NCBI RefSeq assembly: GCF_039679125.1
Contig: NZ_CP155551.1
Coordinates: 3,162,001 to 3,226,000, forward strand
DNA: 64,000 bases
Reading direction: 5' to 3'
Source of the DNA: Blastococcus sp. HT6-4
Lineage (GTDB): Bacteria > Actinomycetota > Actinomycetes > Mycobacteriales > Geodermatophilaceae
The notes below the pieces were generated by a model. It did no database searches, was not told the DNA's origin, and saw only the letters and a program-made list of their open reading frames with translations. This document shows positions 1-64,000 of the stretch, piece after piece. How positions within the stretch are numbered: position 1 is the stretch's first letter; every line of letters starts with the position of its first letter. The translations under genes were made by a program, and so were the position numbers.

Positions 1-414
1 GGCCTGGCCGGTGGCGCAGAAGGGGCACGCCATGCCGCAGCCGGCCTGGCTGGAGATGCACACCGTGGCCCGGTCGGGGTAGCGCATGAGGACGCTCTCG
101 ACCAGCGCGCCGTCGTGCAGCCGCCAGAGGGTCTTGCGGGTGCGGCCGTTGTCGGCGGTCTGGTGCCGCACGACCGTGAGCAGCCCCGGCAGCAGCGCCT
201 CGCGCAGGCTCTCGCGGGCGGCGACCGGGATGTCGGTCATCTGCGCCGGATCGGTGACGCCGCGGTAGAAGTGCCGGGCCAGCTGATCGGCCCGGAACGC
301 CGGCTGGCCGAGCTCGCTCACGGCCGCGCGGGCCTCCTCGCGGGTGAGGTCGGCGAGATGGCGGGGCGGCGTGCCGCGGCGGGGGGCGTCGAAGACCAGG
401 GGGAGGGCAGTCAT
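1..414 (-). CDS. rlmN: 23S rRNA (adenine2503-C2)-methyltransferase RlmN, 5' part
   Basis: This is the N-terminal 138 codons of a radical-SAM methyltransferase; the rest lies beyond the left edge. The ATG at 414-412 opens [14 protein letters not shown], followed by the RlmN helical N-domain ([18 protein letters not shown] and QLARHFYRG). Near the edge is the radical-SAM cluster motif region [13 protein letters not shown], whose three cysteines bind the 4Fe-4S cluster. RlmN methylates C2 of A2503 in 23S rRNA and also A37 in some tRNAs. Its place downstream of cdsA on the same strand matches the actinobacterial rpsB-tsf-pyrH-frr-cdsA-rlmN order. Confidence 0.95.
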
Positions 415-446
415 GGCACGTCCATGCTCCCACTAGCCTGCGCCCG

Positions 447-1100
447 GTGGCGGACCGCGAGACAGACCTCACCCCTCCGGAGACCGTCCTCGACTCCGTC
501 GGGGTGGGCCCGTGGACCGGCCCGTGGCCGACCGACCCCCGGCTCGACCCCGAACTGCTCGAGCACGGTGACCGGCGCAACGTCGTGGACCGCTACCGGT
601 ACTGGACCGTGGAGGCGATCGTCGCCGACCTCGACACCCGCCGGCACCCCTTCCACGTGGCCATCGAGAACTGGCGGCACGACCTGAACATCGGCACGGT
701 CGTCCGGACGGCGAACGCCTTCCTGGCCCAGGGCGTGCACATCGTCGGCAAGCGACGGTGGAACCGGCGGGGCGCCATGGTCACCGACCGGTACCAGCAC
801 GTACGCCACCACGCCGAGGTGGCCGACCTGATCACGTGGGCCCGCGCGGAGGGCCTGCCCGTGCTGGCGGTGGACAACCTGCCCGGAGCCGAGGCCCTGG
901 AGACCGCGGCTCTCCCCCGTGCCTGCGTGCTGCTCTTCGGCCAGGAGGGGACCGGGCTCTCCGCAGAGGCGCGGGCAGCGGCCGACGGGCTGCTGTCGAT
1001 CGCCCAGTTCGGCTCGACCCGGTCGATCAACGCCGGGGTGGCCGCGGGCATCGCGATGCATGCCTGGATCAGGCAGCACGCCCGCCGGAACGGCGGCTGA
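447..1100 (+). CDS. TrmH/SpoU-family RNA 2'-O-ribose methyltransferase
   Basis: A 217-residue SPOUT methyltransferase starting at GTG 447. The three SpoU motifs are present: motif 1 around residues 81-90 (NIGTVVRTAN), motif 2 at 164-171 (FGQEGTGL), and motif 3 near 191-201 (TRSINAGVAAG), which form the knotted SAM site. It transfers a methyl group to a ribose 2'-OH of tRNA or rRNA; the exact target cannot be read from sequence. It is divergent from rlmN with a 32-bp gap, so both start from a compact shared promoter region, and it overlaps the convergent membrane-protein gene by 32 bp. Confidence 0.9.
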   Translation: MADRETDLTPPETVLDSVGVGPWTGPWPTDPRLDPELLEHGDRRNVVDRYRYWTVEAIVADLDTRRHPFHVAIENWRHDLNIGTVVRTANAFLAQGVHIVGKRRWNRRGAMVTDRYQHVRHHAEVADLITWARAEGLPVLAVDNLPGAEALETAALPRACVLLFGQEGTGLSAEARAAADGLLSIAQFGSTRSINAGVAAGIAMHAWIRQHARRNGG

Positions 1101-1473
1101 GGAGCCCCAGCAGGACGAGGACGACGAGGTCGACGGCCAGGAATCCCACCGCCTCGTTCTCGCCGTAGACCGTCAGCTTCACCAGGCTGAACGCGAGGTC
1201 GAGCAGCAGAACCGTGCCGAGGACGGGCAGGACCCAGCGGTCCCGGCCGAGCCGGACCGCGGTGAGCAGGAAGGCGATCGCCAGGGCGGCCGACCAGCCG
1301 GCGACGACCCAGTCGCCAGGGGTCTGCACCCCGCCCTGCTCCGTGGTGGCGAAGAAGGTGAAGTAGGCGGTCCCGTAGAGCTTGAACGCGCCGAACAGGG
1401 CGAGCACCCCGCGGGTGACGGTGAGCAGCCACGGACGGCGGGTCGTCGGGCGGTCGGGCGTGGTGGTGGACAT
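1069..1473 (-). CDS. Small four-helix membrane protein, unknown function
   Basis: 134 residues from the ATG at 1473 (MSTTTPDRPTTRR); an in-frame upstream ATG at 1545 would add an arginine-rich, non-conserved-looking leader. Four hydrophobic stretches are visible: VTRGVLALFGAFKLYG, VVAGWSAALAIAFLLTAV, WVLPVLGTVLLLDLAFS, and VGFLAVDLVVLVLLGLL. There is no catalytic motif. The 3' end overlaps the end of the convergent methyltransferase gene by 32 bp. I do not recognise the family. Confidence 0.75.
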   Translation of the reverse strand: MSTTTPDRPTTRRPWLLTVTRGVLALFGAFKLYGTAYFTFFATTEQGGVQTPGDWVVAGWSAALAIAFLLTAVRLGRDRWVLPVLGTVLLLDLAFSLVKLTVYGENEAVGFLAVDLVVLVLLGLLSRRSGGRAA

Positions 1474-1575
1474 GTGGGGCCTCCGGTCGGATCGCGCGGA
1501 CGGCGGGAACGGTAGGAGCGCCGACCGGCCGGCACATCGATCCACGGGCGGCCTGCGACGTCAGCCCACGGGCTG

Positions 1576-2766
1576 ATGGCAGACGGGCAGGACCGGCCTA
1601 CGCTGCCGCCCGTGGACCCGTCGAGGCTCCGTCCGGCACTGCCACCGTGGTCCGACGTCGTCCTCGCCGGCGCGTTCCTCGCCGTGTCGCTGGCCCAGGT
1701 GCTCGTCGAGCCGATCGCCGGCCCGGTGACCTCGGTCGTCGTCGCGGCCGGTTCCACGCTGCCGCTGGCGTGGCGTCGGACCGCACCCACGGCCGCCGCG
1801 TTCGCCGGCACCGCCATCTGGCTGGTCCCCACGCCACGGGGATTCCTCTTCCTGGGGTTCGTCGTGGCCGTGGTGCTCTTTTTCTCCGTCGGCGCGCACG
1901 CCCGGAGCCTCGGGCGGATCCTGCTCGTCACCGCCTTCGGTGCCACCGTCGGTGTCGCGGCGGTCCTGAGCGGCCCGCAGGACCCGCCGGTGGCGATCGG
2001 CGCGGTGCTGGCCGTGACGGCACCCGCCGCAGCCGGCCGGCTGGTCGCGCACGTCCGGGAGCAGAACGCCCGGCTCCACGAGCTGACGACCGAGCTGCTG
2101 CGGGAGCGCGCGGCCGCCGAGCGGGCGGCGATCGGCGAGGAGCGCTCGCGCATCGCCCGTGAGCTGCACGACGTCATCGGTCACGAGGTGACCGTCATCG
2201 CCCTGCAGGCCGACGCGGCCGCAGCGGCACTGGCGAAGGCCCCCGAGCGGGCGGGCGCCCCGGTCGAGGCGATCCGGCGGTCGGCCGCCGAGGCCCTGGC
2301 GGAGATGCGCCGCGTCGTCGTCATGCTCCGCACCGCAGAGGAGCAGGACCTGCACCCGCAACCCGGCCTGGACGACGTCCCTGCGCTCGTCGAACAGTCG
2401 CGCAACGCGGGGACCCGTGTGCACCTGACCCTCGAGCCCCCCGCACGGCCGGCGCACGCCAGCGTCGAGCTCGCCGCCTACCGGCTGGTCCAGGAGGCGC
2501 TGACCAACGCCCGCCGCCACGCACCGGGCGCACCGGTCGACGTGCGGGTCACCGGGGACGGCACCGCGGTGCTCGTGGAGGTGTCCAGCCGGCCCGCCAC
2601 CGCCGTGCCCTGCCCGCGGGAGAGCGTCGAGGGAACCGGCTTCGGACTGGTCGGGATGCGGGAACGGGTCCGGATGCTCGGCGGCCGGCTGGATGCCGGC
2701 CCGACGGAGGCAGGCGGCTACCTGCTCAGTGCCCGGCTGCCGCTCGAGCTGCCGGCACCACGGTGA
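1576..2766 (+). CDS. Two-component sensor histidine kinase, NarL/DesK type
   Basis: 396 residues. Several hydrophobic segments fill residues 20-150 and suggest a membrane sensor without a large extracytoplasmic domain. They are followed by a coiled dimerisation helix with the HisKA_3 H-box (ARELHDVIGHEV, phospho-acceptor His198) and a HATPase_c domain (N-box VQEALTNARRHA around Asn311; G-box GTGFGLVGMRERV). It autophosphorylates and passes phosphate to the response regulator encoded next, whose GTG start overlaps this stop (GTGA). The signal sensed is unknown. A start further in, such as GTG 1612, is possible. Confidence 0.92.
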   Translation: MADGQDRPTLPPVDPSRLRPALPPWSDVVLAGAFLAVSLAQVLVEPIAGPVTSVVVAAGSTLPLAWRRTAPTAAAFAGTAIWLVPTPRGFLFLGFVVAVVLFFSVGAHARSLGRILLVTAFGATVGVAAVLSGPQDPPVAIGAVLAVTAPAAAGRLVAHVREQNARLHELTTELLRERAAAERAAIGEERSRIARELHDVIGHEVTVIALQADAAAAALAKAPERAGAPVEAIRRSAAEALAEMRRVVVMLRTAEEQDLHPQPGLDDVPALVEQSRNAGTRVHLTLEPPARPAHASVELAAYRLVQEALTNARRHAPGAPVDVRVTGDGTAVLVEVSSRPATAVPCPRESVEGTGFGLVGMRERVRMLGGRLDAGPTEAGGYLLSARLPLELPAPR

Positions 2767-3422
2767 CCACCGTCGTGCTGGTCGACGACCAGCGGCTGGT
2801 GCGAGACGGCCTGCGGCTCATCCTGGAGTTGGCCGGCGTCCAGGTCCTCGGGGAGGCGGCCGACGGGGCGGCGGGCGTCCGCCTGGTCCTGGACCTGCGG
2901 CCGGACGTCGCGCTCATGGACCTGCGCATGCCGTCGATGGACGGCATCGAGGCCACCAGGCGCATCGTCGAGGCCGGCAGCCGCACGCGGGTGCTGGCCC
3001 TCACCACCTTCGAGGGCGAGGAGCTCACCTTCCGCGCTCTCCAGGCGGGTGCCGCCGGCTACCTGCTCAAGGACGCCGGAGGTGCCCGGCTCGTCGCCGC
3101 CGTGGAGGCCGCGGCCGCGGGCGAGCGGCCCATGGCTCCCGAGGTGGTGGCGCGCCTCGTCGCATCCTACGTCCGGCGCCCCCCGGGGCCGATCGCGGAC
3201 GCAGGGCGGTTGGACGCGCTCAGCGGGCGGGAACGCGACGTGCTGGCCCTCGTCGGGGCCGGCCGGTCCAACGCGGAGATCGCCGCGGAGCTGTTCATCT
3301 CGCCGGCGACGGTGAAGAGCCACGTGCGGCACATCCTCGCCAAGCTGGACCTGCGGGACCGGGCGCGCGCCATCGTGCTCGCCCACGAGTGCGGCCTGGT
3401 GGCCGACGGCGCGCCGCGCTGA
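2763..3422 (+). CDS. LuxR/NarL-family response regulator
   Basis: 219 residues, translationally coupled to the kinase by a 4-bp GTGA overlap. The receiver domain has the acidic pair Asp8-Asp9, phospho-acceptor Asp53 (ALMDLRMPSMDG) and conserved Lys103 (GYLLKD). The C-terminal LuxR-type helix-turn-helix (LSGRERDVLALVGAG through SPATVKSHVRHIL) spans roughly residues 153-200. It is expected to bind DNA as a dimer after phosphorylation by the partner kinase. Targets are unknown. Confidence 0.93.
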   Translation: MTTVVLVDDQRLVRDGLRLILELAGVQVLGEAADGAAGVRLVLDLRPDVALMDLRMPSMDGIEATRRIVEAGSRTRVLALTTFEGEELTFRALQAGAAGYLLKDAGGARLVAAVEAAAAGERPMAPEVVARLVASYVRRPPGPIADAGRLDALSGRERDVLALVGAGRSNAEIAAELFISPATVKSHVRHILAKLDLRDRARAIVLAHECGLVADGAPR

Positions 3423-3445
3423 CCGGCGCCTGACAGGCTGGCCTC

Positions 3446-4216
3446 ATGAGTCGCCTCGCGGACGTCGACCTGAGCCGATCCCTCTCCAAGAAGGAGGGCA
3501 AGACGCAGCTGAAGGAGGCCCAGGAGCGGCTGGTCCACCTGCGCCTGCTGCTGGGCGGGCAGATCGGTCCCGGCGAGCTGGGCCCGCCGCTCCTGGTCCT
3601 GTTCGAGGGGTGGGACGCCTCGGGGAAGGGGGGTGCGATCCAGCGGCTGGTCGGCGAGCTCGACCCCCGGCACGTGCGGGTCGCCCAGTTCGCCGCCCCC
3701 ACCCGCGACGAGAAGCGGCACCACTTCCTGTGGCGCTTCTGGCCGGTGCTGCCCGGCTGGGGCGGCATGGCGGTGCTCGACCGGTCCTGGTACGGCCGCG
3801 TGCTGGTCGAACGGGTCGAGGGTTTCGCCGAGGAGCACGCGTGGCGGCGGGCGTACCAGGAGATCGTCGACCTCGAGACGTCCCTGGCCGCCGAGGGCAC
3901 CGTGCTGGTGAAGTTCTGGCTGCACGTCTCCCCCGAGGAGCAGCTGCACCGCTTCGAGAGCCGCCGCGCCGATCCGTACAAGGCCTGGAAGCTCACCGAC
4001 GAGGACTGGCGGAACCGGGAGAAGCGCCCCGAGTACGAGGCGGCGGTCGAGGAGATGCTCGAGCGCACCGACACCTCCGTCGCGCCGTGGCACGTGATCC
4101 CCGCCGACGACAAGCGGTGGGCCCGGGTGGCCGTCGTCCGGACGGTCTGCGAGGCGGTCGAAGCGGCGCTGCACGCCCGGGGCATCGACCCCGACCCGCC
4201 GCTCTCCGGCGACTGA
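3446..4216 (+). CDS. Polyphosphate kinase 2 family protein
   Basis: 256 residues with the PPK2 fold signature: Walker A region EGWDASGKGG (residues 54-63), a lid segment rich in Arg and His, and the Walker B-like LDRSWYGR at 111-118. PPK2 enzymes transfer phosphate between polyphosphate and nucleotides; whether this one prefers NDP or NMP substrates cannot be told from sequence. It starts 24 bp after the response regulator on the same strand, so it may be co-transcribed. Confidence 0.9.
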   Translation: MSRLADVDLSRSLSKKEGKTQLKEAQERLVHLRLLLGGQIGPGELGPPLLVLFEGWDASGKGGAIQRLVGELDPRHVRVAQFAAPTRDEKRHHFLWRFWPVLPGWGGMAVLDRSWYGRVLVERVEGFAEEHAWRRAYQEIVDLETSLAAEGTVLVKFWLHVSPEEQLHRFESRRADPYKAWKLTDEDWRNREKRPEYEAAVEEMLERTDTSVAPWHVIPADDKRWARVAVVRTVCEAVEAALHARGIDPDPPLSGD

Positions 4217-4264
4217 CCTCGGATCCGCACGGACCCCTGGGCGCCCGCCCGGCAGGATCGCAGG

Positions 4265-5362
4265 GTGAGCGCCGACGTCCTCGTGCACCTGGTCGAGCCG
4301 GCGCGGTGGCGCGCCGCCCTGGGGCAGGGAGCGATCCGGCCGGGCCCGGACGGGTTCGTCCACCTCTCGACGCCGGAGCAGGTGCACCTGCCCGCCCGGC
4401 GGCTGTTCCCCGGCCGGCGCGACCTCGCGCTGCTCGTCGTCGACCCGACCCGGCTGGCCGATCCCGTGCGGTTCGAGCCCGGGCACCCCGACGACCCCGC
4501 CGGTCTCCTCTTCCCCCACCTCTACGGCCCGCTGCCGACCACCGCTGTCGTCGCGGTCGTCCCGTACCGCCCACCGGCGCCCGTCGTGCTGCCCGCGCCC
4601 GGGGACGTCCTGGGCCGGGCGCTGGCCTTCTCCGCGTCTCTGCCGGTCCGGCGGGCGGTGGGCGTGGTCGACGTGCCGGGCGGCGTGGCCGTTCTGGATC
4701 CCGACTTCCCGGACTCCCGCGACAACAACCGGCTGCTGCTGACCGAGCCCGTGGACGCCGCCACGGTCGACGCAGCCACCGCCGAGGTGGCCCGCGACGC
4801 CCGGTGGCCGCACCGGACGGCGTCGCTGCTCTGGCCGGGCGCGGCCTCGGTCGCCGGGGAGCTGGCCGCCCAGGGGTGGGAGGTCGAGGAACTGCTGGTC
4901 ATGGTGCGGCCGGCCGGCCGGCTGACCGGTGGCGAGCGCGCCGAGGTGGTGGGGCAGCGCGAGGTGCACGTTCTGTGGGAGCGCTCGTGGCGGGCGGGGC
5001 TGCCGGAGACCGGGCCGCAGCTGGACCGGGTGGTGGCCCAGCTGATCGGCCGGGAACGGCTCAACGACCGGGTGGTGGCGGTGACCGACGTCGTGGTCCG
5101 GGAGGAGGGGCGGGTGGTGGCGGGCGGTCAGCTGCGCGTCGACGGCGCGACCGCAGCCGTGGAGTCGGTGATGACCGATCCCGGCGTACGCGGCCGCGGG
5201 TACGCCGACGCCGTCCTCGCCCGGTGCCTGGACCTGGCCACCGACGCCGGTTGCGACCTCGTCGTCCTGGAAGCGGCTGCCGACGACTGGCCGCGGCACT
5301 GGTACGCCCGGCGGGGATTCGAGACGGTGGGCACGACGTGGCTGGTGGACCGCCCGGCGTGA
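4265..5362 (+). CDS. DUF952 domain fused to a GNAT acetyltransferase
   Basis: 365 residues from GTG 4265. Residues 1-105 are a DUF952-type domain (VLVHLVEPARW, GFVHLSTPEQV, LLFPHLYGPLP). The C-terminal part (about 230-365) is a GNAT fold with the acetyl-CoA motif GVRGRGYADAVL and the terminal helix-strand pair WPRHWYARRGFETVG. The middle (about 105-230) also looks like a degenerate GNAT half. The substrate is unknown. It converges on cdsA with one base between the two stops. Confidence 0.85.
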   Translation: MSADVLVHLVEPARWRAALGQGAIRPGPDGFVHLSTPEQVHLPARRLFPGRRDLALLVVDPTRLADPVRFEPGHPDDPAGLLFPHLYGPLPTTAVVAVVPYRPPAPVVLPAPGDVLGRALAFSASLPVRRAVGVVDVPGGVAVLDPDFPDSRDNNRLLLTEPVDAATVDAATAEVARDARWPHRTASLLWPGAASVAGELAAQGWEVEELLVMVRPAGRLTGGERAEVVGQREVHVLWERSWRAGLPETGPQLDRVVAQLIGRERLNDRVVAVTDVVVREEGRVVAGGQLRVDGATAAVESVMTDPGVRGRGYADAVLARCLDLATDAGCDLVVLEAAADDWPRHWYARRGFETVGTTWLVDRPA

Positions 5363-5363
5363 G

Positions 5364-6521
5364 TCAGACGGGCGCGAACACCGTCAGCAGCAGGTAGGCC
5401 GCGGCAGCCGAGGGCAGCAGGGAGTCCAGCCGGTCCATGATCCCGCCGTGGCCGGGCAGCAGGTCGCCCATGTCCTTGATGCCCAGGTCGCGCTTGATGA
5501 GCGATTCGGCGAGATCGCCCACCGTCGAGGAGACCGCGATGGCCGCGCCGAAGATCAGCCCACCCCACCAGGGCGCGTCCAGGGCGAGGACCAGGATCGG
5601 GGTCGCCACGAGCACGCAGGCCAGCACCGACCCCGCCATCCCCTCCCACGACTTCTTGGGGCTGATGGACGGCGCCATCGCGTGCTTGCCGAACATGACC
5701 CCGGCCGCGTAACCGCCGACGTCGCTGGCGATGACGGTGGCGATGAACGCCAGCACCCGCGCCGCGCCGTCGTCGGGGACGAGCAGCAGGACGGCGAAGC
5801 CGGCCAGCAGCGGCACGTAGAGGGCCACGAGGACACCGGCGGCGGCGTCCCTGCGGTAGCCGACCGGGCCGCCGGCCAGCCGCCACACCAGGACGGCGAG
5901 CGCGGTCAGCAGGAAGCCGGTGACCAGGCCGGTGGGGCCCCGCGTCCACGCGAGGACCTCCATGGCCAGCGCCCCGACGAGCAGCGGCACCAGCGGCGCG
6001 GAGAAGCCCCCGGCACGCAGCGCCCGGGTCAGCTCGACGACCGCCACCAGGATCGCGGCCACGAGCACGCCGAGGAAGGCCGGGCGCCACACCAGGAGCG
6101 ACGCCACGATCACCGCCACGAGGCTCACGCCCACACCGATGGCGGCGCGCAGGTTCCGCCCCGCGCGGCTCACCGGCTGCTCGGTCGTGGGGAGCTGGTC
6201 CATCTCCTCGGGCGCCGACATCGCCGTCGAGGTGGCGGCGTCGTCGGGCACGGGGAAGGCAGCCGTGTCGTCCGGCGCGGGGCTGTCGTCCGGCGCGGGG
6301 CTGTCGTCCGGCGCGGGGCTGTCGTCCGGCGCGGGGCTGTCGTCCGGCACGGGCACCGGCGGGCGCGGCGGGAACGGTGGGACCGGGCGGGATGCCGTGA
6401 CGGGCACCGGCCCCGTGTCGCCGTCGCGCCGCGGGGCGGCGGGCCCGCGATCGCCGACCCGCGGGAACGGCTCGGCACCCGGGCGCAGCGAGCCCGGGCG
6501 GTCGGCGGAGGGAGGGGTCAT
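5364..6521 (-). CDS. cdsA: Phosphatidate cytidylyltransferase
   Basis: 385 residues. The enzyme makes CDP-diacylglycerol from CTP and phosphatidate in the inner membrane. Multiple transmembrane segments follow residue 125. The CDS signature is clear near the C-terminus (SLIKRDLGIKDMGD, then GHGGIMDRLDSLLP), preceded by SPKKSWEGMAGS. The N-terminal 115 residues are a proline- and aspartate-rich hydrophilic extension with a tandem SPAPDD repeat, longer than in most homologues. It starts 22 bp after frr in the rpsB-tsf-pyrH-frr-cdsA run. Confidence 0.96.
   Translation of the reverse strand: MTPPSADRPGSLRPGAEPFPRVGDRGPAAPRRDGDTGPVPVTASRPVPPFPPRPPVPVPDDSPAPDDSPAPDDSPAPDDSPAPDDTAAFPVPDDAATSTAMSAPEEMDQLPTTEQPVSRAGRNLRAAIGVGVSLVAVIVASLLVWRPAFLGVLVAAILVAVVELTRALRAGGFSAPLVPLLVGALAMEVLAWTRGPTGLVTGFLLTALAVLVWRLAGGPVGYRRDAAAGVLVALYVPLLAGFAVLLLVPDDGAARVLAFIATVIASDVGGYAAGVMFGKHAMAPSISPKKSWEGMAGSVLACVLVATPILVLALDAPWWGGLIFGAAIAVSSTVGDLAESLIKRDLGIKDMGDLLPGHGGIMDRLDSLLPSAAAAYLLLTVFAPV
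6267..6356. repeat. 18-bp tandem repeat inside cdsA
   Basis: Four exact copies of an 18-bp unit (GTCGTCCGGCGCGGGGCT on the plus strand) plus a degenerate fifth, coding SPAPDD repeats in the cytosolic N-terminal extension of CdsA. Copy number can change by slippage without breaking the frame. Confidence 0.95.
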
Positions 6522-6543
6522 GGACGTGGCGGCGGCGCGGAGG

Positions 6544-7101
6544 TCAGACCTCGAGCAGCTCGCTCTCCTTGTTCTTCACCGCGTCATCGATGGCCTGGGT
6601 GTGCTTGGCGGTGAGGTCGTCGAGCTCCTTCTCCGCGCGGCGCACGTCGTCCTCACCGGCCTCGCCGTCCTTGACGATGCGGTCGAGCTCTTCCTTCGAC
6701 CGCCGCCGGATGTTGCGGATGGCGACCTTGGCGTCCTCGCCCTTGGACCGCGCCATCTTCACCAGGTCGCGGCGGCGCTCCTCGGTGAGCTGCGGGAACA
6801 CCACCCGCAGGAGCTGGCCGTCGTTGGTCGGGTTCACACCCAGGTCGCTGTCGCGGATGGCCTTCTCGATGGCGGACATCTGACTGGTGTCGTAGGGCTT
6901 GATGACCGCCATGCGCGCCTCGGGCACCGTGATCGACGCCATCTGCGGCACCGGGGTGGGCGCCCCGTAGTAGTCCACGACGATCTTGTTGAACATCGAG
7001 GGGGCGGCCCGCCCGGTGCGGACCGAGCCCAGGTCCTCGCGCGCGACCGAGAGTGCCTTGTCCATCCGGTCCTCGGCGTCGAGCAGGGTGTCGTCGATCA
7101 C
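6544..7101 (-). CDS. frr: Ribosome recycling factor
   Basis: 185 residues, the standard RRF length. Family hallmarks are present: the N-terminal helix [31 protein letters not shown], the proline-rich hinge around YYGAPTPV, and the C-terminal [14 protein letters not shown] with a long heptad helix. It splits post-termination ribosomes with EF-G. It lies between pyrH and cdsA, as is usual in actinobacteria. Confidence 0.98.
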
Positions 7102-7185
7102 GGGGTGTCCCTCCTGCGGCCTCGCTCCCCACGCTGGGGAGCTCGTCGGGCCGTCGTCCTCGTCGTTGCGCCGCCAGCCGGTCGG

Positions 7186-8004
7186 TCAGGCCGGCTGACT
7201 GATCAGCGTGCCGATCCTCTCACCTGCGGTGGCGCGGGCGATGTTGCCGTCGCGGAGCAGGTTGAACACGACGATCGGCATGCGGTTGTCCATGCAGAGG
7301 CTGATCGCGGTCGCGTCGGCCACCTTCAGCTGCTTGGCCAGCACGGTGCCGTAGTCCAGGTCCTCGTACATGACGGCCGAGGCGTTGGTGCGCGGGTCGT
7401 CGTCGTAGACGCCGTCGACACCGTTCTTGCCCATGAGCAGCACCTGGCACTCGATCTCCAGCGCGCGCTGGGCGGCCACGGTGTCGGTGGAGAAGTACGG
7501 CATGCCGGCGCCGGCGCCGAAGATGACCAGCCGCCCCTTCTCGAGGTGCCGGATGGCCTTGCGCGGGATGTAGGGCTCGGCCACCTGGCCCATGGTGATC
7601 GCCGACTGCACGCGGGTCTCCAGACCCGCCTTCTCGCAGAAGTCCTGCAGCGCCAGGCAGTTCATGACCGTGCCCAGCATGCCCATGTAGTCGGCCTTGG
7701 TGCGGTCCATGCCGGCCTGGGAGAGCTCCGCGCCGCGGAAGAAGTTGCCACCGCCCATGACGACGGCGATCTGCGTGCCCTTCGCGACGACCTCGGCGAG
7801 CTGCTCGGCGATACCCTTGACGATGCCGGCGTCGACGCCGACCTTGCCACCGCCGAAGGACTCACCCGAGAGCTTGAGCAGCACGCGCTGGTAGCCGTTG
7901 CCGTCGGCGGGCTGGAAGGCGGTGGGGGCGGAGAGCGGCGCGGTGATGTCGGTCAACGAGTCATCCCTGGAGTCGTGGGTCGATGGAGTGTGATCCTGCC
8001 GCAT
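7186..8004 (-). CDS. pyrH: Uridylate kinase
   Basis: UMP kinase of the amino-acid-kinase fold (UMP + ATP to UDP + ADP), hexameric, regulated by GTP and UTP in known members. Motifs: [40 protein letters not shown], the nucleotide site [13 protein letters not shown], and [15 protein letters not shown]. The start is uncertain. ATG 8004 (MRQDHTPS) gives 272 residues with a loose 35-residue leader. TTG 7956, eight bases after AGGGA, gives 256 residues, nearer the family norm. Confidence 0.95.
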
Positions 8005-8056
8005 CGCGGGGCCCGGCTCCTGCCGAGCGCCGCTCCGCGCGCAGGCGCGGACAGAC

Positions 8057-8092
8057 GACCGGCCCCGTCCCACGAGGGGAACGGGGCCGGTC
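8057..8092 (-). terminator. Hairpin after tsf
   Basis: A 12-bp perfect inverted repeat (GACCGGCCCCGT/ACGGGGCCGGTC) with a 12-base spacer lies 19 bp after the tsf stop and before pyrH. It has the form of a terminator or attenuator without a T-tract, common in high-GC actinobacteria. Confidence 0.75.
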
Positions 8093-8110
8093 ATCGGTAC
8101 CGGATGCGGC

Positions 8111-8926
8111 TCAGGCCTGGCCGACCTCGAAGCGCGCGAAGCGCTCCACGGTCAGGCCGGCCTCGTCGACGATCTGCTTGACCGTGCGCTTGGGCTCGGT
8201 GATCGACGGCTGCTCGAGGAGGACGAAGTCCTTGTAGTAGGCGTTGACCCGACCCTCGACGATCTTGCTGATCGCCTGCTCGGGCTTGCCCTCCTCCTTG
8301 GCGGTCTGCTCCGCGACGCGGCGCTCGGTCTCGACCGCCTCGGCCGGGACCTCCTCGCGGGTGAGGTAGCGCGGCCGCGCGGCGGCGATGTGCATCGCCA
8401 GGCTGCGGGCGGCGTCCTCGCTGCCACCGGAGTACTGCACGGCGACGCCGATGGCCGGCGGCAGGTCGGTGGCCCGCTTGTGCAGGTAGACCGCGGTGGT
8501 GCCGTCGAAGGCGACGAACCGCGAGAGGACCAGCTTCTCGCCGATGCGGGCGGACTCGCCCTCGACGAGCTTCTCGACGGTCTGCCCGTCGACCTCGGTG
8601 CTCAGCAGCGCGGCGGCGTCGGCCGCCTTGTGCTCCAGGCCGATGGCGAGCAGCCGCTCGGCGAGGGCGACGAAGTCGGCGTTCTTGGCGACGAAGTCGG
8701 TCTCGCAGTCGAGCTCGAGCAGTGCGCCGTCCCTGCTGACGACGATGCCGTTGGTCGTCGAGCGCTCCAGGCGCTTGCCGACGTCCTTGGCGCCCTTGAC
8801 CCGGAGCAGCTCGACGGCCTTGTCGTACTCGCCGTCGGCCTCGGTCAGGGCCTTCTTGGCGTCCATCATGCCGGCGCCGGTGGCGTCCCGGAGACGCTTG
8901 ACGTCGGCTGCGGTGAAGGCAGGCAT
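8111..8926 (-). CDS. tsf: Translation elongation factor Ts
   Basis: 271 residues. The N-terminal UBA-like domain is typical ([19 protein letters not shown]), followed by the EF-Tu interaction signature ([13 protein letters not shown]). It exchanges GDP for GTP on EF-Tu. It lies between rpsB and pyrH, each junction marked by a strong hairpin. Confidence 0.98.
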
Positions 8927-8975
8927 GTCTCTTCCCTCTGGTCGGGTGGTGCTTGCTGTGGAACGGCCGCGCGGC

Positions 8976-9013
8976 GGCGCCGTCCTCCCGCCGGTCAGCG
9001 GGAGGACGGCGCC
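8976..9013 (-). terminator. Strong hairpin between rpsB and tsf
   Basis: A 16-bp perfect inverted repeat with a 6-base loop starts 6 bp after the rpsB stop. It probably terminates or attenuates part of the rpsB transcript, tuning S2 relative to EF-Ts. Confidence 0.8.
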
Positions 9014-9019
9014 GATCCG

Positions 9020-10012
9020 TCAGACGACGTTGTTCTCCTTGCCACCGGTGGTGGCGGGGACGTCCTCGACCGGGGCGACCTCGCCGACGGTGACCTCGGC
9101 CGGCTGCGCCGGGGTCTCCGGCAGCGGGGTGGCCTCGGCGGCCGGTGCGGCGGCGTCGGCGGCCGGCGCGGCAGCGTCGGCGGCCGGCGCGGCAGCGTCG
9201 GCGGCCGGCGCGGCAGCGGCGTCGGCACCACCGGTGAGCAGCTCGCGCTCCCAGTCGGCCAGCGGCTCACCGGCACCGACGGCGGGCTCGGCGCCGTCCT
9301 CGCGGCCGGCGTTGGCCTGCGCGGCCGAACGGGCCATGAGGCCCTCGGCGACGGCGTCGGCGATGACCCGGGTCAGCACGGTGATGCTGCGGATCGCGTC
9401 GTCGTTGCCCGGGATCTTGTAGTCGACCTCGTCCGGGTCGCAGTTGGTGTCGAGGATCGCGACGACCGGGATCTTGAGCTTGCGCGCCTCGCCGACGGCG
9501 ATGTGCTCCTTCTTGGTGTCCACGATCCAGATGGCGCTGGGCACCTTCTTCATGTCGCGGATACCGCCGAGGCTGCGCTCGAGCTTGCCCTTCTCGCGGC
9601 TGAGGACCAGCTGCTCCTTCTTGGAGAGGCTGACCAGCACGCCGGTCTGCTCCATGTCCTCGAGCTCCTTGAGCCGCTCGAGGCGCTTGAAGACGGTCTG
9701 GAAGTTGGTGAGCATGCCGCCCAGCCAGCGCTGGTTGACGTAGGGCATGCCGACCCGGGTGGCCTGCTCGGCCACGACCTCCTGCGCCTGGCGCTTGGTG
9801 CCGACGAACAGGATCGAGCCGCCGTGGGCCACGGTCTGCTTGACGAACTCGTAGGCGTTGTCGATGTACCCGAGCGTCTGCTGCAGGTCGATGATGTAGA
9901 TGCCGTTGCGCTCGGTGAAGATGAAGCGCTTCATCTTCGGGTTCCAGCGACGGGTCTGGTGCCCGAAGTGGACGCCGCTGTCGAGCAGCTGCTTCATGCT
10001 GACGACTGCCAT
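9020..10012 (-). CDS. rpsB: 30S ribosomal protein S2
   Basis: 330 residues from the ATG at 10012 ([20 protein letters not shown]); longer upstream starts are not needed. The S2 core is complete ([60 protein letters not shown]). After about residue 250 comes a long acidic Ala/Pro tail with AAAPAAD repeats, well beyond the usual S2 length but seen in some actinobacteria. It is divergent from the M23 peptidase gene. Confidence 0.98.
9132..9215. repeat. 21-bp tandem repeat in the rpsB tail
   Basis: Three exact 21-bp units and one degenerate unit encode the alanine-proline-rich AAAPAAD repeats in the C-terminal tail of S2. They keep the frame, so copy number may vary between strains. Confidence 0.95.
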
Positions 10013-10310
10013 ATCGCAGCCTCTCTGCTTTCGCGCGCGGCCGAGGGCCGCGCGGATTCCGGTTGTCGCGGGCACCGGGTGGCGCCCGCCCTGGCGTCCT
10101 GCGGCACCACTCCCCCGGCGCTGGGCCGGGACCGAGGTGGCGACTGCCCCGCCGATCGGCGGGAGAAGGACGCGCGAAGTCGACCCGTCGGACGGGCCGC
10201 ACCGGACAGCATACGCGACGCTCGCTGCGGCTTTTCCCCAGCCAGCGGGCTCTTCCACACTTCCGGTCCGCCCCTCGCCCGGTCGCTCCTCCCCCGCTCA
10301 GGGTGGCCGC

Positions 10311-10841
10311 ATGAGGTCCGGGGTCGCAGTCGTGCTCGCAGTGGTCACCGTCGGTGTGCTGGCGCCGGCCGCGGCCACCGCGGAACCGGCTCCGCCGGCC
10401 GCGTCGCCGGTCGCAGCGCCGGCTGCCCGGGCCGCCTGGGTGGCGCCGCTGCCCGGGGAGCCGGTGGTCGGCCGGCCGTTCGAGCCGCCGCCGCACCCGT
10501 ACGGGCCCGGCCACCGTGGGGCCGACCTCGTCGGGGCGCCCGGCTCGCCCGTCCTCGCGGCCGGCGACGGCGTCGTCGTCTTCGCCGGGATGGTGGCCGG
10601 TCGGCCCGTGGTCAGCGTCGACCACGCCGGTGGCCTGCGGACGACGTACGAGCCGGTCGGCCCCGTCGTCGGCGCGGGCCAGGCGGTGGCCCGTGGCTCG
10701 CCGATCGGGGTGCTGGCGTCCGGGCACGACGGCTGCCCCGCCGCCGCGTGCCTGCACTGGGGGCTGCGCCGCGGCGAGGACTACCTCGATCCCCTGCTGC
10801 TCCTGCGTCCGCCGCGCCTCCGGCTGCTGCCCCTCGGATGA
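10311..10841 (+). CDS. Secreted M23-family peptidase (LytM-like)
   Basis: 176 residues from ATG 10311, with a signal peptide (VVLAVVTVGVLAPAAATA, likely cleaved near AEP). The M23 domain carries the zinc ligands His68 and Asp72 (HRGADL) and the HxH region as CLHWG (His149). The first His of that pair is Cys147 here, a change I recall from actinobacterial relatives. It probably cleaves peptidoglycan cross-bridges outside the membrane. Its place next to rpsB and whiG is conserved in actinobacteria. Activity is uncertain because of the altered ligand set. Confidence 0.88.
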   Translation: MRSGVAVVLAVVTVGVLAPAAATAEPAPPAASPVAAPAARAAWVAPLPGEPVVGRPFEPPPHPYGPGHRGADLVGAPGSPVLAAGDGVVVFAGMVAGRPVVSVDHAGGLRTTYEPVGPVVGAGQAVARGSPIGVLASGHDGCPAAACLHWGLRRGEDYLDPLLLLRPPRLRLLPLG

Positions 10842-10892
10842 ACGTGCGCGCCGACGGTTCCGCCCCCGGCAGGGCGGAGCGCACCGTCCGGG

Positions 10893-11471
10893 CTACCGGA
10901 CGACGAACGCCCCCTGCATCGCGAGCCACGCATTGAGCTCGGCGGCCTCGGCGCGCCCGACGGAGTCGGAGTCGATCGGGCCCTTGTTGAAAGCCGTCCC
11001 GGACAACACGCGACCGTCCCGCAGGACGACCCGGAGGCCCGTCTGGCGGAACGACCCGTAGGTCCGCGGAGGCTCGAAGCGGTCGACCTCGGACGCCGGG
11101 ACGCGATGCGTCCAGAGCGCTCTGCGGACGGTGACCCAGCCAGGTTCTACGAGGATCGCCGCCCAGTAGACACCGCACACCGCAACCGCCGTAGCGGTCA
11201 GAAGCACGGAGACGAAGACCGTGGCCGTCAGCGCGTCGTCGTAGACCTCGAACTCCGCACCTGGGCCCACCAACCCGATCACAGCGACGAACAGAGTCAG
11301 CGCCATGAGAAACCAGCGGCGTCCCACCCTGGTGTAGATCTGCCTGCTGCCGTCAGCGTTGGACCAGGCCGCCGCGGGACACGGCCCCTGGATGTTGCCA
11401 CCCGGAGGGCGACGTCCATCCGGGCGGCGGGACCGGCCAGCGAGGTGGAGGTGCCCATTCCGAGCTGACAT
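10893..11471 (-). CDS. Membrane protein with a PH-like cytoplasmic domain
   Basis: 192 residues from the ATG at 11471 (MSARNGHLHLAG); an ATG at 11513 is also possible. Two hydrophobic helices (WFLMALTLFVAVIGLVG and TVFVSVLLTATAVAVCGVYW) are followed by a beta-rich domain (VRRALWTHRVPASEVDRFE, TGLRVVLRDGRVLSGTAF). This layout resembles the bacterial PH-domain membrane proteins common in actinobacteria. The N-terminal 40 residues are basic and low-complexity. The role is unknown, and it sits in a small accessory patch between the M23 gene and whiG. Confidence 0.7.
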   Translation of the reverse strand: MSARNGHLHLAGRSRRPDGRRPPGGNIQGPCPAAAWSNADGSRQIYTRVGRRWFLMALTLFVAVIGLVGPGAEFEVYDDALTATVFVSVLLTATAVAVCGVYWAAILVEPGWVTVRRALWTHRVPASEVDRFEPPRTYGSFRQTGLRVVLRDGRVLSGTAFNKGPIDSDSVGRAEAAELNAWLAMQGAFVVR

Positions 11472-11585
11472 CCCGCCTCCTCTCCCGATCGCGTTCGTCA
11501 CCCGTCGCATCACTCATCGGCACAGCGGGCACCGCCATGAAGCCGAGTCCCATCCATCAGTTCGACGGAGTCGAGGCGAGGCGTC

Positions 11586-11663
11586 TGGGGGCTGCGCCGC
11601 GACGAGGACTACCTCGACCCGCTGGCGCTGCTGGCCCCGCCGCGGATCCGGCTACTGCCGTTC
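11586..11663 (+). pseudogene. Tail remnant of a second M23 peptidase gene
   Basis: The plus strand reads WGLRRDEDYLDPLALLAPPR then IRLLPF, matching the last 25 residues of the intact M23 peptidase ending at 10841 (WGLRRGEDYLDPLLLLRPPR). Nothing upstream continues the peptidase frame. It is therefore an orphan 3' end, diverged from the local copy, left by an insertion or recombination event between 10842 and 11585. Confidence 0.8.
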
Positions 11664-12246
11664 AGGCCCCGGGACCCACGGGTGCGGTCCAGGGACGAAG
11701 TTCGGCGTCGGAGGGCACGTACAACGGGTGCCTCGGCTCGCCCCCGGCTGTCGTGCCCAGGCAGAGCGGCTGGTCCAGAAGGGGCGCGACGACACGCGAC
11801 CTGGCATGGAATGCTCCTCCCGCACCCCAGGCGGCGATGGTCCTCGGCGCAGCGGCCGTGAAGAGCCGCAGGGCGTCGTCGTTCGCCGATCCGACCGGAT
11901 CCCCTGCCCGCCGCAGGACCTTCGGATCCGTGTGCCGCAGGGCGAAGATGTTCACGACCACGACCCCGGTCCTGCCCACGGTGCGGCTGTGGGCGATGCA
12001 GCGGTCCAGCGTCGGGCGGCGGCGCCGCTCGGTGTCACCCGTCGCGGGGTTGAGCAGGACCCACACGTCGGTGGTCGCGACGTCCGGGTGCCCCCACCAC
12101 CGACCGAATCCGTACCGGTAGCCCATGTCGGCCGAGTAGAGGTACCGCTCCGACAGTCCATCGGAAGACGTGCCCGCCCGATCCTCCAGGCCGTGCCGCT
12201 CCGCGAGCACGGCGAACACGTCGTCCACCAGCAGGACGGTATCCAC
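11662..12246 (-). CDS. DUF1643-family protein
   Basis: 194 residues matching the DUF1643 pattern as I know it: an N-terminal RYLYSADMGYRYGFGRWW, then VWVLLNPATGD, RRRPTLDRCIAHSR, VVVVNIFALRHTDPKVL, and NDDALRLF, ending with AWGAGG and RHPLYVPSDAE. The biochemical role of the family is not established; members are often found on mobile or accessory DNA. The stop abuts the M23 tail remnant. The 254 bp between this start and whiG show no supported gene. Confidence 0.8.
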   Translation of the reverse strand: MDTVLLVDDVFAVLAERHGLEDRAGTSSDGLSERYLYSADMGYRYGFGRWWGHPDVATTDVWVLLNPATGDTERRRRPTLDRCIAHSRTVGRTGVVVVNIFALRHTDPKVLRRAGDPVGSANDDALRLFTAAAPRTIAAWGAGGAFHARSRVVAPLLDQPLCLGTTAGGEPRHPLYVPSDAELRPWTAPVGPGA

Positions 12247-12500
12247 CGACGGACGCCGATCGGCGCGCGCCCGCTGCGATCAGGCCATGGGTTTGACGAA
12301 GCGCACGTCGGCCTGGCCGGTGAGAGCACGCCTCGGTGCGGCCGGTCCCCATGACACCCTGCCGCCGGTAGAGCCAGGTGTCGAGGTCGGCGTCCCATGT
12401 CTCGACCCGGGCCGTGCGGGTTACGCGGTGCTCGTGTCGCGATTCTGCGCCCCGGTCCACTCCTCGCGCGTTCCTCGCTGCGACACTCCCGGGCCCGTCG

Positions 12501-13301
12501 TCATGCGATGTCGGCGAGCTTGGTGCGCAGGTGGAGGACGGCCTTCGTGTGCAGCTGGCAGATCCGGCTCTCGGTCACCCCGAGGACGCGGCCGATGTCG
12601 GCGAGCGTGAGGCCCTCGAAGTAGTAGAGCGAGACGACGACCTTCTCCCGCTCGGGCAGCTGCTCGACGGCGCGGGCGAGGAGCTGGCGGGCCTCACCGT
12701 GCTCGGCCATGGCCTGCGGGTCGAGGGCGCTCGGGTCCCTGAGGGTGTCGCCCAGCCGCGGCGAACCGCCGTCGTCGTCGGTGAGCAGCTCGTCCAGGGC
12801 CACGACGTTGACCAGGGAGAGCTGGCCGAGGAACTTGCGGATGTCCTCGACGTCCATGTCCATGGCGTCGGCGACCTCTTCGTCGGTCGGCGTCCGGTGC
12901 AGCTTGCTCTCCAGCTCCGCCACCGTGCGCTCGAACGCGCGCGCCTTCACGCGGACCGAGCGGGGGATCCAGTCGGTGTTGCGCAGCTCGTCGATGATCG
13001 CCCCGCGGATGCGCGCCATCGCGTAGCTCTCGAACTTCACCTCGCGGGTGGGCTCGTAGCGGGTGATCGCGTCGATCAGCCCGAAGGTGCCGTAGGAGAT
13101 GAGGTCGGCCTGCTCCACGTGCGCGGGCAGGCCGCTGCCCACCCGGCCGGCGACGTACTTGACCAGCGGCGCGTAGTGCAGGATCAGCCGGTCCCGCAGC
13201 GCGGAGTCCCGGCCCGCGACGTAGCGGGACCACAGATCGGTCAGCAGGGCGTCGGCGTCCTCACCCGACTCGTCGATGCGGCGGATGGTTGCCTCAGACA
13301 C
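12501..13301 (-). CDS. whiG: FliA/WhiG-type RNA polymerase sigma factor
   Basis: 266 residues, a group 3 sigma factor lacking region 1. Region 2 holds the core-binding and -10 melting segment ([38 protein letters not shown]). Region 3 is [14 protein letters not shown] through [10 protein letters not shown]. Region 4 has the helix-turn-helix [20 protein letters not shown]. The order whiG, M23 peptidase, rpsB matches Streptomyces, where WhiG controls sporulation; in motile relatives the same sigma drives flagellar genes. Such sigmas are commonly held by an anti-sigma factor, which is not seen nearby. Confidence 0.92.
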
Positions 13302-13393
13302 GGTCGCGCTCCTCGGTCGTGCTGCGCGGGCACCGTCCGTGGTCCCGCGTGGTCATGACTGCCGCCGTCCAGCCCGCTCCCCGGCCGTCCGCC

Positions 13394-14332
13394 TCAGGCA
13401 CGGGGATGCGCCTGGGCATGGACCGCACGGAGCCGTTCGACCGTCACGTGCGTGTAGATCTGCGTCGTCGCGAGGCTAGCGTGGCCGAGCAACTCCTGGA
13501 CGGAGCGCAGGTCCGCGCCGCCCTCCAGCACGTGCGTCGCGGCGGAGTGCCGGAGGCCGTGCGGGCCGATGTCGGGCGCACCCGGGACGCCGGAGGTCGC
13601 GGCGTGCACCGTGCGGCGGGCCTCGCGGGCGTCCAGTCGCCGTCCGCGCAGCCCGAGCAGGAGGGCGGGGCCCGAGCCGGGTGCCGCCAGCGCGGGGCGG
13701 CCCCGGGTGAGCCAGGCGTCCAGCGCGCGCTCCGCCGGCAGCCCGTAGGGCACGCTGCGCTCCTTGTTGCCCTTGCCCAGCACCCGGAGCAGCCGGCGCC
13801 CCCGGTCGACGTCGTCGACGTCGAGGCCGACGAGCTCGCTCACCCGGATGCCGCTGGCGTACAGCAGCTCCAGGACGACGGCGTCGCGGAGCTGCACCGG
13901 CTCCTCGGCCCCGGCGGCGGTCTCCACCAGCGCCCGCGCCTGCTCGGGCGCGAGCACGTCGGGCAGGGTCGGGTGCGCCTTGGGGCTGACCAGCCGCTGG
14001 CCGACGTCCTCGGGCGTGAGCCCCGACCGGCGCAGCCAGGCGGTGAACGACCGGGCGGCCGAGGCGTGCCGGGCGGTGGTCGACCGGCTGTGCCCCCGCG
14101 TGCGGCCCTGCGCGAGCCAGCTGCGGAGGGTGGCGAGGTCCAGGTCGTGGGGCTGGCTTCCGCTGCGCCGGGCCAGGTGGTCCAGTAGCCGGGCGACGTC
14201 ACCGACGTAGCTGCGCACCGTGTTGGCGGAGAGGTCGCGCTGCCCGATCAGGTGCTCCTCGTAGCCGGCCAGCGCCTCGGCCAGCGCGGGCGGCAGCCCG
14301 GCGCGGACGTCGGCGGTACTGGTCGTGGCCAC
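13394..14332 (-). CDS. xerC: Tyrosine recombinase XerC
   Basis: 312 residues. The N-terminal SAM-like core-binding domain (about 1-110, [19 protein letters not shown]) is followed by the catalytic domain. Active-site residues: Arg in [10 protein letters not shown], Lys in [10 protein letters not shown], His/Arg in [10 protein letters not shown], His in [10 protein letters not shown], and the nucleophile Tyr in IYTHVT. It resolves chromosome dimers at dif. It lies between whiG and dprA as in other actinobacteria, so it is a housekeeping recombinase and not the island integrase. Confidence 0.95.
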
Positions 14333-14363
14333 GAAACCACGGTCCGTCCGCGCCCGGCGCGGG

Positions 14364-15611
14364 TCAAGGCGCCGCGCCGGGGCGCTTCGGTGGTGGCGCG
14401 AGCCGCCAGCCGGTGCCGGTCCACTGCACGAGGTCGGCCAGCTCGAGCGACGGCAGCACCTTCAGCACGTCGAGGACATCGCACCCGGCGATGCTCGCCA
14501 GCCGCTCGGGGCCGACGCCGATGCGCACCGGGCAGGCATCGAGCACCCGCGCGGCGAGGTCGGAGAGGCCGTCGCGCGGGGATCCCGGCCGTTCGACGGG
14601 TGGGGCGAGGTCGGTGCCGATGCCGCCCGCCGCCTCGATGACGTGGGTCGCCGAGGTGACGAGCACGGCCCCTGCCTCCTCGTCGCGGAGCAGCTCGTGG
14701 CAGCCGACCGACAGCGCCGAGGTGACCGGCCCCGGCACCACCATCAGCGGCCGGCCGAGTCTCCGGGCACGCATGGCCGTCGCCTGCGCCCCCGAGCGGG
14801 CCGCGGCCTCCACGACCACCGTGCCGCGGGTCAGCGCGGCGATCAGCCGGTTGCGCACGAGGAACCGGTGCCGCAGGGGTGCGCAGCCGGGCGGCCATTC
14901 GCTCACCAACAGGCCCGACTCGGCGATCCGCGCGAACAGCGCACCGTGCGCCGCGGGGTAGACGCGGTCGACGCCGCAGGCGAGCACCGCGACCGTCGGC
15001 GCCTCCGCGGCGAGCGCTCCGCGGTGGGCGGCGGCGTCGATGCCGTAGGCCCCGCCGGAGACCACCGTCCAGCCGCGCTCGCCCAGCTGGTGGCCGAGCT
15101 CGGCGGCGACGTGCTCGCCGTACGCGGAGGAGGCGCGGGAGCCGACGACCGCGATCGAACGGTCGGTCACGACGTCCAGGCGGGCCGGGCCTCGGACCCA
15201 CAGCCCCAGCGGCGGCACCGGGGCCCGTGTGCGGTCGGACTGGTCCTTGTGCGAGAGCGGCTCCCCCGCCACGGCGACGGTGAGTGCGTGCAGCGGGTAG
15301 GCCGGCCACTCGTCGTCCTCGGGGACGACCAACCGGGCCTCGCAGCGCTCGGCGCGACGCAGGTCGGCCAGGCTGGCGTCCTCGTGCACCCGCGCGCCCA
15401 CCAGCGACCGGATCCGTTCGGGGGCTGTGCCGGCCCGCAGGCGGCGCACGGCCTCGACGGGCCCCACGTCCTCGACGTAGCGCCAGAGATCGACGGTGCC
15501 CGGCTCGACCGCCCGGCTGAGCCACGCCCGCGCCCGGCGCACCCCCGGATGCGCCGTCCCCGGAACGGCGGTGCCTGCCGCCGCCTCCTCGAGGTCCTCG
15601 TCGAGGCTCAT
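14364..15611 (-). CDS. dprA: DNA-processing protein DprA
   Basis: 415 residues from the ATG at 15611 ([13 protein letters not shown]). It has an N-terminal helical region and a Rossmann-like DprA core with [38 protein letters not shown] and [12 protein letters not shown]. The C-terminal winged domain ends at KRPGAAP. DprA loads RecA on single-stranded DNA during uptake. The start overlaps the stop of the comM fragment by 4 bp (ATGA), so it was translationally coupled to comM. Insertion into comM may therefore lower dprA expression unless a new promoter exists. Confidence 0.94.
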
Positions 15612-16219
15612 GCCGCACCCCGCTGCAGGCGCATGCCCAGGGCCTCGGCCACCTCGTCGGTGCCGGGCACGGTCCGTCCGGCCAGGTCTGCCAGCGTCCA
15701 CGCGACGCGGACCACCCGGTCGAAACCCCGGACCGAGAGCGAGCCGCGCTCCAGGGCCCGCTCGGCCAGCCGCAGCGACCCCCGCGGGACGGCGAACCGC
15801 TCGCGCAGCAGCCGACCGGGGACCTGGCTGTTCAGGCCGAGCCCGGTACCGGCCAGCCGCTCCCCCGCCGCCGCCCGTGCCCGGCGGACCCGCTCGGCGA
15901 CGACGGCCGTCGACTCCGGCTCACCGAGGCCGTCGAGCCAGGCGGCGCGGGTGACCGGCGGGAGGTCCACCCGGAGGTCGACGCGGTCGAGCAGCGGGCC
16001 GGAGAGCCGCGACTGGTAGCGCCGCCGCTCCAGCGGGCTGCAGGTGCAGGCCGTGTCGCCCGCGGCGCTCGCGCAGGGGCACGGGTTCGCCGCGAGGACC
16101 AGCTGCGCCCGGCAGGGGAAGGTGGCCGCCCCGGAGGCGCGCAGGATGGTGACCTGCCCGCGTTCGAGCGGCTGACGCAGCGTGTCGAGGACCGAACGCG
16201 GGAACTCCGGGGCCTCGTC
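15608..16219 (-). pseudogene. comM: comM (yifB) 3' fragment, interrupted by the island
   Basis: About 203 C-terminal codons of a Mg-chelatase-like AAA+ protein of roughly 500 residues. Preserved parts are APEFPRSVLDTLRQPLE, the arginine-finger segment LVLAANPCPCA, a four-Cys insertion (CPCASAAGDTACTC), SGPLLDRVDLRVDLPP and the C-terminal helical domain ending [10 protein letters not shown]. At 16219/16220 the frame leaves the family exactly at the Asp-Glu of the Walker B motif. Upstream codons derive from the island and the P-loop half is absent. ComM is a helicase aiding branch migration in transformation, so this allele should be inactive. Confidence 0.92.
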
Positions 16220-16239
16220 GTGAGATCGGTGAGTCCCCC
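16201..16239 (+). other. Left attachment-like site (comM junction, site 0)
   Basis: The left half (GGAACTCCGGGGCCTCGTC) is comM sequence coding DEAPEF on the minus strand; the right half (TGAGATCGGTGAGTCCCCC) belongs to the island. The same core, GAACTC-N-GCCTCGTCGTGAGA-N-GGTCCCC, recurs eight more times to the right in the same orientation. It is read as attL. Confidence 0.75.
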
Positions 16240-16379
16240 GGCTGTAGGCCGGGAGGCGGAGCTTCGCGTGGGCGGGGGTCTGGCCATTGCCGTGGTAGCG
16301 GGGAGGAGATGGTGGGCGTGTCGGCGCGGAAGTATTTACGGTGCCGAGGACGAGCGGGTCGGTCACAGGTGAGCGGGGG

Positions 16380-16721
16380 ATGGTCGTGGTGGAGAAGCGG
16401 CGGGTGGTCTCGGCGGTGCTGCCCAACGGGGTGCAGATCGGCGTGGAAGCGGTCGACGCCGGCGGGTCGCAGGACGTCTCCCGCGGCCGGGCCCTGGACC
16501 TCGGTGAGCTAGGGGCGGCGCTGGAGGGCATGGCGACCCTGGTCAAGGACGCGCTGGTGAAGGTGGCGCCGGACTCTGCGGAGGTGGAGTTCGGCATGGA
16601 CGTCAAGGTGGAGTCCGGCAAGCTGACCGCGCTGCTGGTCGGCGGGTCGGCCGGGGCCAGCCTGAAGATTACCCTCGGCTGGGGCGGGGACATCCGCGAC
16701 CAGAACCAGGACCGGGACTGA
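16380..16721 (+). CDS. Trypsin-co-occurring domain 1 (trypco1) protein
   Basis: 113 residues from ATG 16380 (MVVVEKRRVVSAVLPNG), which follows a G-rich ribosome site. The pattern fits the trypco1 domain: an N-terminal beta hairpin (VLPNGVQIGVEAVDAG), then LGELGAALEGMATLVKDALV, VEFGMDVKVESGKLTALLVG, and a final ASLKITLGWGGD. The family is known only from its linkage to trypsin-like proteases in conflict systems. The trypsin-STAND-TPR gene starts 31 bp downstream with its own GGAGG, so the two form an operon. Its role (possible protease regulator or substrate) is inference. Confidence 0.8.
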   Translation: MVVVEKRRVVSAVLPNGVQIGVEAVDAGGSQDVSRGRALDLGELGAALEGMATLVKDALVKVAPDSAEVEFGMDVKVESGKLTALLVGGSAGASLKITLGWGGDIRDQNQDRD

Positions 16722-16752
16722 AACAGAGACCGGCGCGCCCGCGGAGGCAACG

Positions 16753-19700
16753 GTGGCCCACAGGGATCTACCAAGCCTGGTGGCTGACTGTGCGGTGCGC
16801 ATCAACACCGCCGAGGACTTCGCCGGCTCCGGGGTCCTGGTCGCCCCCGGGCAGGTGCTGACCTGCGCCCATGTCCTCGCCGCGGCCGCGCAGGAAGGCG
16901 CCGCGATCAGCGTCGTCTACGGCGGCAGAACCTGGGCGGCCCAACTCAGGGCCATGCAGCCTGCCCCGCCGACTGGCGGGACCCTGCCGTCGCCCTACGG
17001 CTGGCCGGACCTGGCCTGGCTGGATGTGCCGGGCCTAACCGACCACCCCTGGGCCGAACTCGACACCGCCACCCCGGGGCGCGGGGAGGAGTTGGTCGGG
17101 TACGGATTCAGCGAGGCCTTCCAGGCCGGGGTGCCGGCCGGGCAGTGGGGCAGCTATCGGGTCGACGGCCCGGTCGACACCGGAGTCGGCCAGCGCTGGC
17201 AGCTCTCGGCCGCCCAGGCCGCCCCGGGCATGTCCGGCACCGGACTGATCAACCCCGCCACCGGCCGGCTCTTCGGCTTGCTCACCCGCACCCGTGACGC
17301 CGACACCGACGCCGGGGGCTGGGCCGTCCACGCCCACCCGGCACTCACCGCCCTGCCCGGCTTCAACGACCTGCTGGATCTTGCCCGTCCACACCCCTCT
17401 GCCTGGAAGGCACGGAGGCAGGCGTGGGAGGAAAACGCTGAAGATTGGCTGGCCGCCGCCGGGCTGCGCGACCTGCTCACCGCTCCTTACGAGCCGTTGC
17501 CCGACCGGCGCACTCCGGCCACCCTGCTGCTGCCCCGCCACGGCGTGGTGCCCTTCCACCCCGCCCGCCGGCCCGACCTCGACGACCTGCTCACCTGGTG
17601 CACCAACCCGGCCGCTCCGCAGGTGCGGCTGCTGACCGGCCCGGCCGGCACCGGCAAGACCCGACTGGCCGCCGAACTCGCACAGAGGGCCGCAGACGCC
17701 GGGTGGCTCACCGGATTTCTGGCGCCGAGCGATGACCCGGCGGCGGTCTGCGACCGCCTAGCCCGCCGCGCAGATTCCCTGCTCCTGGTCGTCGACTACG
17801 CCGAAACCCAGACCGACTTACCCGACCTGCTCGCCGCAGTCGCCGCCCTTGACGAGGACGTCGCGGGGGTGCGCGTGCTGCTGCTCGCCCGCGCCGCCGG
17901 GGACTGGTGGCGGGATTTACCCGCCAGCGGCGACGACCCCCACCGGACTGCCCAGGCATTGGTCGGAGCGCGCCCATTTGCTCTCAGCCAACTTGACGAG
18001 CTGGTTTCGGACCCCACCCCCGCTTACCAGGATGCTGCCGCGGCTCTTGCCAAGCGGCAGAACTTGACTTCCCCCGCCAAGCTGCCGCTTCTCGCTACCG
18101 CGGAGACATGGTCGTACCTGTCCGCGCACCTGGCCGCCCTCGACGCCGTGGGCACCCCCGACGAACCCGGCCGCCCCAATCCCGACGGTAGGCCCCGTTC
18201 CCCCGCCGACGTCCTGGACCACGTCCTCACCCGAGAACGCCGGCACTGGCGGCGCACCGCCACCATCGACCACCTCGCCCCCGTCGACGACACCATTCTG
18301 TCCCGCACCGTCGCCGCACTCACACTGCTGGGCGCCGGCACTGAGACCGATGCCTCCACCACGCTGGCCCGCGTACCCGACCTCGCAGGCGCCGAGGGAC
18401 ATAGGCGTGCGCTGGCCCGGTGGATGCGCCGCCACTACCCGCCTGATCGCAGCGACGACTGGCTCCGCGGACTGCAGCCGGACCTACTCGCGGAAAGCCA
18501 CATCACCACCGTGCTGGCCGCAGATCCGGATGTCGCGAGCAGCCTGTTGGGCGGGCTGCCCGAACCCCAAGCCCGCCGGGCGTTGACCGTGCTCACCCGC
18601 GCCGCCCGCTACCAACCGGCCGCCCACCAACTGCTGTGCACCGCGCTGCGCTCCGACCTGGCAAACCTCGGCCGGCCGGCGATCACCGTTGCCGGCGAGA
18701 CCGGCTCCCCGCTCGACCGAGTTCTCACCGACACCCTCGCCGAGCCGGACCTGGCCGTCGAGCCGGACCTGCTGATGCGCCTCGCCGCAGCGCTGCCCGA
18801 GCACACCATCGCGCTGCGTGAGGCCGCCATGGTGCTCACCGCCCGCAGGGTCCAGCACCTCCGCCGCAGTGGCCCGCAGGACGAACTCGCCGGATGGCTG
18901 AACAATCTGTCGATCCGGCTGGACCACGTCGGCCGCCGCGAGGACGCCCTGACCGCCATCGAGGAGGCCAGCGGCCTCTACCGGGCGCTGGCCGCCGCCC
19001 GGCCCGACGCCTTCACCCCCGCCCTCGCCACGGCGCTGAACAACCTGTCGAATCGGCTGGCCGGCCTGGGCCGGCGCGAGGACGCCCTGACCGCCGTCGA
19101 GGAGGCCGTGGCCCTGCACCGAGCGCTGGCCGCCGCCCGGCCCGACGCCTTCACCCCCGACCTGGCCATGTCGCTGAACAGTTTGTCGCTCTGGCTGGCC
19201 GGCCTGGGCCGACGCGAGGACGCCCTGGCCGCCGTCGAGGAGGCCAGCGGGCTCTACCGCACGCTGGCCGCCGACCGCCCCGACGCCTTCACCCCCGACC
19301 TGGCCACCTCGCTGACCAACGCGTCGAACCGGCTGGCCGACCTGGGCCGGCGCGAGGACGCCCTGGCCGCCATCGAGGAGGCCAGCGGCCTCTACCGCAC
19401 GCTGGCCGCCGACCGCCCCGATGCCTTCACCCCCCACCTGGCCACCTCGCTGAACAACGCGTCGCTCCGGCTGGCAGGCCTGGGCCGGCGCGAGGACGCC
19501 CTCACCGCCATCGAGGAGGCCAGCGGGCTCTACCGCACGTTGGCCGCCGACCGCCCCGACGCCTTCACCCCCGACCTGGCCATGTCGCTGAACAACCTGT
19601 CGAATCGGCTGGCAGGCCTGGGCCGGCGCGAGGACGCCCTCACCGCCATCGAGGAGGCCGTCGGCCTGCGCCGCACGCTGGCCGCCGCCCGGCCCAACGC

Positions 19701-21078
19701 CTTCACCCCCGACCTGGCCACCTCGCTGAACAATGCGTCGAATCGGCTGGCCGACCTGGGCCGGCGCGAGGACGCCCTCACCGCCATCGAGGAGGCTAGC
19801 GGGCTCTACCGCACACTGGCCGCCGCCCGCCCCGACGCCTTCACCCCAGACCTGGCCATGTCGCTGAACAACCTGTCGAACCAGCTCGGCAGCCTGGGCC
19901 GGCGCGAGGACGCCCTGGCCGCCATCGAGGAGGCCGTCACCCTGCGCCGCACGCTGGCCGCCCACCGCCCCGACGCCTACATCCCCGACCTCGCCATGTC
20001 GCTGAACAACCTGTCGATCCGGCTGGCAGGCCTGGGCCGGCGCGAGGACGCCCTGGCCGCCATCGAGGAGGCCGTCACCCTGCGCCGCACGCTGGCCGCC
20101 CACCGCCCCGACGCCTTCACCCCCGACCTGGCCATGTCGCTGAACAACGCGTCGAATCGGCTCGCCGGCCTGGGCCGGCGCGAGGACGCCCTGGCCGCCA
20201 TCGAGGAGGCTAGCGGGCTCTACCGCACGCTGGCCGCCGCCCGGCCCGACGCCTTCACCCCCGACCTGGCCATGTCGCTGAACAGCCTGTCGATCCGGCT
20301 GGCCGGCCTGGGCCGGCGCGAGGACGCTCTCACCGCCATCGAGGAGGCCGCCGGCCTCTACCGCGCGCTGGCCGCCGCCCGGCCCGACGCCTTCACCCCC
20401 GACCTCGCCATGTCGCTGAACAGCCTGTCCATCCGGCTGGGTGACCTGGGCCGGCGAGAGGACGCCCTGGCCGCCATCGAGGAGGCCGTCGGCCTCTACC
20501 GCGCGCTGGCCGCCGCCCGGCCCGACGCCTTCACCCCCGACCTGGCCATGTCGCTGAACAACGCGTCGACCGCACTGGGCGACCTGGGCCGGCCCCAGGA
20601 CGCCCTGGCCGCCATCGAGGAGGCCAGCGGCCTCTACCGCACGCTGGCCGCCGCCCGGCCCGACACCTTCACCCCCCACCTCGCCGGCTCGCTGAACAAC
20701 CTGTCGCTCTGGCTATTCGACCTGGGCCGGCCCGAGGACGCCCTGACCGCCATCGACGAGGCCACCGGCCTCTACCGCACGCTGGCCGCCACCCGGCCCG
20801 ACGCCTTCACCCCCGACCTCGCCACCTCGCTGAACAACCAGTCGAACCAGCTCGGCAGCCTCGGCCGCCGCGAGGACGCCCTCACCGCCATCGAGGAGGC
20901 CGCCGGCCTCTACCGGGCGCTGTACAACTGTCATCCCGATCTGTACCGCCACGCCCTCGTGAAGGCCCTCGCCAACCTGGCGACCGCCCAGCGGACGCTG
21001 GGCAGCGAAGCGGAGGCAGCGCACGTCGAGCGCGAGCGTGCAGCGCTGGAAGACGGAGCACCCAAGCGCGCCGAGTAG
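16753..21078 (+). CDS. Trypsin-like protease / STAND NTPase / TPR conflict protein (system A)
   Basis: 1441 residues from GTG 16753, six bases after GGAGG. Residues 1-200 form a trypsin-like domain with a plausible triad: His40 (LTCAHVL), an Asp in PDLAWLD (86 or 91), Ser161 (PGMSGTG). A STAND-type P-loop NTPase follows, with Walker A GPAGTGKT (296-303) and Walker B LLLVVDYAE. A helical region leads to 15 TPR units of 46 residues (LGRREDALTAIEEA...). In the biological-conflict model the TPRs sense an invader or partner, the NTPase oligomerises, and the protease fires. The stop is immediately followed by att-like site 1. Confidence 0.85.
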   Translation: MAHRDLPSLVADCAVRINTAEDFAGSGVLVAPGQVLTCAHVLAAAAQEGAAISVVYGGRTWAAQLRAMQPAPPTGGTLPSPYGWPDLAWLDVPGLTDHPWAELDTATPGRGEELVGYGFSEAFQAGVPAGQWGSYRVDGPVDTGVGQRWQLSAAQAAPGMSGTGLINPATGRLFGLLTRTRDADTDAGGWAVHAHPALTALPGFNDLLDLARPHPSAWKARRQAWEENAEDWLAAAGLRDLLTAPYEPLPDRRTPATLLLPRHGVVPFHPARRPDLDDLLTWCTNPAAPQVRLLTGPAGTGKTRLAAELAQRAADAGWLTGFLAPSDDPAAVCDRLARRADSLLLVVDYAETQTDLPDLLAAVAALDEDVAGVRVLLLARAAGDWWRDLPASGDDPHRTAQALVGARPFALSQLDELVSDPTPAYQDAAAALAKRQNLTSPAKLPLLATAETWSYLSAHLAALDAVGTPDEPGRPNPDGRPRSPADVLDHVLTRERRHWRRTATIDHLAPVDDTILSRTVAALTLLGAGTETDASTTLARVPDLAGAEGHRRALARWMRRHYPPDRSDDWLRGLQPDLLAESHITTVLAADPDVASSLLGGLPEPQARRALTVLTRAARYQPAAHQLLCTALRSDLANLGRPAITVAGETGSPLDRVLTDTLAEPDLAVEPDLLMRLAAALPEHTIALREAAMVLTARRVQHLRRSGPQDELAGWLNNLSIRLDHVGRREDALTAIEEASGLYRALAAARPDAFTPALATALNNLSNRLAGLGRREDALTAVEEAVALHRALAAARPDAFTPDLAMSLNSLSLWLAGLGRREDALAAVEEASGLYRTLAADRPDAFTPDLATSLTNASNRLADLGRREDALAAIEEASGLYRTLAADRPDAFTPHLATSLNNASLRLAGLGRREDALTAIEEASGLYRTLAADRPDAFTPDLAMSLNNLSNRLAGLGRREDALTAIEEAVGLRRTLAAARPNAFTPDLATSLNNASNRLADLGRREDALTAIEEASGLYRTLAAARPDAFTPDLAMSLNNLSNQLGSLGRREDALAAIEEAVTLRRTLAAHRPDAYIPDLAMSLNNLSIRLAGLGRREDALAAIEEAVTLRRTLAAHRPDAFTPDLAMSLNNASNRLAGLGRREDALAAIEEASGLYRTLAAARPDAFTPDLAMSLNSLSIRLAGLGRREDALTAIEEAAGLYRALAAARPDAFTPDLAMSLNSLSIRLGDLGRREDALAAIEEAVGLYRALAAARPDAFTPDLAMSLNNASTALGDLGRPQDALAAIEEASGLYRTLAAARPDTFTPHLAGSLNNLSLWLFDLGRPEDALTAIDEATGLYRTLAATRPDAFTPDLATSLNNQSNQLGSLGRREDALTAIEEAAGLYRALYNCHPDLYRHALVKALANLATAQRTLGSEAEAAHVERERAALEDGAPKRAE
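18914..20926 (+). repeat. 15 x 138-bp TPR-coding repeats of system A
   Basis: Fifteen nearly identical 138-bp units, each coding a 46-residue TPR unit. Differences cluster at a few codons (ASG/AVG/AVT after IEEA; RLAG/RLAD/QLGS), as expected for a surface under diversification on a homogenised scaffold. Confidence 0.95.
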
Positions 21079-21125
21079 GGGACCCACGGAACTCGTGCGC
21101 CTCGTCGTGAGAACGGTAGGTCCCC
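21079..21125 (+). other. Attachment-like site 1
   Basis: GGGACCCAC arm, the GGAACTCGTGCGCCTCGTC core and a GTAGGTCCCC arm. The arms pair with one mismatch. It begins directly after the stop of system A. Confidence 0.75.
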
Positions 21126-21195
21126 CACCGAGGCCGTGCGGTCGGCGCGCCGCTGAAGGTGTCCGGCCAGCGGTGGTTGTGCCAGGGTGCGGCGT

Positions 21196-21507
21196 ATGGG
21201 GGATGCGGATGGCCGGGTGCCGATCGCGGAGTTCGTGGCGGGGCTGCGGGCCGAGCTGAAGGAGGCTCAGGCGGCCCGGGATCCAGGGCTGCAGTTCGCG
21301 GTCGGGCCGGTGCAGGTGGAGTTCACCTTGGTCACCGGCCGCGAAGGCGGCCCGGAGGGCAAGGTGCGGTTCTGGGTCGTCGAGGCCGGCGGATCGGCCA
21401 AGTGGTCCAAGGCCGAGACGCAGACGGTGACCTTGACCCTGACCCCGGTCAACGAACGCGGCGAGGACGTGCGCGTCGGAGACTGGGTGCCCGGGCCACC
21501 CCCGTGA
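21196..21507 (+). CDS. Trypsin-co-occurring domain 2 (trypco2) protein, system B
   Basis: 103 residues from ATG 21196 (MGDADGRVPIAEFVAGLRAE); GTG 21187 is an alternative, but the ATG gives the same length as the two paralogues in this window. Trypco2 features: a short N-terminal helix with RAELKEAQAARDPGL, then FAVGPVQVEFTLVTGREGGP, GKVRFWVVEAGGSAKWS and ETQTVTLTLTPV. The protease-NTPase gene follows after 37 bp. The biochemical role is unknown; linkage implies a regulator or target of the protease. Confidence 0.85.
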   Translation: MGDADGRVPIAEFVAGLRAELKEAQAARDPGLQFAVGPVQVEFTLVTGREGGPEGKVRFWVVEAGGSAKWSKAETQTVTLTLTPVNERGEDVRVGDWVPGPPP

Positions 21508-21544
21508 CTGGTCGCCTTCCAGCAGCGGTAGCGGCCAGTAGGGG

Positions 21545-24481
21545 GTGGGCGTGGACGTCGGACGGGTGGTCGAGCTCTACGCGACCGGTGCGGGCGGCGA
21601 AGCTGGGCAGGTGGGGTCGGGCTATCGGCTGACCGAGCAGCTGGTGCTGACCGCCGCCCACGTGGTCGCTGACATCCGGATCATGACCCCGGGTGCGCCG
21701 GTGCCCGACGACGTCGACGCTCCCGGGATGTGCCGGGCCCGGCCGCTCGGATCGACGGACTGGGTGCCGGCCGCAGTGGTCTGGCGCAACACCGACGCCG
21801 ACGTGGCGGTGCTGCGCCTGGCCGCGTCTGCATCGCCGCCACCGGGCAGCCCCGCCCCGCGCTGGGGCCGCGTCGAGGGGACCGAGCCGATCGCGGTCGA
21901 CGCGGTCGGCTTCCCCTGGGCCCAGGAGGGCATCGACCGCAGACGGGACACCGAGCATCTGCATGGCTTCCTCACCCCGGGCACCGCCGTCAGAGCCGGT
22001 CAACTGGCCATCACAGTGCTCACCTCCCCGCCGTCCGCCCGGGATGGCGGCTCGCCGTGGGCAGGCATGTCCGGCGCCGCGCTGTTCGCCGGCCCGTTCC
22101 TGGTCGGGGTGGTGATCGTCGACCCGGCTCGGTTCGGCACCGACCGGGTGGTCGCCGCCCCGACGGCGCCACTGAAGGCCGACCCTGCGCTAACCGCGCT
22201 GCTCGGCCCTCCAGCTGTGGTCACGCGGGTCGGGCCGCGGTTGCGGCTGGCCATCACCGCCGACACCTCCGTGGCCGTGACACCGCCGTACCGGGCGGCC
22301 TCGGCCCGGCTGGGCCGGGAACCGTCCCGGCTGCTGCTCCCCGAGCACGGCATCGTGCCCTTCCTCGGCCGCGGCACCGAGCTTCAGACGCTCCAGGCTT
22401 GGTGCCTGAACGGCGGCGGGGCGGCGCTTCGGCTTCTGCTCGGCGCCGGTGGAGCGGGCAAGACCCGGCTCGCCGCCGAGGCGTGTGTACGGCTGGCCGG
22501 GCACGGCTGGCAGGCCGGCTTCGCCGACGCCGACGCCCCCGGCGGAAATCCGGTGCTGGCCTTTGACCGGCCCACCCTGCTCGCCGTTGATGACGCCGAC
22601 CTGTACGTCGACCTGCTCACCGGACTGGTGCGCGCGCTGGGCTACTGGCCGCCCGACGCCCCCCCGGTGCGGCTGCTGCTGCTCACCCGCCACACCACCG
22701 GCTGGTGGCACACGCTGAATCAGCGCACCGACCACCTCGCCGCCGAACTGGGCGACCTCCCGCTGACCCTGCACACCGGCGACCTGGTCTCGGCTAACCG
22801 GCCTGCCCATCACGCCGCGGCCCGCGCCGCTTTCACCCACCACCTGCGGCCGGCCACCAGGCCTGCAGCCCCGGACAGCGACCAGGTCCCCGATCTCGCC
22901 GACGACGCCTTCGCCAACCCACTGCTGGTGCACATGCACGCGCTGCTCGCCGCCCATGGCGTGGCCGTGCCCACCGGCGGCAGCGCCGTGCGCGAACGGC
23001 TCCTGGACGCAGTCCTCGACCGGGAACGCCGCCGCTGGGCCGACACCTTCCCCGCCACGGTGACCACCAGCAGCCCCACCACCCACCAACGAGCCGTCGC
23101 CACGGCCACCCTGTTCGCTCCCGCCGACCAATCCGCCAGCGCCGCGCTGCTCGCGATTATCGACGACTTCGCCGACGCCACCGCGGCCGCGCGCGGCGCC
23201 GTCGCCGACTGGCTACACCAGCGCTATCCCGGCGCCCAGCCGCCCTGGATCGCCCCGCTGCGCCCTGACCTGCTCACCGAACAACTGCTGGCCAGCTGCC
23301 CCGACCTGACCGGCCTAGTACTCACCGGCCATGCCCGGCTCACCGATCACCACGGGTCTCCTGCGGGCACCCAGGTCGAGCAACTACTCGTCGAGCTCGT
23401 CCGCGCTGCCGGCCGCGACCCGGTCCGCCAGGCGCTGGAGCGGCTGCTCGCCGCCCGGCTGCCCGACCTGCTCGACGCGGCACTCGCCGCCCCCGCCGGC
23501 CCGCTGCCTGATTTGCTCGACACCGCGCTCACGCTCTGCCCGCAGCGATCGGCTGCCGTGGCCTTGCTCGACCGGCTGCCCGAGCACAGCACCGGTCTGG
23601 CTGCGCTCGCCGCCACCCTCACCGCCCAGGCCGTGGACCACCACCGCATCGTCACCGCCGACAACCCCGAGACGCACACACCCCGGCTCGCCGGCGCGCT
23701 GAACAACCTGTCGGTCCGGCTGACCGACCTCGGCCGCCGCGAGGACGCCCTGACCGCCGTCGAGGAGGCCACCGGCCTCTACCGGGCGCTGGCCGACGCC
23801 CGCCCCGACGCCTTCACCCCCCACCTCGCCACGGCGCTGAACAACCTGTCGGTCCAGCTGGCCGACCTCGGCCGCCGCGAGGACGCCCTCACCGCGATCG
23901 AGGAGGCCACCGGCCTCTACCGCGCGCTGGCCGACGCCCGCCCCGACGCCTTCACCCCCCACCTCGCCACGGCGCTGAACAACCTGTCGAACCAGCTGGC
24001 CCACCTCGGCCGCCGCGAGGACGCCCTCACCGCCGCCCACGAGGCCGTCACCCTGCGCCGCGCCCTGGCCGACGCCCGCCCCGACGCCTTCACCCCCCAC
24101 CTCGCCACGGCGCTGAACAACCTGTCGATCCAGCTGGCCGGCCTCGGCCGCCACGAGGACGCCCTCACCGCCGTCCAGGAGGCCACCGGCCTCTACCGCG
24201 CGCTGGCCGACGCCCACCCCGACGCCTTCACCCCACACCTCGCCGGTAGCCTGCAGTCCTATGGTGTGGTCCTCACCGATCTGGGCCACCACGAGGACGC
24301 GCTCGCCCTCGACCAGGAAGCGGTCAATCTGCTGCGAGCTCTGTGCCAGCGTCATCCGGACTTGTACCGCGAGGCCCTCGCGAAGGCCCTACGGAACGTT
24401 GCGATCGATCTGCGGAACCTGGACCGAGGGCAGGAAGCGGCGCAGGCCGACGACGAGGCCGCGAAGCTGGCAGACAACTGA
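21545..24481 (+). CDS. Trypsin-like protease / STAND NTPase / TPR conflict protein (system B)
   Basis: 978 residues (GTG 21545; GTG 21551 also fits). The trypsin-like domain has His39 (LTAAHVV), Asp in DADVAVLRL (about 84-86) and Ser176 (AGMSGAALF). The NTPase has a Walker A GAGGAGKT and Walker B LLAVDDADL, with a TGWW-containing sensor region (LLLTRHTTGWW). It ends with only five TPR units, the last two diverged, and a capping helix. It is paralogous to systems C and D across the whole protease and NTPase part. Short TPR content is the main difference. Confidence 0.85.
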   Translation: MGVDVGRVVELYATGAGGEAGQVGSGYRLTEQLVLTAAHVVADIRIMTPGAPVPDDVDAPGMCRARPLGSTDWVPAAVVWRNTDADVAVLRLAASASPPPGSPAPRWGRVEGTEPIAVDAVGFPWAQEGIDRRRDTEHLHGFLTPGTAVRAGQLAITVLTSPPSARDGGSPWAGMSGAALFAGPFLVGVVIVDPARFGTDRVVAAPTAPLKADPALTALLGPPAVVTRVGPRLRLAITADTSVAVTPPYRAASARLGREPSRLLLPEHGIVPFLGRGTELQTLQAWCLNGGGAALRLLLGAGGAGKTRLAAEACVRLAGHGWQAGFADADAPGGNPVLAFDRPTLLAVDDADLYVDLLTGLVRALGYWPPDAPPVRLLLLTRHTTGWWHTLNQRTDHLAAELGDLPLTLHTGDLVSANRPAHHAAARAAFTHHLRPATRPAAPDSDQVPDLADDAFANPLLVHMHALLAAHGVAVPTGGSAVRERLLDAVLDRERRRWADTFPATVTTSSPTTHQRAVATATLFAPADQSASAALLAIIDDFADATAAARGAVADWLHQRYPGAQPPWIAPLRPDLLTEQLLASCPDLTGLVLTGHARLTDHHGSPAGTQVEQLLVELVRAAGRDPVRQALERLLAARLPDLLDAALAAPAGPLPDLLDTALTLCPQRSAAVALLDRLPEHSTGLAALAATLTAQAVDHHRIVTADNPETHTPRLAGALNNLSVRLTDLGRREDALTAVEEATGLYRALADARPDAFTPHLATALNNLSVQLADLGRREDALTAIEEATGLYRALADARPDAFTPHLATALNNLSNQLAHLGRREDALTAAHEAVTLRRALADARPDAFTPHLATALNNLSIQLAGLGRHEDALTAVQEATGLYRALADAHPDAFTPHLAGSLQSYGVVLTDLGHHEDALALDQEAVNLLRALCQRHPDLYREALAKALRNVAIDLRNLDRGQEAAQADDEAAKLADN

Positions 24482-24514
24482 CGCACCGGCGAGCCAAGGA
24501 ACGGCCACAGTCCA

Positions 24515-24560
24515 GGGACTTGAGCAACTCGTGCGCCTCGTCGTGAGAACGGCAAGTCCC
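24515..24560 (+). other. Attachment-like site 2 (compensatory arms)
   Basis: The left arm is GGGACTTG and the right arm CAAGTCCC, so both changed together relative to GGGACCTAC/GTAGGTCCC at other sites. The core CAACTCGTGCGCCTCGTCGT is retained. It lies 34 bp after the system B stop. Confidence 0.8.
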
Positions 24561-24644
24561 GGTCAAGAAGCCGCCCGCCGGTCGCGAGGAGATGCCCGCA
24601 CCTGGCCCGCGCATAAATCCAAAGCCTCCGGCTACCCGCGTCTC

Positions 24645-25169
24645 CTACCCGTCGACGTCGGCAAGCACGCCGGCGGTCACCGTGGCGACATCGGGCACGC
24701 TGAGGTCGCGGCGGTCGGCCCACAGCCGAAGCGCCAGCTGGCGCTCCGCCAGAGACGCATCCGCAAGGAAGGCACAGATGTCGGCCTGCCTGCTGACCAA
24801 CTGCACAGTCTCGTCGAAGCGCGTGTGCGCGACGCCATTGGCACGCAGTGCTGTGGCTCGATCCGTCAAGGTCGCGGCCAGCGCCGCCCAACTCGTCGGT
24901 GCTGCAGCCACCGCGTGGGCCCGGGTGCAGCCAAGACCTAGCGGGACGAAGTCGCCAAACAGTGGCACCTCAACCATGCCGTGCCACATCCTGCCCCGGC
25001 GGCCGCAGACCCCACACCGCCCGAGGCCCGTGCTGATGTCCGCGACTGTGACGACAGCCCCCGCCTCTCGGAGATCTCCGGCTGGCGGCAGGGCTTCCCA
25101 CTCAGGCACGCCGGGCACGCCGACTCGCCTCCACCGCCAGCGAGGCTCCTCCACCCGGTCGGTCCCCAT
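24645..25169 (-). CDS. Hypothetical protein alone in its module
   Basis: 174 residues from the ATG at 25169 (MGTDRVEEPRWRWRRVG). The N-terminal third carries CGVCGRRGRMW and a later Cys/His pair (LGLGCTRAHAV), which could bind zinc. The rest is helical and alanine/leucine-rich (QADICAFLADASLAERQLAL). I do not recognise the family. It is the only gene between sites 2 and 3 and is antisense to the flanking systems, which supports the idea that modules move as units. Confidence 0.65.
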   Translation of the reverse strand: MGTDRVEEPRWRWRRVGVPGVPEWEALPPAGDLREAGAVVTVADISTGLGRCGVCGRRGRMWHGMVEVPLFGDFVPLGLGCTRAHAVAAAPTSWAALAATLTDRATALRANGVAHTRFDETVQLVSRQADICAFLADASLAERQLALRLWADRRDLSVPDVATVTAGVLADVDG

Positions 25170-25313
25170 GGCGCGGACCGTAGCGCCGACCACCGACGAC
25201 TACATGGCAACGATCGGTTCCGCTCCTTCTCGACCGTGGAGGACAACTCCACCGCCGAGCAAGCCGATGGCGGCGCTATCCCCACAGCATCCGGTCAGCT
25301 GCGGAAGTGTGCA

Positions 25314-25360
25314 GGGACCTTCGGAACTCGTGCGCCTCGTCGTGTGACCGGTAGGTCCCC
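25314..25360 (+). other. Attachment-like site 3
   Basis: GGGACCTTCGGAACTCGTGC, then GCCTCGTCGTGTGACCGGTA and GGTCCCC. The arms GGGACCT/AGGTCCC pair; the inner stem is imperfect. It is 144 bp upstream of the hypothetical-gene start and 72 bp before the next trypco2 gene. Confidence 0.75.
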
Positions 25361-25431
25361 CCACGCGAGCTGTATGGCGGGCGCGCCGCTCTGGGTTTCC
25401 GGCGGGTGCCGGTTGTGCCAGGGTGCGGCGC

Positions 25432-25743
25432 ATGGGGGACGCAGATGGCCGGGTGCCGATTGGGGATTTCGTCGCGGGACTGCGCGCCGAGCTGAAGGAA
25501 GCGCAGGCAGCCCGGGATCCGGGGCTGCAGTTCGCCGTCGGGCCGGTGACAGTGGAGTTCACCGTGGTCACCGGCCGCGAGGGCGGCCCGGAGGGCAAGG
25601 TGCGGTTCTGGGTGATCGAGGCTGGCGGATCGGCCAAGTGGTCGAAGGCCGAGACCCAGAAGGTCGTCTTATCTCTGACCCCGGTCGACGAGCACGGTGA
25701 ACCCACGTTCATCAGCGACCGGGCGCCCGGGCCACCTCCCTGA
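25432..25743 (+). CDS. Trypco2-domain protein, system C
   Basis: 103 residues from ATG 25432 (MGDADGRVPIGDFVAGLRAE). Very close to the system B and D copies: LQFAVGPVTVEFTVVTGREG, KVRFWVIEAGGSAKWSKAET, VVLSLTPVDEHGEPTFISDR. It shares with them a conserved 45-bp leader before the ATG. The protease-NTPase gene starts 44 bp downstream. Confidence 0.85.
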   Translation: MGDADGRVPIGDFVAGLRAELKEAQAARDPGLQFAVGPVTVEFTVVTGREGGPEGKVRFWVIEAGGSAKWSKAETQKVVLSLTPVDEHGEPTFISDRAPGPPP

Positions 25744-25787
25744 CCGCCATCTGACGGCAGGGCGGGCGCGGGGAACCGGAGGCAGGC

Positions 25788-28700
25788 GTGGACGTAGCAC
25801 GAGTGGTCGAGCTCTACGCGCCGGACCGAACCGGGTCATCCGGCACGGTCGGGTCGGGCTACCGGCTGAGCGAGCAGCTGGTGCTCACCGCTGCGCACGT
25901 GGTCGCCGACCTGCCGGCCGCCGCGCCGGGGTCGCCGGTGCCCGACAACGTGGACGCGCCCGGGGTATGCCAGGCCCGCCCCCTAGGGACGGCGGATTGG
26001 GCCCCGGCCGTGGTGGCGTGGCGGGGCCCGGATGCTGATGTGGCCGTGCTGCGGCTCGCCGACTCCGCGCCACCGCTGCCACCGGCCAGCCCCAACCCAC
26101 GCTGGGGCCGCATTCAGAGCACCGAGCCGATCGCGGTCGATGCGGTCGGGTTCCCCTGGGCGCAAGAACGCACCGACCGGATCCGGGACACTGAGCACCT
26201 GCACGGCTTCCTCACCCCGGGCACGACCGTCAGGGCCGGCCAGCTGGCGGTCACGGTGCTCAGCGCGGCTCCGACGGAGTGCCGCGGCGGGTCGCCGTGG
26301 GCGGGCATGTCCGGCGCCGGCCTATTCGCCGGGCCGTTTCTGGTCGGTGTGGTGTTCGTGGACCCGGCCCGGTTCGGCACCGACCGGGTGGCCGCCGCCC
26401 CGATCGGCCCGCTTCTGGCCGACCCGGACCTGGCTGGGCTGCTCGGCGCCCCTACCGCGCCGGTCACGGCGGTGGGGCCGCGGCTGCGGCTGGCCGTCAC
26501 CGCCGACACCTCCGTGGCGATCGCCCCGCCGTACCAGCGCGCTCCCGCGCGACTGGGGCGGAGACAGCCGGCCGGGCTGCTGCTACCGGAGTACGGCATC
26601 GTCCCCTTCCTCGGCCGGGAGGCCGAGTTGCAGACGTTGCAGGACTGGTGCCTCGGTGGGGACAGGGCCGCGCTACGGCTGATCCTCGGCGCCGGCGGGG
26701 CAGGCAAGACCCGGCTGGCTGCCGAAACCTGCCTGCGTATGGCCGGGCGCGGCTGGCAGGCCGGCCTAGCCGACCCCGACGCCCCCGGCGGAGATCCAGT
26801 CCTAGCCTTCGACCGGCCCACCCTGCTCGTCGTCGACGACGCCGACCTCAAGGTCGACCGACTCGTGGAGCTAATCGGCCACCTCTACCACTGGCCGCCC
26901 GACGCCCCACCCGTACGACTGTTGCTGCTGGCCCGGCACACCACCGGCTGGTGGGACACGCTCACTCGGCTTACCCAAGACCGCGCCGATGACCTCGCCG
27001 ATGACCTGCTGACTCTGCACAACGGCGAGTTGCACCCCGGTGAACGGGCCGCCCACCACGCCGCGGCGATCGCCGCCTTCGCCCCCTACGGTCCGCAGCC
27101 ACCGGCCGCGATCGGGCCTCCCCCGGACCTGCGGAATGTGGCCTTCGGCAATCCGCTGCTGGTGCAGATGCGTGCACTGCTCACCGTCGCCGGCGCCGAC
27201 GTACCCACCACCGGTGCGGCTCTGCGCGAGAAGATCCTGCAAGGTGTCCTCGATCAAGAACGGAACGGCTGGGCGAGGAGCTTCCCCCGCCACGTACGCC
27301 TCAGCAGCGACGCCACCCCGCAGCAGACCGTCACCACCGCCACCCTGCTCGCCCCACCCGATCAGCCGGCCACCACCACGCTGCTCACCCTGGTCGATGA
27401 CCTCGCCGACGCCGACGCCGTGGACCGACGCTCGGTCGCCAACTGGCTACACGAGCGCTATCCCGGCACCGAACCGCCGTGGGCGGCCCCACTTCGCCCA
27501 GACCTGCTCACCGAGCAGCTGCTGGCTACCTGCGATGGGCTGACCGGCCTGGTGCTAACCGGCTACCAGTGGATCACCGACGGCGGCGCTGTCGGCGGAG
27601 CACAGGTCGAGCAGCTACTCACCGAGCTCACCCGCGCCGCCAGTCGCGATCGCGTCCGCCAGACGCTAGATCGACTGCTCGCCGACCGACTGCCCGACCT
27701 GCTCGACGGCGCGGTCGCCGACCCCGCCGGCCGACTGCCCGACCTGCTCGACCGGGCCCTCGCTGCCTGCCCGCAGCCTCGAATCGCCACCGCCCTAATG
27801 GACCGGCTGCCCGAGCAGAGCACGGGTCTGGCCGGACTCGCCGCCACCCTCAGCGCCCAAGCCGTCGACAGCCACCGCCAGCTCGTTGCCAGCGACCCCG
27901 ACACCTTCACCCCCGACCTGGCCACGTCGTTGAACAACCTGTCGGTCCGGTTGGTCGAGCTGGGCCGGCGCGAGGACGCCCTCACCGCCATCGAGGAGGC
28001 CACCGGCCTCTACCGCACCCTGGCCACCGCCCACCCCGACGCCTTCACCCCCGCCCTCGCCGGCTCGCTGAACAACCTGTCGACCGCACTGGCCAACCTG
28101 GGCCGCCGCGAAGACGCCCTGACCGCCGTCGAGGAGGCCACCGGCCTCTACCGCACCCTGGCCACCGCCCACCCCGACGCCTTCACCCCCGCCCTGGCCA
28201 TGTCGCTGAACAACCTGTCGATCCGGCTGGCCGACCTGGGCCGCCGCGAGGACGCCCTGACCGCCATCGACGAGGCCACCGGCCTGCGCCGCACCCTGGC
28301 CACCGCCCACCCCGACGCCTTCACCCCCGCCCTCGCCGGCTCGCTGAACAACCTGTCGACCGCACTGGGCGACCTGGGCCGGCGCGAGGACGCCCTGACC
28401 GTCATCGAGGAGGCCACCGGCCTCTACCGCACGCTGGCCGCTGCCCGGCCTGACGCCTTCACCCCCGCCCTCGCCGGCTCGCTGAACAACCTGTCGGTCC
28501 GGCTGGCCGACCTGGGCCGGCGCGAGGACGCCCTGACCGCCATCGAGGAGGCCACCGGCCTCTACCGCACGCTGGCCGCTGCCCGGCCTGACGCCTTCAC
28601 CCCCGCCCTCGCCGGCTCGCTGAACAGCCTGTCGACCGCACTGGGCGAGCTGGGCCGCCGCGAGGACGCCCTGACCGCCATCGAGGAGGCCACCGGCCTC

Positions 28701-30395
28701 TACCGCACCCTGGCCGCCGCCCGGCCTGACGCCTTCACCCCCGACCTGGCCACCTCGCTGAACAACCTGTCGAACGAGCTCGGCGGCCTGGGCCGGCGCG
28801 AGGACGCCCTGGCCGCCATCGAGGAGGCCGTCGGCCTGCGCCGCACGCTGGCCGCCGCCCGGCCTGACGCCTTCACCCCCGACCTGGCCATGTCGCTGAA
28901 CAACCTGTCGAATCGGCTGGCCGGCCTGGGCCGCCGCGAAGACGCCCTGACCGCCATCGAGGAGGCCACCGGCCTGCGCCGCACGCTGGCCGCCGCCCGG
29001 CCTGACGCCTTCACCCCCGACCTGGCCACCTCGCTGAACAACCTGTCGACCGCGCTGGCCAACCTGGGCCGCCGCGAAGACGCCCTGACCGCCATCGAGG
29101 AGGCCACCGGCCTGCGCCGCACGCTGGCCACCGCCCACCCCGACGCCTTCACCCCCGCCCTCGCCGGCTCGCTGAACAACCTGTCGAATCGGCTGGCCGA
29201 CCTGGGCCGCCGCGAAGACGCCCTGACCGCCATCGAGGAGGCCACCGGCCTGCGCCGCACCCTGGCCGCCGCCCACCCCGACGCCTTCACCCCCGCCCTC
29301 GCCGGCTCGCTGAACAACCTGTCGAATCGGCTGGCCGACCTGGGCCGGCGCGAAGACGCCCTGACCGCCATCGAGGAGGCCACCGGCCTGCGCCGCACCC
29401 TGGCCACCGCCCACCCCGACGCCTTCACCCCCGCCCTCGCCGGCTCGCTGAACAACCTGTCGATCCGGCTGGCCAACCTGGGCCGCCGCGAAGACGCCCT
29501 GACCGCCATCGAGGAGGCCACCGGCCTGCGCCGCACGCTGGCCGCCGCCCGCCCCGACGCCTTCACCCCCGCCCTCGCCGGCTCGCTGAACAACCTGTCG
29601 ACCGCACTGGGCGACCTGGGCCGCCGCGAGGACGCCCTGACCGCCATCGAGGAGGCCACCGGCCTGCGCCGCACGCTGGCCGCCGCCCACCCCGACGCCT
29701 TCACCCCCGACCTGGCCATGTCGCTGAACAACCTGTCGATCCGGCTGGCCGACCTGGGCCGCCGCGAGGACGCCCTGACCGCCATCGAGGAGGCCGTCGG
29801 CCTCTACCGCACGCTGGCCGCTGCCCGGCCTGACGCCTTCACCCCCGCCCTCGCCGGCTCGCTGAACAACCTGTCGACCGCACTGGGCGAGCTGGGCGAG
29901 CTGGGCCGGCGCGAGGACGCCCTGACCGCCATCGAGGAGGCCACCGGCCTCTACCGCACCCTGGCCACCGCCCACCCCGACGCCTTCACCCCCGACCTGG
30001 CCACCTCGCTGAACAACCTGTCGACCGCACTGGGCGACCTGGGCCGGCGCGAGGACGCCCTCACCGCCATCGAGCAGGCCGTCGGCCTCTACCGCACGCT
30101 GGCCGCCGCCCGCCCCGACGCCTTCACCCCCGACCTCGCCACCTCGCTGACCAACCAGTCGAACCAGCTCGACAGCCTCGGCCGCCGCGAGGACGCCCTG
30201 GCCGCCATCGACGAGGCCACCGGCCTCTACCGGGCGCTGTACAACTGTCATCCCGATCTGTACCGCCACGCCCTCGTGAATGCCCTCGCCAACCTGGCGA
30301 CCGCCCTGCGGACGCTGGGCAGCGAGGCGGAGGCTGCGCACGTCGAGCGAGAGCGTGCAGCACTGGAAGACGGAGCGCCCAAGCGCGCCGAGTAG
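25788..30395 (+). CDS. Trypsin-like protease / STAND NTPase / TPR conflict protein (system C)
   Basis: 1535 residues from GTG 25788 after GGAGG. The triad candidates are His37 (LTAAHVV), Asp in DADVAVLRL and Ser175 (AGMSGAGLF). Walker A is GAGGAGKT and Walker B TLLVVDDADL. The C-terminal half is 17 TPR units of 46 residues, one containing an in-frame 9-bp duplication (GELGELG near 29888). The last ~55 residues (YNCHPDLYRHALVNALANLA to the end) are almost identical to the end of system A although their proteases differ, suggesting recombination between systems. It ends at site 4. Confidence 0.86.
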   Translation: MDVARVVELYAPDRTGSSGTVGSGYRLSEQLVLTAAHVVADLPAAAPGSPVPDNVDAPGVCQARPLGTADWAPAVVAWRGPDADVAVLRLADSAPPLPPASPNPRWGRIQSTEPIAVDAVGFPWAQERTDRIRDTEHLHGFLTPGTTVRAGQLAVTVLSAAPTECRGGSPWAGMSGAGLFAGPFLVGVVFVDPARFGTDRVAAAPIGPLLADPDLAGLLGAPTAPVTAVGPRLRLAVTADTSVAIAPPYQRAPARLGRRQPAGLLLPEYGIVPFLGREAELQTLQDWCLGGDRAALRLILGAGGAGKTRLAAETCLRMAGRGWQAGLADPDAPGGDPVLAFDRPTLLVVDDADLKVDRLVELIGHLYHWPPDAPPVRLLLLARHTTGWWDTLTRLTQDRADDLADDLLTLHNGELHPGERAAHHAAAIAAFAPYGPQPPAAIGPPPDLRNVAFGNPLLVQMRALLTVAGADVPTTGAALREKILQGVLDQERNGWARSFPRHVRLSSDATPQQTVTTATLLAPPDQPATTTLLTLVDDLADADAVDRRSVANWLHERYPGTEPPWAAPLRPDLLTEQLLATCDGLTGLVLTGYQWITDGGAVGGAQVEQLLTELTRAASRDRVRQTLDRLLADRLPDLLDGAVADPAGRLPDLLDRALAACPQPRIATALMDRLPEQSTGLAGLAATLSAQAVDSHRQLVASDPDTFTPDLATSLNNLSVRLVELGRREDALTAIEEATGLYRTLATAHPDAFTPALAGSLNNLSTALANLGRREDALTAVEEATGLYRTLATAHPDAFTPALAMSLNNLSIRLADLGRREDALTAIDEATGLRRTLATAHPDAFTPALAGSLNNLSTALGDLGRREDALTVIEEATGLYRTLAAARPDAFTPALAGSLNNLSVRLADLGRREDALTAIEEATGLYRTLAAARPDAFTPALAGSLNSLSTALGELGRREDALTAIEEATGLYRTLAAARPDAFTPDLATSLNNLSNELGGLGRREDALAAIEEAVGLRRTLAAARPDAFTPDLAMSLNNLSNRLAGLGRREDALTAIEEATGLRRTLAAARPDAFTPDLATSLNNLSTALANLGRREDALTAIEEATGLRRTLATAHPDAFTPALAGSLNNLSNRLADLGRREDALTAIEEATGLRRTLAAAHPDAFTPALAGSLNNLSNRLADLGRREDALTAIEEATGLRRTLATAHPDAFTPALAGSLNNLSIRLANLGRREDALTAIEEATGLRRTLAAARPDAFTPALAGSLNNLSTALGDLGRREDALTAIEEATGLRRTLAAAHPDAFTPDLAMSLNNLSIRLADLGRREDALTAIEEAVGLYRTLAAARPDAFTPALAGSLNNLSTALGELGELGRREDALTAIEEATGLYRTLATAHPDAFTPDLATSLNNLSTALGDLGRREDALTAIEQAVGLYRTLAAARPDAFTPDLATSLTNQSNQLDSLGRREDALAAIDEATGLYRALYNCHPDLYRHALVNALANLATALRTLGSEAEAAHVERERAALEDGAPKRAE
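27952..30236 (+). repeat. 17 x 138-bp TPR-coding repeats of system C
   Basis: The longest tandem array in the window: 17 units of 138 bp, many differing by only a few bases. One unit is 147 bp because of a 9-bp internal duplication. The high identity implies recent expansion or gene conversion. Confidence 0.95.
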
Positions 30396-30442
30396 GGGAC
30401 CTACGGAACTCGCGCGCCTCGTCGTGAGATCGGTAGGTCCCC
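30396..30442 (+). other. Attachment-like site 4
   Basis: GGGACCTACGGAACTCGCGC, GCCTCGTCGTGAGATCGGTA, GGTCCCC. The arms GGGACCTAC/GTAGGTCCC pair perfectly. It directly follows the stop codon of system C. Confidence 0.8.
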
Positions 30443-30514
30443 TGCCCGGGTCGAGTGGCGAGAGGATGTCCGCTCGGGTTTCCGGTGGGTGAGGGTTGTG
30501 TCAGGGTTCGGCGT

Positions 30515-30826
30515 ATGGGGGATACGGACGGTCGGGTGCCGATCGCTGAGTTCGTGGCGGGGCTGCGCGCCGAGCTGAAGGAGGCTCAGGCCACCCGGGA
30601 TCCGGGGTTGCAGTTCGCGGTCGGGCCGGTGCAGGTGGAGTTCACCGTTGTCACCGGCCGGGAGGGCGGGCCGGAGGGCAAGGTGCGGTTCTGGGTGGTC
30701 GAGGCGGGCGGGTCGGCCAAGTGGTCGACGGCCGAGACCCAGAAGGTCGTCTTGTCTCTGACCCCGGTCGACAAGCACGGTGACCCCACGTTCATCAGCG
30801 ACCAGGTGTCTGGGCCGCCTCCCTGA
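30515..30826 (+). CDS. Trypco2-domain protein, system D
   Basis: 103 residues from ATG 30515 (MGDTDGRVPIAEFVAGLRAE); longer upstream starts would run through the shared leader and are unlikely. The sequence (EAQATRDPGLQFAVGPVQVE, VVEAGGSAKWSTAETQKVVL) is nearly identical to the copies of systems B and C. The protease-NTPase gene begins 38 bp later. Confidence 0.85.
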   Translation: MGDTDGRVPIAEFVAGLRAELKEAQATRDPGLQFAVGPVQVEFTVVTGREGGPEGKVRFWVVEAGGSAKWSTAETQKVVLSLTPVDKHGDPTFISDQVSGPPP

Positions 30827-30864
30827 CCGCTGTCTGACGGTGGGTCGGGCGCGGAGAACCGGAG

Positions 30865-33800
30865 GTGGGCGTGGACCTCGCACGGGTGGTCGAGCTCTAC
30901 ACCCCCGGTGGGGACCGAGACGGCGGGCGAGTGGGGTCGGGCTACCGGCTGACCGAGCAACTGGTGCTCACCGCCGCGCACGTGGTCACCGGGCTGCCGA
31001 CTGCCGCGCCGGGGTCGCCGGTGCCCGACAGCGTGGACGCGCCCGGGGTATGCCAGGCCCGTCCCCTCGGGACGACGGACTGGGCCCCGTTCGTGGTGGT
31101 CTGGCGCAACGCCGGCGCCGACGTCGCAGTGCTTCGGCTGGGCGATGGCGCACCGCCGCCGCCAACGGGGAGCCCTAACCCACGTTGGGGCCGCATTCAG
31201 GGCACCGAGCCGATCGCGGTCGACGCGGTCGGCTTCCCCTGGGCGCAGGAACGTACCGACCGGAGGCGGGACACCGAGCACCTGCACGGCTTCCTGGCCC
31301 CCGCCACCACCAGCAGGACCGGGCAGCTGGCGATCACGGTGCTCACCTCCCCACCAGGTGACCGGACGAGCGGCTCGCCGTGGGCGGGCATGTCGGGTGC
31401 CGCCCTCTTCGCCGGGCCCTTCTTGATCGGCGTCGTGGTCGTCGACCCGGCACGGTTCGGCACCGCCCGTGTGGTCTCCACCCCTGTCGCCCCACTGTTG
31501 GCCGACCCCGACCTAGCCGGGCTCCTGGGTGGTTCCGCCGACACCGTCACGCAAGTCGGGCCGCGACTGCGGCTAGCCATCACCGCCGGCACCTCAGTGG
31601 CAGTGGCCCCGCCCTACCGGGCGGCCTCGGGCCGGCTGGGCCGGGAACCATCCCGGCTGCTGCTGCCCGAGCACGGCATCGTCCCCTTCCTCGGCCGCGG
31701 AACCGAACTACAGACGTTGCAGGACTGGTGCCTGGGCGGCGGTGGGGCCGGGCTGCGGCTGCTGCTCGGCGCCGGCGGCGCGGGCAAGACCCGGCTCGCA
31801 GCGGAGGTCTGCCTGCGGATGGCCGGGCACGGCTGGCAAACCGGCCTGGCCGACCCCGACGCCCCCGGCGGGGACCCCGTGCTGGCCTTCGACCGGCCCA
31901 CCCTGCTCGCCATCGACGACGCCGAGTTGCACGTCGACCTGCTCGCCGGACTGGTGCACACCCTGGGCTACTGGCCACCCGACGCGCCGCCGATACGGCT
32001 GCTGCTGCTCACCCGCCACACCACCGGCTGGTGGCACACCCTCAACCAGCGCACCGACCAGCTCGCTGCCGAACTGGCCGACCCCCCGCTCACCCTGCAC
32101 ACCGGCGACCTCGCCTCGGGCGACCGGCCCGCCCACCACGCCGCGGCCCGCGCCGCGTTCACCCACCACCTGCCGCCGGCCACCGGACCTGCGACTCCGA
32201 ACAGCGACCAGGTGCCCGACCTGGCCGACGATGCCTTCGCCAACCCGCTGCTGATACACATGCACGCGCTACTCGCCGCCAGCGGCGTTTCCGCGCCCAC
32301 CAGCGGCAGCGCCGTGCGCGAACGGCTGGTGAACGCAGTCCTCGATCGCGAACGTCGCCGTTGGGCCGACACCTTCCCCGCCACGGTGACAACCAGCAGC
32401 CCCGCCACCCACCAACAAGCCGTCGCCACCGCCACCCTGCTCGCCCCCACCGACCAACCCGCCACCGCAGCCCTGCTCACCGTCATCGACGACTTCGCCG
32501 ACGCCGCCGCCGCCACACGCGGCGCCGTCGCCGACTGGCTGCGGCAGCGCTACCCCGGCGCCCAGCCGCCCTGGGTCGCCCCGCTGCGCCCGGACCTGCT
32601 CACGGAACAACTCCTGGCCAGCTGCCCCGACCTGACCGGCCTGGTGCTCACCGGCCACGCCCGGCTCACCAACCACCACGACTCTCCGGCGGGCATCCAA
32701 GTTGAGCAGCTACTCGCCGAACTGGTCCGCGCCGCCGGCCGCCACCCGGTGCGTACCGCCCTGGACCGGCTGCTGGCCGCCCGGCTGCCCGAACTCTTCG
32801 ACGCTGCACTCGCCGCCCCCACCGGCCCGCTGCCCGACCTGCTCGATACTGCGCTGGCCATCTGCCCGCAGCGATCGGCGGCCGTGGCAGTGCTCAACCG
32901 GTTGCCCGAGCACAGCACCGGACTGGCCCCCCTGGCCGCCACCCTCACCGCCCAAGCCGTCGCCCACCACCGCCAGCTTGTCGCGACCAATCCTGACGCG
33001 CACACCCCCGACCTCGCCGGCGCGCTGAACAACCTGTCGAACCGGCTGGCCGACCTCGGCCGCCGCGAGGACGCCCTAGCCGCCATCGACGAGGCGGTCA
33101 CCCTGCGCCGAGCGCTGGCCGCCGCCCGCCCCGACGCCTTCACCCCCGACCTCGCCATGGCGCTGAACAACCTGTCGCTCCGGCTGGGCGACCTCGGCCG
33201 CCACGAGGACGCCCTGACCGCCATCGACGAAGCGGTCACCCTGCGCCGAGCGCTGGCCGCCGCCCGCCCCGACGCCTTCACCCCCGCCCTCGCCACCTCG
33301 CTGAACAACCTGTCGAACCGGCTGGCCAATCTCGGCCGCCGCGAAGACGCCCTGACCGCCATCGACGAAGCGGTCACCCTGCGCCGAGCGCTGGCCGCCG
33401 CCCGCCCCGACGCCTTCACCCCCGCCCTCGCCACCTCGCTGAACAACCTGTCGGGCCGGCTGGCCGACCTCGGCCGCCGCGAGGACGCCCTGACCGCCAT
33501 CGACGAGGCGGTCACCCTGCGCCGGGCGCTGACTGCCGCCCGCCCCGACGCCTTCACCCCCGACCTCGCCGGCGCGCTGAACAACCTGTCGAACCGGCTG
33601 GCCAATCTCGGCCGCCACGAGGACGCCCTCGCCGCCATCGACGAGGCCGTCGCCGCCTACCGGGCGCTGGCCGCCGCCCGCCCCGACGCCTTCACCCCCG
33701 ACCTGGCCACCGCGCTGAACAACCTGTCGAACCGGCTGGGCGACCTCGGCCGCCACGAGGACGCCCTCGCCGCCATCGACGAGGCCGTCGCCGCCTACCG

Positions 33801-34769
33801 GGCGCTGGCCGCCGCCCGCCCCGACGCCTTCACCCCGACCTCGCCACCGCGCTGAACAACCTGTCGAACGCGCTGGGCGACCTCGGCCGCCACGAGGACG
33901 CCCTCGCCGCCATCGACGAGGCGGTCACCCTGCGCCGGGCGCTGGCTGCCGCCCGCCCCGACGCCTTCACCCCCGACCTCGCCACCTCGCTGAACAACCT
34001 GTCGAACCGGCTGGCCAATCTCGGCCGCCACGAGGACGCCCTCGCCGCCATCGACGAGGCCGTCGCCGCCTACCGGGCGCTGGCCGCCGCCCGCCCCGAC
34101 GCCTTCACCCCCGACCTGGCCACCGCGCTGAACAACCTGTCGAACCGGCTGGGCGACCTCGGCCGCCACGAGGACGCCCTCGCCGCCATCGACGAGGCCG
34201 TCGCCGCCTACCGGGCGCTGGCCGCCGCCCGCCCCGACGCCTTCACCCCCGCCCTGGCCACCGCGCTGAACAACCTGTCGAACGCGCTGGCCGATCTCGG
34301 CCGCCACGAGGACGCCCTCGCCGCCATCGACGAGGCCGTCGCCGCCTACCGGGCGCTGGCCGCCGCCCGCCCCGACGCCTTCACCCCCGACCTCGCCGGC
34401 GCGCTGAACAACCTGTCGAACGCGCTGGCCGATCTCGGCCGCCACGAGGACGCCCTGACCGCCATCGACGAGGCCGTCACCCTGCGCCGGGCGCTGGCTG
34501 CCGCCCGCCCCGACGCCTTCACCCCCGACCTCGCCACCTCGCTGAACAACCTGTCGCTCCGGCTGGGCGACCTCGGCCGCCGCGAAGACGCCCTCGCCGC
34601 CATCGACGAGGCCACCGACCTCTACCGGCAACTATCGAGCAGCTATCCGGACCGGTACCGGGACGCGCTGGCGTTCGCCCTCCGCAACCTCGCGATCGGC
34701 CTTCGGAAGCTGGACCGCGACGCGGAAGCCGAGCTGGTCGAGCGCGAGGCCGAAGAGCTGGCCGGCTGA
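30865..34769 (+). pseudogene. Trypsin-like protease / STAND NTPase / TPR gene with a C-tract frameshift (system D)
   Basis: The first frame (996 residues, stop at 33855) contains an intact trypsin-like domain (His39, Asp in GADVAVLRL, Ser177 in AGMSGAALF), NTPase (Walker A GAGGAGKT, Walker B LLAIDDAEL) and six TPR units. At 33833-33836 the usual CACCCCCG of the repeat is CACCCCG: one C is missing, giving a stop after FTPTSPPR. Past this point another frame continues with six more TPR units and the normal C-terminus (ELVEREAEELAG) to 34769. Intact, it would be about 1300 residues. The truncated form may still work; a sequencing error or phase-variable tract is possible. Confidence 0.82.
33052..34620 (+). 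repeat. 12 x 138-bp TPR-coding repeats of system D
   Basis: Twelve 46-codon units (six on each side of the frameshift) of the type LGRHEDALAAIDEAV, alternating between VTLRRAL and VAAYRAL versions. The frame break lies in the C-tract of the DAFTPDL segment of one unit. Confidence 0.93.
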
Positions 34770-34789
34770 AGGACGGAGCTTGCCGGTGA

Positions 34790-34836
34790 GGGACCTACGG
34801 AAGTCAGGCGCCTCGTCGTGAGAACGGTAGGTCCCC
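34790..34836 (+). other. Attachment-like site 5
   Basis: GGGACCTACGGAAGTCAGGC, GCCTCGTCGTGAGAACGGTA, GGTCCCC, 20 bp after the end of system D. The arms GGGACCTAC and GTAGGTCCC pair; the core has AAGTCAG instead of AACTCGY. Confidence 0.78.
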
Positions 34837-35021
34837 CAGGACAAGGCCGGGCCGTAGCGACCGCACTGTCGGGTCGGCGTCTCATGGTTCCGCGAGGCTG
34901 GAGTGGCGCGCCGGACCGCGCGGCGTACCTCCCTTATGCGGGAGGGTCGGGTCTCCTACTGTGGGCGGACGCTCGGACCCCCTGCGAGGCCGCGCGTGAG
35001 CCTGGCCTGGGGGAGGTCGTG

Positions 35022-38000
35022 ATGGCGAGGTTGGTGCTTGAGCCGGTCGAGGTTGACGGCGCCGGTCGGTGGCGGTGGCTGTTGCGTACCGAGGACGGTG
35101 AGCCGCTGGCCTCCCATCAGGTTGTTGTGCCGGAGGGCGACTACGAGTACGGCGGATTCGTCGATCTGTACCGGTGGCTGCGGTGGGAGGCCGACCCGGA
35201 CCGGCGAGTCGTTTCGGAGGCGGAGCTGACCGCCCGGGTGGGCGCGTGGATGGGTGAGCATCTGCTGGGGCCGGAGGTGATGGCGGCGCTGCTGGACGAG
35301 GCGCCGGTGACCGTCCGCGTGCTGGTGCCCGAGCCGCTGGGTTTCTTGCCCTACCGGCCGTGGGAGATCGCCGCCTGGCAGCAGGCGATGCTGGGTCGGG
35401 AGCAGGTGGGGTTCGTCTTCGACCTGCCCGACACCCGCCGGCCCCCCCGCACCGCCCTGAACGACAAAGATGCGCGACCTGTGCGGGTGCTGGCGTTGTT
35501 CAGCCTGCCCACCGGCGGCACGCCGTTGGGCCTGCGTCGGGAACGCCACGCCCTGCAGGAACTCGTGCGCCAGCTCGGGCAGGGGCAGTCGGCGCGGGCG
35601 GTGCAGCTGCGGGTGCTGCAGTACGGCGTCACCCGCGACGCGCTGACCGCCGCCGTGGACGACGCCGACGGCTGGGACGTGCTGCACGTCTCCGGGCACG
35701 GCGGCGCCGGGGTGCTGGTCCTCGAACGGGAGGACGGCTCGTCCGACCCGCTCGAGTCCGGTGAACTGGTCGAGCTGCTGTATCCAATGCGCCGCCGGCT
35801 GCGGCTGGCGGTGCTCTCGGCGTGTGAGTCCGGCGCGGCCACCGCCGCGGAGATGCTGCGCCTGCTCAACCAGACCCGGCCGGCCGAGCAGCTGGCGCAG
35901 CAGGCCGATCAGGAAGCCAGCGGCGATGCTGCCGATGCGGGCTGGCCCGGACTGGGCCGGGCCCTGGTCCAGCGGCTGGGCTGTGCGGTGCTGGCGATGC
36001 GCTATCCGGTGATCGACGACTTCGCCATAACCCTCACCGGACACTTCTACCGTGGGCTGTTCCAGCACGAGCAGAGCGTGGACGTGGCGCTGGCCCGGGC
36101 GCTGCCCCGCGCCGCACCTGGCCTTCCCTCGCTGGGGGCCCCCGCGGTGTCGCTGGCCACCCCGGCGCTGCTCGGCCCGGCCACCGGCCTGACGCTGCAG
36201 CCCCCGCCCGGCAGTGCGGAGCAGATCAGCCTGGTCATGGCGGGCTTTCCGGACGAGCCGGAGCGGTTCGTCGGCCGCACCGCCATCCTCACCCAGGCCC
36301 GGCACGCCTTGCTGGCCGGCTCCGGTCGGGCGGGGGTGCTGCTGCACGGTATGGCCGGCGCCGGCAAGACCACCGCCGCCCTGGAACTGGCCTATCAGAC
36401 TGCCGCCACCTTCACCGCCGCTGCCTGGTGGAGCGCGAAGGACACGCAGTGGCAGGCAGCGCTGGCCGACCTCGCCGGAGAGCTGGAGAGGCAGCTGAAC
36501 CCGGCGCTCAACCCCGATGGGCTGCCGAACGTGCCACACGTCCAGCTGGTGGGCAACACCGCCACCGACACCCGGCTGGATGCCTACCTGCCGCGGCTGA
36601 CCGAGCTGATCAAGCAGGCCCGGCTGCTGATCGTGCTGGACAACCTGGAGACCCTGCTCACCGCCCAGGGCAGCTGGCTCGACCCGCGCTTCGGCCGGCT
36701 CGTGACCGCGCTGACCGGGCATCGCGGCGCGTCCCGGGTGGTGCTGACCAGCCGCACCATCCCCGCCGACCTCGACCGCGACCGCGTCATCGAGCGTCCC
36801 GTTCACGCGCTGGCCCGCGACGAGTCGCTGCTGCTGGCCCGCGAACTGCCCCACCTGCACGCCCTGGCCCACGACACCGAACCGGCCACCCGCACCACCG
36901 ACCCGCAGGTGGCCGCCGACCGCGCCCTGCTGGCCCGCACCCTCACCGTCGTCCAAGGCCACCCCAAGCTGCTCGAGCTCGCCGACGCCACCGCCGCCAA
37001 CCCCGGGCTGCTCAAGGAACGGGTGACCGCCGCCGAAGCCGCCGCCGCCGACCGCGGCACCCCGCTGGCCGCCTTCCTCGACACCGGCCACAGCCAGGCC
37101 GACCCCGACCAGCTACTCGACGCCCTGGAAAGCTGGACCCGCAACACCACCGCCGCACTGCCCGAGGCCGCCCGACTGCTGCTGCAACTGCTCGCGGGGG
37201 CCGAGCCCGCCGACCGCACCAGCGCCGTCCTCGACGGCAACTGGGCCGACCTGTGGCGACGGCTGAACCGCCCCGGCGACCCACCCCCCATCCCGGACAC
37301 CCTCGCCCCGCTGACCACCGCCGCCCTCATCGACCCCCAGCCGATTGGTGGGTCCGACGAACGCGACCGGCCGGTGCGCTACCACCTGCACCCCGGCGTC
37401 GCCGACACCATCCGCGCCGACACCCCCGCCGAGACCAGAACCGCCATCGACACCGAACTCGCCGCCTACTGGGGGGCGGCGTTCCGCTTTGCACTTGAGC
37501 AGGAGCCACACCAGGCGACCGGAGGGCTCGTTGTGCACGCCGCGCTCGCCGCCGCCCCCTATTTGCTCCGCCTCCACGACTGGGCAACCGCCAGCGAGCT
37601 TCTCGAATCGGCCCTGCACCGCGATGAAACCCTCGGCGCGGTCGCCGCCGCCCTGCCCCATCTTCAGACCGTCGCCGACGCCACCACCGGCACCGACCGT
37701 GAACTCATCGACCGCGGCGTCCTCGCCACTGCCGTCGCCTACTTCGACCCCCTCGAGGGCGAACGACGGATACGCGCCAACCTCGCGGAGGCCGACGACC
37801 GCGGTGAGTACAGGGTGGCATACGCGGCTGCCGGCGACCTGATCAACCTTCTGGCAGCTCGGGGACGTCTGTCCGAGGCTCTCGCGATCACCGACCAGAA
37901 GGCGGACCTGACCCACCGCGCCGGGCTCGGCCCGTGGACCCAACTGGCCGACGACGCTGGACGCCTACAGCTCCTTGTCGTGACCGGCGACGCCCAGACG

Positions 38001-39398
38001 ACCTTCGACGAAGTGCAACGACTCCGTGAGCGCATGCGCGACCTGCCCGACCAGCCTGGCGACAATGAAGCCGTCAACCCGTGGAACGTCCGCGAGACGA
38101 TCCTCGACACCGGGCGTATGGCAGCCTTGGCGTTGGGCCGCTGGCAGGACGCGCTCGACCTCAACGCCGAAATCCTCGACAGCCAACGGCGACGCGGCGC
38201 CGGCCCGCACGGCCTTGCCCGTACCCGGTTTAGCGACTATGGGCCGCTGCTGCGCCTCGACCGGCTGGCCCAGGCCGACCAGCTGCTGCGCGCCTGCCAG
38301 AACCAGTACGAACAGGCCGGGGACACCGCTAGGGTCGGCATGGTTTTGGGTGCCCGCGCCGACCTCGCCGACCGGCAGGGACACCGCGAGGCGGCCCAGG
38401 GCCACACACAGGTCGCCCTGCGCTACCTCTATGTCTCCGGGCGCCCCCGGGAAATCGCGACCGGTCACCATAACCTGGCCATCGGGCAGCAGCGGGCCGC
38501 CCACACGCCCGCAATGTGGCTGCCCCACCTGCTCGCCGCCGCCCTGCTGCGCCACCTCATCGGCGACAGACGCCTGCCCGAGACCCTGCGCATCCTCACC
38601 CGGAAGCTCACCGACCCGGCCACCGCGGCGGTTCTTTCCGCCACCATCGCGCAGGTCCAGAACACCGTCGAACAGGTCGACGGCGTCCACTTCGGCACCC
38701 TCCTTGGCGCCCTAGAGCCAGACCCCGGGCGCCAGCAGGCCGCCCTCGACGAGATCCTCTACACCGCCCGCACCATGCCCTCCGACCAAGCATTCGACGT
38801 CCAGAAGCACCTCGACCGCTGGGAGCCGCGGCTGGCCGCGATCGTGGCGGCCGCCGGCGGCGACCAGGCCGCCCGCGACCAGGTCGAGCAACTACTCGAT
38901 CGACTGGCCGACACCGAGGACTGGGCCGCGCTGACCGGGGCACTGCGCCGCATCCTGGCCGGCGAGCGCGACCCCGAGACGCTGTTGGCCGGCCTGGACG
39001 CGGTCGACACCGCTATCACCACCCGGCTGCTCGACGCTCTAGCCGGCCGCATCCAACTCATTACCAGCTCCCAGCCCGCGCCCAGCACCGAGGAACTCAT
39101 CTCCCGGTGGAAGCCGGTGCTCGCCGGCATCGTCGCCGCCACCAGCGGCGACCAGGCCGCCCGCGACCAGGTGGAGCAACTGCTCGACCAGCTGGCCGAC
39201 ACCGAGGCCTGGGCGGCGCTGACCGGGGTGCTGCGCCGCATCCTGGCCGGTGAACGCAACCCCGAGGCGCTGTTGGTCGGCCTGGACCCGACCGACACCG
39301 CCATCACCACCCGGCTGCTCGACGCCCTCGCCGGCCGTATCCGGCTGCAGCCCCCGTCCGACATCTCCGAGGAAGCGGCCGAACACGATGACCAGTGA
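35022..39398 (+). CDS. CHAT protease / STAND NTPase / helical-repeat conflict protein (system E)
   Basis: 1458 residues from ATG 35022, ten bases after GGGGGAGG; an in-frame ATG at 34818 is rejected because it lies inside site 5. Residues 90-330 form a CHAT caspase-like domain with the dyad His226 (HVSGHGG) and Cys268 (LSACESG). The STAND NTPase has Walker A GMAGAGKT (443-450) and Walker B LLIVLDNLE near 540, followed by a winged-helix and a long TPR-like region. The C-terminus holds a tandem duplication of about 96 residues (AARDQVEQLLD to ALAGRI). By family, ligand sensing would activate proteolysis and cell suicide or defence. Confidence 0.88.
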   Translation: MARLVLEPVEVDGAGRWRWLLRTEDGEPLASHQVVVPEGDYEYGGFVDLYRWLRWEADPDRRVVSEAELTARVGAWMGEHLLGPEVMAALLDEAPVTVRVLVPEPLGFLPYRPWEIAAWQQAMLGREQVGFVFDLPDTRRPPRTALNDKDARPVRVLALFSLPTGGTPLGLRRERHALQELVRQLGQGQSARAVQLRVLQYGVTRDALTAAVDDADGWDVLHVSGHGGAGVLVLEREDGSSDPLESGELVELLYPMRRRLRLAVLSACESGAATAAEMLRLLNQTRPAEQLAQQADQEASGDAADAGWPGLGRALVQRLGCAVLAMRYPVIDDFAITLTGHFYRGLFQHEQSVDVALARALPRAAPGLPSLGAPAVSLATPALLGPATGLTLQPPPGSAEQISLVMAGFPDEPERFVGRTAILTQARHALLAGSGRAGVLLHGMAGAGKTTAALELAYQTAATFTAAAWWSAKDTQWQAALADLAGELERQLNPALNPDGLPNVPHVQLVGNTATDTRLDAYLPRLTELIKQARLLIVLDNLETLLTAQGSWLDPRFGRLVTALTGHRGASRVVLTSRTIPADLDRDRVIERPVHALARDESLLLARELPHLHALAHDTEPATRTTDPQVAADRALLARTLTVVQGHPKLLELADATAANPGLLKERVTAAEAAAADRGTPLAAFLDTGHSQADPDQLLDALESWTRNTTAALPEAARLLLQLLAGAEPADRTSAVLDGNWADLWRRLNRPGDPPPIPDTLAPLTTAALIDPQPIGGSDERDRPVRYHLHPGVADTIRADTPAETRTAIDTELAAYWGAAFRFALEQEPHQATGGLVVHAALAAAPYLLRLHDWATASELLESALHRDETLGAVAAALPHLQTVADATTGTDRELIDRGVLATAVAYFDPLEGERRIRANLAEADDRGEYRVAYAAAGDLINLLAARGRLSEALAITDQKADLTHRAGLGPWTQLADDAGRLQLLVVTGDAQTTFDEVQRLRERMRDLPDQPGDNEAVNPWNVRETILDTGRMAALALGRWQDALDLNAEILDSQRRRGAGPHGLARTRFSDYGPLLRLDRLAQADQLLRACQNQYEQAGDTARVGMVLGARADLADRQGHREAAQGHTQVALRYLYVSGRPREIATGHHNLAIGQQRAAHTPAMWLPHLLAAALLRHLIGDRRLPETLRILTRKLTDPATAAVLSATIAQVQNTVEQVDGVHFGTLLGALEPDPGRQQAALDEILYTARTMPSDQAFDVQKHLDRWEPRLAAIVAAAGGDQAARDQVEQLLDRLADTEDWAALTGALRRILAGERDPETLLAGLDAVDTAITTRLLDALAGRIQLITSSQPAPSTEELISRWKPVLAGIVAATSGDQAARDQVEQLLDQLADTEAWAALTGVLRRILAGERNPEALLVGLDPTDTAITTRLLDALAGRIRLQPPSDISEEAAEHDDQ

Positions 39399-39933
39399 CC
39401 CCCAGACATCCGTGCAGTCCATTCCCGATGAGCAGGTCATCCCGGTGCTGGCCCTGGTGCTCGACGCCCGCCGCAGGCTGCCCGACGCCGCCACCGCCAA
39501 GCAGACCTGCGAACGCCTCTCCGCCGCCGCCGCCGACCCGGCGCCCCTGGAGATCGTCGACGAGCAGACCGGCCCCGCCGACGCCAGTCCCAGCGACCTG
39601 AACACCGGCTCGACCGCCCCGTCGGACACCGCACTGGCGCGCACCGCCCTGGGCTATCTGGTCACCACCGACCCCGAAGCCGCCCGGGTCCTGCCCCGCG
39701 CCCTCCGCCTGGCCAACGAACCCGACACCGGCACCACCCGCTTCGACCCGATGACCCTGCTCATCGGCGGCCTGGTCCTCGCCGTCCTGCAGACCGAGGT
39801 CGACTGGACCCGCACCGACACCGGCCGCTGGAAACTCCGCGTCCACAAACGGGCCATGCGCGACAGCACCATCGCCACCCTCATCCGCGGCGTCCTCACC
39901 GGAAACGGCCCCGGCACCGGCGCCCCGCAGTAG
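39388..39933 (+). CDS. Small partner of the CHAT-STAND protein, unknown
   Basis: 181 residues. The ATG lies 11 bp inside the end of the CHAT gene (ATGACCAGTGA), indicating translational coupling and a joint function. It is acidic in the first half (EIVDEQTGPADASPSD), with LGYLVTTDPEAARVLPRALR, a hydrophobic helix MTLLIGGLVLAVLQTEV, and a basic end KLRVHKRAMRDSTIATLIRG. It may be the small associated component known from CHAT-containing tripartite systems, but I cannot assign the family with confidence. Confidence 0.75.
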   Translation: MTSDPQTSVQSIPDEQVIPVLALVLDARRRLPDAATAKQTCERLSAAAADPAPLEIVDEQTGPADASPSDLNTGSTAPSDTALARTALGYLVTTDPEAARVLPRALRLANEPDTGTTRFDPMTLLIGGLVLAVLQTEVDWTRTDTGRWKLRVHKRAMRDSTIATLIRGVLTGNGPGTGAPQ

Positions 39934-39962
39934 CCCGCCGACGGTCAGCCACCCGGCGGCGC

Positions 39963-40009
39963 GGGACCTACGGAACTCGCGCGCCTCGTCGTGAGAACCG
40001 TAGGTCCCC
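39963..40009 (+). other. Attachment-like site 6 (perfect 11-bp arms)
   Basis: GGGACCTACGG, a 25-base middle holding AACTCGCGCGCCTCGTCGTG, then CCGTAGGTCCC: the cleanest inverted repeat of the series. It lies 29 bp after the CHAT partner gene. Confidence 0.82.
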
Positions 40010-40130
40010 GCTCCTGACGGCGCGTCGGGCGGCACGTCTTGAAGTGCGTGCCGGACAGGGTTTCCCTGGGCGGGCGCGGATGCCACCTTGTCCAGAATGA
40101 GCGTCCCGCACGACCGTTGGAGGTCCCACG

Positions 40131-40815
40131 GTGGCCACCGCATCCTCTGCGACGGGCGCAGTGCCAGGGGGGGCAGGCTCCGGCCGGGTCCGGACAGAGC
40201 CGACAGTTCTGGAGCGGTCTGGTCACAGGGCTCGTGACTGGCGTACTCAGCACCGTGCTGGGCTCTCTTCTGTTGCTGGTGCTCGCACCACGCGTAGAAG
40301 AAGCACTGCGCGAACCGACCTGCGATGACCCGCGGGGCCTGGAACTGGTTCGCCCGCTCGAGGTCACGAGCACTCATCCAGAACTCGCGCCCCAGGGTCA
40401 GCAATCATACGAACTCGCGCGAATGCTCGATGGCGACTCGGGGACCGCATGGGTTGAGGGCGTCCTGGACGAGGACAATCCATACGGCCGAGGGGTGTCA
40501 TTGGAGTTCCGGTTTCCCGATGAAACAGACCTGCGCCTCGCCTGCGTAGTGAACGGCTACGGACGTTCATGGGAGACCTACCAGGAGAATGCCCGACTGC
40601 GCCTGTTGGATGTCGAGACTCAACAGGGTGACAGCGAGGAAGTCGGGCTCCCAGAAAAGACGCCCGATACCTTCGCCGTTCACCAGGAGCTGGCGGTACC
40701 CGAGGGGACGACCACCTTCCTTCGTCTGACGATCGTGGAGGCACGCGCCGGCCAAGGAGCCGATCGGGCGACCGATCTGGCAGTCAGCGAAATCGAGTTC
40801 TGGGAGACCGATTAG
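40131..40815 (+). CDS. Membrane-anchored protein with NADase-type glycan-binding-like domain (possible G-tract frameshift)
   Basis: The main frame, open from 40039, codes a transmembrane helix (FWSGLVTGLVTGVLSTVLGS) and a beta-rich C-terminal domain with MLDGDSGTAWVEGV, FRFPDETDLRLACVVNGYG, ENARLRLLDVET and FLRLTIVEA. This is the pattern of the discoidin-like NADase-type glycan-binding domain. The best start, GTG 40131 seven bases after GGAGG, is in a different frame and joins the main frame only if the G7 run near 40168 loses one G. Without that, translation would have to begin at 40039 or inside. It is the only gene between sites 6 and 7. Confidence 0.65.
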
Positions 40816-40869
40816 CGAGCTGTCGCGCCTGGTCCCGTAGCAGCACGCTCGCGTCCTGTCCGGTCATCG

Positions 40870-40908
40870 GCGAACTCATGCGCCACGTGGGGAGAACGCT
40901 AGGTCCCC
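40870..40908 (+). other. Attachment-like site 7 (left arm absent)
   Basis: GCGAACTCATGCGCCACGTG, GGGAGAACGCTAGGTCCCC. The right half and part of the core are kept, but the GGGACC arm is missing and the core is more diverged than elsewhere. Confidence 0.6.
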
Positions 40909-40942
40909 TGAATCAGACGGCTAACCGGGCGGCCGGGCGACC

Positions 40943-41839
40943 TCATGACGGTACGACGTCGACCTCGCACTGGCCCATCAAGCTTGCATCTGGCGCGCGC
41001 AGTTGTGCGTTGAGGTGGACTCCCAAGATCTCCTCGCCTCGAGTCAGACCGAGGTAGTCACCCGTCCTCTGCCCTAGCTCGACCGTTCCTGTGCCGCCCA
41101 AAGGAACGTCGAGATCGTGGTTTGCCCACATGGCCATCTGCGGGAAGTCGGGAACGATGGAGTTGCTGGCCTTGGCCCAGCCGTTGACGGTGACCTCCAC
41201 TGGGTGAGCAGTACCGTTGACGACCGTCACGCGCGGCCGGTACTGCTCGATGCCGTAGTCGGTCTCCGAGACCATCTGATAGGTCACCTGCACCGACGTG
41301 AAGTCGGCGCAGGTCGGCCTCGCCACACTGGGCGACGCCGATGTCGGGATCTCGGCGCGTGCCGGGGTCGGCTCGGCCGGGGCCACCATGACCGAGTTGC
41401 CGCTACTTGCTTCACCGCCCGATGTAGCAAGGGCTTCCTCGGCCGATTCGTTGATGGCCAGGCGCCACAGGGCAATGACGGCTAGGGCCGCCAACGAGAC
41501 CGCGAGCAGAACCCGCCGCCGTGGAGGGATTGGTGGCTCTGCAGTCGGCATCGGCGGAGGAGATGGTGGTGGCGAAGTCCGCGGGGCTCTCGCGTGCTCA
41601 GCGGGCGGTGGTGGTTCGGAGGCGGCCCGGCCTCTTTCTCCTGCCGAAGCCGATCTTGTGCGGCGGGATGGGTCCCGCAGCTCCTCGTACGCCTCCCGGA
41701 CCAGGTCGAACACGGCCGCGGAGCCGCCCGCGTCGGGGTGGAGCTGCCGGGCGAGCTTGCGGTAAGCGCTCCGGATTTCGTCGGGCGTCGCCGATTCTGC
41801 GACACCGAGGATCTCGTGAGGGGTGCGGTCAGCGCGCAT
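40943..41839 (-). CDS. J-domain membrane protein
   Basis: 298 residues from the ATG at 41839 (MRADRTPHEILGVAESAT); an ATG at 41851 adds four residues. Residues 5-65 form a DnaJ domain with the HPD motif (LARQLHPDAGG) that stimulates Hsp70. A proline-rich linker and one transmembrane helix (RVLLAVSLAALAVIALW) follow. The C-terminal domain, probably extracytoplasmic, starts at CADFTSVQVTYQMVSETDYG and looks like an Ig-like or FxLYD-type beta sandwich (VEVTVNGWAKASNS, GTGTVELGQRTGDY). It is the sole gene between sites 7 and 8. A role in the island is unknown. Confidence 0.78.
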   Translation of the reverse strand: MRADRTPHEILGVAESATPDEIRSAYRKLARQLHPDAGGSAAVFDLVREAYEELRDPSRRTRSASAGERGRAASEPPPPAEHARAPRTSPPPSPPPMPTAEPPIPPRRRVLLAVSLAALAVIALWRLAINESAEEALATSGGEASSGNSVMVAPAEPTPARAEIPTSASPSVARPTCADFTSVQVTYQMVSETDYGIEQYRPRVTVVNGTAHPVEVTVNGWAKASNSIVPDFPQMAMWANHDLDVPLGGTGTVELGQRTGDYLGLTRGEEILGVHLNAQLRAPDASLMGQCEVDVVPS

Positions 41840-42237
41840 GCCGATCTCCATCCAGCGACGCCCTGAGCCTGCGCCGTGTCTCATTCGTGCAGCGGCTGCC
41901 TTCTCGGCTGAAGAGCTGGCACAGACTGAGCGGCGCGCTAGGCGACGGCCCCCCGTACGCGAACGTCATCGGGACCTCCATGTGCGTTGCTGCAATGTTC
42001 CTGCGAGAGCAGTCGGCAGGTTGAGGCTGCAGCTGAAGGCGATCGGCTGTTCTGCTCGAAACAGGCCCTGCCCGAGGGCCTTCGACGTCGGCGAGGCAGT
42101 GGCCGAGACGGGCCGGCCGGAAGGCCCGTCCGCCACGCTTCCACGAGCCCTCCCCCAGCGCCCCAGTGGCTGTCGATTCGGCGGGCCCTGACCCGCTCGC
42201 TCCTGCATCGACTGGTTTCCGCCGAGAGCCGTGTGCT

Positions 42238-42277
42238 GGCGAACTCACGGGCCTCGTCGTGGGAACGATAGGTCCCC
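42238..42277 (+). other. Attachment-like site 8 (left arm absent)
   Basis: GGCGAACTCACGGGCCTCGT, CGTGGGAACGATAGGTCCCC. The left half resembles the comM side of site 0 (GAACTCCGGGGCCTCGTC) more than the hairpin-type sites do. It is the rightmost copy found in the window. Confidence 0.68.
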
Positions 42278-42448
42278 CGCCGGTAGACGCCGGCTGGGAC
42301 CGGATGTCAGAGCGCCGCGCAGCTGCCGGTGGCACGCCCGAGGCTCTCGCCAGTCGGGGCAGTCAGCGCTGCGCCGTTCCGGCCGCCGCGCGCGACACGG
42401 GCTCGGCGGCCAGTGCGCATGCTGACCCGGATGTCCCCGGTGGGACGC

Positions 42449-43465
42449 TCAGTCAGCCAGCGGCGCGGGGACGAAGCGGGCGCCTGCCGGCAGCCAGGAG
42501 TCGTCGCCTGCCTGCAGTGCCGCGCACAGCTCACCGGCGCCGATGAGCACGATGCCCTGCTCGGCGAAGACGTCATGCCATGCCGCAGGCACTGGCCGGA
42601 CCCGGTCCACGGCCAGCACCGGCACGATCCGGGTAATGCCCGCCACGTGGAACCACGGTTCCTCGGCGGCGTCGGCCTGCTGCGTGTGCACGTAGCGCAG
42701 CACCTGCTCGGCGCCCTTGCGCAGCTGCGGATCCGGCGACCGGCCCGCCGGCAGGGTCTTCACTTCGACGGTGACTAAGTCAGGGCCCAGGACGAAACCG
42801 GCGTCCTGCAAGACGTACCAAACTCGCACATCGAGCCCCCGCACTACGGCGGCGCCGCGAATGTCCCGTGTGAGCTGCTGGTGGATGGCGATGCGCCCGT
42901 CACGGGTGAACAACGCGCCGGGGGTGTCGTCAGCGAGTTCGCGCGCGGCGGCATCCTGCACGGTGAGCGAGCGCAGCGCCCCGTCGTCGGGCCCACGAGT
43001 CAGGCTTCGCTGCGCCGACCTTGGCAGGTGCCCGAACGGGTCGGCGGCGCGCAGCTGCTCGAACATTCGCAGACCCTCGGGATGCCGGGCGCCCAGGACG
43101 ATCAACTGCTTGCAGCGCCCACAGACCAGGCCCAGCGGCCGCAGACGTAGCCGGCCGGGCACGGTCTCGGTCGGGTGTTTCCACAGGAAGGTTCGCGCGC
43201 GGCCGGTCTTCTCCCGCAATCGCGGTAGATCGCCGCCGCACGCGGCGCAGCGGCAGCGCTGGACGTCGAGGAGCGTCGCACGCAACTCCAGTTCGGTGCG
43301 GGTCAGCTGCCCGACGGTCAGGTAGGGCGCGACAACCTCGAGCAGGTCGGCGGCGGGGGTCAACGCGGTGAACGGGAGCGCCGAGGTGGTTGCCGGGGTG
43401 GTCACCCGGGTCAGTGTGCCCGCCGGCACCGACACGGCCCGCCGGGCGCGGACAGGCCGGCACAT
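42449..43465 (-). CDS. Zinc-ribbon protein with a PD-(D/E)XK nuclease-like core
   Basis: Up to 338 residues; the first 20 may not be translated. An N-terminal zinc ribbon has two CxxC knuckles (CRCAACGGDLP and LVCGRCKQL) that frame a region with WKHPTETVPGRLRLRPLG. Near residues 215-255 is GPDLVTVEVKTL followed by KGAEQVLRYVHTQ, which fits the D-x(n)-ExK and trailing helix of PD-(D/E)XK nucleases. The C-terminal third is unassigned. This could be a restriction-type or DNA-repair nuclease, as inference from motifs. It is the first gene right of site 8. Confidence 0.65.
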   Translation of the reverse strand: MCRPVRARRAVSVPAGTLTRVTTPATTSALPFTALTPAADLLEVVAPYLTVGQLTRTELELRATLLDVQRCRCAACGGDLPRLREKTGRARTFLWKHPTETVPGRLRLRPLGLVCGRCKQLIVLGARHPEGLRMFEQLRAADPFGHLPRSAQRSLTRGPDDGALRSLTVQDAAARELADDTPGALFTRDGRIAIHQQLTRDIRGAAVVRGLDVRVWYVLQDAGFVLGPDLVTVEVKTLPAGRSPDPQLRKGAEQVLRYVHTQQADAAEEPWFHVAGITRIVPVLAVDRVRPVPAAWHDVFAEQGIVLIGAGELCAALQAGDDSWLPAGARFVPAPLAD

Positions 43466-43554
43466 CCACCTGGCCGGCGTGCACCCACGCGTATCGGCGC
43501 TGCTCGTCCAGGATGCGGTACCAGGTCTGGCTTGCCGTCCAGATCGACCCCGTC

Positions 43555-44190
43555 GCGGGAGTAGCCGTCAAATCGGTACACCTTGGCTGCGGTCAAGTCG
43601 GTCCGCGACCGTCCACTCGACAGCTGTGTTGAGGTCTTGACGGGGGATCGCGGGGTCCATCCGGGCGGTGATCGAGAAGGGCGCCCCGCCGCGGACGCGG
43701 CGGCGACCACGTCCCGGTTGTAGAAGGCGCTGTCGGCGCGCACTGTCACCGCGCCTGTGGCGCCGGCCTTGCGGGCGGTGGTCAGCGCGTCGGCGATCAT
43801 CCGCGGCGCGCCCCGGCAGGAATGAACCGACCCCTTGCGCAGCCGGGTCGCCACGATCAACGGCGCCGCCCGCGCAGTGGAGACCACCGCCAGCAGCGCG
43901 TTGAGGCCCTTGACCTTCGAGTAGCCGTAGCCCACGCCCTGCTTGGCGTAGCCGTGGGTCTCCCGGATCGTGTCGTCCAAATCCAGGAAGGCGCCGAAGT
44001 CGGCGCCGGGCAGCAGCGGCGTCCGCTGCGCCAGCGCGACCAGCAGCCGGGGCGATCGCCTCCAGCTGGCGGACGTGGCCGATCGACCGGGCGACGTCCG
44101 CCGTCTTCCGCCCCAGTTCCGGCCCCAAGCAGGGGGCCAGCGACACCCCACGGGGACGTCGGTCACGCTCCAGGGGCGAGTCACCGACAC
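43555..44190 (-). pseudogene. IS1380-family transposase relic
   Basis: The minus strand codes recognisable transposase pieces in at least two frames: RKTADVARSIGHVRQLEAIA, then LDLDDTIRETHGYAKQGVGY, GYSKVKGLNALLAV, RKGSVHSCRGAPRMIADAL and VRADSAFYNRDVVAAA. The frame then shifts to GAPFSITARMDPAIPRQDLN. The DDT and VRADSAFY motifs are those of IS1380 DDE transposases. Both ends are missing and frames are broken, so it is dead. A 9-bp inverted repeat (CCTGAACCG/CGGTTCAGG, about 44312-44352) lies beyond it and may be an IS end or terminator. Confidence 0.75.
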
Positions 44191-44380
44191 AACGTCGAGC
44201 GCCGCCGCCGAATCAGGGTCGACGGCCGCACCGGGGGCCGTACCCGGCGGCCGGCCACTCCGCCAGGAGTACATGCACCACCGTAGATGCGGCTGTAGTC
44301 CTAAAGGACCTCCTGCGCGCCCCTGAACCGGTGCACCCTGCACGGGGGGCAACGGTTCAGGAGCGTCGTCCGCAGAACCC

Positions 44381-46648
44381 TCAGCTGCACGACGCGTGCT
44401 GGCCGTCCGCCGCGCCCGCGAAGGCCGACACCTGGTCCCAAGTCCGCGCGTCGGCCACCCAGTACTTCTGGGCGAGGCAGATGTACGTCGGCTCGTCCTG
44501 GATCCACCGCCGCTCGCCGTTGGCATCGAGCAGCCAGGCGGTGCCGTCAGGCTGGCGCAAGATCCAGTTCCGCGAACCCTGCGGGAGCGTGAAGACGGGA
44601 TCGGCCCGGTTGCACGTGGCCGGGCTCTGGCTCACCTGCGGGACGACGAGCAAGATCTGGTTGTCGGGCAGCCAGTCTCGGACCGGGTATCGCTGGGCCA
44701 GGCAGGTGTACGTGGACGTGTCGAGGATCGCGTAGCCGATGCCGTCCCCGCGGAACGTGGCCTGGGCGTGATAGCCGGGGATCTTCACGATGGCATTGGT
44801 GATCTGCCGGCCCGGAGCGGGAAGGGAGCCGTCCACCCCCTGGCCGGAGCCTCCGCTGCCACCGCCTCCACCGACAGGGGGGAGCACGACCGCCTGGTGA
44901 TACGTCAGGTACGCGTGCTGTGCGCCGCTCACGGCGGTGCCGAACACGTCACCTGCCACCAGGGCCCCCTCGGCCACGAAGAGCAGGTTGCTGAGCGCCT
45001 TCACCGTCACCACGTCGTCGGCGTGCTCCATCGCGCAGTTGAGCCACCCGACGAGACGCTGAGGGTTGAGTCCGAGTGCATACCCGCATGTGTTGAGGAT
45101 CTTCGTGTAGACGGTCCTCACCTCGGAGTCGGGCAGGATCTTGTCGATCCTCCGCACGACGAACGACGACAGCGACAGAAAGGTCGACTGGGTGATCTCC
45201 ACGTCGTCGGCGCGACTTCCTTCGGGCAGATCCACCCAGACCGTCCCGCCCGGGGGCACATCGACGCGCACGCGGCTGGAGTCCTCCGGAACCCCCGTCA
45301 TGTCGTTCCACACGTCGTAAGAGATGTCGGTCAGAAGGTCGCCGGTCGGGTACAGGTTCACCTGACGCGCCTCACCCTGGGTGTTGACATGCAGCACCGC
45401 ACCGCTGTTGTTGGCCAGCTTCCAGCGCCCTTCGGCCGAGCCCTCGCCCTGCGTGACGCAGAAGCGCATCGTCGCCCGCCCCAGGAGCTCGTTCTTCTCG
45501 AAGACGTCGCCCGCCGTGTGCACCCGGGTGTGGTTGGTCAGATCGGGTGCGCAGGACGGCTGGTCGGCCCTGATCCCGGTGAACTCCCGCACCAGCTCGT
45601 TCAGCAGGCTCTTGCGTGGGTTCACGACGGTCGGCCTGGTCAACGGGACGAGCAGGCTCCGGTGGAGCAACGAGCTGGTCTTCTTCGACAGGCCGGCGAC
45701 CGAGACCGTCTGCACTCGTCCGTCCGCGGAGAGACGGGTCAGCGCGGGCGGGTAGACCTCCAGGTCGTCCCTCGCGTGGTTGATGGTGACCGGCTCGAAC
45801 CCGTCGTCGGCGAGCGACGCGAGCTCCGGATCGACCGGAAGCGTCACGTCGACCGTCTGCTGGCCGTCGGCCCACGGCCCGTGGATGGTGAAGTCCGCCG
45901 TGGGCCCCTCCAGCGGGATGCCCGAGCTGGCGAGCGGCGTCACCGAGCCCCACGCGCCGGCCTGGTCGAGGACGCCCGGGGGCACGGTGAGCCGGTAGTC
46001 GCCTCGGGAGATCACCGTCGTGTGGCTCTGGTAGGCCCAGCGCCATGACGTCTCGGCCGTCCGCACGGGCATGGGTGTCAGGCACGACGCCTCCACCAGA
46101 GCGGCCAGCTGTCCCTTTCCGATCCCGGGCACGCGCTCAGGCGTCACGTGGGCCGGTGAGGCGAACGGTCGGGCGTCGACGATCCGCTGCGCGTTCGGGC
46201 GGGACAACCGCAGGCTCTCGGACAGTTCCTGGACGGTTGCGGACTGGAGATCAACCCGCCCGTCCGTGCACGGCCGGATGGCCGGTGGTGGCGTCGTCGT
46301 CGGCGTCGCGCACGCCGTCCGCGCACTCAGGATGCGGTTCAGCGCGCCCGCGCCGATCCCCTCGACCACGAGCACGTCCGACGGTTGGAGATAGGGTCGG
46401 GCGCTAACCACCCGCTCCGCGACGGGCCGGCTCACGCGGAGCGCAGACATCAGCTGGCCGATGGAGGCGTGGTTGATGTCAACCTGGCCGGACGAGCACA
46501 CCATCGCCACGTCCACCAGCGACCCGGCCCGCGGTGCCACCACGGGGCTCGCGGAGGCCCCTCCGGCACCCGGGCCGCCGAGCAGCCCCGCCAGCAAGAG
46601 TACGGAAACGAACGCACGAAGAAACGCGGCTCGGCCTTGGAAGCTCAT
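44381..46648 (-). CDS. Secreted protein with two ComEA-like helix-hairpin-helix motifs
   Basis: 755 residues from the ATG at 46648 (MSFQGRAAFLRAFVSVLLLA), with a signal peptide ending near ASASP. Two HhH-type segments follow: VDINHASIGQLMSALRVSRP and VDLQSATVQELSESLRLSRP, each with an ARPF/ARPYL continuation as in ComEA. The middle is beta-rich and unassigned, with a Gly/Ser linker near residue 610. The C-terminus has two related Cys-paired units (YTCLAQRYPVRDWLPDNQ and YICLAQKYWVADARTWDQ). Such HhH motifs bind DNA in ComEA, but binding here is untested. Confidence 0.75.
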   Translation of the reverse strand: MSFQGRAAFLRAFVSVLLLAGLLGGPGAGGASASPVVAPRAGSLVDVAMVCSSGQVDINHASIGQLMSALRVSRPVAERVVSARPYLQPSDVLVVEGIGAGALNRILSARTACATPTTTPPPAIRPCTDGRVDLQSATVQELSESLRLSRPNAQRIVDARPFASPAHVTPERVPGIGKGQLAALVEASCLTPMPVRTAETSWRWAYQSHTTVISRGDYRLTVPPGVLDQAGAWGSVTPLASSGIPLEGPTADFTIHGPWADGQQTVDVTLPVDPELASLADDGFEPVTINHARDDLEVYPPALTRLSADGRVQTVSVAGLSKKTSSLLHRSLLVPLTRPTVVNPRKSLLNELVREFTGIRADQPSCAPDLTNHTRVHTAGDVFEKNELLGRATMRFCVTQGEGSAEGRWKLANNSGAVLHVNTQGEARQVNLYPTGDLLTDISYDVWNDMTGVPEDSSRVRVDVPPGGTVWVDLPEGSRADDVEITQSTFLSLSSFVVRRIDKILPDSEVRTVYTKILNTCGYALGLNPQRLVGWLNCAMEHADDVVTVKALSNLLFVAEGALVAGDVFGTAVSGAQHAYLTYHQAVVLPPVGGGGGSGGSGQGVDGSLPAPGRQITNAIVKIPGYHAQATFRGDGIGYAILDTSTYTCLAQRYPVRDWLPDNQILLVVPQVSQSPATCNRADPVFTLPQGSRNWILRQPDGTAWLLDANGERRWIQDEPTYICLAQKYWVADARTWDQVSAFAGAADGQHASCS

Positions 46649-46766
46649 GGTCCCCCGATTCCGACGGCGAGCACCCACGAGCTCCCCGAGGCCGCGGAAC
46701 GTATCAGCGGAAAACCCCCCGGAGAACTACTTCCCACACGACTGCATACAGATGTGGGCTGGGACT

Positions 46767-46925
46767 TAGTCACCCCAGGCAGGTGAGGACCCGTCGACGT
46801 AGGTGACCGCGTCCTCGTCCTTATCGACCCAGACGCGGCGGCCTTCAGGTCGGATGGTGAGGAAGGACTCGATCAGCTCGGCCGCGGGGTCGGCTCCCAG
46901 CAGTTCTCCGAGCGAGGGGCGCCGA
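46767..46925 (-). pseudogene. C-terminal fragment of an unknown gene
   Basis: The minus strand reads SLGELLGADPAAELIESFLT then IRPEGRRVWVDKDEDAVTYV and stops at 46767. The fragment looks protein-like, but no start or continuation exists past about 46925, where an oppositely oriented fragment begins. Confidence 0.45.
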
Positions 46926-47290
46926 CGTCGATGTCGAGGCCGCGTCGGCCACCGCCCGCGCCGCGGGGCTCGACGCGCTCGTCCACCGCGACTGGACCAC
47001 CCGCGTGTGGATCACTCCGGCCAAGGCTCTGCGACCGCGTGGACCGCGAGGCGCTGACCGCTACCTGGCACGCCCTCATCGCCGCCGATGCCAAACGCGC
47101 ACGGGGCCACCTGCCGCGCCCCGTCATCGACCGCGGCCTGGAACGGGCCTTCTCCCTCAACCTGGCGCAGCAGCCGGTCCAGCGCGGGGAGATGCTGCAG
47201 CTGCCGTGGTGGGACGAGCACAGCGGCGAGGGCTGGGTGGTGCTCGGCTATCCCCCGGCGTCCACCTACGCCCGGCTGATCGGCTGCTGA
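46917..47290 (+). pseudogene. Frameshifted remnant of an unknown gene
   Basis: The plus strand codes GADVDVEAASATARAAGLDA and LVHRDWTTRVWITPAKALR in one frame. After a break near 47030 it continues in another as CDRVDREALTATWHALIAAD, ERAFSLNLAQQPVQRGEMLQ and a final YPPASTYARLIGC. No plausible start precedes the first piece. Together with the minus-strand fragment this marks a recombination scar. Confidence 0.5.
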
Positions 47291-47362
47291 CCCGCACGCC
47301 AGGAGCCGCCGAGCCCCGCACCCGATGACCAGGTGCGGGGTCGACGGCGCACTGCACCACGC

Positions 47363-47794
47363 CTACGCGTCCGCGGAGTCCTCCGCCTGACGTGGCCAGA
47401 GGGCACGGTTCACGCGCTGTTGGTCCGCGGACAGCACCAGGCGGATCTCACCGCGGGTCACCTCGAGAGTGTCATCGGTGCGGACGGCGGCCGCCTCACC
47501 CGCGCCGAGCTCGGCGAGGAAGGCGCGCCGCGCGGCCTCGACCTCGTCATCGGTCCGGTCGCACAGCCCGGCTCGGAATGCGAAGTCCCGCAGGGCGCGG
47601 CGGGCGATTCCCACCGCCGCCGGGTCGCAGCACAGCGGCCGCCATTCGGCCGGCTCCTTCAGCAGCCGCCCCTTGGCCTCGTTCATGCCGCCGGGGAAGC
47701 GGGAGGCCACACCGGCCTGGCACTGCGCCCACGTCCGTTCCCGGTGCATCGTGAGGTAGCCGGTCAGGACGTCGAGGTCGGCGGTGAGCATCAC
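47363..47794 (-). CDS. Hypothetical protein
   Basis: 143 residues starting at the double Met (MMLTADLDVLTGYLTMHRER). Helical, with CCDPAAVGIARRALRDFAFR and a basic C-terminus. No domain is recognised. The 316 bp upstream contain only a possible coding remnant on the plus strand (DAAEQMAPDVRRLAAAIREM, ending at about 48047). Confidence 0.5.
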   Translation of the reverse strand: MMLTADLDVLTGYLTMHRERTWAQCQAGVASRFPGGMNEAKGRLLKEPAEWRPLCCDPAAVGIARRALRDFAFRAGLCDRTDDEVEAARRAFLAELGAGEAAAVRTDDTLEVTRGEIRLVLSADQQRVNRALWPRQAEDSADA

Positions 47795-48110
47795 GGGAAA
47801 CGCGTGAAACGTACCACCGCGCGTCCTCTGGCCCCCAGGAGTCCAACGCAGCCACGCCCCGAAGGAGCAGGAAGTTGCACATGAAGCGCCAGTTCATCCT
47901 CGACTCCTCAAGGACCTCCGGTTCATCGCCGACGCTGCCGAGCAGATGGCCCCAGACGTCCGTCGGCTGGCGGCAGCGATTAGGGAGATGGCAGATCACC
48001 TCAAGGGCATCTACGGGTGTCTTCAGTCCTCCAGCGGCTCAAGGTGACGCTGGCCGCCCTCCGCCAACGGCCAGGTGCTGGGATGGCGCACCGGCCCACG
48101 GCAGACGCCG

Positions 48111-48647
48111 TCAGGCCTCTCCCGGAGCCGGGCCGATCGGACGAACGAGCGGCTGAGCCCGCGGAAGGTCTGCCAGGGTGAACAGCTGCAGCTCCGGGGC
48201 CCGGCGATCGCGCACGAGCAGGACCGGCACGACGCCGGATGGCTGCCCGCTCAGCGCTTTGACGAGCAGATCGACGGCCGCCTGCGTGGGCCTGGTGGGT
48301 TTTACCTCGGCCGCCGGGGTGGCCGGCCCGAAGGCGGCCAGCTCGGCAACGGTCACGCTGCCGAGGTCCACCGGCCCGTCCTGCAGCGCGAGCCAGCGCG
48401 CCACCTGCTCGGACGTGAACAACAGCCACTCGCCGCTGGCCGTCCGGTAGGGCGCTTGGCTGAAGTCCCGCTCGTAGAGGTCCTGCAGCACGGCGTGCAC
48501 CGGCATCTCGCCGGCCACTTGGTGCGCCGGGACAGCGACATCACCAATCAGCGGCGGCTGGTGGCTCAGTCGGCTGCCGACGATCTGCAGCAGTTCGGCT
48601 AGCGCGAATCTGGCGGGCGCCGTGCAGCTGACTGCGCTCACGCTCAC
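48111..48647 (-). CDS. Hypothetical protein, possible CBS-like or signal-sensing fold
   Basis: 178 residues (MSVSAVSCTAPARFALAELL). The alternation of short strands and helices (PLIGDVAVPAHQVAGEMPVH, AVLQDLYERDF, GEWLLFTSEQVARWLAL, and later GVVPVLLVRDRRAPELQLFT) resembles a CBS-type pair, where a site reports a ligand. That is inference from pattern only. The start region overlaps the neighbouring small gene by 107 bp, so the Met at 48506 is an alternative start. Confidence 0.55.
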   Translation of the reverse strand: MSVSAVSCTAPARFALAELLQIVGSRLSHQPPLIGDVAVPAHQVAGEMPVHAVLQDLYERDFSQAPYRTASGEWLLFTSEQVARWLALQDGPVDLGSVTVAELAAFGPATPAAEVKPTRPTQAAVDLLVKALSGQPSGVVPVLLVRDRRAPELQLFTLADLPRAQPLVRPIGPAPGEA

Positions 48648-48777
48648 TTATTTCACCGCGGCGGGCTAACTGGTCGATCGCGCCGTCGATGCCTTTGGCG
48701 CCGGTGATCCCTCCAGCAAGGCTTTCCATGAAGCGCCACGCCCCGTTGAAGGCGTCCAGGTCGCCGCCGTCGGCCAT
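48541..48777 (-). CDS. Small hypothetical protein
   Basis: 78 residues from the ATG at 48777 (MADGGDLDAFNGAWRFMESL). The first 50 residues are amphipathic (GAKGIDGAIDQLARRGEISE); the last 30 overlap the start of the next gene in another frame. A functional call is not possible and the overlap lowers confidence. Confidence 0.35.
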   Translation of the reverse strand: MADGGDLDAFNGAWRFMESLAGGITGAKGIDGAIDQLARRGEISERERSQLHGARQIRASRTAADRRQPTEPPAAADW

Positions 48778-48869
48778 GCCCGGACTGTAGGTGGGCCGGT
48801 CACCTCGTCCGCGACCACGACCCTGGCCGGTCGAGTCGGATCTCGCCTTGGGACAGCGGCTGCGGTCGG

Positions 48870-49913
48870 TCATGCAGTCGAGTCGGGGACGAGGAGGACG
48901 TCGACGAGGGCGCGTGGATCGAGTCCTCGCCGGATGCCCTCCACCAGGTCGATTGCCTCAGCCGGTCCGGCGGACGTCCAGAGCTTCCGCCGCCGATTGG
49001 CGTAGACGTTCACCAGTGCCAGCAGTCCGAAGCCCTGGGCGTTCATCACGGGTTCGTGCTGGACGAGCCGGCCGGTGAGCCAGCACCCGAAGAGCGCCTC
49101 TCCGGTAGCGATGTGCCCGGCGAATCGCTGCAGCGCTACCGGGTCGCCGAGCAGCCTGAGCGGGGAGAACGGGTCGATCCCCCCGTCCTCGGGCTCGCTG
49201 ATGCCCGAAGCCCGCAGTGCCTTCTGGCGGTTCTCCGGGGAGAGCTCGTTGCCGGCGACCGCCTGGAGAAAGGCGACGTAGGTGTCGTGGACCTCGCTGT
49301 CCAGCTCCTCCCCCACCAGGCGAGGGTCCGCACGCTGAACGAACGTTCGCAACCCGGTCGCGGCGCCCGCCTCCCGGAGCGTCATGTGCGCCACAGCGTC
49401 GGCGACGGCGATGAGGAGGTCGTGGAGGGAACCCGACTCCTCGCCAGCGAGCGCCTCCTTCACGACGGCAGTGATCGTCGGCGCACGCCGGAGGTACTCC
49501 TCGCGGTAGCGCTCGGCGACCCAGATCAGGGCGTCATGCGCTGCCCGGTCGCTGAGCCAGCACCCCGCCTGCGCGGCCTCCAGAGCCACCAGCTGCCAGG
49601 GCTTGCCGCGCCGGACGCGGCGGGCGAGGAAGAGCGCTTGGTCGAGGGTTCCCTCCGGCAAAGAGGCGACCGATCCGCCGTTCCCGGGGAAGGTGATCTG
49701 GGCGCGCGGCAACAGTCCGAATGCGCGCCACCGTTCCAGCTGTTCTGGGCTCACCACGACGTCGTGGTGTTGCGCCAGGGTCGCGATCAGCGCCGCATCG
49801 GCCACAGACGGCCCCGAGCGCACCACCCGCCCACCATCGCAGACCCCCGCGTTGTGACGCCAGACGCCGCGCCCGCAGAGCCGTACCGTTCCGGCTCCCA
49901 ACACGCTGCGCAT
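48870..49913 (-). CDS. Hypothetical protein with a MerR-like N-terminal helix-turn-helix
   Basis: Up to 347 residues; the first 30 look non-conserved and the true start may be near ATLAQHH. Residues 40-110 resemble a MerR-type DNA-binding segment (VVSPEQLERWRAFGLLPRAQ, then SVASLPEGTLDQALFLARR). The rest is helical (YREEYLRRAPTITAVVKEAL, LHDLLIAVADAVAHMTLREA) without a recognised domain. It is divergent from the small gene at 49927 with only 13 bp between starts, so it could regulate that gene and itself. Confidence 0.65.
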   Translation of the reverse strand: MRSVLGAGTVRLCGRGVWRHNAGVCDGGRVVRSGPSVADAALIATLAQHHDVVVSPEQLERWRAFGLLPRAQITFPGNGGSVASLPEGTLDQALFLARRVRRGKPWQLVALEAAQAGCWLSDRAAHDALIWVAERYREEYLRRAPTITAVVKEALAGEESGSLHDLLIAVADAVAHMTLREAGAATGLRTFVQRADPRLVGEELDSEVHDTYVAFLQAVAGNELSPENRQKALRASGISEPEDGGIDPFSPLRLLGDPVALQRFAGHIATGEALFGCWLTGRLVQHEPVMNAQGFGLLALVNVYANRRRKLWTSAGPAEAIDLVEGIRRGLDPRALVDVLLVPDSTA

Positions 49914-49926
49914 CGAGGAGGCACAA

Positions 49927-50286
49927 ATGACCCGGATGGACTACCCCAAGCGCAACCGCGAAGCGCGGGCTCGCCGGTACCCGCCGACAATCCAAGGCCC
50001 GCGGCCCGACCCGACCGACGCCTACCTGATCGGGCACCGGGACGGCTACGAGGCCGGCCAACGCGAGGGATTCACCCGCGGGCGCGTCCAGGGACTGGAA
50101 GAAGGCATTCAGATCGGCACGTCCGCCGGCTTCGACGGAGCACTGACCTTCGTCACCGAAGTCGCGGCCACGGTGCGCCTGGACGGCGGGAAGGAGCTCA
50201 AGGAAGCGATCTCCCAGATGGCGGTGAAGACGGCGAAGCAGAAGTACCTCGCCGAGCACGACGTCGCCGATCCTCAGCCGCGGTGA
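49927..50286 (+). CDS. Small glycine-zipper-like protein
   Basis: 119 residues (MTRMDYPKRNREARARRYPP). Residues 32-70 carry spaced glycines, DGYEAGQREGFTRGRVQGLE and EGIQIGTSAGFDGAL, a Yae1-like or glycine-zipper pattern, followed by a helical tail. It is preceded by GAGGAGG. A hairpin terminator lies 184 bp after the stop. Confidence 0.6.
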   Translation: MTRMDYPKRNREARARRYPPTIQGPRPDPTDAYLIGHRDGYEAGQREGFTRGRVQGLEEGIQIGTSAGFDGALTFVTEVAATVRLDGGKELKEAISQMAVKTAKQKYLAEHDVADPQPR

Positions 50287-50469
50287 CCGAAGCGGACAGC
50301 CATCGCGGCCGCCTTGAACACGCCGCGTCGCTTGCCGGGGTAGATCACCGGGTCGAACCCAAGAACGGCTCCAGCCCGACCGAACTTCGACACAGCGGCA
50401 CAGCGGCTCCGGACCGCGTAGCCGCCTGCACACCCCGAGGGTGCCGCGCCCGATGAGAGGCGACCCGAA

Positions 50470-50500
50470 CCCCGGATCTCGTCTCCCACGAGATCCGGGG
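50470..50500. terminator. Perfect 13-bp hairpin
   Basis: CCCCGGATCTCGT and ACGAGATCCGGGG flank a 5-base loop. It is placed to end transcription of the gene ending at 50286 and is preceded by a 27-bp sequence (50437-50463) also found at 58816. No gene is supported between 50287 and 50749. Confidence 0.75.
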
Positions 50501-50749
50501 CTCGCCCCATGCAGCTCGCCCCGGCCGATCGCTGGCCGGTGAGCATCGTGAGCCGGCTGCGCACGTCTCCGGAGGCCACCACCCCGGCTTGCGGTGGGAC
50601 TCCACGCGGGCACGCTGGACACCTGCGGCCTCGGCGGTCAGGCCGCGGTGGGGCTTGCCGACGCTCGGCCGTCCACGTTCAACCGCAGCAGCGTTGGTGG
50701 GGACGCCGCGCAAGCGATCCGCGCGACGTCCCCACAGCTGATTGAGTGG

Positions 50750-51376
50750 TCAGTCCTGGTCTTCCATGGCCAGGAGATCGGAGGCCAGCGTCACCTGCGC
50801 CAGAGCGGTCGCCGGCAGTCCGGACTCGTACAACCGCTGGTAGGGCACTCCGAGGTGGCCGTAGAAGTTCTTCCGCCGCTGCGAGGCGGCCATGTGCTCG
50901 AGCGTCAGCGGGACGCCCACGTAGCCGCAGGAGTCCGCGTCGTCCCATGTCGGGTCGATAACCCGTCCGTCCCGGTCGACGAGCCAGGCGTGCTCGACGA
51001 CGATGCCGAGGGCGAACGGCATGGCGAAGCCCTCGCAGTAGGTCAGCGGGTTGTCCCTTCCCACGCTACGGAAGGCGGCCGTAAGCGCGTTGCGGTAGCA
51101 CTGCTTCTGCGGACCGAGCCGACGGCCATCCGGGATGAGCGCGCGGTCGAAGAGCCGTCCGTAGGTCAGCACCGCCTCTTCGAAGCTGTAGAACGGCGGT
51201 TCGCCGAACTGGAACCGCACTCTGCGGTCGGTGTCCTCGCCGAACCGGCAGCGCAGCGCGTTCTCCGCGCGCAGGAGAAGCTCGCCCCCCAGGGCCGCGG
51301 AGAAGTGGCCGATGTAGTGGACGGTGCCCTGGAGGGAGGCAGTGGACGGGCGGTTGATCGAGGTGCTCTTGGTCAT
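50750..51376 (-). CDS. Hypothetical protein with a Cys-His-Asp arrangement
   Basis: 208 residues from the ATG at 51376 (MTKSTSINRPSTASLQGTVH). The central segment shows QKQCYRNALTAAF, TYCEGFAMPFAL, VEHAWLVDRDGRVIDPTWDD. A Cys on a helix, then His in EHAW and Asp in IDPTW, is the order seen in papain/transglutaminase-like folds, so a peptidase or amidase role is possible. This is motif inference; the family is not recognised. Confidence 0.6.
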   Translation of the reverse strand: MTKSTSINRPSTASLQGTVHYIGHFSAALGGELLLRAENALRCRFGEDTDRRVRFQFGEPPFYSFEEAVLTYGRLFDRALIPDGRRLGPQKQCYRNALTAAFRSVGRDNPLTYCEGFAMPFALGIVVEHAWLVDRDGRVIDPTWDDADSCGYVGVPLTLEHMAASQRRKNFYGHLGVPYQRLYESGLPATALAQVTLASDLLAMEDQD

Positions 51377-51703
51377 GCCGGGACTGGTCCCGCGTCCCGG
51401 GACTTCGTCAATCGACCGCCTCGACGCCGCTCCTGGAAACGGTCTCGGGCTCGGGACACCTCGACGTCGAGATGGGCACCCCGCCGCTCGGCATCCCCCC
51501 TCGGTAGGCATCGACCTGACCTGAGCTTGGCCAGTGAGGACGGCACTCGTTGCGCCACTGCGAAACCACCACCGAGCGGTTGTCATCTGGGTCGCAGGGA
51601 TCCCGGCCGCCTAGGTCGGCCTCCGCATCGCGCTGATCGAGTGGATCCGCAGCTCGAAGACCTCCTGGTAGCCGGTTCCGGCCCCGGCGGTGACTGGTAG
51701 GCG
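51377..51703. other. Intergenic region without a supported gene
   Basis: 327 bp between the hypothetical gene at 50750-51376 and that at 51704-52231. Short frames exist on both strands, but none has coding character or a ribosome site. It likely holds the promoter for the former. Confidence 0.5.
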
Positions 51704-52231
51704 CTAGCCGGCCGGGTGCTGGGAGCTGTAGCCGGGCGGTGTGTGGTCGGGGAGTTCGGTGCTGCCGCCGGCGAGCTTCAGGCCGCAGGTCTTACAACGC
51801 ACGTACCACTCGTCGGAGCCTGGGATCTCATCCATGGCCCCGTGGCGGCCGCTGTCGCGGCAGAGCCCGTCCTCTCGAAGCATGACTTGAAACTGTGCCT
51901 GCCGGGCTGCGTTCGCCTCGTCCTCCAGTGCCTGTTGCCGGTCCCGTTCCCCTTGCTGACGGTCCTCGGCCTCATCGTTGAGGTCGCGCAGGTGCTGGGC
52001 CCACCAGGGCAGCTCTTCGTCTGGCACCTCGTAGAAGCCGCCCACCGCGTAGAGCATGTGATTGAAGTGCATCGCCGCGAACAGGTCGATCGGCGGGCGC
52101 TTGTCGACCCTGGCTCGCAACTCGATGCGCAGGGCGTCCGGGTGCAAGTCCAGCGCGTCGAACGCTGCTGCCTCGGCCGGGGTCAGCCCGGCCTTGGCGT
52201 AGTCGAGTCCGTTTGGCGATGACAGCTCCAC
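51704..52231 (-). CDS. Hypothetical protein with a C-terminal zinc knuckle
   Basis: 175 residues (MELSSPNGLDYAKAGLTPAE). It has a helical N-terminal half (AAFDALDLHPDALRIELRAR, then an FAAMHFNHMLYAVGGFYEVP segment) and a charged coiled stretch rich in Asp/Glu/Arg/Gln. The C-terminal YVRCKTCGLKLAGG may pair with the Cys of GLCRDSGRH to bind a metal. It resembles other short zinc-knuckle proteins to its right. Function unknown. Confidence 0.6.
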   Translation of the reverse strand: MELSSPNGLDYAKAGLTPAEAAAFDALDLHPDALRIELRARVDKRPPIDLFAAMHFNHMLYAVGGFYEVPDEELPWWAQHLRDLNDEAEDRQQGERDRQQALEDEANAARQAQFQVMLREDGLCRDSGRHGAMDEIPGSDEWYVRCKTCGLKLAGGSTELPDHTPPGYSSQHPAG

Positions 52232-52501
52232 CCAGTCGCGGGCTGTGCTGGCCCAGTCGTCGGTTCGTGTGTGATCGGCCAGCAGCGTGAGTGCCGCAAG
52301 GTCGAAGGGCGACCATCCCTGGTTCTCCAGGGATACGGCCAGCCGAAGGTCAGCCTCGCCGCAGTAGACGCCGGGTCGGAGCCAGCGCCCGGCGGTGTCA
52401 GCATCGAAGCCGGCCGTGGGCCAGCCTGGTTCACATCACCGACTGACCCTGCGGACAGCGGCCACCGTCCGGCCGCTGTCGCGGGGCCGAGACGATTCCC
52501 C

Positions 52502-53302
52502 TCACTCGATCCGCGGCCACGCGCGCCGGAAGTCCAGGGCGGTGCGGATCTTCGGGCGCGAAACCCCGGCATTCCTCTCGACCACGGTCAGCAGTTCGTC
52601 GTCGGACACGTCCGGCTCCGCCGCCCGGGCCTCATCTACGGCACGGACGATCTCCCGGACGTCGGGCCCGCCGATGACGGCGGCCCGCCGACCGGTCGGC
52701 CCGTCCCGGAACTCGATCCCCCGGAACTGCGGCTCCAGACCATCGGTGGGCAACCAGGCCGGCACCGGCAGCTCCGGAGCGCAGTTCGAAGCCCACGGCG
52801 TGCCGCAACTGCCCCACATGGCCAACGACCACCGACGAGCCTCCTCGGTGCTCTCGATGGCCACCTCGACGATCTGCCGCTGCCGCACAACCGACTCCTC
52901 CGCGATCCGCAGCGACGTCCTGGCCTCCTCACGTTGCCGCTCCAGCTCAGCCAGGGCCGCGAACGCTCGGCTGAGCAACGACTCAGGTGCGTTGCCGGCC
53001 AGCTGGTAGAGAGCGCCGATGAGGAACACGCCGGGGTCCGCCACAGGCCGCGAGCCGGCGGTGGTGTCGCCGACGTCGGCGGGTTGCACCGCGTCGCCGT
53101 ACTCGGCGAGAAACTCCTCGTGGGCGGCCAGCCGCCGCTCGTGCGCGACGGCCAGCTGCGCTTCGACGAGACCGTCGCGCAAACAGCCGGCGCAGCGGTG
53201 CACGTGCTCCCCGGCAGCTCCCTCCAGGCGGTACACCGGCCGCTCACGGCGGCACCAGCCACACACATCCGGCGACAGCGAGGGCTCCGGGAGACGCGGC
53301 AT
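52502..53302 (-). CDS. Hypothetical zinc-ribbon and coiled-coil protein
   Basis: 266 residues from the ATG at 53302 (MPRLPEPSLSPDVCGWCRRE). An N-terminal four-Cys ribbon (CGWC and CAGC) is followed by helices, a coiled coil (AFAALAELERQREEARTSLR) and a C-terminal region ending in DDELLTVVERNAGVSRPKIR, which looks like a small helix-turn-helix. This layout is shared with 54306-55181 and suggests a common origin. Function unknown. Confidence 0.62.
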   Translation of the reverse strand: MPRLPEPSLSPDVCGWCRRERPVYRLEGAAGEHVHRCAGCLRDGLVEAQLAVAHERRLAAHEEFLAEYGDAVQPADVGDTTAGSRPVADPGVFLIGALYQLAGNAPESLLSRAFAALAELERQREEARTSLRIAEESVVRQRQIVEVAIESTEEARRWSLAMWGSCGTPWASNCAPELPVPAWLPTDGLEPQFRGIEFRDGPTGRRAAVIGGPDVREIVRAVDEARAAEPDVSDDELLTVVERNAGVSRPKIRTALDFRRAWPRIE

Positions 53303-53429
53303 GGGCGGATAGTGCCCGGTAGGTGTGACGGGACATCCGAGCTCTCGCCGCGGTGCCGCCCCAGGCTGCCAGCGCTGAGCCTGGCGAACCCCGGTGCTGT
53401 CGCCGACGGCAGCGATGTGGTCGACCGCT

Positions 53430-53672
53430 TCAGCCGCGGCGCTCCTCCCCGGCGGCCAACCGCACCCGTTCCGGCGGCACGCACTGCACGTGCTTCCCTG
53501 TGCCCCAGCCGTACCGGACACTGAACTCGACGTCGGCGACCCAGCGATCGCGGTCCGACGTGAGCCGCCAGGCATGCTGCAGGCCCGGCCACCAGCACCC
53601 GCCCAGCTCGACCTCCACCTGGCGCGCCGGGTCATAGCGGCGCTGATCGACGAGCCGGACCGGCTCGGTCAT
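53430..53672 (-). CDS. Small hypothetical protein
   Basis: 80 residues from the ATG at 53672 (MTEPVRLVDQRRYDPARQVE). Beta-rich, with VELGGCWWPGLQHAWRLTSD and WVADVEFSVRYGWGTGKHVQ. The ATG overlaps the stop of the upstream small gene (ATGA), so the two are a translationally coupled pair. Not recognised. Confidence 0.6.
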   Translation of the reverse strand: MTEPVRLVDQRRYDPARQVEVELGGCWWPGLQHAWRLTSDRDRWVADVEFSVRYGWGTGKHVQCVPPERVRLAAGEERRG

Positions 53673-53878
53673 CCGACCTCCGACCCGTGCCGCAGCCGAA
53701 GGCCCAGCCAACCGTCCTTGCCGACGGCTTCCACCCGTACCTGGGACCAGGCGGTGAGTGTGCTGGCGGCGAGGACCGTGCCGACAGTCGAAACGCATCC
53801 AGCGGGGACGCGGGCAAGGAGCACGCCCGCCCCGTCACCCTCGAAGTTCAGGTCGGCGACGACGTCGATGTGCGGCAC
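53669..53878 (-). CDS. Small hypothetical protein coupled to its neighbour
   Basis: 69 residues from the GTG at 53878 (reads VPHIDVVADLNFEGDGAGVL), preceded by a GAGAGGAGGG ribosome site. Beta-rich, ending LGLRLRHGSEVG. Overlaps the next start by 4 bp. Not recognised. Confidence 0.55.
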   Translation of the reverse strand: MPHIDVVADLNFEGDGAGVLLARVPAGCVSTVGTVLAASTLTAWSQVRVEAVGKDGWLGLRLRHGSEVG

Positions 53879-54305
53879 GGTGCCCTCCTCTCGGCTCCCT
53901 TCTCGGCAGACCGGAGGGGTTGCTCGTACCCGAAGAAGTGGGGCGGTGCACGTCACGCAGGCGTTCTGACCAAACACCCGTGGCCGTGCCCGAGCGCCCA
54001 AGGCTCCGGCTCGCTCCCGACCCCCACGACGGCCTCCGCCTCCCTTCGGCGGGCATGGCGGCGGCGGTACGCCCTGAACAGCCGGCGGCCCGCAGCAGTT
54101 CGAGGCCATGGTCCGCACTCTGCCTGCATGCCTGCAGTCGGGGATCACCGCCTACGGACGCCACGGTGGCCGCCGCCACGGTGCCCATGCGCACCCACCT
54201 GCGGGCCGCCGACATGCGTTGCGGTGGAGGAGATTCGGCCCGACGACGTACAGCAGCGGGGCCAGCACCGGGTCGGTGCGGGCCCCGCTGCGCGGCGGCT
54301 CAAGC
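53879..54305. other. Intergenic region without a supported gene
   Basis: 427 bp. Open frames exist on both strands but are arginine- and proline-rich artefacts of GC content. It should contain the promoter of the small coupled pair. Confidence 0.5.
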
Positions 54306-55181
54306 TCAGTCGAACGCCACGTAGCTGTCGCGCACTGCTGCCCAGTCCGGGCCGCAGGACGGGCAGTTGTCGATCTCGCCGGGGTGGGCGCCGACGTGCG
54401 CGTCGAGCAGGAGCCGGCGGCTGATAGAGGCGAGCTGCAGGGTGCGCTGCCGCTCCCGGGCCAGGTCCTCCTGCGACTGACGTGCGTCCTCGATCAGTCG
54501 CAGCACCGCCGCAGGCACGTCATCCGTGTCCTGCATCCGGCGGGCTTCCATCAGCAGCTCGCGCGCCCGCTCGGCTTGGGCCGCGCTGACGACCACGTCC
54601 TGGACCACCTCGACCACCGGGTCGCCGCCGCTCCACACCTGGTGCTCGTAGAGCTGCTCGAGAACCCGCTCATGCTCACCCATCACCGCGACCGCCTGGT
54701 GCAGCGCCTCGGCAATGTCGTCATCGTCGAACAGAGCTTCGTTCCCGGCGATGATGTCGCCAGCGTGCTGCGCCTGGGCCGCGTCGGCGAGCGCAACCTG
54801 CAGTGCCTCGAGATCATTCACGGCCAACTGTGCATAGCCCGCCGCGTCCAGCTCCTTCCCGATCTCCGCCAGCTGGGCCTCGAGATCGGTGACCTGGTCG
54901 GCCAACAGCCACACCAGGCGACCCCGGTGCCGAGCCAGCTCTTCCGGGCCCTCCACCGCCCGCGGCCGGGTCTCCTGCTCCGATCGATAGCCCACGCCGG
55001 CCTCGACGAGGAGGGCGGCGTCGGTCAGCGCCCAGGACCCACTGGGCAGGTTCTCGGCGGCCAGCGCCGCATGAACCCGCTGCACGGCAGCTGACTGACA
55101 CCGCGTGCACACCGCGAGCGCGGGGCTCAGCTCGACGTACGAGCCGCAGGACAGGCAAGCGAGATCCTCAATGGCAGTCAC
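54306..55181 (-). CDS. Hypothetical zinc-ribbon and coiled-coil protein
   Basis: 291 residues (MTAIEDLACLSCGSYVELSP). The N-terminal ribbon has CLSC and CTRC knuckles. A long helical middle follows (LVWLLADQVTDLEAQLAEIG, ALHQAVAVMGEHERVLEQLY, then AARARELL-like heptads). A last Cys pair is CPSC near the C-terminus. GGAGG precedes the start. Domain order parallels 52502-53302. It might act as a DNA- or protein-binding accessory factor, but nothing in the sequence proves it. Confidence 0.65.
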   Translation of the reverse strand: MTAIEDLACLSCGSYVELSPALAVCTRCQSAAVQRVHAALAAENLPSGSWALTDAALLVEAGVGYRSEQETRPRAVEGPEELARHRGRLVWLLADQVTDLEAQLAEIGKELDAAGYAQLAVNDLEALQVALADAAQAQHAGDIIAGNEALFDDDDIAEALHQAVAVMGEHERVLEQLYEHQVWSGGDPVVEVVQDVVVSAAQAERARELLMEARRMQDTDDVPAAVLRLIEDARQSQEDLARERQRTLQLASISRRLLLDAHVGAHPGEIDNCPSCGPDWAAVRDSYVAFD

Positions 55182-55365
55182 GGGAGTCTCCTCCGGTTCC
55201 GGGAGCAGACGGTTGCCGCTCCTCTGCCCCCGGACCGTCCGCCGCCTCTGCGGATACGCAATCGCCTGCAGGAAGCGGGGTTGACGCCTATGCCGCGAGC
55301 CGGTCCAGTCACCGCGTGCCGCCGCGACAACCGGTCAACGATCCGGCCGGCCCGGCTGGGCACCG

Positions 55366-55622
55366 ATGATTTCCGCTGTGCCCAACCGCGGTGATCTGAT
55401 GATCGGAGACCGGACGGTCTCCATCGACCAGGCCGACACCTGGATCCGACGTACACGGATGCGGCCAGGAACGGGGAAGCGACGAAGCAGTGGTACGCCT
55501 ACCCGGCCTGCGACCGCCCCGCGGATGGGTCCGCAGAACCAGACCGGCTCTCCAACGAGGACCTGCTGGCGCCCGTCCTGCTGAACGTAGAGATCGCGGC
55601 GCGCGGTCGGCTGGTGGACTGA
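55366..55622 (+). pseudogene. Frameshifted remnant of an actinobacterial hypothetical gene
   Basis: The plus strand starts RGDLMIGDRTVSIDQADTW in one frame. After a one-base shift near 55440 it continues in another as DPTYTDAARNGEATKQWYAY, then DRLSNEDLLAPVLLNVEIAA to a stop at 55622. The second part has the look of a conserved family (I recall DUF6308-type proteins), but the name is uncertain. Confidence 0.5.
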
Positions 55623-55734
55623 CCAGCGCATTCGCGACGACTGACGCTCGGTACGGAAGGCAGCGACGCAAACGGGGGATGCACGATGTGGCGCAGGACG
55701 GTCTTGGCGACGGTGGCACTAATGGGGGCGGCCC

Positions 55735-55998
55735 TGCTGGCGTGAGGACACCGACCGCCAGCGCGCTGCTCATGGCCGCCGATCCCGACCGGTTCACGGT
55801 GATCGACTACCGCTCGGTCGAGGCCCTACAGGCCCACGGGAGCTCAACGCAGGCTGGCCGGACGACGTCGGCTACCTGCAGCGCTGCCGCGCCGTCGCAC
55901 AAGAGGTCGGCACCGACCTACGCCGGCTCGACCGTGCACTTTGGTGCTGGCACAAGTATCGGCCCGACCCCGCGCCTGCCGCACCGACGGGCGGCTAG
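55735..55998 (+). pseudogene. Second frameshifted remnant, probably of the same gene
   Basis: PTASALLMAADPDRFTVIDY and RSVEALQAHG in one frame, then after a shift near 55845 WPDDVGYLQRCRAVAQEVGT and LRRLDRALWCWHKYRPD to a stop at 55998. Together with the preceding fragment it may represent one decayed gene with an internal deletion. Confidence 0.5.
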
Positions 55999-56181
55999 GT
56001 GTACCCGGCCATCAGGTTGGTGCCGGCCAGTCGCCCCGGCTCGCCAACCGCCCGTCACAGCGTGCAGGCCACCAGCTGCTAGCTGTCCCGTTGCGGGAGC
56101 GGCGGGACCTCCTTTGGCCTGCCGGCCGGAGGGCCCACAGGACGGTCACCCCTCCGTTGCACACTGCGGTCCGCCTGTGGG

Positions 56182-57672
56182 TCAGGGATCGCAGCCCATC
56201 CCGTCCTTGTCCCGGTCGAACTTGTCCTGCCAGCCCGCATCCCCCGGGAAGATCGGCGCGGCTCCAGCCGCCCGGACGGCGTCGCAGTTCTGGTAGTAGA
56301 CCCCCGGTGCCGGTGCCGGTGCCGGTGCCGGTGGCGGCGGCGGAGGCGGCGGCGGCGGCGGAGGTGGCGGCGGCGGAGGCGGCGGCGGTGGCGGCGGTGG
56401 AGGGGGCGGCGGCGGCGGTGGAGGGGGCGGAGCGGACGGAGCGGGCGCGGGCACCGGAACGGGGACCGGCACGGGCGCCGGGGCGCGCTCTTCCGCGGCC
56501 GGCGCGGGCGCGGGTGGCGGCGGCGGTGGGGCCATCGTCCGCTGCGGCAACTGCACGGTCATCCCGCTCGGCAGGGGCTCGTCCGGGCAGGCGTTCAGCA
56601 GCGTGGCGATCGCGTTCTTCTCCGCCTGCGTCATCCACAGGCCGTAGGTCGCCTTGACCGCCACCTGCCGCGCCACGTACGGGCAGCGGTAGCTCTTGTT
56701 CGGTGGCAGCCAGGAGGCGGCATCCCCGTCACCCTTCTGCATGTTCAGCGGCCCGTCGACCGCAAGCAGGTTCAGCGGGTCATTGGCGAACTGCCGCCGC
56801 TGCGCCTCGCTCATCTGCTGGGCGCCCTTCTGCCAGGCGTCCGACAGCGCGACGACGTGGTCGATGTGCACGTCGTCGCTCGTCTCCTGTCCGCGCTGGA
56901 ACAGGATCGTGGTCCCCGAGTAGGGGTCGGCGAGGGTGCCGGTGAGCACCACGCAGTTGCGGGTGCCGGGCTTGAACGTCTCCCCGGTCAGGTCGCGTTC
57001 GAGGATGTCGTTGCGGGTGTCGCAGCCGTTGCGGTCGACGTCGATCCAGCCGGAGCCGAACAGGTCCCGGTCGTAGCCGGTGCGCGGCGCCCGGCCCTTC
57101 ACCTCAATCACGGCCAGCGCCGCCAGCGCCGAGGTCGGCGCTGCGGCGGTGACGGCCTCGTCCGTGGCGGCGTCCGTCAGCCCGCCGGAGATCGCGCTCT
57201 GGCCGCTGGCGGGCTGCTCGTCGGCCGCGGCGAGGGCCTCCTCGGCTGCCGTGATTGCGGCTTCTTCCGCCTCCGCCGCCTCTGCCTCTACGGCGGCCGC
57301 CGCCTCAGCGTCCGCGGCAGCCTGGGCCTCGGCTTCCCTCGCGGTCTGCGCCGCGGTGGCAGCCTCGCGGGCGGCCTCGGATGCCGCGCTGGTCGTGTCG
57401 GTGTCCGTGGCAGTGGGCGGCGCGGTCGCCACCCCGGCCATGATCGTCACGACCGCGAGGACGGCGACCCCGCCGGCGACCTTCCGGCTACGGATGCCGG
57501 GCAGCCTGCCGCGGATCGCGGCGACCACTGCGACGACGAGCCCGACGAGGCCAAGCATGGCCAGCCCGGCAGAGACCCCGACTGCGAACCCCGCGACCAC
57601 GAGCAACAGCCCTACGCCGGCGGCGGCGACCGCGACGATCTGCAACGCCTGTCTTGTCCTGCCGCGCGCCAT
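56182..57672 (-). CDS. Exported HNH endonuclease-like protein with proline tract and Excalibur domain
   Basis: 496 residues from the ATG at 57672 (MARGRTRQALQIVAVAAAGV). It has two or three N-terminal membrane helices and an Ala/Glu-rich coiled segment. The HNH/DUF1524-type domain follows: LFGSGWIDVDRNGCDTRNDI, HIDHVVALSDAWQKGAQ, ANDPLNLLAVDGPLNMQKGD, ASWLPPNKSYRCPYVARQV. A proline tract of about 35 residues precedes a C-terminal Excalibur calcium-binding motif (DKFDRDKDGMGCDP). The domain order suggests a surface-exposed nuclease. The proline run would need EF-P for translation. Confidence 0.87.
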   Translation of the reverse strand: MARGRTRQALQIVAVAAAGVGLLLVVAGFAVGVSAGLAMLGLVGLVVAVVAAIRGRLPGIRSRKVAGGVAVLAVVTIMAGVATAPPTATDTDTTSAASEAAREAATAAQTAREAEAQAAADAEAAAAVEAEAAEAEEAAITAAEEALAAADEQPASGQSAISGGLTDAATDEAVTAAAPTSALAALAVIEVKGRAPRTGYDRDLFGSGWIDVDRNGCDTRNDILERDLTGETFKPGTRNCVVLTGTLADPYSGTTILFQRGQETSDDVHIDHVVALSDAWQKGAQQMSEAQRRQFANDPLNLLAVDGPLNMQKGDGDAASWLPPNKSYRCPYVARQVAVKATYGLWMTQAEKNAIATLLNACPDEPLPSGMTVQLPQRTMAPPPPPPAPAPAAEERAPAPVPVPVPVPAPAPSAPPPPPPPPPPPPPPPPPPPPPPPPPPPPPPPPPPAPAPAPAPGVYYQNCDAVRAAGAAPIFPGDAGWQDKFDRDKDGMGCDP

Positions 57673-57895
57673 GCTTGCCCCGCCCCGTCGGTGGAGCTGA
57701 ACGTAGCGGTTCCCTCGGGCCTCGAAAAGAGGCGCGTGGTCACCGCCCGGCGGCGACCGCGACCGCCGGCGGCCCGCCCCGCGACCAACGCTGAGGACTG
57801 AGCTGGCGCCGCACCGATCCGGTACGACGCCACCGAGCGGTGCTCGGAGCCGGGCACCCGGGGCCGGCGTCAGGCCTAATGTCGAAGCCGACGCG

Positions 57896-58147
57896 TCAGG
57901 CGCCCGGCTCCCTGAGCACCACAGCCCCGGCAGCCCGGCGCTGCACACCGTGCCGATCGAGAATGTTGCGGACTGAGCTGAACGACCGATCGGTCAACTC
58001 AGCCAGCTCACGCAGCGACCGGCCCAACCGGTACTGCGCGACGATGTACTCCTCCACCCGGGCCTGCACCACCGGGTCCGGACGTGGGCTGGCAGCGCCC
58101 GCGTACTCAGGCAACGGTCGTCGCTGCGGCCGGGGCGGGTAAGGCAC
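57896..58147 (-). CDS. Small helix-turn-helix protein
   Basis: 83 residues (MPYPPRPQRRPLPEYAGAAS). A helix-turn-helix is visible at RVEEYIVAQYRLGRSLRELA followed by ELTDRSFSSVRNILDRHGV, the layout of short actinobacterial transcription regulators. Targets unknown. Confidence 0.75.
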   Translation of the reverse strand: MPYPPRPQRRPLPEYAGAASPRPDPVVQARVEEYIVAQYRLGRSLRELAELTDRSFSSVRNILDRHGVQRRAAGAVVLREPGA

Positions 58148-58261
58148 CGGCGCACGGTAGCGGCAGGACGCGGCGACGAACCTCCCCCGACAGGGGGGCG
58201 TTCAGCAGCTCACCGCCCTGAACCTGCGGCACCGAAGCATGCCCACGCGGCCCCGTGGCCC

Positions 58262-58567
58262 TCAGCCGACGCCGGCCGTGACCTCGGCGGAGTACTCGTA
58301 CCAGAATCGTCCCTGCCGGCCGACGACCTCGACCGGCCCGGAGATCGCAAGAGTGGACCAGTCCGCCACCTCGCCCGAGGCGAACTGCCATCGCAGCTGC
58401 GCCCGCAGACCCGCGCCCGCCCGCTCCCGGTGCGGATACGGCAGAGCGGTCCGGGCCGAGTAGATGGGCACACTGTCATCGTGGCCGGGTGCCCACAGCC
58501 CGGACGCGCACACGACCGTGGCGATCCCCCCACCGGGTGACCAACACGACCAGGGTCGAGCGACCAA
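58262..58567 (-). CDS. Small hypothetical protein, start uncertain
   Basis: The C-terminal 69 residues (from GTG 58471, VPIYSARTALPYPHRERAGA to the end) look protein-like and beta-rich, with FASGEVADWSTLAISGPVEV and QGRFWYEYSAEVTAGVG. The preceding 32 residues to 58567 are less convincing. Not recognised. Confidence 0.5.
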   Translation of the reverse strand: MVARPWSCWSPGGGIATVVCASGLWAPGHDDSVPIYSARTALPYPHRERAGAGLRAQLRWQFASGEVADWSTLAISGPVEVVGRQGRFWYEYSAEVTAGVG

Positions 58568-58843
58568 CCGCGGCAGCGCCTCCGACGTTCAAGACCGGAG
58601 ACCGGCCACTGAAGCAGGCAGGTGGCTCCGACGTCCCGTCACCGCCGAGTCGGCACATCCCGTCCGTCCAGAGCCTGGGCGACCATGACCTCGGACGGAT
58701 CAACCGACCCCCCCAGGGAGTGACATCGTCGGCGCCCACTCAAGGTCTACGCCGGCACGGCCGATGGACCTTGTAGCGGCGAAACGGTCCGGACCGTGGA
58801 GCCGCCGCACCTCCCAAGGGTGCCGCGCCGAATGAGAGCGCCA

Positions 58844-58882
58844 CAGGCCCCGGGCCCGTCCTGGTGACGGACCCGGGGCCTG
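58844..58882. terminator. 17-bp hairpin with one mismatch
   Basis: A GC-rich stem with a 5-base loop. It follows a 27-bp sequence (58816-58842) resembling one at 50437. The 58568-59110 region shows no supported gene. Position suits termination of the convergent recombinase gene or of a lost gene. Confidence 0.7.
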
Positions 58883-59110
58883 CCGCTGCGATGCCAGCGC
58901 GACCAGCGCAAGCCCGCCTCGAGCGGCGCCGTCCTCACGCTCCCACCGGATTGCCGGGCCTGCTGGAACGAGCAGCCGCCTACGCACGTGCCCGTATCCC
59001 CGCTCCGTGAGCCGAAGCGGCCCACGCCCCCGGCGGCCTACGCAGCGCTGGCACACGGAGTCGATAGTGGACGTCCTCGCCTTGAACGCACCGGTAGCTG
59101 ACCTCATGGA

Positions 59111-60973
59111 TCAGAAGCGCAGCTGAGCCTGCAGCCGTCCACTGTCGAAGGCGTTCACGCCCGGCTTCGCCGGCAGCACCACGATCTTGTCGATCACCTG
59201 GTCGTACACCGCCCGCCGTCGCGCGTCGTCGAAACCGGCCCACAGCCGCCGCAGCTCCTCGTTCGACCCCGCCTCCACCACCGGGCCTGCTGTTCCGGTG
59301 CTCGCCGCCAGCTCGGCCGTCAGCGCCTCGATGCGCTCGTTGACCGCATCCATGTCCACCCGGTAGTCCTTCACGCCCTCGGTCCCCTTGTAGCTGAACC
59401 CGGACTCCTTCATCGCCCGGATACCGTCCTTCTCCCGGCGGGCCTCGGCCAGACGCGTCTGCACCGACGAGACGCCGGTCCGCCGGGTCGTCTCCTCATC
59501 GACCAGCCGCCTGGCCTCGGCGAGCTTGTCATCGTCGAGGTAAGTGAGCACGAACTCCTCCACCCACAGCTCCGCGCCCTCCCCGCCCAGCGTCATGCCC
59601 GGACAGACGCTCTTGCCCCGGTTCTGCCGCGTCTTGCACCGGAAGCGGACCCCCGCCCGGCCACCGGCCAGCTTGCGGGGCTGTGCGGTCATCTTGTGGT
59701 CGCAGTGACCGCAGTACAGCAGCCCGGACAGCGGACGGACCTTGCTGCCGTACTTGGCCTTCGTCCGGCGCACGCCCACCGAATCGCGGGCCTTCAGCGC
59801 CGCCTGCAGCGCCAGGAAAGTCGCCAGGTCACACGCTGGCCTCATCGCCACCAGGGGATCGCCGACCTTGTGGAACACCTCCCCCACTGCCACCCTGGGC
59901 TTCGTCGGGTCATCCGTGCAGAGCGCGCAGCGGCACATACCGACCACGTCCTGCTCGTGGCGCACCACCCACTGCATCAGGTCCCCGCGGTTGACCTCCG
60001 GCACGCTCCTCATGCGATAGCCGAGCAGCCTCGGCGAGGTCAGCGTCCGGTGCACCGTCCCCTGGTACATGGGCTCGCCGTCGTTGCCGACGATGCCGTA
60101 GCGGTCCCGCCAGTGCTCGGCGATGTCGGCCGTCGACTTCCCCTCGAACGCCGCCAGCCGCACCGCGTCCACCACCGCGGGAAACTCCAGCGGGTGCGGA
60201 ACCAGTGGCCGCCCCCGCCGGCCGTCGGCCAGCTCCACCCGCGGCCCCGGCATCCACCCGAACGGCCGCTGCCCACCGTGGTAGAAGCCGTTCTCGGCCA
60301 GGTGCGATTTCGACCCGAGCTGCCGATCGGACATGGTGTCAGCCTCCATCTCGCCGAACACCGCCTTGATCGCGCGCATCGCCTTGCCCACACCGCGGGC
60401 TGCGTTCAGCTCCTCAGTGGAATCCTGGTGGCTGCGCAGATCGACCCCCTTGGCGATGCACTCACCCACGAACGCGATGTTCTGGTCCGCGGTCCGATCC
60501 AGCCGATCGAGCTTCCAGAAGGCCAGGGCCCGCACACGGCCCGCCGCCACGTCGGCCTTCAGCCGGGTATAGCCCTTCCGATCCCGGGCGGCGTACGGCG
60601 ACGCCGAGTCGTTGTCCACGTACTCCCCCACGATCGTCCAGCAGCCCTCAGCCCCCAGCCGCCGGGTGAGGTCGACCCGCTGGCGGTCGATCGCGTCCGA
60701 CCCGTCCCTGTGGTACTTGCTCAGCCGCAGGTACAGGTAGATCGGCTTCGTGCCCTCGCACACCGTCACCCCGGCGTACTCGGTGAAGTTCGCCCAGGTC
60801 TTGCCCTGCCGGCAGCGGCCCGGCCGCCTGTAGATCGTCCTCACCTCCCCCGACGCCTCGTCGAAGATCAGCTCCTCGGTGTAGCCCGGCACCGGCTTCG
60901 GTGCAGAACGTTCGGCCGCCGTCGCGCCGGCCTCGACCCCCGCAACCGTCTCAGTCGCCATCTGCATGTCCAT
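59111..60973 (-). CDS. Large serine recombinase
   Basis: 620 residues from the ATG at 60973 (MDMQMATETVAGVE), five bases after GAGGAGG. An N-terminal extension of about 75 residues is unusual. The resolvase domain has the catalytic Ser85 (YLRLSKYHRDG) and ALAFWKLDRLDR (150-160). The Recombinase domain follows, then a zinc ribbon (LLYCGHCDHKM, FRCKTRQNRGKSVCPGM) and a coiled coil with FSYKGTEGVKDYRVDMDAVN. Large serine recombinases integrate or excise elements between short att sites, so this is a candidate for the island's integration or the module exchange. It converges toward no recognised gene. Confidence 0.92.
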   Translation of the reverse strand: MDMQMATETVAGVEAGATAAERSAPKPVPGYTEELIFDEASGEVRTIYRRPGRCRQGKTWANFTEYAGVTVCEGTKPIYLYLRLSKYHRDGSDAIDRQRVDLTRRLGAEGCWTIVGEYVDNDSASPYAARDRKGYTRLKADVAAGRVRALAFWKLDRLDRTADQNIAFVGECIAKGVDLRSHQDSTEELNAARGVGKAMRAIKAVFGEMEADTMSDRQLGSKSHLAENGFYHGGQRPFGWMPGPRVELADGRRGRPLVPHPLEFPAVVDAVRLAAFEGKSTADIAEHWRDRYGIVGNDGEPMYQGTVHRTLTSPRLLGYRMRSVPEVNRGDLMQWVVRHEQDVVGMCRCALCTDDPTKPRVAVGEVFHKVGDPLVAMRPACDLATFLALQAALKARDSVGVRRTKAKYGSKVRPLSGLLYCGHCDHKMTAQPRKLAGGRAGVRFRCKTRQNRGKSVCPGMTLGGEGAELWVEEFVLTYLDDDKLAEARRLVDEETTRRTGVSSVQTRLAEARREKDGIRAMKESGFSYKGTEGVKDYRVDMDAVNERIEALTAELAASTGTAGPVVEAGSNEELRRLWAGFDDARRRAVYDQVIDKIVVLPAKPGVNAFDSGRLQAQLRF

Positions 60974-61141
60974 CGGTTCCTCCTCGTCTCGGACACCGGC
61001 GACCGTGACGCCGTCCCGACGAACGGCAATCACCGCCGCCCCTGTCACCGATCGCGAAGAGTTGATCTTTGATCGCCCGCCGGACACCGCCCCCGAACGA
61101 TCTTTCTCAGCCGATTGCCGACCCGTCCCGGCTACCGACCG

Positions 61142-61175
61142 TGCTCCCGCGTCCGAACACCCAGACGCGGGAGCA
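61142..61175. promoter_or_regulatory. Perfect 12-bp inverted repeat in the divergent promoter region
   Basis: TGCTCCCGCGTC and GACGCGGGAGCA with a 10-base spacer lie six bases before the small plus-strand gene and 169 bp upstream of the recombinase start. The form suggests an operator for one or both genes; an RNA hairpin in the small-gene leader is the alternative. Confidence 0.6.
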
Positions 61176-61180
61176 ACCAC

Positions 61181-61306
61181 ATGTCCAAGCCCAGCCGGAA
61201 CGAACAGATCCGCGCACACGCGCAGGCGGCGGCCCGGTCCGCCGCCGCTACCCAGCCGCTCACCATGGAGGTGGCACTGGGGGTCGCCCGCATCCTGCAC
61301 ACCTGA
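61181..61306 (+). CDS. Small peptide gene (41 residues)
   Basis: ATG 61181 codes MSKPSRNEQIRAHAQAAARS and AAATQPLTMEVALGVARILH. An upstream in-frame ATG at 61115 would run through the inverted repeat and is less likely. Its placement between an operator-like repeat and a very strong terminator favours a real, regulated gene. Function unknown; a recombination directionality factor would be one guess for a small gene next to a serine recombinase. Confidence 0.6.
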   Translation: MSKPSRNEQIRAHAQAAARSAAATQPLTMEVALGVARILHT

Positions 61307-61307
61307 C

Positions 61308-61362
61308 CGAACACGACGAAGGGCGCCCAGCCGGCATGGCTGGGCGCCCTTCGTCGTGTTCG
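61308..61362. terminator. 25-bp perfect hairpin, bidirectional terminator
   Basis: A 25-bp perfect stem with a 5-base loop (GGCAT) lies between the 41-residue gene and the convergent gene ending at 61385. It is the strongest hairpin in the window and should stop transcription from both sides. Confidence 0.9.
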
Positions 61363-61384
61363 AATGCGAGAGAGAGATCGTTCG

Positions 61385-61774
61385 CTACTCCCGGGTGCGG
61401 CGCTCGCGCTTCATCTCGAGGACCCGCGGCCACTCGGCCAGCTCGGCGTCCCCCACCTCGGCGAGCCGCCGGTCCAGCGCCCCGGCGTCGGCGCCGTAGG
61501 TCACCCCCAACCGGAAGGACTTGGTGCGGTCACACCGGTGACCCGCCCTGCTCGGGGTGCCGATCGTGATGATCGGCGCGGACTGGTCCTGAAAGGCGGA
61601 GGGGCAGACCGGGCAGTGGAACTTGCGGCCGCCGGTCCGACCCGCGCGCAGGTCCTCCGGGGAGGGACCGTGCACCCAGTGGAAGCCGCACGCCGAACAC
61701 CGGATCTCGGTGCGGGCATCATCGGTGAAACCGACGACCTCAGCCGCCTGCGCATCACACTCCTCGCACCGCAT
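61385..61774 (-). CDS. Zinc-finger protein, hypothetical
   Basis: 129 residues from the ATG at 61774 (MRCEECDAQAAEVVGF). It has three CxxC knuckles: CEEC, CSAC (RTEIRCSACGFHWVHG) and CPVC (KFHCPVCPSAFQDQ), plus a last Cys/His site (AGHRCDRTK). The layout suggests two zinc ribbons. It starts 18 bp after the winged-helix gene and is likely in the same operon. Function unknown. Confidence 0.65.
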   Translation of the reverse strand: MRCEECDAQAAEVVGFTDDARTEIRCSACGFHWVHGPSPEDLRAGRTGGRKFHCPVCPSAFQDQSAPIITIGTPSRAGHRCDRTKSFRLGVTYGADAGALDRRLAEVGDAELAEWPRVLEMKRERRTRE

Positions 61775-61791
61775 CGCGGCGCCGCCGGCCG

Positions 61792-62268
61792 TCACTGGCC
61801 GAGCCAGGTGAGCAGCGCCGCGCGCCCCTTCTCCTCCAGCCACTGCTGACCGGCCGGGCTGATCCGGCGGTTCGTGACCGCGCCGTGCTCGTCCTTCTCG
61901 GAGGTCAGCCACCCGTGGGTGAAGAAGATGTTGGCGCCGCGGCCGCTGCTGTAGCCGGCGCGCCTGGCGATCTCGGCAGCCTCCTGCTGTGTCGCAGGAC
62001 GGCCCAGGTTCACGTAGCTCTGCAGCACATAGGCCGCCCGCACGTCATCGAGCTCCTTCGGGACGGTGTAGGCCGGCAAGCTCACCTCCGCCAGATCCGC
62101 CAGGCGCGCATCGGCAGCGCCGATCAGCTCGCTGCGCTTGTCCGACTGCTCCTGCGCATACAGCGCCTCCAGCCTGCTGAGGTCGCTCGCGAGGTCGCGG
62201 AGAGCCTCCTCGAGGCTCCCGGTCTTCTGCTGCGCGGCCTGCAGGACGGCCGTGAAGTGCTTGCTCAT
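61792..62268 (-). CDS. Winged-helix protein, hypothetical
   Basis: 158 residues from the ATG at 62268 (MSKHFTAVLQAAQQKTGSLE), preceded by GGAGGAGAG. The N-terminal coiled coil (LEEALRDLASDLSRLEALYA) is followed by a winged-helix region (ATQQEAAEIARRAGYSSGRG, THGWLTSEKDEHGAVTNRRI, SPAGQQWLEEKGR). It may be a DNA-binding regulator of the island. The upstream region (62269-62449) contains repeated GCTGACG-type words (near 62299 and 62354) that could be its operator. Confidence 0.7.
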   Translation of the reverse strand: MSKHFTAVLQAAQQKTGSLEEALRDLASDLSRLEALYAQEQSDKRSELIGAADARLADLAEVSLPAYTVPKELDDVRAAYVLQSYVNLGRPATQQEAAEIARRAGYSSGRGANIFFTHGWLTSEKDEHGAVTNRRISPAGQQWLEEKGRAALLTWLGQ

Positions 62269-62449
62269 CAGACTCTCCTCCCGCCAGCAAGTGACTGTCG
62301 CTGACGCCAACAAGATTGCCATACGGTGATCGCTGCGTCAACAAGCGATTCTCGCTGACGTAGCTAAGTCGTCAACGTTCACGGTCTGCGCCACGCCGTC
62401 ACACACCGCGGGCGAATGCCGCCGGGGTGGCCGGCGGCATCGTCGCCTG

Positions 62450-62773
62450 GTGAAGAGCGAATCCCTGAGCACCGAAAGCGACCCCCTGGGCCGCGCGGTC
62501 CGCGCGGCGCTACAGGACCTGCCGGTCGAGCGTGGTGCCGCGGTGGCCGCCAGGCGCCTCGCCGCACTCGACAACCACCCGGAACCCGCCACCGGCGCCG
62601 CGACCGCTCGGGCGACGCGTCCTCACCCGTCGGCCGGTAGGGACCGCGCGTCCCTGCGTGCGGAGACGTCGGCCGGCCCGGTCGGCACGGACCCCGCTGC
62701 TGCCATGAGATCACCGAACAGCCGCTCGAGCTCACGCCACACAGCCACTGCCAGCCCGTCCTCGGTGTGCTGA
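62450..62773 (+). CDS. Possible short protein
   Basis: Up to 107 residues from GTG 62450 (reads MKSESLSTESDPLGRAVRAA). The first 50 residues (ALQDLPVERGAAVAARRLAA) are plausible coding sequence. The rest is Ser/Arg-rich and overlaps an opposite gene candidate, so a true product may end earlier or not exist. Confidence 0.35.
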   Translation: MKSESLSTESDPLGRAVRAALQDLPVERGAAVAARRLAALDNHPEPATGAATARATRPHPSAGRDRASLRAETSAGPVGTDPAAAMRSPNSRSSSRHTATASPSSVC

Positions 62774-62781
62774 TCCACCAC
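62623..62781 (-). CDS. Possible short protein linked to recombinase 2
   Basis: About 52 residues from GTG 62781 or 62778 (reads VVDQHTEDGLAVAVWRELER, LFGDLMAAAGSVPTGPADVS). The amphipathic helix is convincing, and small proteins of this kind follow serine recombinases in actinobacteria. It overlaps the plus-strand candidate; only one of the two is likely real. Confidence 0.4.
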   Translation of the reverse strand: MVDQHTEDGLAVAVWRELERLFGDLMAAAGSVPTGPADVSARRDARSLPADG

Positions 62782-62829
62782 CGTCCCCTTTCCTCGCCGC
62801 CGACCGTGGGCGCGAACCGGCAATGCAGA

Positions 62830-62856
62830 AGGCCCCGTCCGTGGCGGACGGGGCCT
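62830..62856. terminator. Perfect 12-bp hairpin after recombinase 2
   Basis: AGGCCCCGTCCG and CGGACGGGGCCT with a 3-base loop, 23 bp past the stop of the zinc-finger recombinase. Acts as its terminator. Confidence 0.8.
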
Positions 62857-62879
62857 CCTGCATTCCGGGTGAAAGGACT

Positions 62880-64000
62880 TCACACAGCTGGGTGCGCACG
62901 CCCCCGGTGGACGCGCACGCCGTGCGCACCGTGCAGCACCTTCCCGCAGTCCGGGCACGCGACCGGTGCGTCGTCGGCGTCCCGACCGTGCGCCTGGCGG
63001 ACGTGGGAAGCCAGGTCCTGCGGCGCGGCGAACACCTTCGTGCAGCCGTAGTCGCACAGCAGTGTGCCCGCACGGCCGTGCGCGACCGCCACATGACGCT
63101 TCAGCCCCCCGGCGCTGGTGGTGCGCCGGTCGCAGCCGGGCTCCGGGCACTCGTACGCCGTCACCCGGCCCGGCGGCCGCCTCGACGTGGCCCCCACGAC
63201 GCCGTGCTTGTGCCGCCGGTGCACGCCGAGCGCCGCCGGCGTCGGAAAGGTCGCGGTGCATTCAGGGCACGCCCGAACCTGCCCGGCGGCCAGGTCGACC
63301 GGCTCGCGGATGTGCAGGACACCGACGTTGCGCAGGTGGATCCGTACCCGGGACGGGTCGAACCCGCGCCCGCGCCCCCCGGCCGGCCCCACCTCGATCC
63401 GCTCGACCAGATCGGTGAGCAGCGCCCGGCGTTCCGGAACAGTCATCGCCTCCCACCTCCCGGCGAAGTCCACGTCGACCTCGGCGACTGCGGCCGGTAC
63501 CTCTCGGAGCTGCTCGAGCTCGGCGACGCGCCCGTCCAGCTCGTCGATCTCCCGCTCCAGCTCGGCGCGGCGGGTCGCCGACTTGGCCCGCTTCCGCTCC
63601 CCGCGCAGATCCGACATCTCCCGTTGCAGCTGCGCCAGCTCCTGACCGAGATCGGTCGTGTTCGCCGCCGCGGCCGCACGAGCACGGCGGTACGACTCCT
63701 GCAGCGCCGCCTGCCAGCGCCGATTCCCGGCGATTCCCAGGACCGTCAGCTCGACCAGCCGGTGCAGCATTCGGGCGCTGATGGCGTTGCCCGAACAGCG
63801 ATGTGGATGCTCCTCGGGCAGGTTGTTGCTCGTCCGGCACGCGTACGACGCGGAGTTCGAAGTGATCGTTCCCGGGCCGTACAACCGCCGGCCGCACGGC
63901 TCCCCGTCCCCGCGGCTCGCCCGGCACACCACCAGACCGGCCAGCAGCGCCTCGCTCGCCGGGCGGCGACCCCCGGCCGGATTGGCCAGACGGACTTGCA
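62880..64000 (-). CDS. Second large serine recombinase with C-terminal C2H2 zinc fingers, 5' part missing
   Basis: The C-terminal ~373 codons; the catalytic domain lies beyond the right edge. The visible part opens in the zinc-ribbon region (LLAGLVVCRASRGDGEPCGR, YACRTSNNLPEEHPHRCSG), then RMLHRLVELTVLGIAG, a coiled coil (AQLQREMSDLRGERKRAKSA), and RWEAMTVPERRALLTDLVER, all typical of large serine recombinases. After about 63285 come four C2H2 fingers: CPECTATF...HRRHKH, CPEPGCDRR...HVAVAH, CDYGCTKVF...HVRQAH and CPDCGKVLH...HRGRAH. These replace or extend the usual C-terminus. Confidence 0.85.
   Translation of the reverse strand, partial: QVRLANPAGGRRPASEALLAGLVVCRASRGDGEPCGRRLYGPGTITSNSASYACRTSNNLPEEHPHRCSGNAISARMLHRLVELTVLGIAGNRRWQAALQESYRRARAAAAANTTDLGQELAQLQREMSDLRGERKRAKSATRRAELEREIDELDGRVAELEQLREVPAAVAEVDVDFAGRWEAMTVPERRALLTDLVERIEVGPAGGRGRGFDPSRVRIHLRNVGVLHIREPVDLAAGQVRACPECTATFPTPAALGVHRRHKHGVVGATSRRPPGRVTAYECPEPGCDRRTTSAGGLKRHVAVAHGRAGTLLCDYGCTKVFAAPQDLASHVRQAHGRDADDAPVACPDCGKVLHGAHGVRVHRGRAHPAV

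Follow-up and report, generated by a model that had tools for sequence, protein, structure and literature searches.

The comM gene of Blastococcus sp. HT6-4 is interrupted by what is probably a composite, site-specific island, in which immunity-type modules stand in a row with copies of a 46-letter junction between them. Comparison with related genomes suggests that these modules are exchanged at the junctions. Coordinates are positions in the window, the whole stretch of 64,000 nt that was analysed (NZ_CP155551.1, 3,162,001-3,226,000), and an "extended coordinate" continues the same count past the window end. Publications describing this array were absent among the literature matches listed, a search with preprints and most subscription journals outside its scope.

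The split comM gene and its hybrid junctions

The two halves of comM and the nine junction sites, the latter given from the start of each 46-mer, are as follows.

15611..16219, minus strand: comM C-terminal half (Mg_chelatase), first residues DEAPEFP, assigned from Pfam PF01078/PF13335, frame and boundary
Extended coordinate 98554-99471, outside the window: comM N-terminal half
16192..16237, plus strand: site 1, attL proper, made up of a P half and comM's own B' half
21079..21124, plus strand: site 2, P-B' hybrid with outer arms on both sides
24515..24560, plus strand: site 3, paired arm change GGGACTTG/CAAGTCCC
25314..25359, plus strand: site 4
30396..30441, plus strand: site 5
34790..34835, plus strand: site 6
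39963..40008, plus strand: site 7
40862..40907, plus strand: site 8, left outer arm not clear
42231..42276, plus strand: site 9, with its B' half from cassette 8 and its P half from the 56-kb terminal element

The C-terminal half of comM adjoins site 1, and the N-terminal half lies 82.3 kb away, where the far end of the island forms a single B-P' junction (attR). The host gene is interrupted once, and each end of the interruption is a P/B hybrid (P-B' at one, B-P' at the other), the arrangement left by a serine integrase. The attP deduced by placing the arm of site 9 and that of attR around GACGAGGC has near-perfect inverted arms and a short common core, as is proper to an attP. The terminal element between these two arms (42.3-98.5 kb, 56 kb) contains int1, described below.

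A previous sequence-only reading had proposed nine copies of the site in a single orientation, and all nine are present, all on the plus strand; six of its start positions hold, the other three (16201, 40870 and 42238) being inner positions of the same sites. Within the window the core was matched nine times at up to 3 mismatches against 0.33 expected, and none of 100 shuffles reached nine. A scan of the whole 4.30-Mb genome at up to 2 mismatches in 16 nt gave 12 matches, of which eight were array sites (site 8 was missed, its mismatches being above the limit) and the remaining four were scattered with 2 mismatches each; the reversed control pattern gave 3 matches. Scanning onward from 42.3 kb to the island's far end gave no further P-B' site.

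All nine sites consist of a P half, a GACGAGGC-type core and a B'-like half whose motif GAGTTC corresponds to comM's own codons, and this motif is exact in 18 of 22 sites from this and other genomes. The sites are best read as hybrid sites of the attL type belonging to a large serine integrase, and not as attP, attC or terminators. The resemblance of the core to comM reported in the previous reading extends to GAACTC..GCCTCGTC only, the rest being integrase arm. Two of its details were misplaced: the arms GGGACCTAC/GTAGGTCCC, which it assigned to sites 1-6, are carried by sites 2-7, and the paired change, which it put at site 2, is at the third of the nine.

Folding and covariation, proposed in that reading as a check, gave a weak result, with only three of the nine sites (5, 6 and 7; z -5.7, -2.8 and -5.3) folding stably at z below -2, and a marginal covariation score that was reached by 12 of 500 shuffles. 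The inverted arms therefore look more like protein-binding half-sites than like a folded attC, and an attC-like fold was rejected as a general feature of the sites. The stable folds of sites 5-7, together with the two sites that directly adjoin stop codons, are what could be cited for the sites being intergenic terminators or regulatory hairpins, an identity that we find hardly credible and that was rejected on the fold and terminator scans: six of the nine sites do not fold beyond z -2, and a search of 24000-43000 for a GC hairpin followed by a T tract gave 3 matches against 3.5 expected, with none at sites 3-9. In addition, sites occur on the 5' side of first genes and next to reverse-strand genes, and they are not widespread, as the previous reading had required, with matches in 11 of 112 genomes of the family, HT6-4 itself included and two of the 11 having the arm only.

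Cassettes and their cargo

The nine sites, spaced 0.8-5.2 kb apart, delimit eight cassettes.

16341..21078, plus strand: cassette 1, Trypco1 gene plus trypsin-STAND-TPR gene, ending in a stop codon immediately next to site 2
21187..24481, plus strand: cassette 2, Trypco2 gene (21187-21507) and trypsin-STAND-TPR gene (21545-24481)
24645..25193, minus strand: cassette 3, 182-aa protein
25423..30395, plus strand: cassette 4, Trypco2 plus trypsin-STAND-TPR, ending in a stop codon immediately next to site 5
30455..34769, plus strand: cassette 5, Trypco2 plus trypsin-STAND-TPR, with a frameshift near 33.84 kb
34995..39933, plus strand: cassette 6, two genes, one CHAT-type AAA/STAND-TPR with an uncertain start codon, the other of 227 aa
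40039..40815, plus strand: cassette 7, NADase_transloc F5/8-type domain protein
40943..41884, minus strand: cassette 8, DnaJ-domain protein

The expectation that every interval contains a single gene or a complete system is borne out only loosely: the intervals 24.5-25.3 and 40.9-42.2 kb contain a single reverse-strand gene each, and the gene in 30.4-34.8 kb is frameshifted. Trypco/trypsin and CHAT-STAND-TPR genes make up the main cargo, and the cassettes bring their own upstream regions and whole gene pairs. Cassettes 2, 4 and 5 are paralogues (67-69% at the protein level), with TPR tracts reaching 95% identity in 300-nt comparisons. The STAND-TPR gene of cassette 6 matches AAA_16 and SAVED_CHAT, and CHAT was found in two homologues; the 182-aa protein of cassette 3 had no match in Pfam and PADLOC searches. 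Among the 112 genomes, trypsin-type matches at E<=1e-50 were found in two and CHAT-type matches in three, all in site-bearing loci, a statement that covers the matches found, part of the candidates being outside the scoring. Trypco1/2 genes beside trypsin-like peptidase proteins are the cargo described for the Trypco/trypsin conflict systems (PMC7159879), but that description, as far as it was used here, mentions no site-bounded arrays, and the word "integrase" has no occurrence in its main text.

The modules might be remnants of ordinary integrated elements that have lost their integrase, with the sites as leftover attL. Other elements are known to show tandem accretion and CIMEs, in which non-autonomous modules lie in tandem at one attB and may be moved by the integrase of a neighbour (PMC5704250), and tandem composite islands have been described for the staphylococcal cassette chromosome, SCC (PMC6243372); the 56-kb terminal element is itself an ordinary integrated element. 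However, repeated attP insertion would also leave B-P' or P-P' junctions and the array shows P-B' only, its modules are tight (gene stop to site 0, 33, 0, 29 and 46 nt in five intervals and about 20 in a sixth), and Resolvase and Recombinase profile matches in this genome occur only beyond 58 kb, with none recognised inside the array. We thus regard accretion of decayed elements as unlikely. The P-B' uniformity bears equally on the previous proposal, which was right in describing att-like sites, one half of them comM-derived, linked to a serine integrase, and only partly right in its model of successive insertion at a regenerated attL: an ordinary attP circle entering such a site would leave P-P' in the array, so the model as written is unsupported.

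The closest described systems differ from this island. A CIME, as defined in PMC5704250, is flanked by attL and attR and lacks an integrase, whereas here there are attL-type sites only and a single attR at the island end. The SCC islands, with their Ccr recombinases, share with this one a serine recombinase, a single target gene and tandem elements between direct-repeat sites, but according to the account in PMC6243372 orfX is entered at its 3' end and kept intact, whereas comM is split inside the gene; the 0.8-5.2 kb spacing of the sites, the array with no recombinase recognised in it and the hybrid of comM half and integrase arm at each site also set the island apart from SCC.

Module switching in related genomes

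In the comparison set, which holds one genome per species, two Geodermatophilus genomes carry multi-site arrays, that of G049 with five sites and that of G056 with three. The G056 array begins at comM, whose N-terminal half was searched for in that genome and not found; the G049 array lies elsewhere. Sites away from comM occur in G031, G047, G049, G055, G060 and G090, all with comM intact, that of G031 being a full P-P' type site; G041 and G051 have the arm only and G053 a B-P'-like junction, none of which were counted as P-B' sites. One exact pattern returned at least seven stretches on three contigs from the genome_contigs collection, a scan that is not exhaustive because G031 and G047 were not returned despite their matching sites, the HT6-4 genome being outside the collection; the same kind of search returned no site from viral contigs.

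Flank homology was detected in 41 of 253 site pairs and was confined to one side in 40 of them, sites 2 and 5 being the exception with both flanks related; three more pairs, all with the degenerate site of G055, reached scores of 46-47 on one side and were not assigned to either class. For instance, comM and its site are common to HT6-4 and G056 and the first cassette differs, and the end of cassette 6 and its site are shared with G049 and the following cassette differs. This bears out the proposal of cassette-like modules bounded by the sites, since they differ between species at the site boundary. Half-site permutation tests were run on 22 of the 23 sites, leaving out the P-P' type site of G031. 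In pairs with related right flanks the right halves were alike (p=0.003) and the left halves were not (p=0.22), and in pairs with related left flanks the left halves were alike (p=0.03) and the right halves were not (p=0.14), p-values that are modest and come from only four left-flank and two right-flank groups. Each half-site thus keeps to the flank on its own side and the changeover lies within the site, giving indirect support to a predicted strand exchange at the central dinucleotide.

The paralogy of cassettes 2, 4 and 5, the TPR tracts with their identities of up to 95% and the relatedness of sites 2 and 5 on both flanks could also reflect homologous recombination and tandem duplication among related STAND-TPR genes, with the site as a passenger conserved 5' element. 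Four of 13 CHAT copies do stand in succession with no site between them, and a fifth has a degenerate site, so plain tandem duplication also acts. As an explanation of the array we consider this improbable, because unrelated cargo is likewise bounded by sites (the 182-aa, F5/8-domain and DnaJ proteins here, Wadjet II in G031 and restriction-type genes in G055), and because half-sites track their own flank and switch inside the site.

Candidate integrases and a model of cassette exchange

Two recombinase genes lie in the terminal element.

59111..61300, minus strand: int1, large serine integrase (Resolvase, Zn_ribbon_recom; weak Recombinase match)
62880..64000, continuing to extended coordinate 65060, minus strand: int2, second large serine recombinase with C-terminal C2H2 fingers

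The Resolvase domain of int1 begins at residue 187, so its true start codon is probably downstream of 61300. Four near-full relatives of int1 were found outside this genome (G032, G175, G245 and G435), and three of them interrupt comM at the same DE codons and have the integrase beside a junction; comM is intact in G435. Unlike in these relatives, int1 is not adjacent to either island end. The placement of the int1 family inside comM makes it a candidate for the cognate integrase, and int2, also in the island, is another. The comM island of G245 (228 kb) has a single attL and no second array, so arrays are not a general outcome of insertion in comM. In G043, comM is broken at the same codons, with differing arms (7.0- and 4.8-kb pieces). 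At E<=1e-40 no int1 relative was found in the other site-bearing genomes of the family; below that cut there was only a C-terminal fragment in G053 (77 residues, 64% identical), which is not at comM and lies beside an arm with the same GGTAGGTCCCC. A phage or plasmid source of int1 was rejected, as 50,697 phage and 72,556 plasmid records gave no match at E 1e-20.

The explanation that we favour as likely, from sequence comparison, is that site-specific recombination at attL-like sites exchanges non-autonomous cassettes, and that the far end is taken up by a single element with an integrase. A large serine integrase of the int1 family, directed at comM, would cut GACGAGGC at the central dinucleotide GA/TC. 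One conventional int1-bearing element would have its P side toward the C-terminal side of comM and its P' side (attR) toward the N-terminal side, and eight small non-autonomous cassettes would lie between the P end of this element and the B' half of comM. Each cassette would run from a P half through its cargo to a B'-like half, which makes every array junction an attL-type P-B' hybrid in direct orientation. Gain, loss and reordering would proceed through recombination at the hybrid centres with the integrase supplied in trans. We infer that the enzyme is int1 or one closely related to it, that this is the exact centre and that circles form.

The attL of large serine integrases such as LI, phiC31 and Bxb1 has the same P-B' hybrid structure, common core and inverted P arms, with attR at the other end and the integrase within the element. 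The difference lies in the nine direct attL-type sites with cargo between them, as known integrases are unproductive on such pairs: in the account of PMC3783163, serine integrases give no recombination between sites paired in other ways, and two attL sites align preferentially in antiparallel, that is, unproductively. By those published rules, exchange between two P-B' sites needs an unusual enzyme or partner. The reaction would presumably take place either between one P-B' site and another or between a circle with P-B' and a site that contains B.

As a specific form of the favoured explanation, the site of a cassette circle could act as attP, its B' side also bearing the outer P-type arm GTAGGTCCC. 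Recombination with the comM attB would then make the inner GAGTTC half the new B' and regenerate attB beside the N-terminal half of comM, and a normal attP element would later cap the array. Such dual use would explain the uniform P-B' sites, their single orientation and the one B-P' end, and pairing between the left outer arm and the right arm averages 6.0 of 9 positions, where random 9-mers from the flanks give 2.59 (20 of 22 sites, the two comM junctions having been dropped besides the P-P' type site of G031). However, sequence comparison places the outer arm 2 bp further out than a true P' arm, it is little developed or absent at sites 1, 8 and 9 (2, 3 and 4 of 9 positions pair) and missing at several sites in other genomes, and no regenerated B'-B junction was found. 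We therefore hold this sub-model only tentatively.

Integron arrays and integrase-less attC clusters consist of many small modules with one site each in one orientation; their attC sites have a conserved hairpin recognised in single-stranded form, and the tyrosine integrase IntI and attI belong to the system. The cassettes described here would move much like integron gene cassettes, with a double-stranded serine-integrase site. The two kinds of array are alike in their small modules, single site per module, single orientation and presence in other genomes with no integrase nearby; they differ in that no conserved attC-like fold was found here, the context is that of a serine recombinase, and the modules hold their own upstream regions and whole gene pairs. 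It is conceivable, if somewhat doubtful, that the island represents a serine-integrase counterpart of the integron, in which double-stranded hybrid sites have one half serving as P' in the circle and B' in the chromosome, insertion of each defence cassette rebuilds the target, and there would be no limit to the growth and reshuffling of arrays, with comM elements providing the integrase in trans.

If the explanation is true, a sharply defined mechanistic question becomes testable: how direct attL-type sites build and rearrange an array, given that well-studied serine integrases do not recombine them in parallel. The enzyme and its site would then be a useful pair for the successive stacking of large DNA pieces at one place, and bacteria would have a second, independent way to stockpile immunity genes as interchangeable cassettes, the unit of exchange being whole STAND-type systems.

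Attachment-type sites in a split comM gene

The island splits comM, a gene of the Mg_chelatase family, in two. A search for the repeated core, with three or fewer mismatches, gave nine matches in the window, all on the + strand, as the sequence-only reading had claimed, against an expectation of 0.33; none of 100 shuffles reached nine. A scan to the far island end, using a weight matrix made from eight of the nine sites, found no further P-B' site and gave no match in 435,871 shuffled bases.

16192, 21079, 24515, 25314, 30396, 34790, 39963, 40862, 42231 (starts), + strand: 46-base sites 1 to 9
16219 (end): C-terminal half of comM
genome position 3260548 onwards, beyond the window at a distance of 82.3 kb: N-terminal half of comM

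Written in the direction of comM, the sequence is ...TTCATG-GACGAGGC-ATGAGAACGGTAGGTCCCCC at the far junction and ...GGGGGACTCACCGATCTCAC-GACGAGGC-CCCGGAGTTC... at the near one; the comM codons GACGAG at the junction encode the Asp-Glu of a DEAPEF stretch, which we take to be the Walker B region. On the + strand each site has a left half with a GAGTTC motif, a core, and at the right the P arm of the integrase element. The GAGTTC, read outward, corresponds to the Glu-Phe codons of comM in the same register; of 22 sites, taken from eight sources, 18 have it without a mismatch. The proposed comM origin of the core holds for one half. Because a P arm on the right is joined to a comM-like half on the left, the sites are attL-type (P-B', where B and B' are the comM halves). 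Combined, the arms of site 9 and of the far junction give an attP with near-perfect inverted arms; its centre, deduced like the half-site names from symmetry, would be the dinucleotide GA/TC.

Several sites carry, on their left, an outer GGGACCTAC that inverts the P arm but sits two bases farther from the centre than the true P' does. The arm complementarity noticed earlier was recovered as pairing in 20 cassette sites (mean 6.0 of 9 positions, versus 2.59 for random flank 9-mers), but its excess over permuted arms (mean 5.70, p = 0.023) was slight. With a pair-count tool, the covariation score (0.174) was as high in 12 of 500 shuffles, and the share of paired cells (75.0%) in 31 of 500.

Cargo of the island

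Cassettes 1, 2, 4 and 5: Trypco plus trypsin-STAND-TPR
Cassette 3: no assigned function
Cassette 6: CHAT-STAND-TPR
Cassette 7: F5/8-type NADase_transloc domain
Cassette 8: DnaJ protein

The STAND label denotes nSTAND_NTPase5 matches below the model's curated cut-off. No strong PADLOC match was obtained for cassettes 1, 3, 4, 7 and 8, and their putative defence role therefore rests on the Trypco/trypsin literature, in which Trypco1/2 were named as conflict-system components that partner trypsin-like peptidases (PMC7159879). Matches to the two main cargo families at E<=1e-50 were found in 2 and 3 of 112 genomes, all of them site-bearing. In the TPR gene of cassette 5, a frame change between near-identical repeat units (about 33836) may reflect decay or phase variation, or be an error of assembly. 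Within the terminal 56-kb element, genes matching HmaA/HmaB/HmaC (helicase, methylase, ATPase) lie at extended coordinates 84042-92970 (L016:8042-16970), near its attR, and a GmrSD C-terminal domain with an Excalibur domain lies at window 56182-57948.

Probable module exchange, and sites in other genomes

The search of related genomes suggested at the outset found a 22-base site pattern, with <=3 mismatches, in 11 of 112 family genomes, our own included; a reversed control pattern matched none. Matches were arm only in G041 and G051, B-P'-like in G053, of P-P' type in G031 and P-B' in the rest, degenerate in G055. The Geodermatophilus genome G056 has the order comM, site, CHAT-STAND-TPR, site, CHAT-STAND-TPR, site, further copies, and G049, of the same genus, has five sites among seven such copies, with comM intact on another contig. 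Over three genomes a site lies just upstream of 8 of 13 CHAT-STAND-TPR copies, is degenerate at one and missing at four. In G031 a run of genes matching JetA2/JetB2/JetC2 of Wadjet type II has the site (L050 near 9664-9709; G031:C1:2056664) at its 5' end, with JetC spread over two ORFs and JetD not identified; comM is intact in this genome and no Resolvase-domain match was found. The G055 site has restriction-type genes on one side and a Trypco2-trypsin cassette on the other, and G090 carries a TPR/STAND-like module between one good and one degenerate direct site. A Trypco2-trypsin cassette on a 7.5-kb contig labelled as a Subtercola MAG (putative binning) shows homology to cassettes 2, 4 and 5 that starts <=6 bases from the site. 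Two genomes carry, besides intact comM, a second, partial N-terminal piece: G060:C119:4848-5165 (L083), which breaks at the same GACGAG codons, and G047:C1:776895-777218 (L082).

Flanks of 200 bases on each side of 23 sites were compared in 253 pairs, with homology set at a score of >=50 (maximum for shuffled flanks, 32 in 300 trials) and one-sided pairs defined by a score <45 on the other side. Homology on at least one side was found in 41 pairs; 40 were one-sided (36 under a stricter test), the exception being sites 2 and 5. Modules thus differ between species at the site boundary. Site 1 of our genome and of G056 share comM and then diverge; our site 7 and one G049 site share a CHAT cassette end and then diverge; G056 and G090, of different genera, have only the left flank in common. 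Exchange at the site centre should make half-sites travel with their own flank. In permutations over 22 sites, the 32 right-flank-related pairs had right halves alike (p = 0.003; left, p = 0.22), and the eight left-flank-related pairs left halves alike (p = 0.03; right, p = 0.14). Since only four groups of left flanks and two of right flanks underlie these pairs, the agreement is supportive of such exchange rather than conclusive. That the sites are simple cis-elements is disfavoured, because the same sites bound unrelated genes on either strand.

Recombinases and possible routes

In line with the proposed serine-recombinase context, the 42-98 kb part encodes two large serine recombinases and has one more gene with a resolvase domain.

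59111-61300: int1, far from both island ends in this genome
62880-64000, on to extended 65060 (L015:4881-7061): int2, with C-terminal C2H2 zinc fingers (PF00096, 1.4e-11)

Such fingers at the C-terminal end of a large serine recombinase would be an unusual addition. A sample of 393 other genomes of the class gave int1 relatives in 3 (E<=1e-60), and the 111 other genomes of the family gave one in 1 (E<=1e-40). Three of the four (G032, G175, G245) lie inside comM, the integrase start adjoining the N-terminal half in G032 and G245 and the integrase adjoining the C-terminal half in G175; comM is intact in the fourth, G435. The 228-kb G245 island (G245:C1:5616843-5845308) has an int1-family integrase and one attL, and no array. 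comM is split at the same codons in G043 and G056 too; its N-terminal half was not found in G056, whose sole Resolvase matches are on another contig. G053 holds a 77-residue C-terminal int1-like fragment away from comM; the B-P'-like junction near G053:C24:279740 (L054) adjoins it.

According to PMC3783163, serine integrases recombine attP with attB, or attL with attR if a directionality factor is present, and two attL sites align antiparallel. Successive insertion at a regenerated attL, the model first put forward, is not borne out for attP circles: each would leave P-P' inside the array, where all nine sites are P-B'. The units should then be [P-cargo-B'] circles, which might enter by a relaxed attL × attL exchange, or through a dual-mode site that serves as attP towards the comM attB. 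Against site-specific recombination stand the four of 13 CHAT copies in tandem without a site, the failure to find an int1 relative in most site-bearing genomes, the position of most sites away from comM outside this genome and G056, and the divergence of sites 8 and 9, the largest among the nine. No description of such an arrangement was found among the best open-access literature matches listed, which, given that basis, is weak evidence that it is new. Whichever the route, we consider site-specific recombination in general the probable origin of the array.
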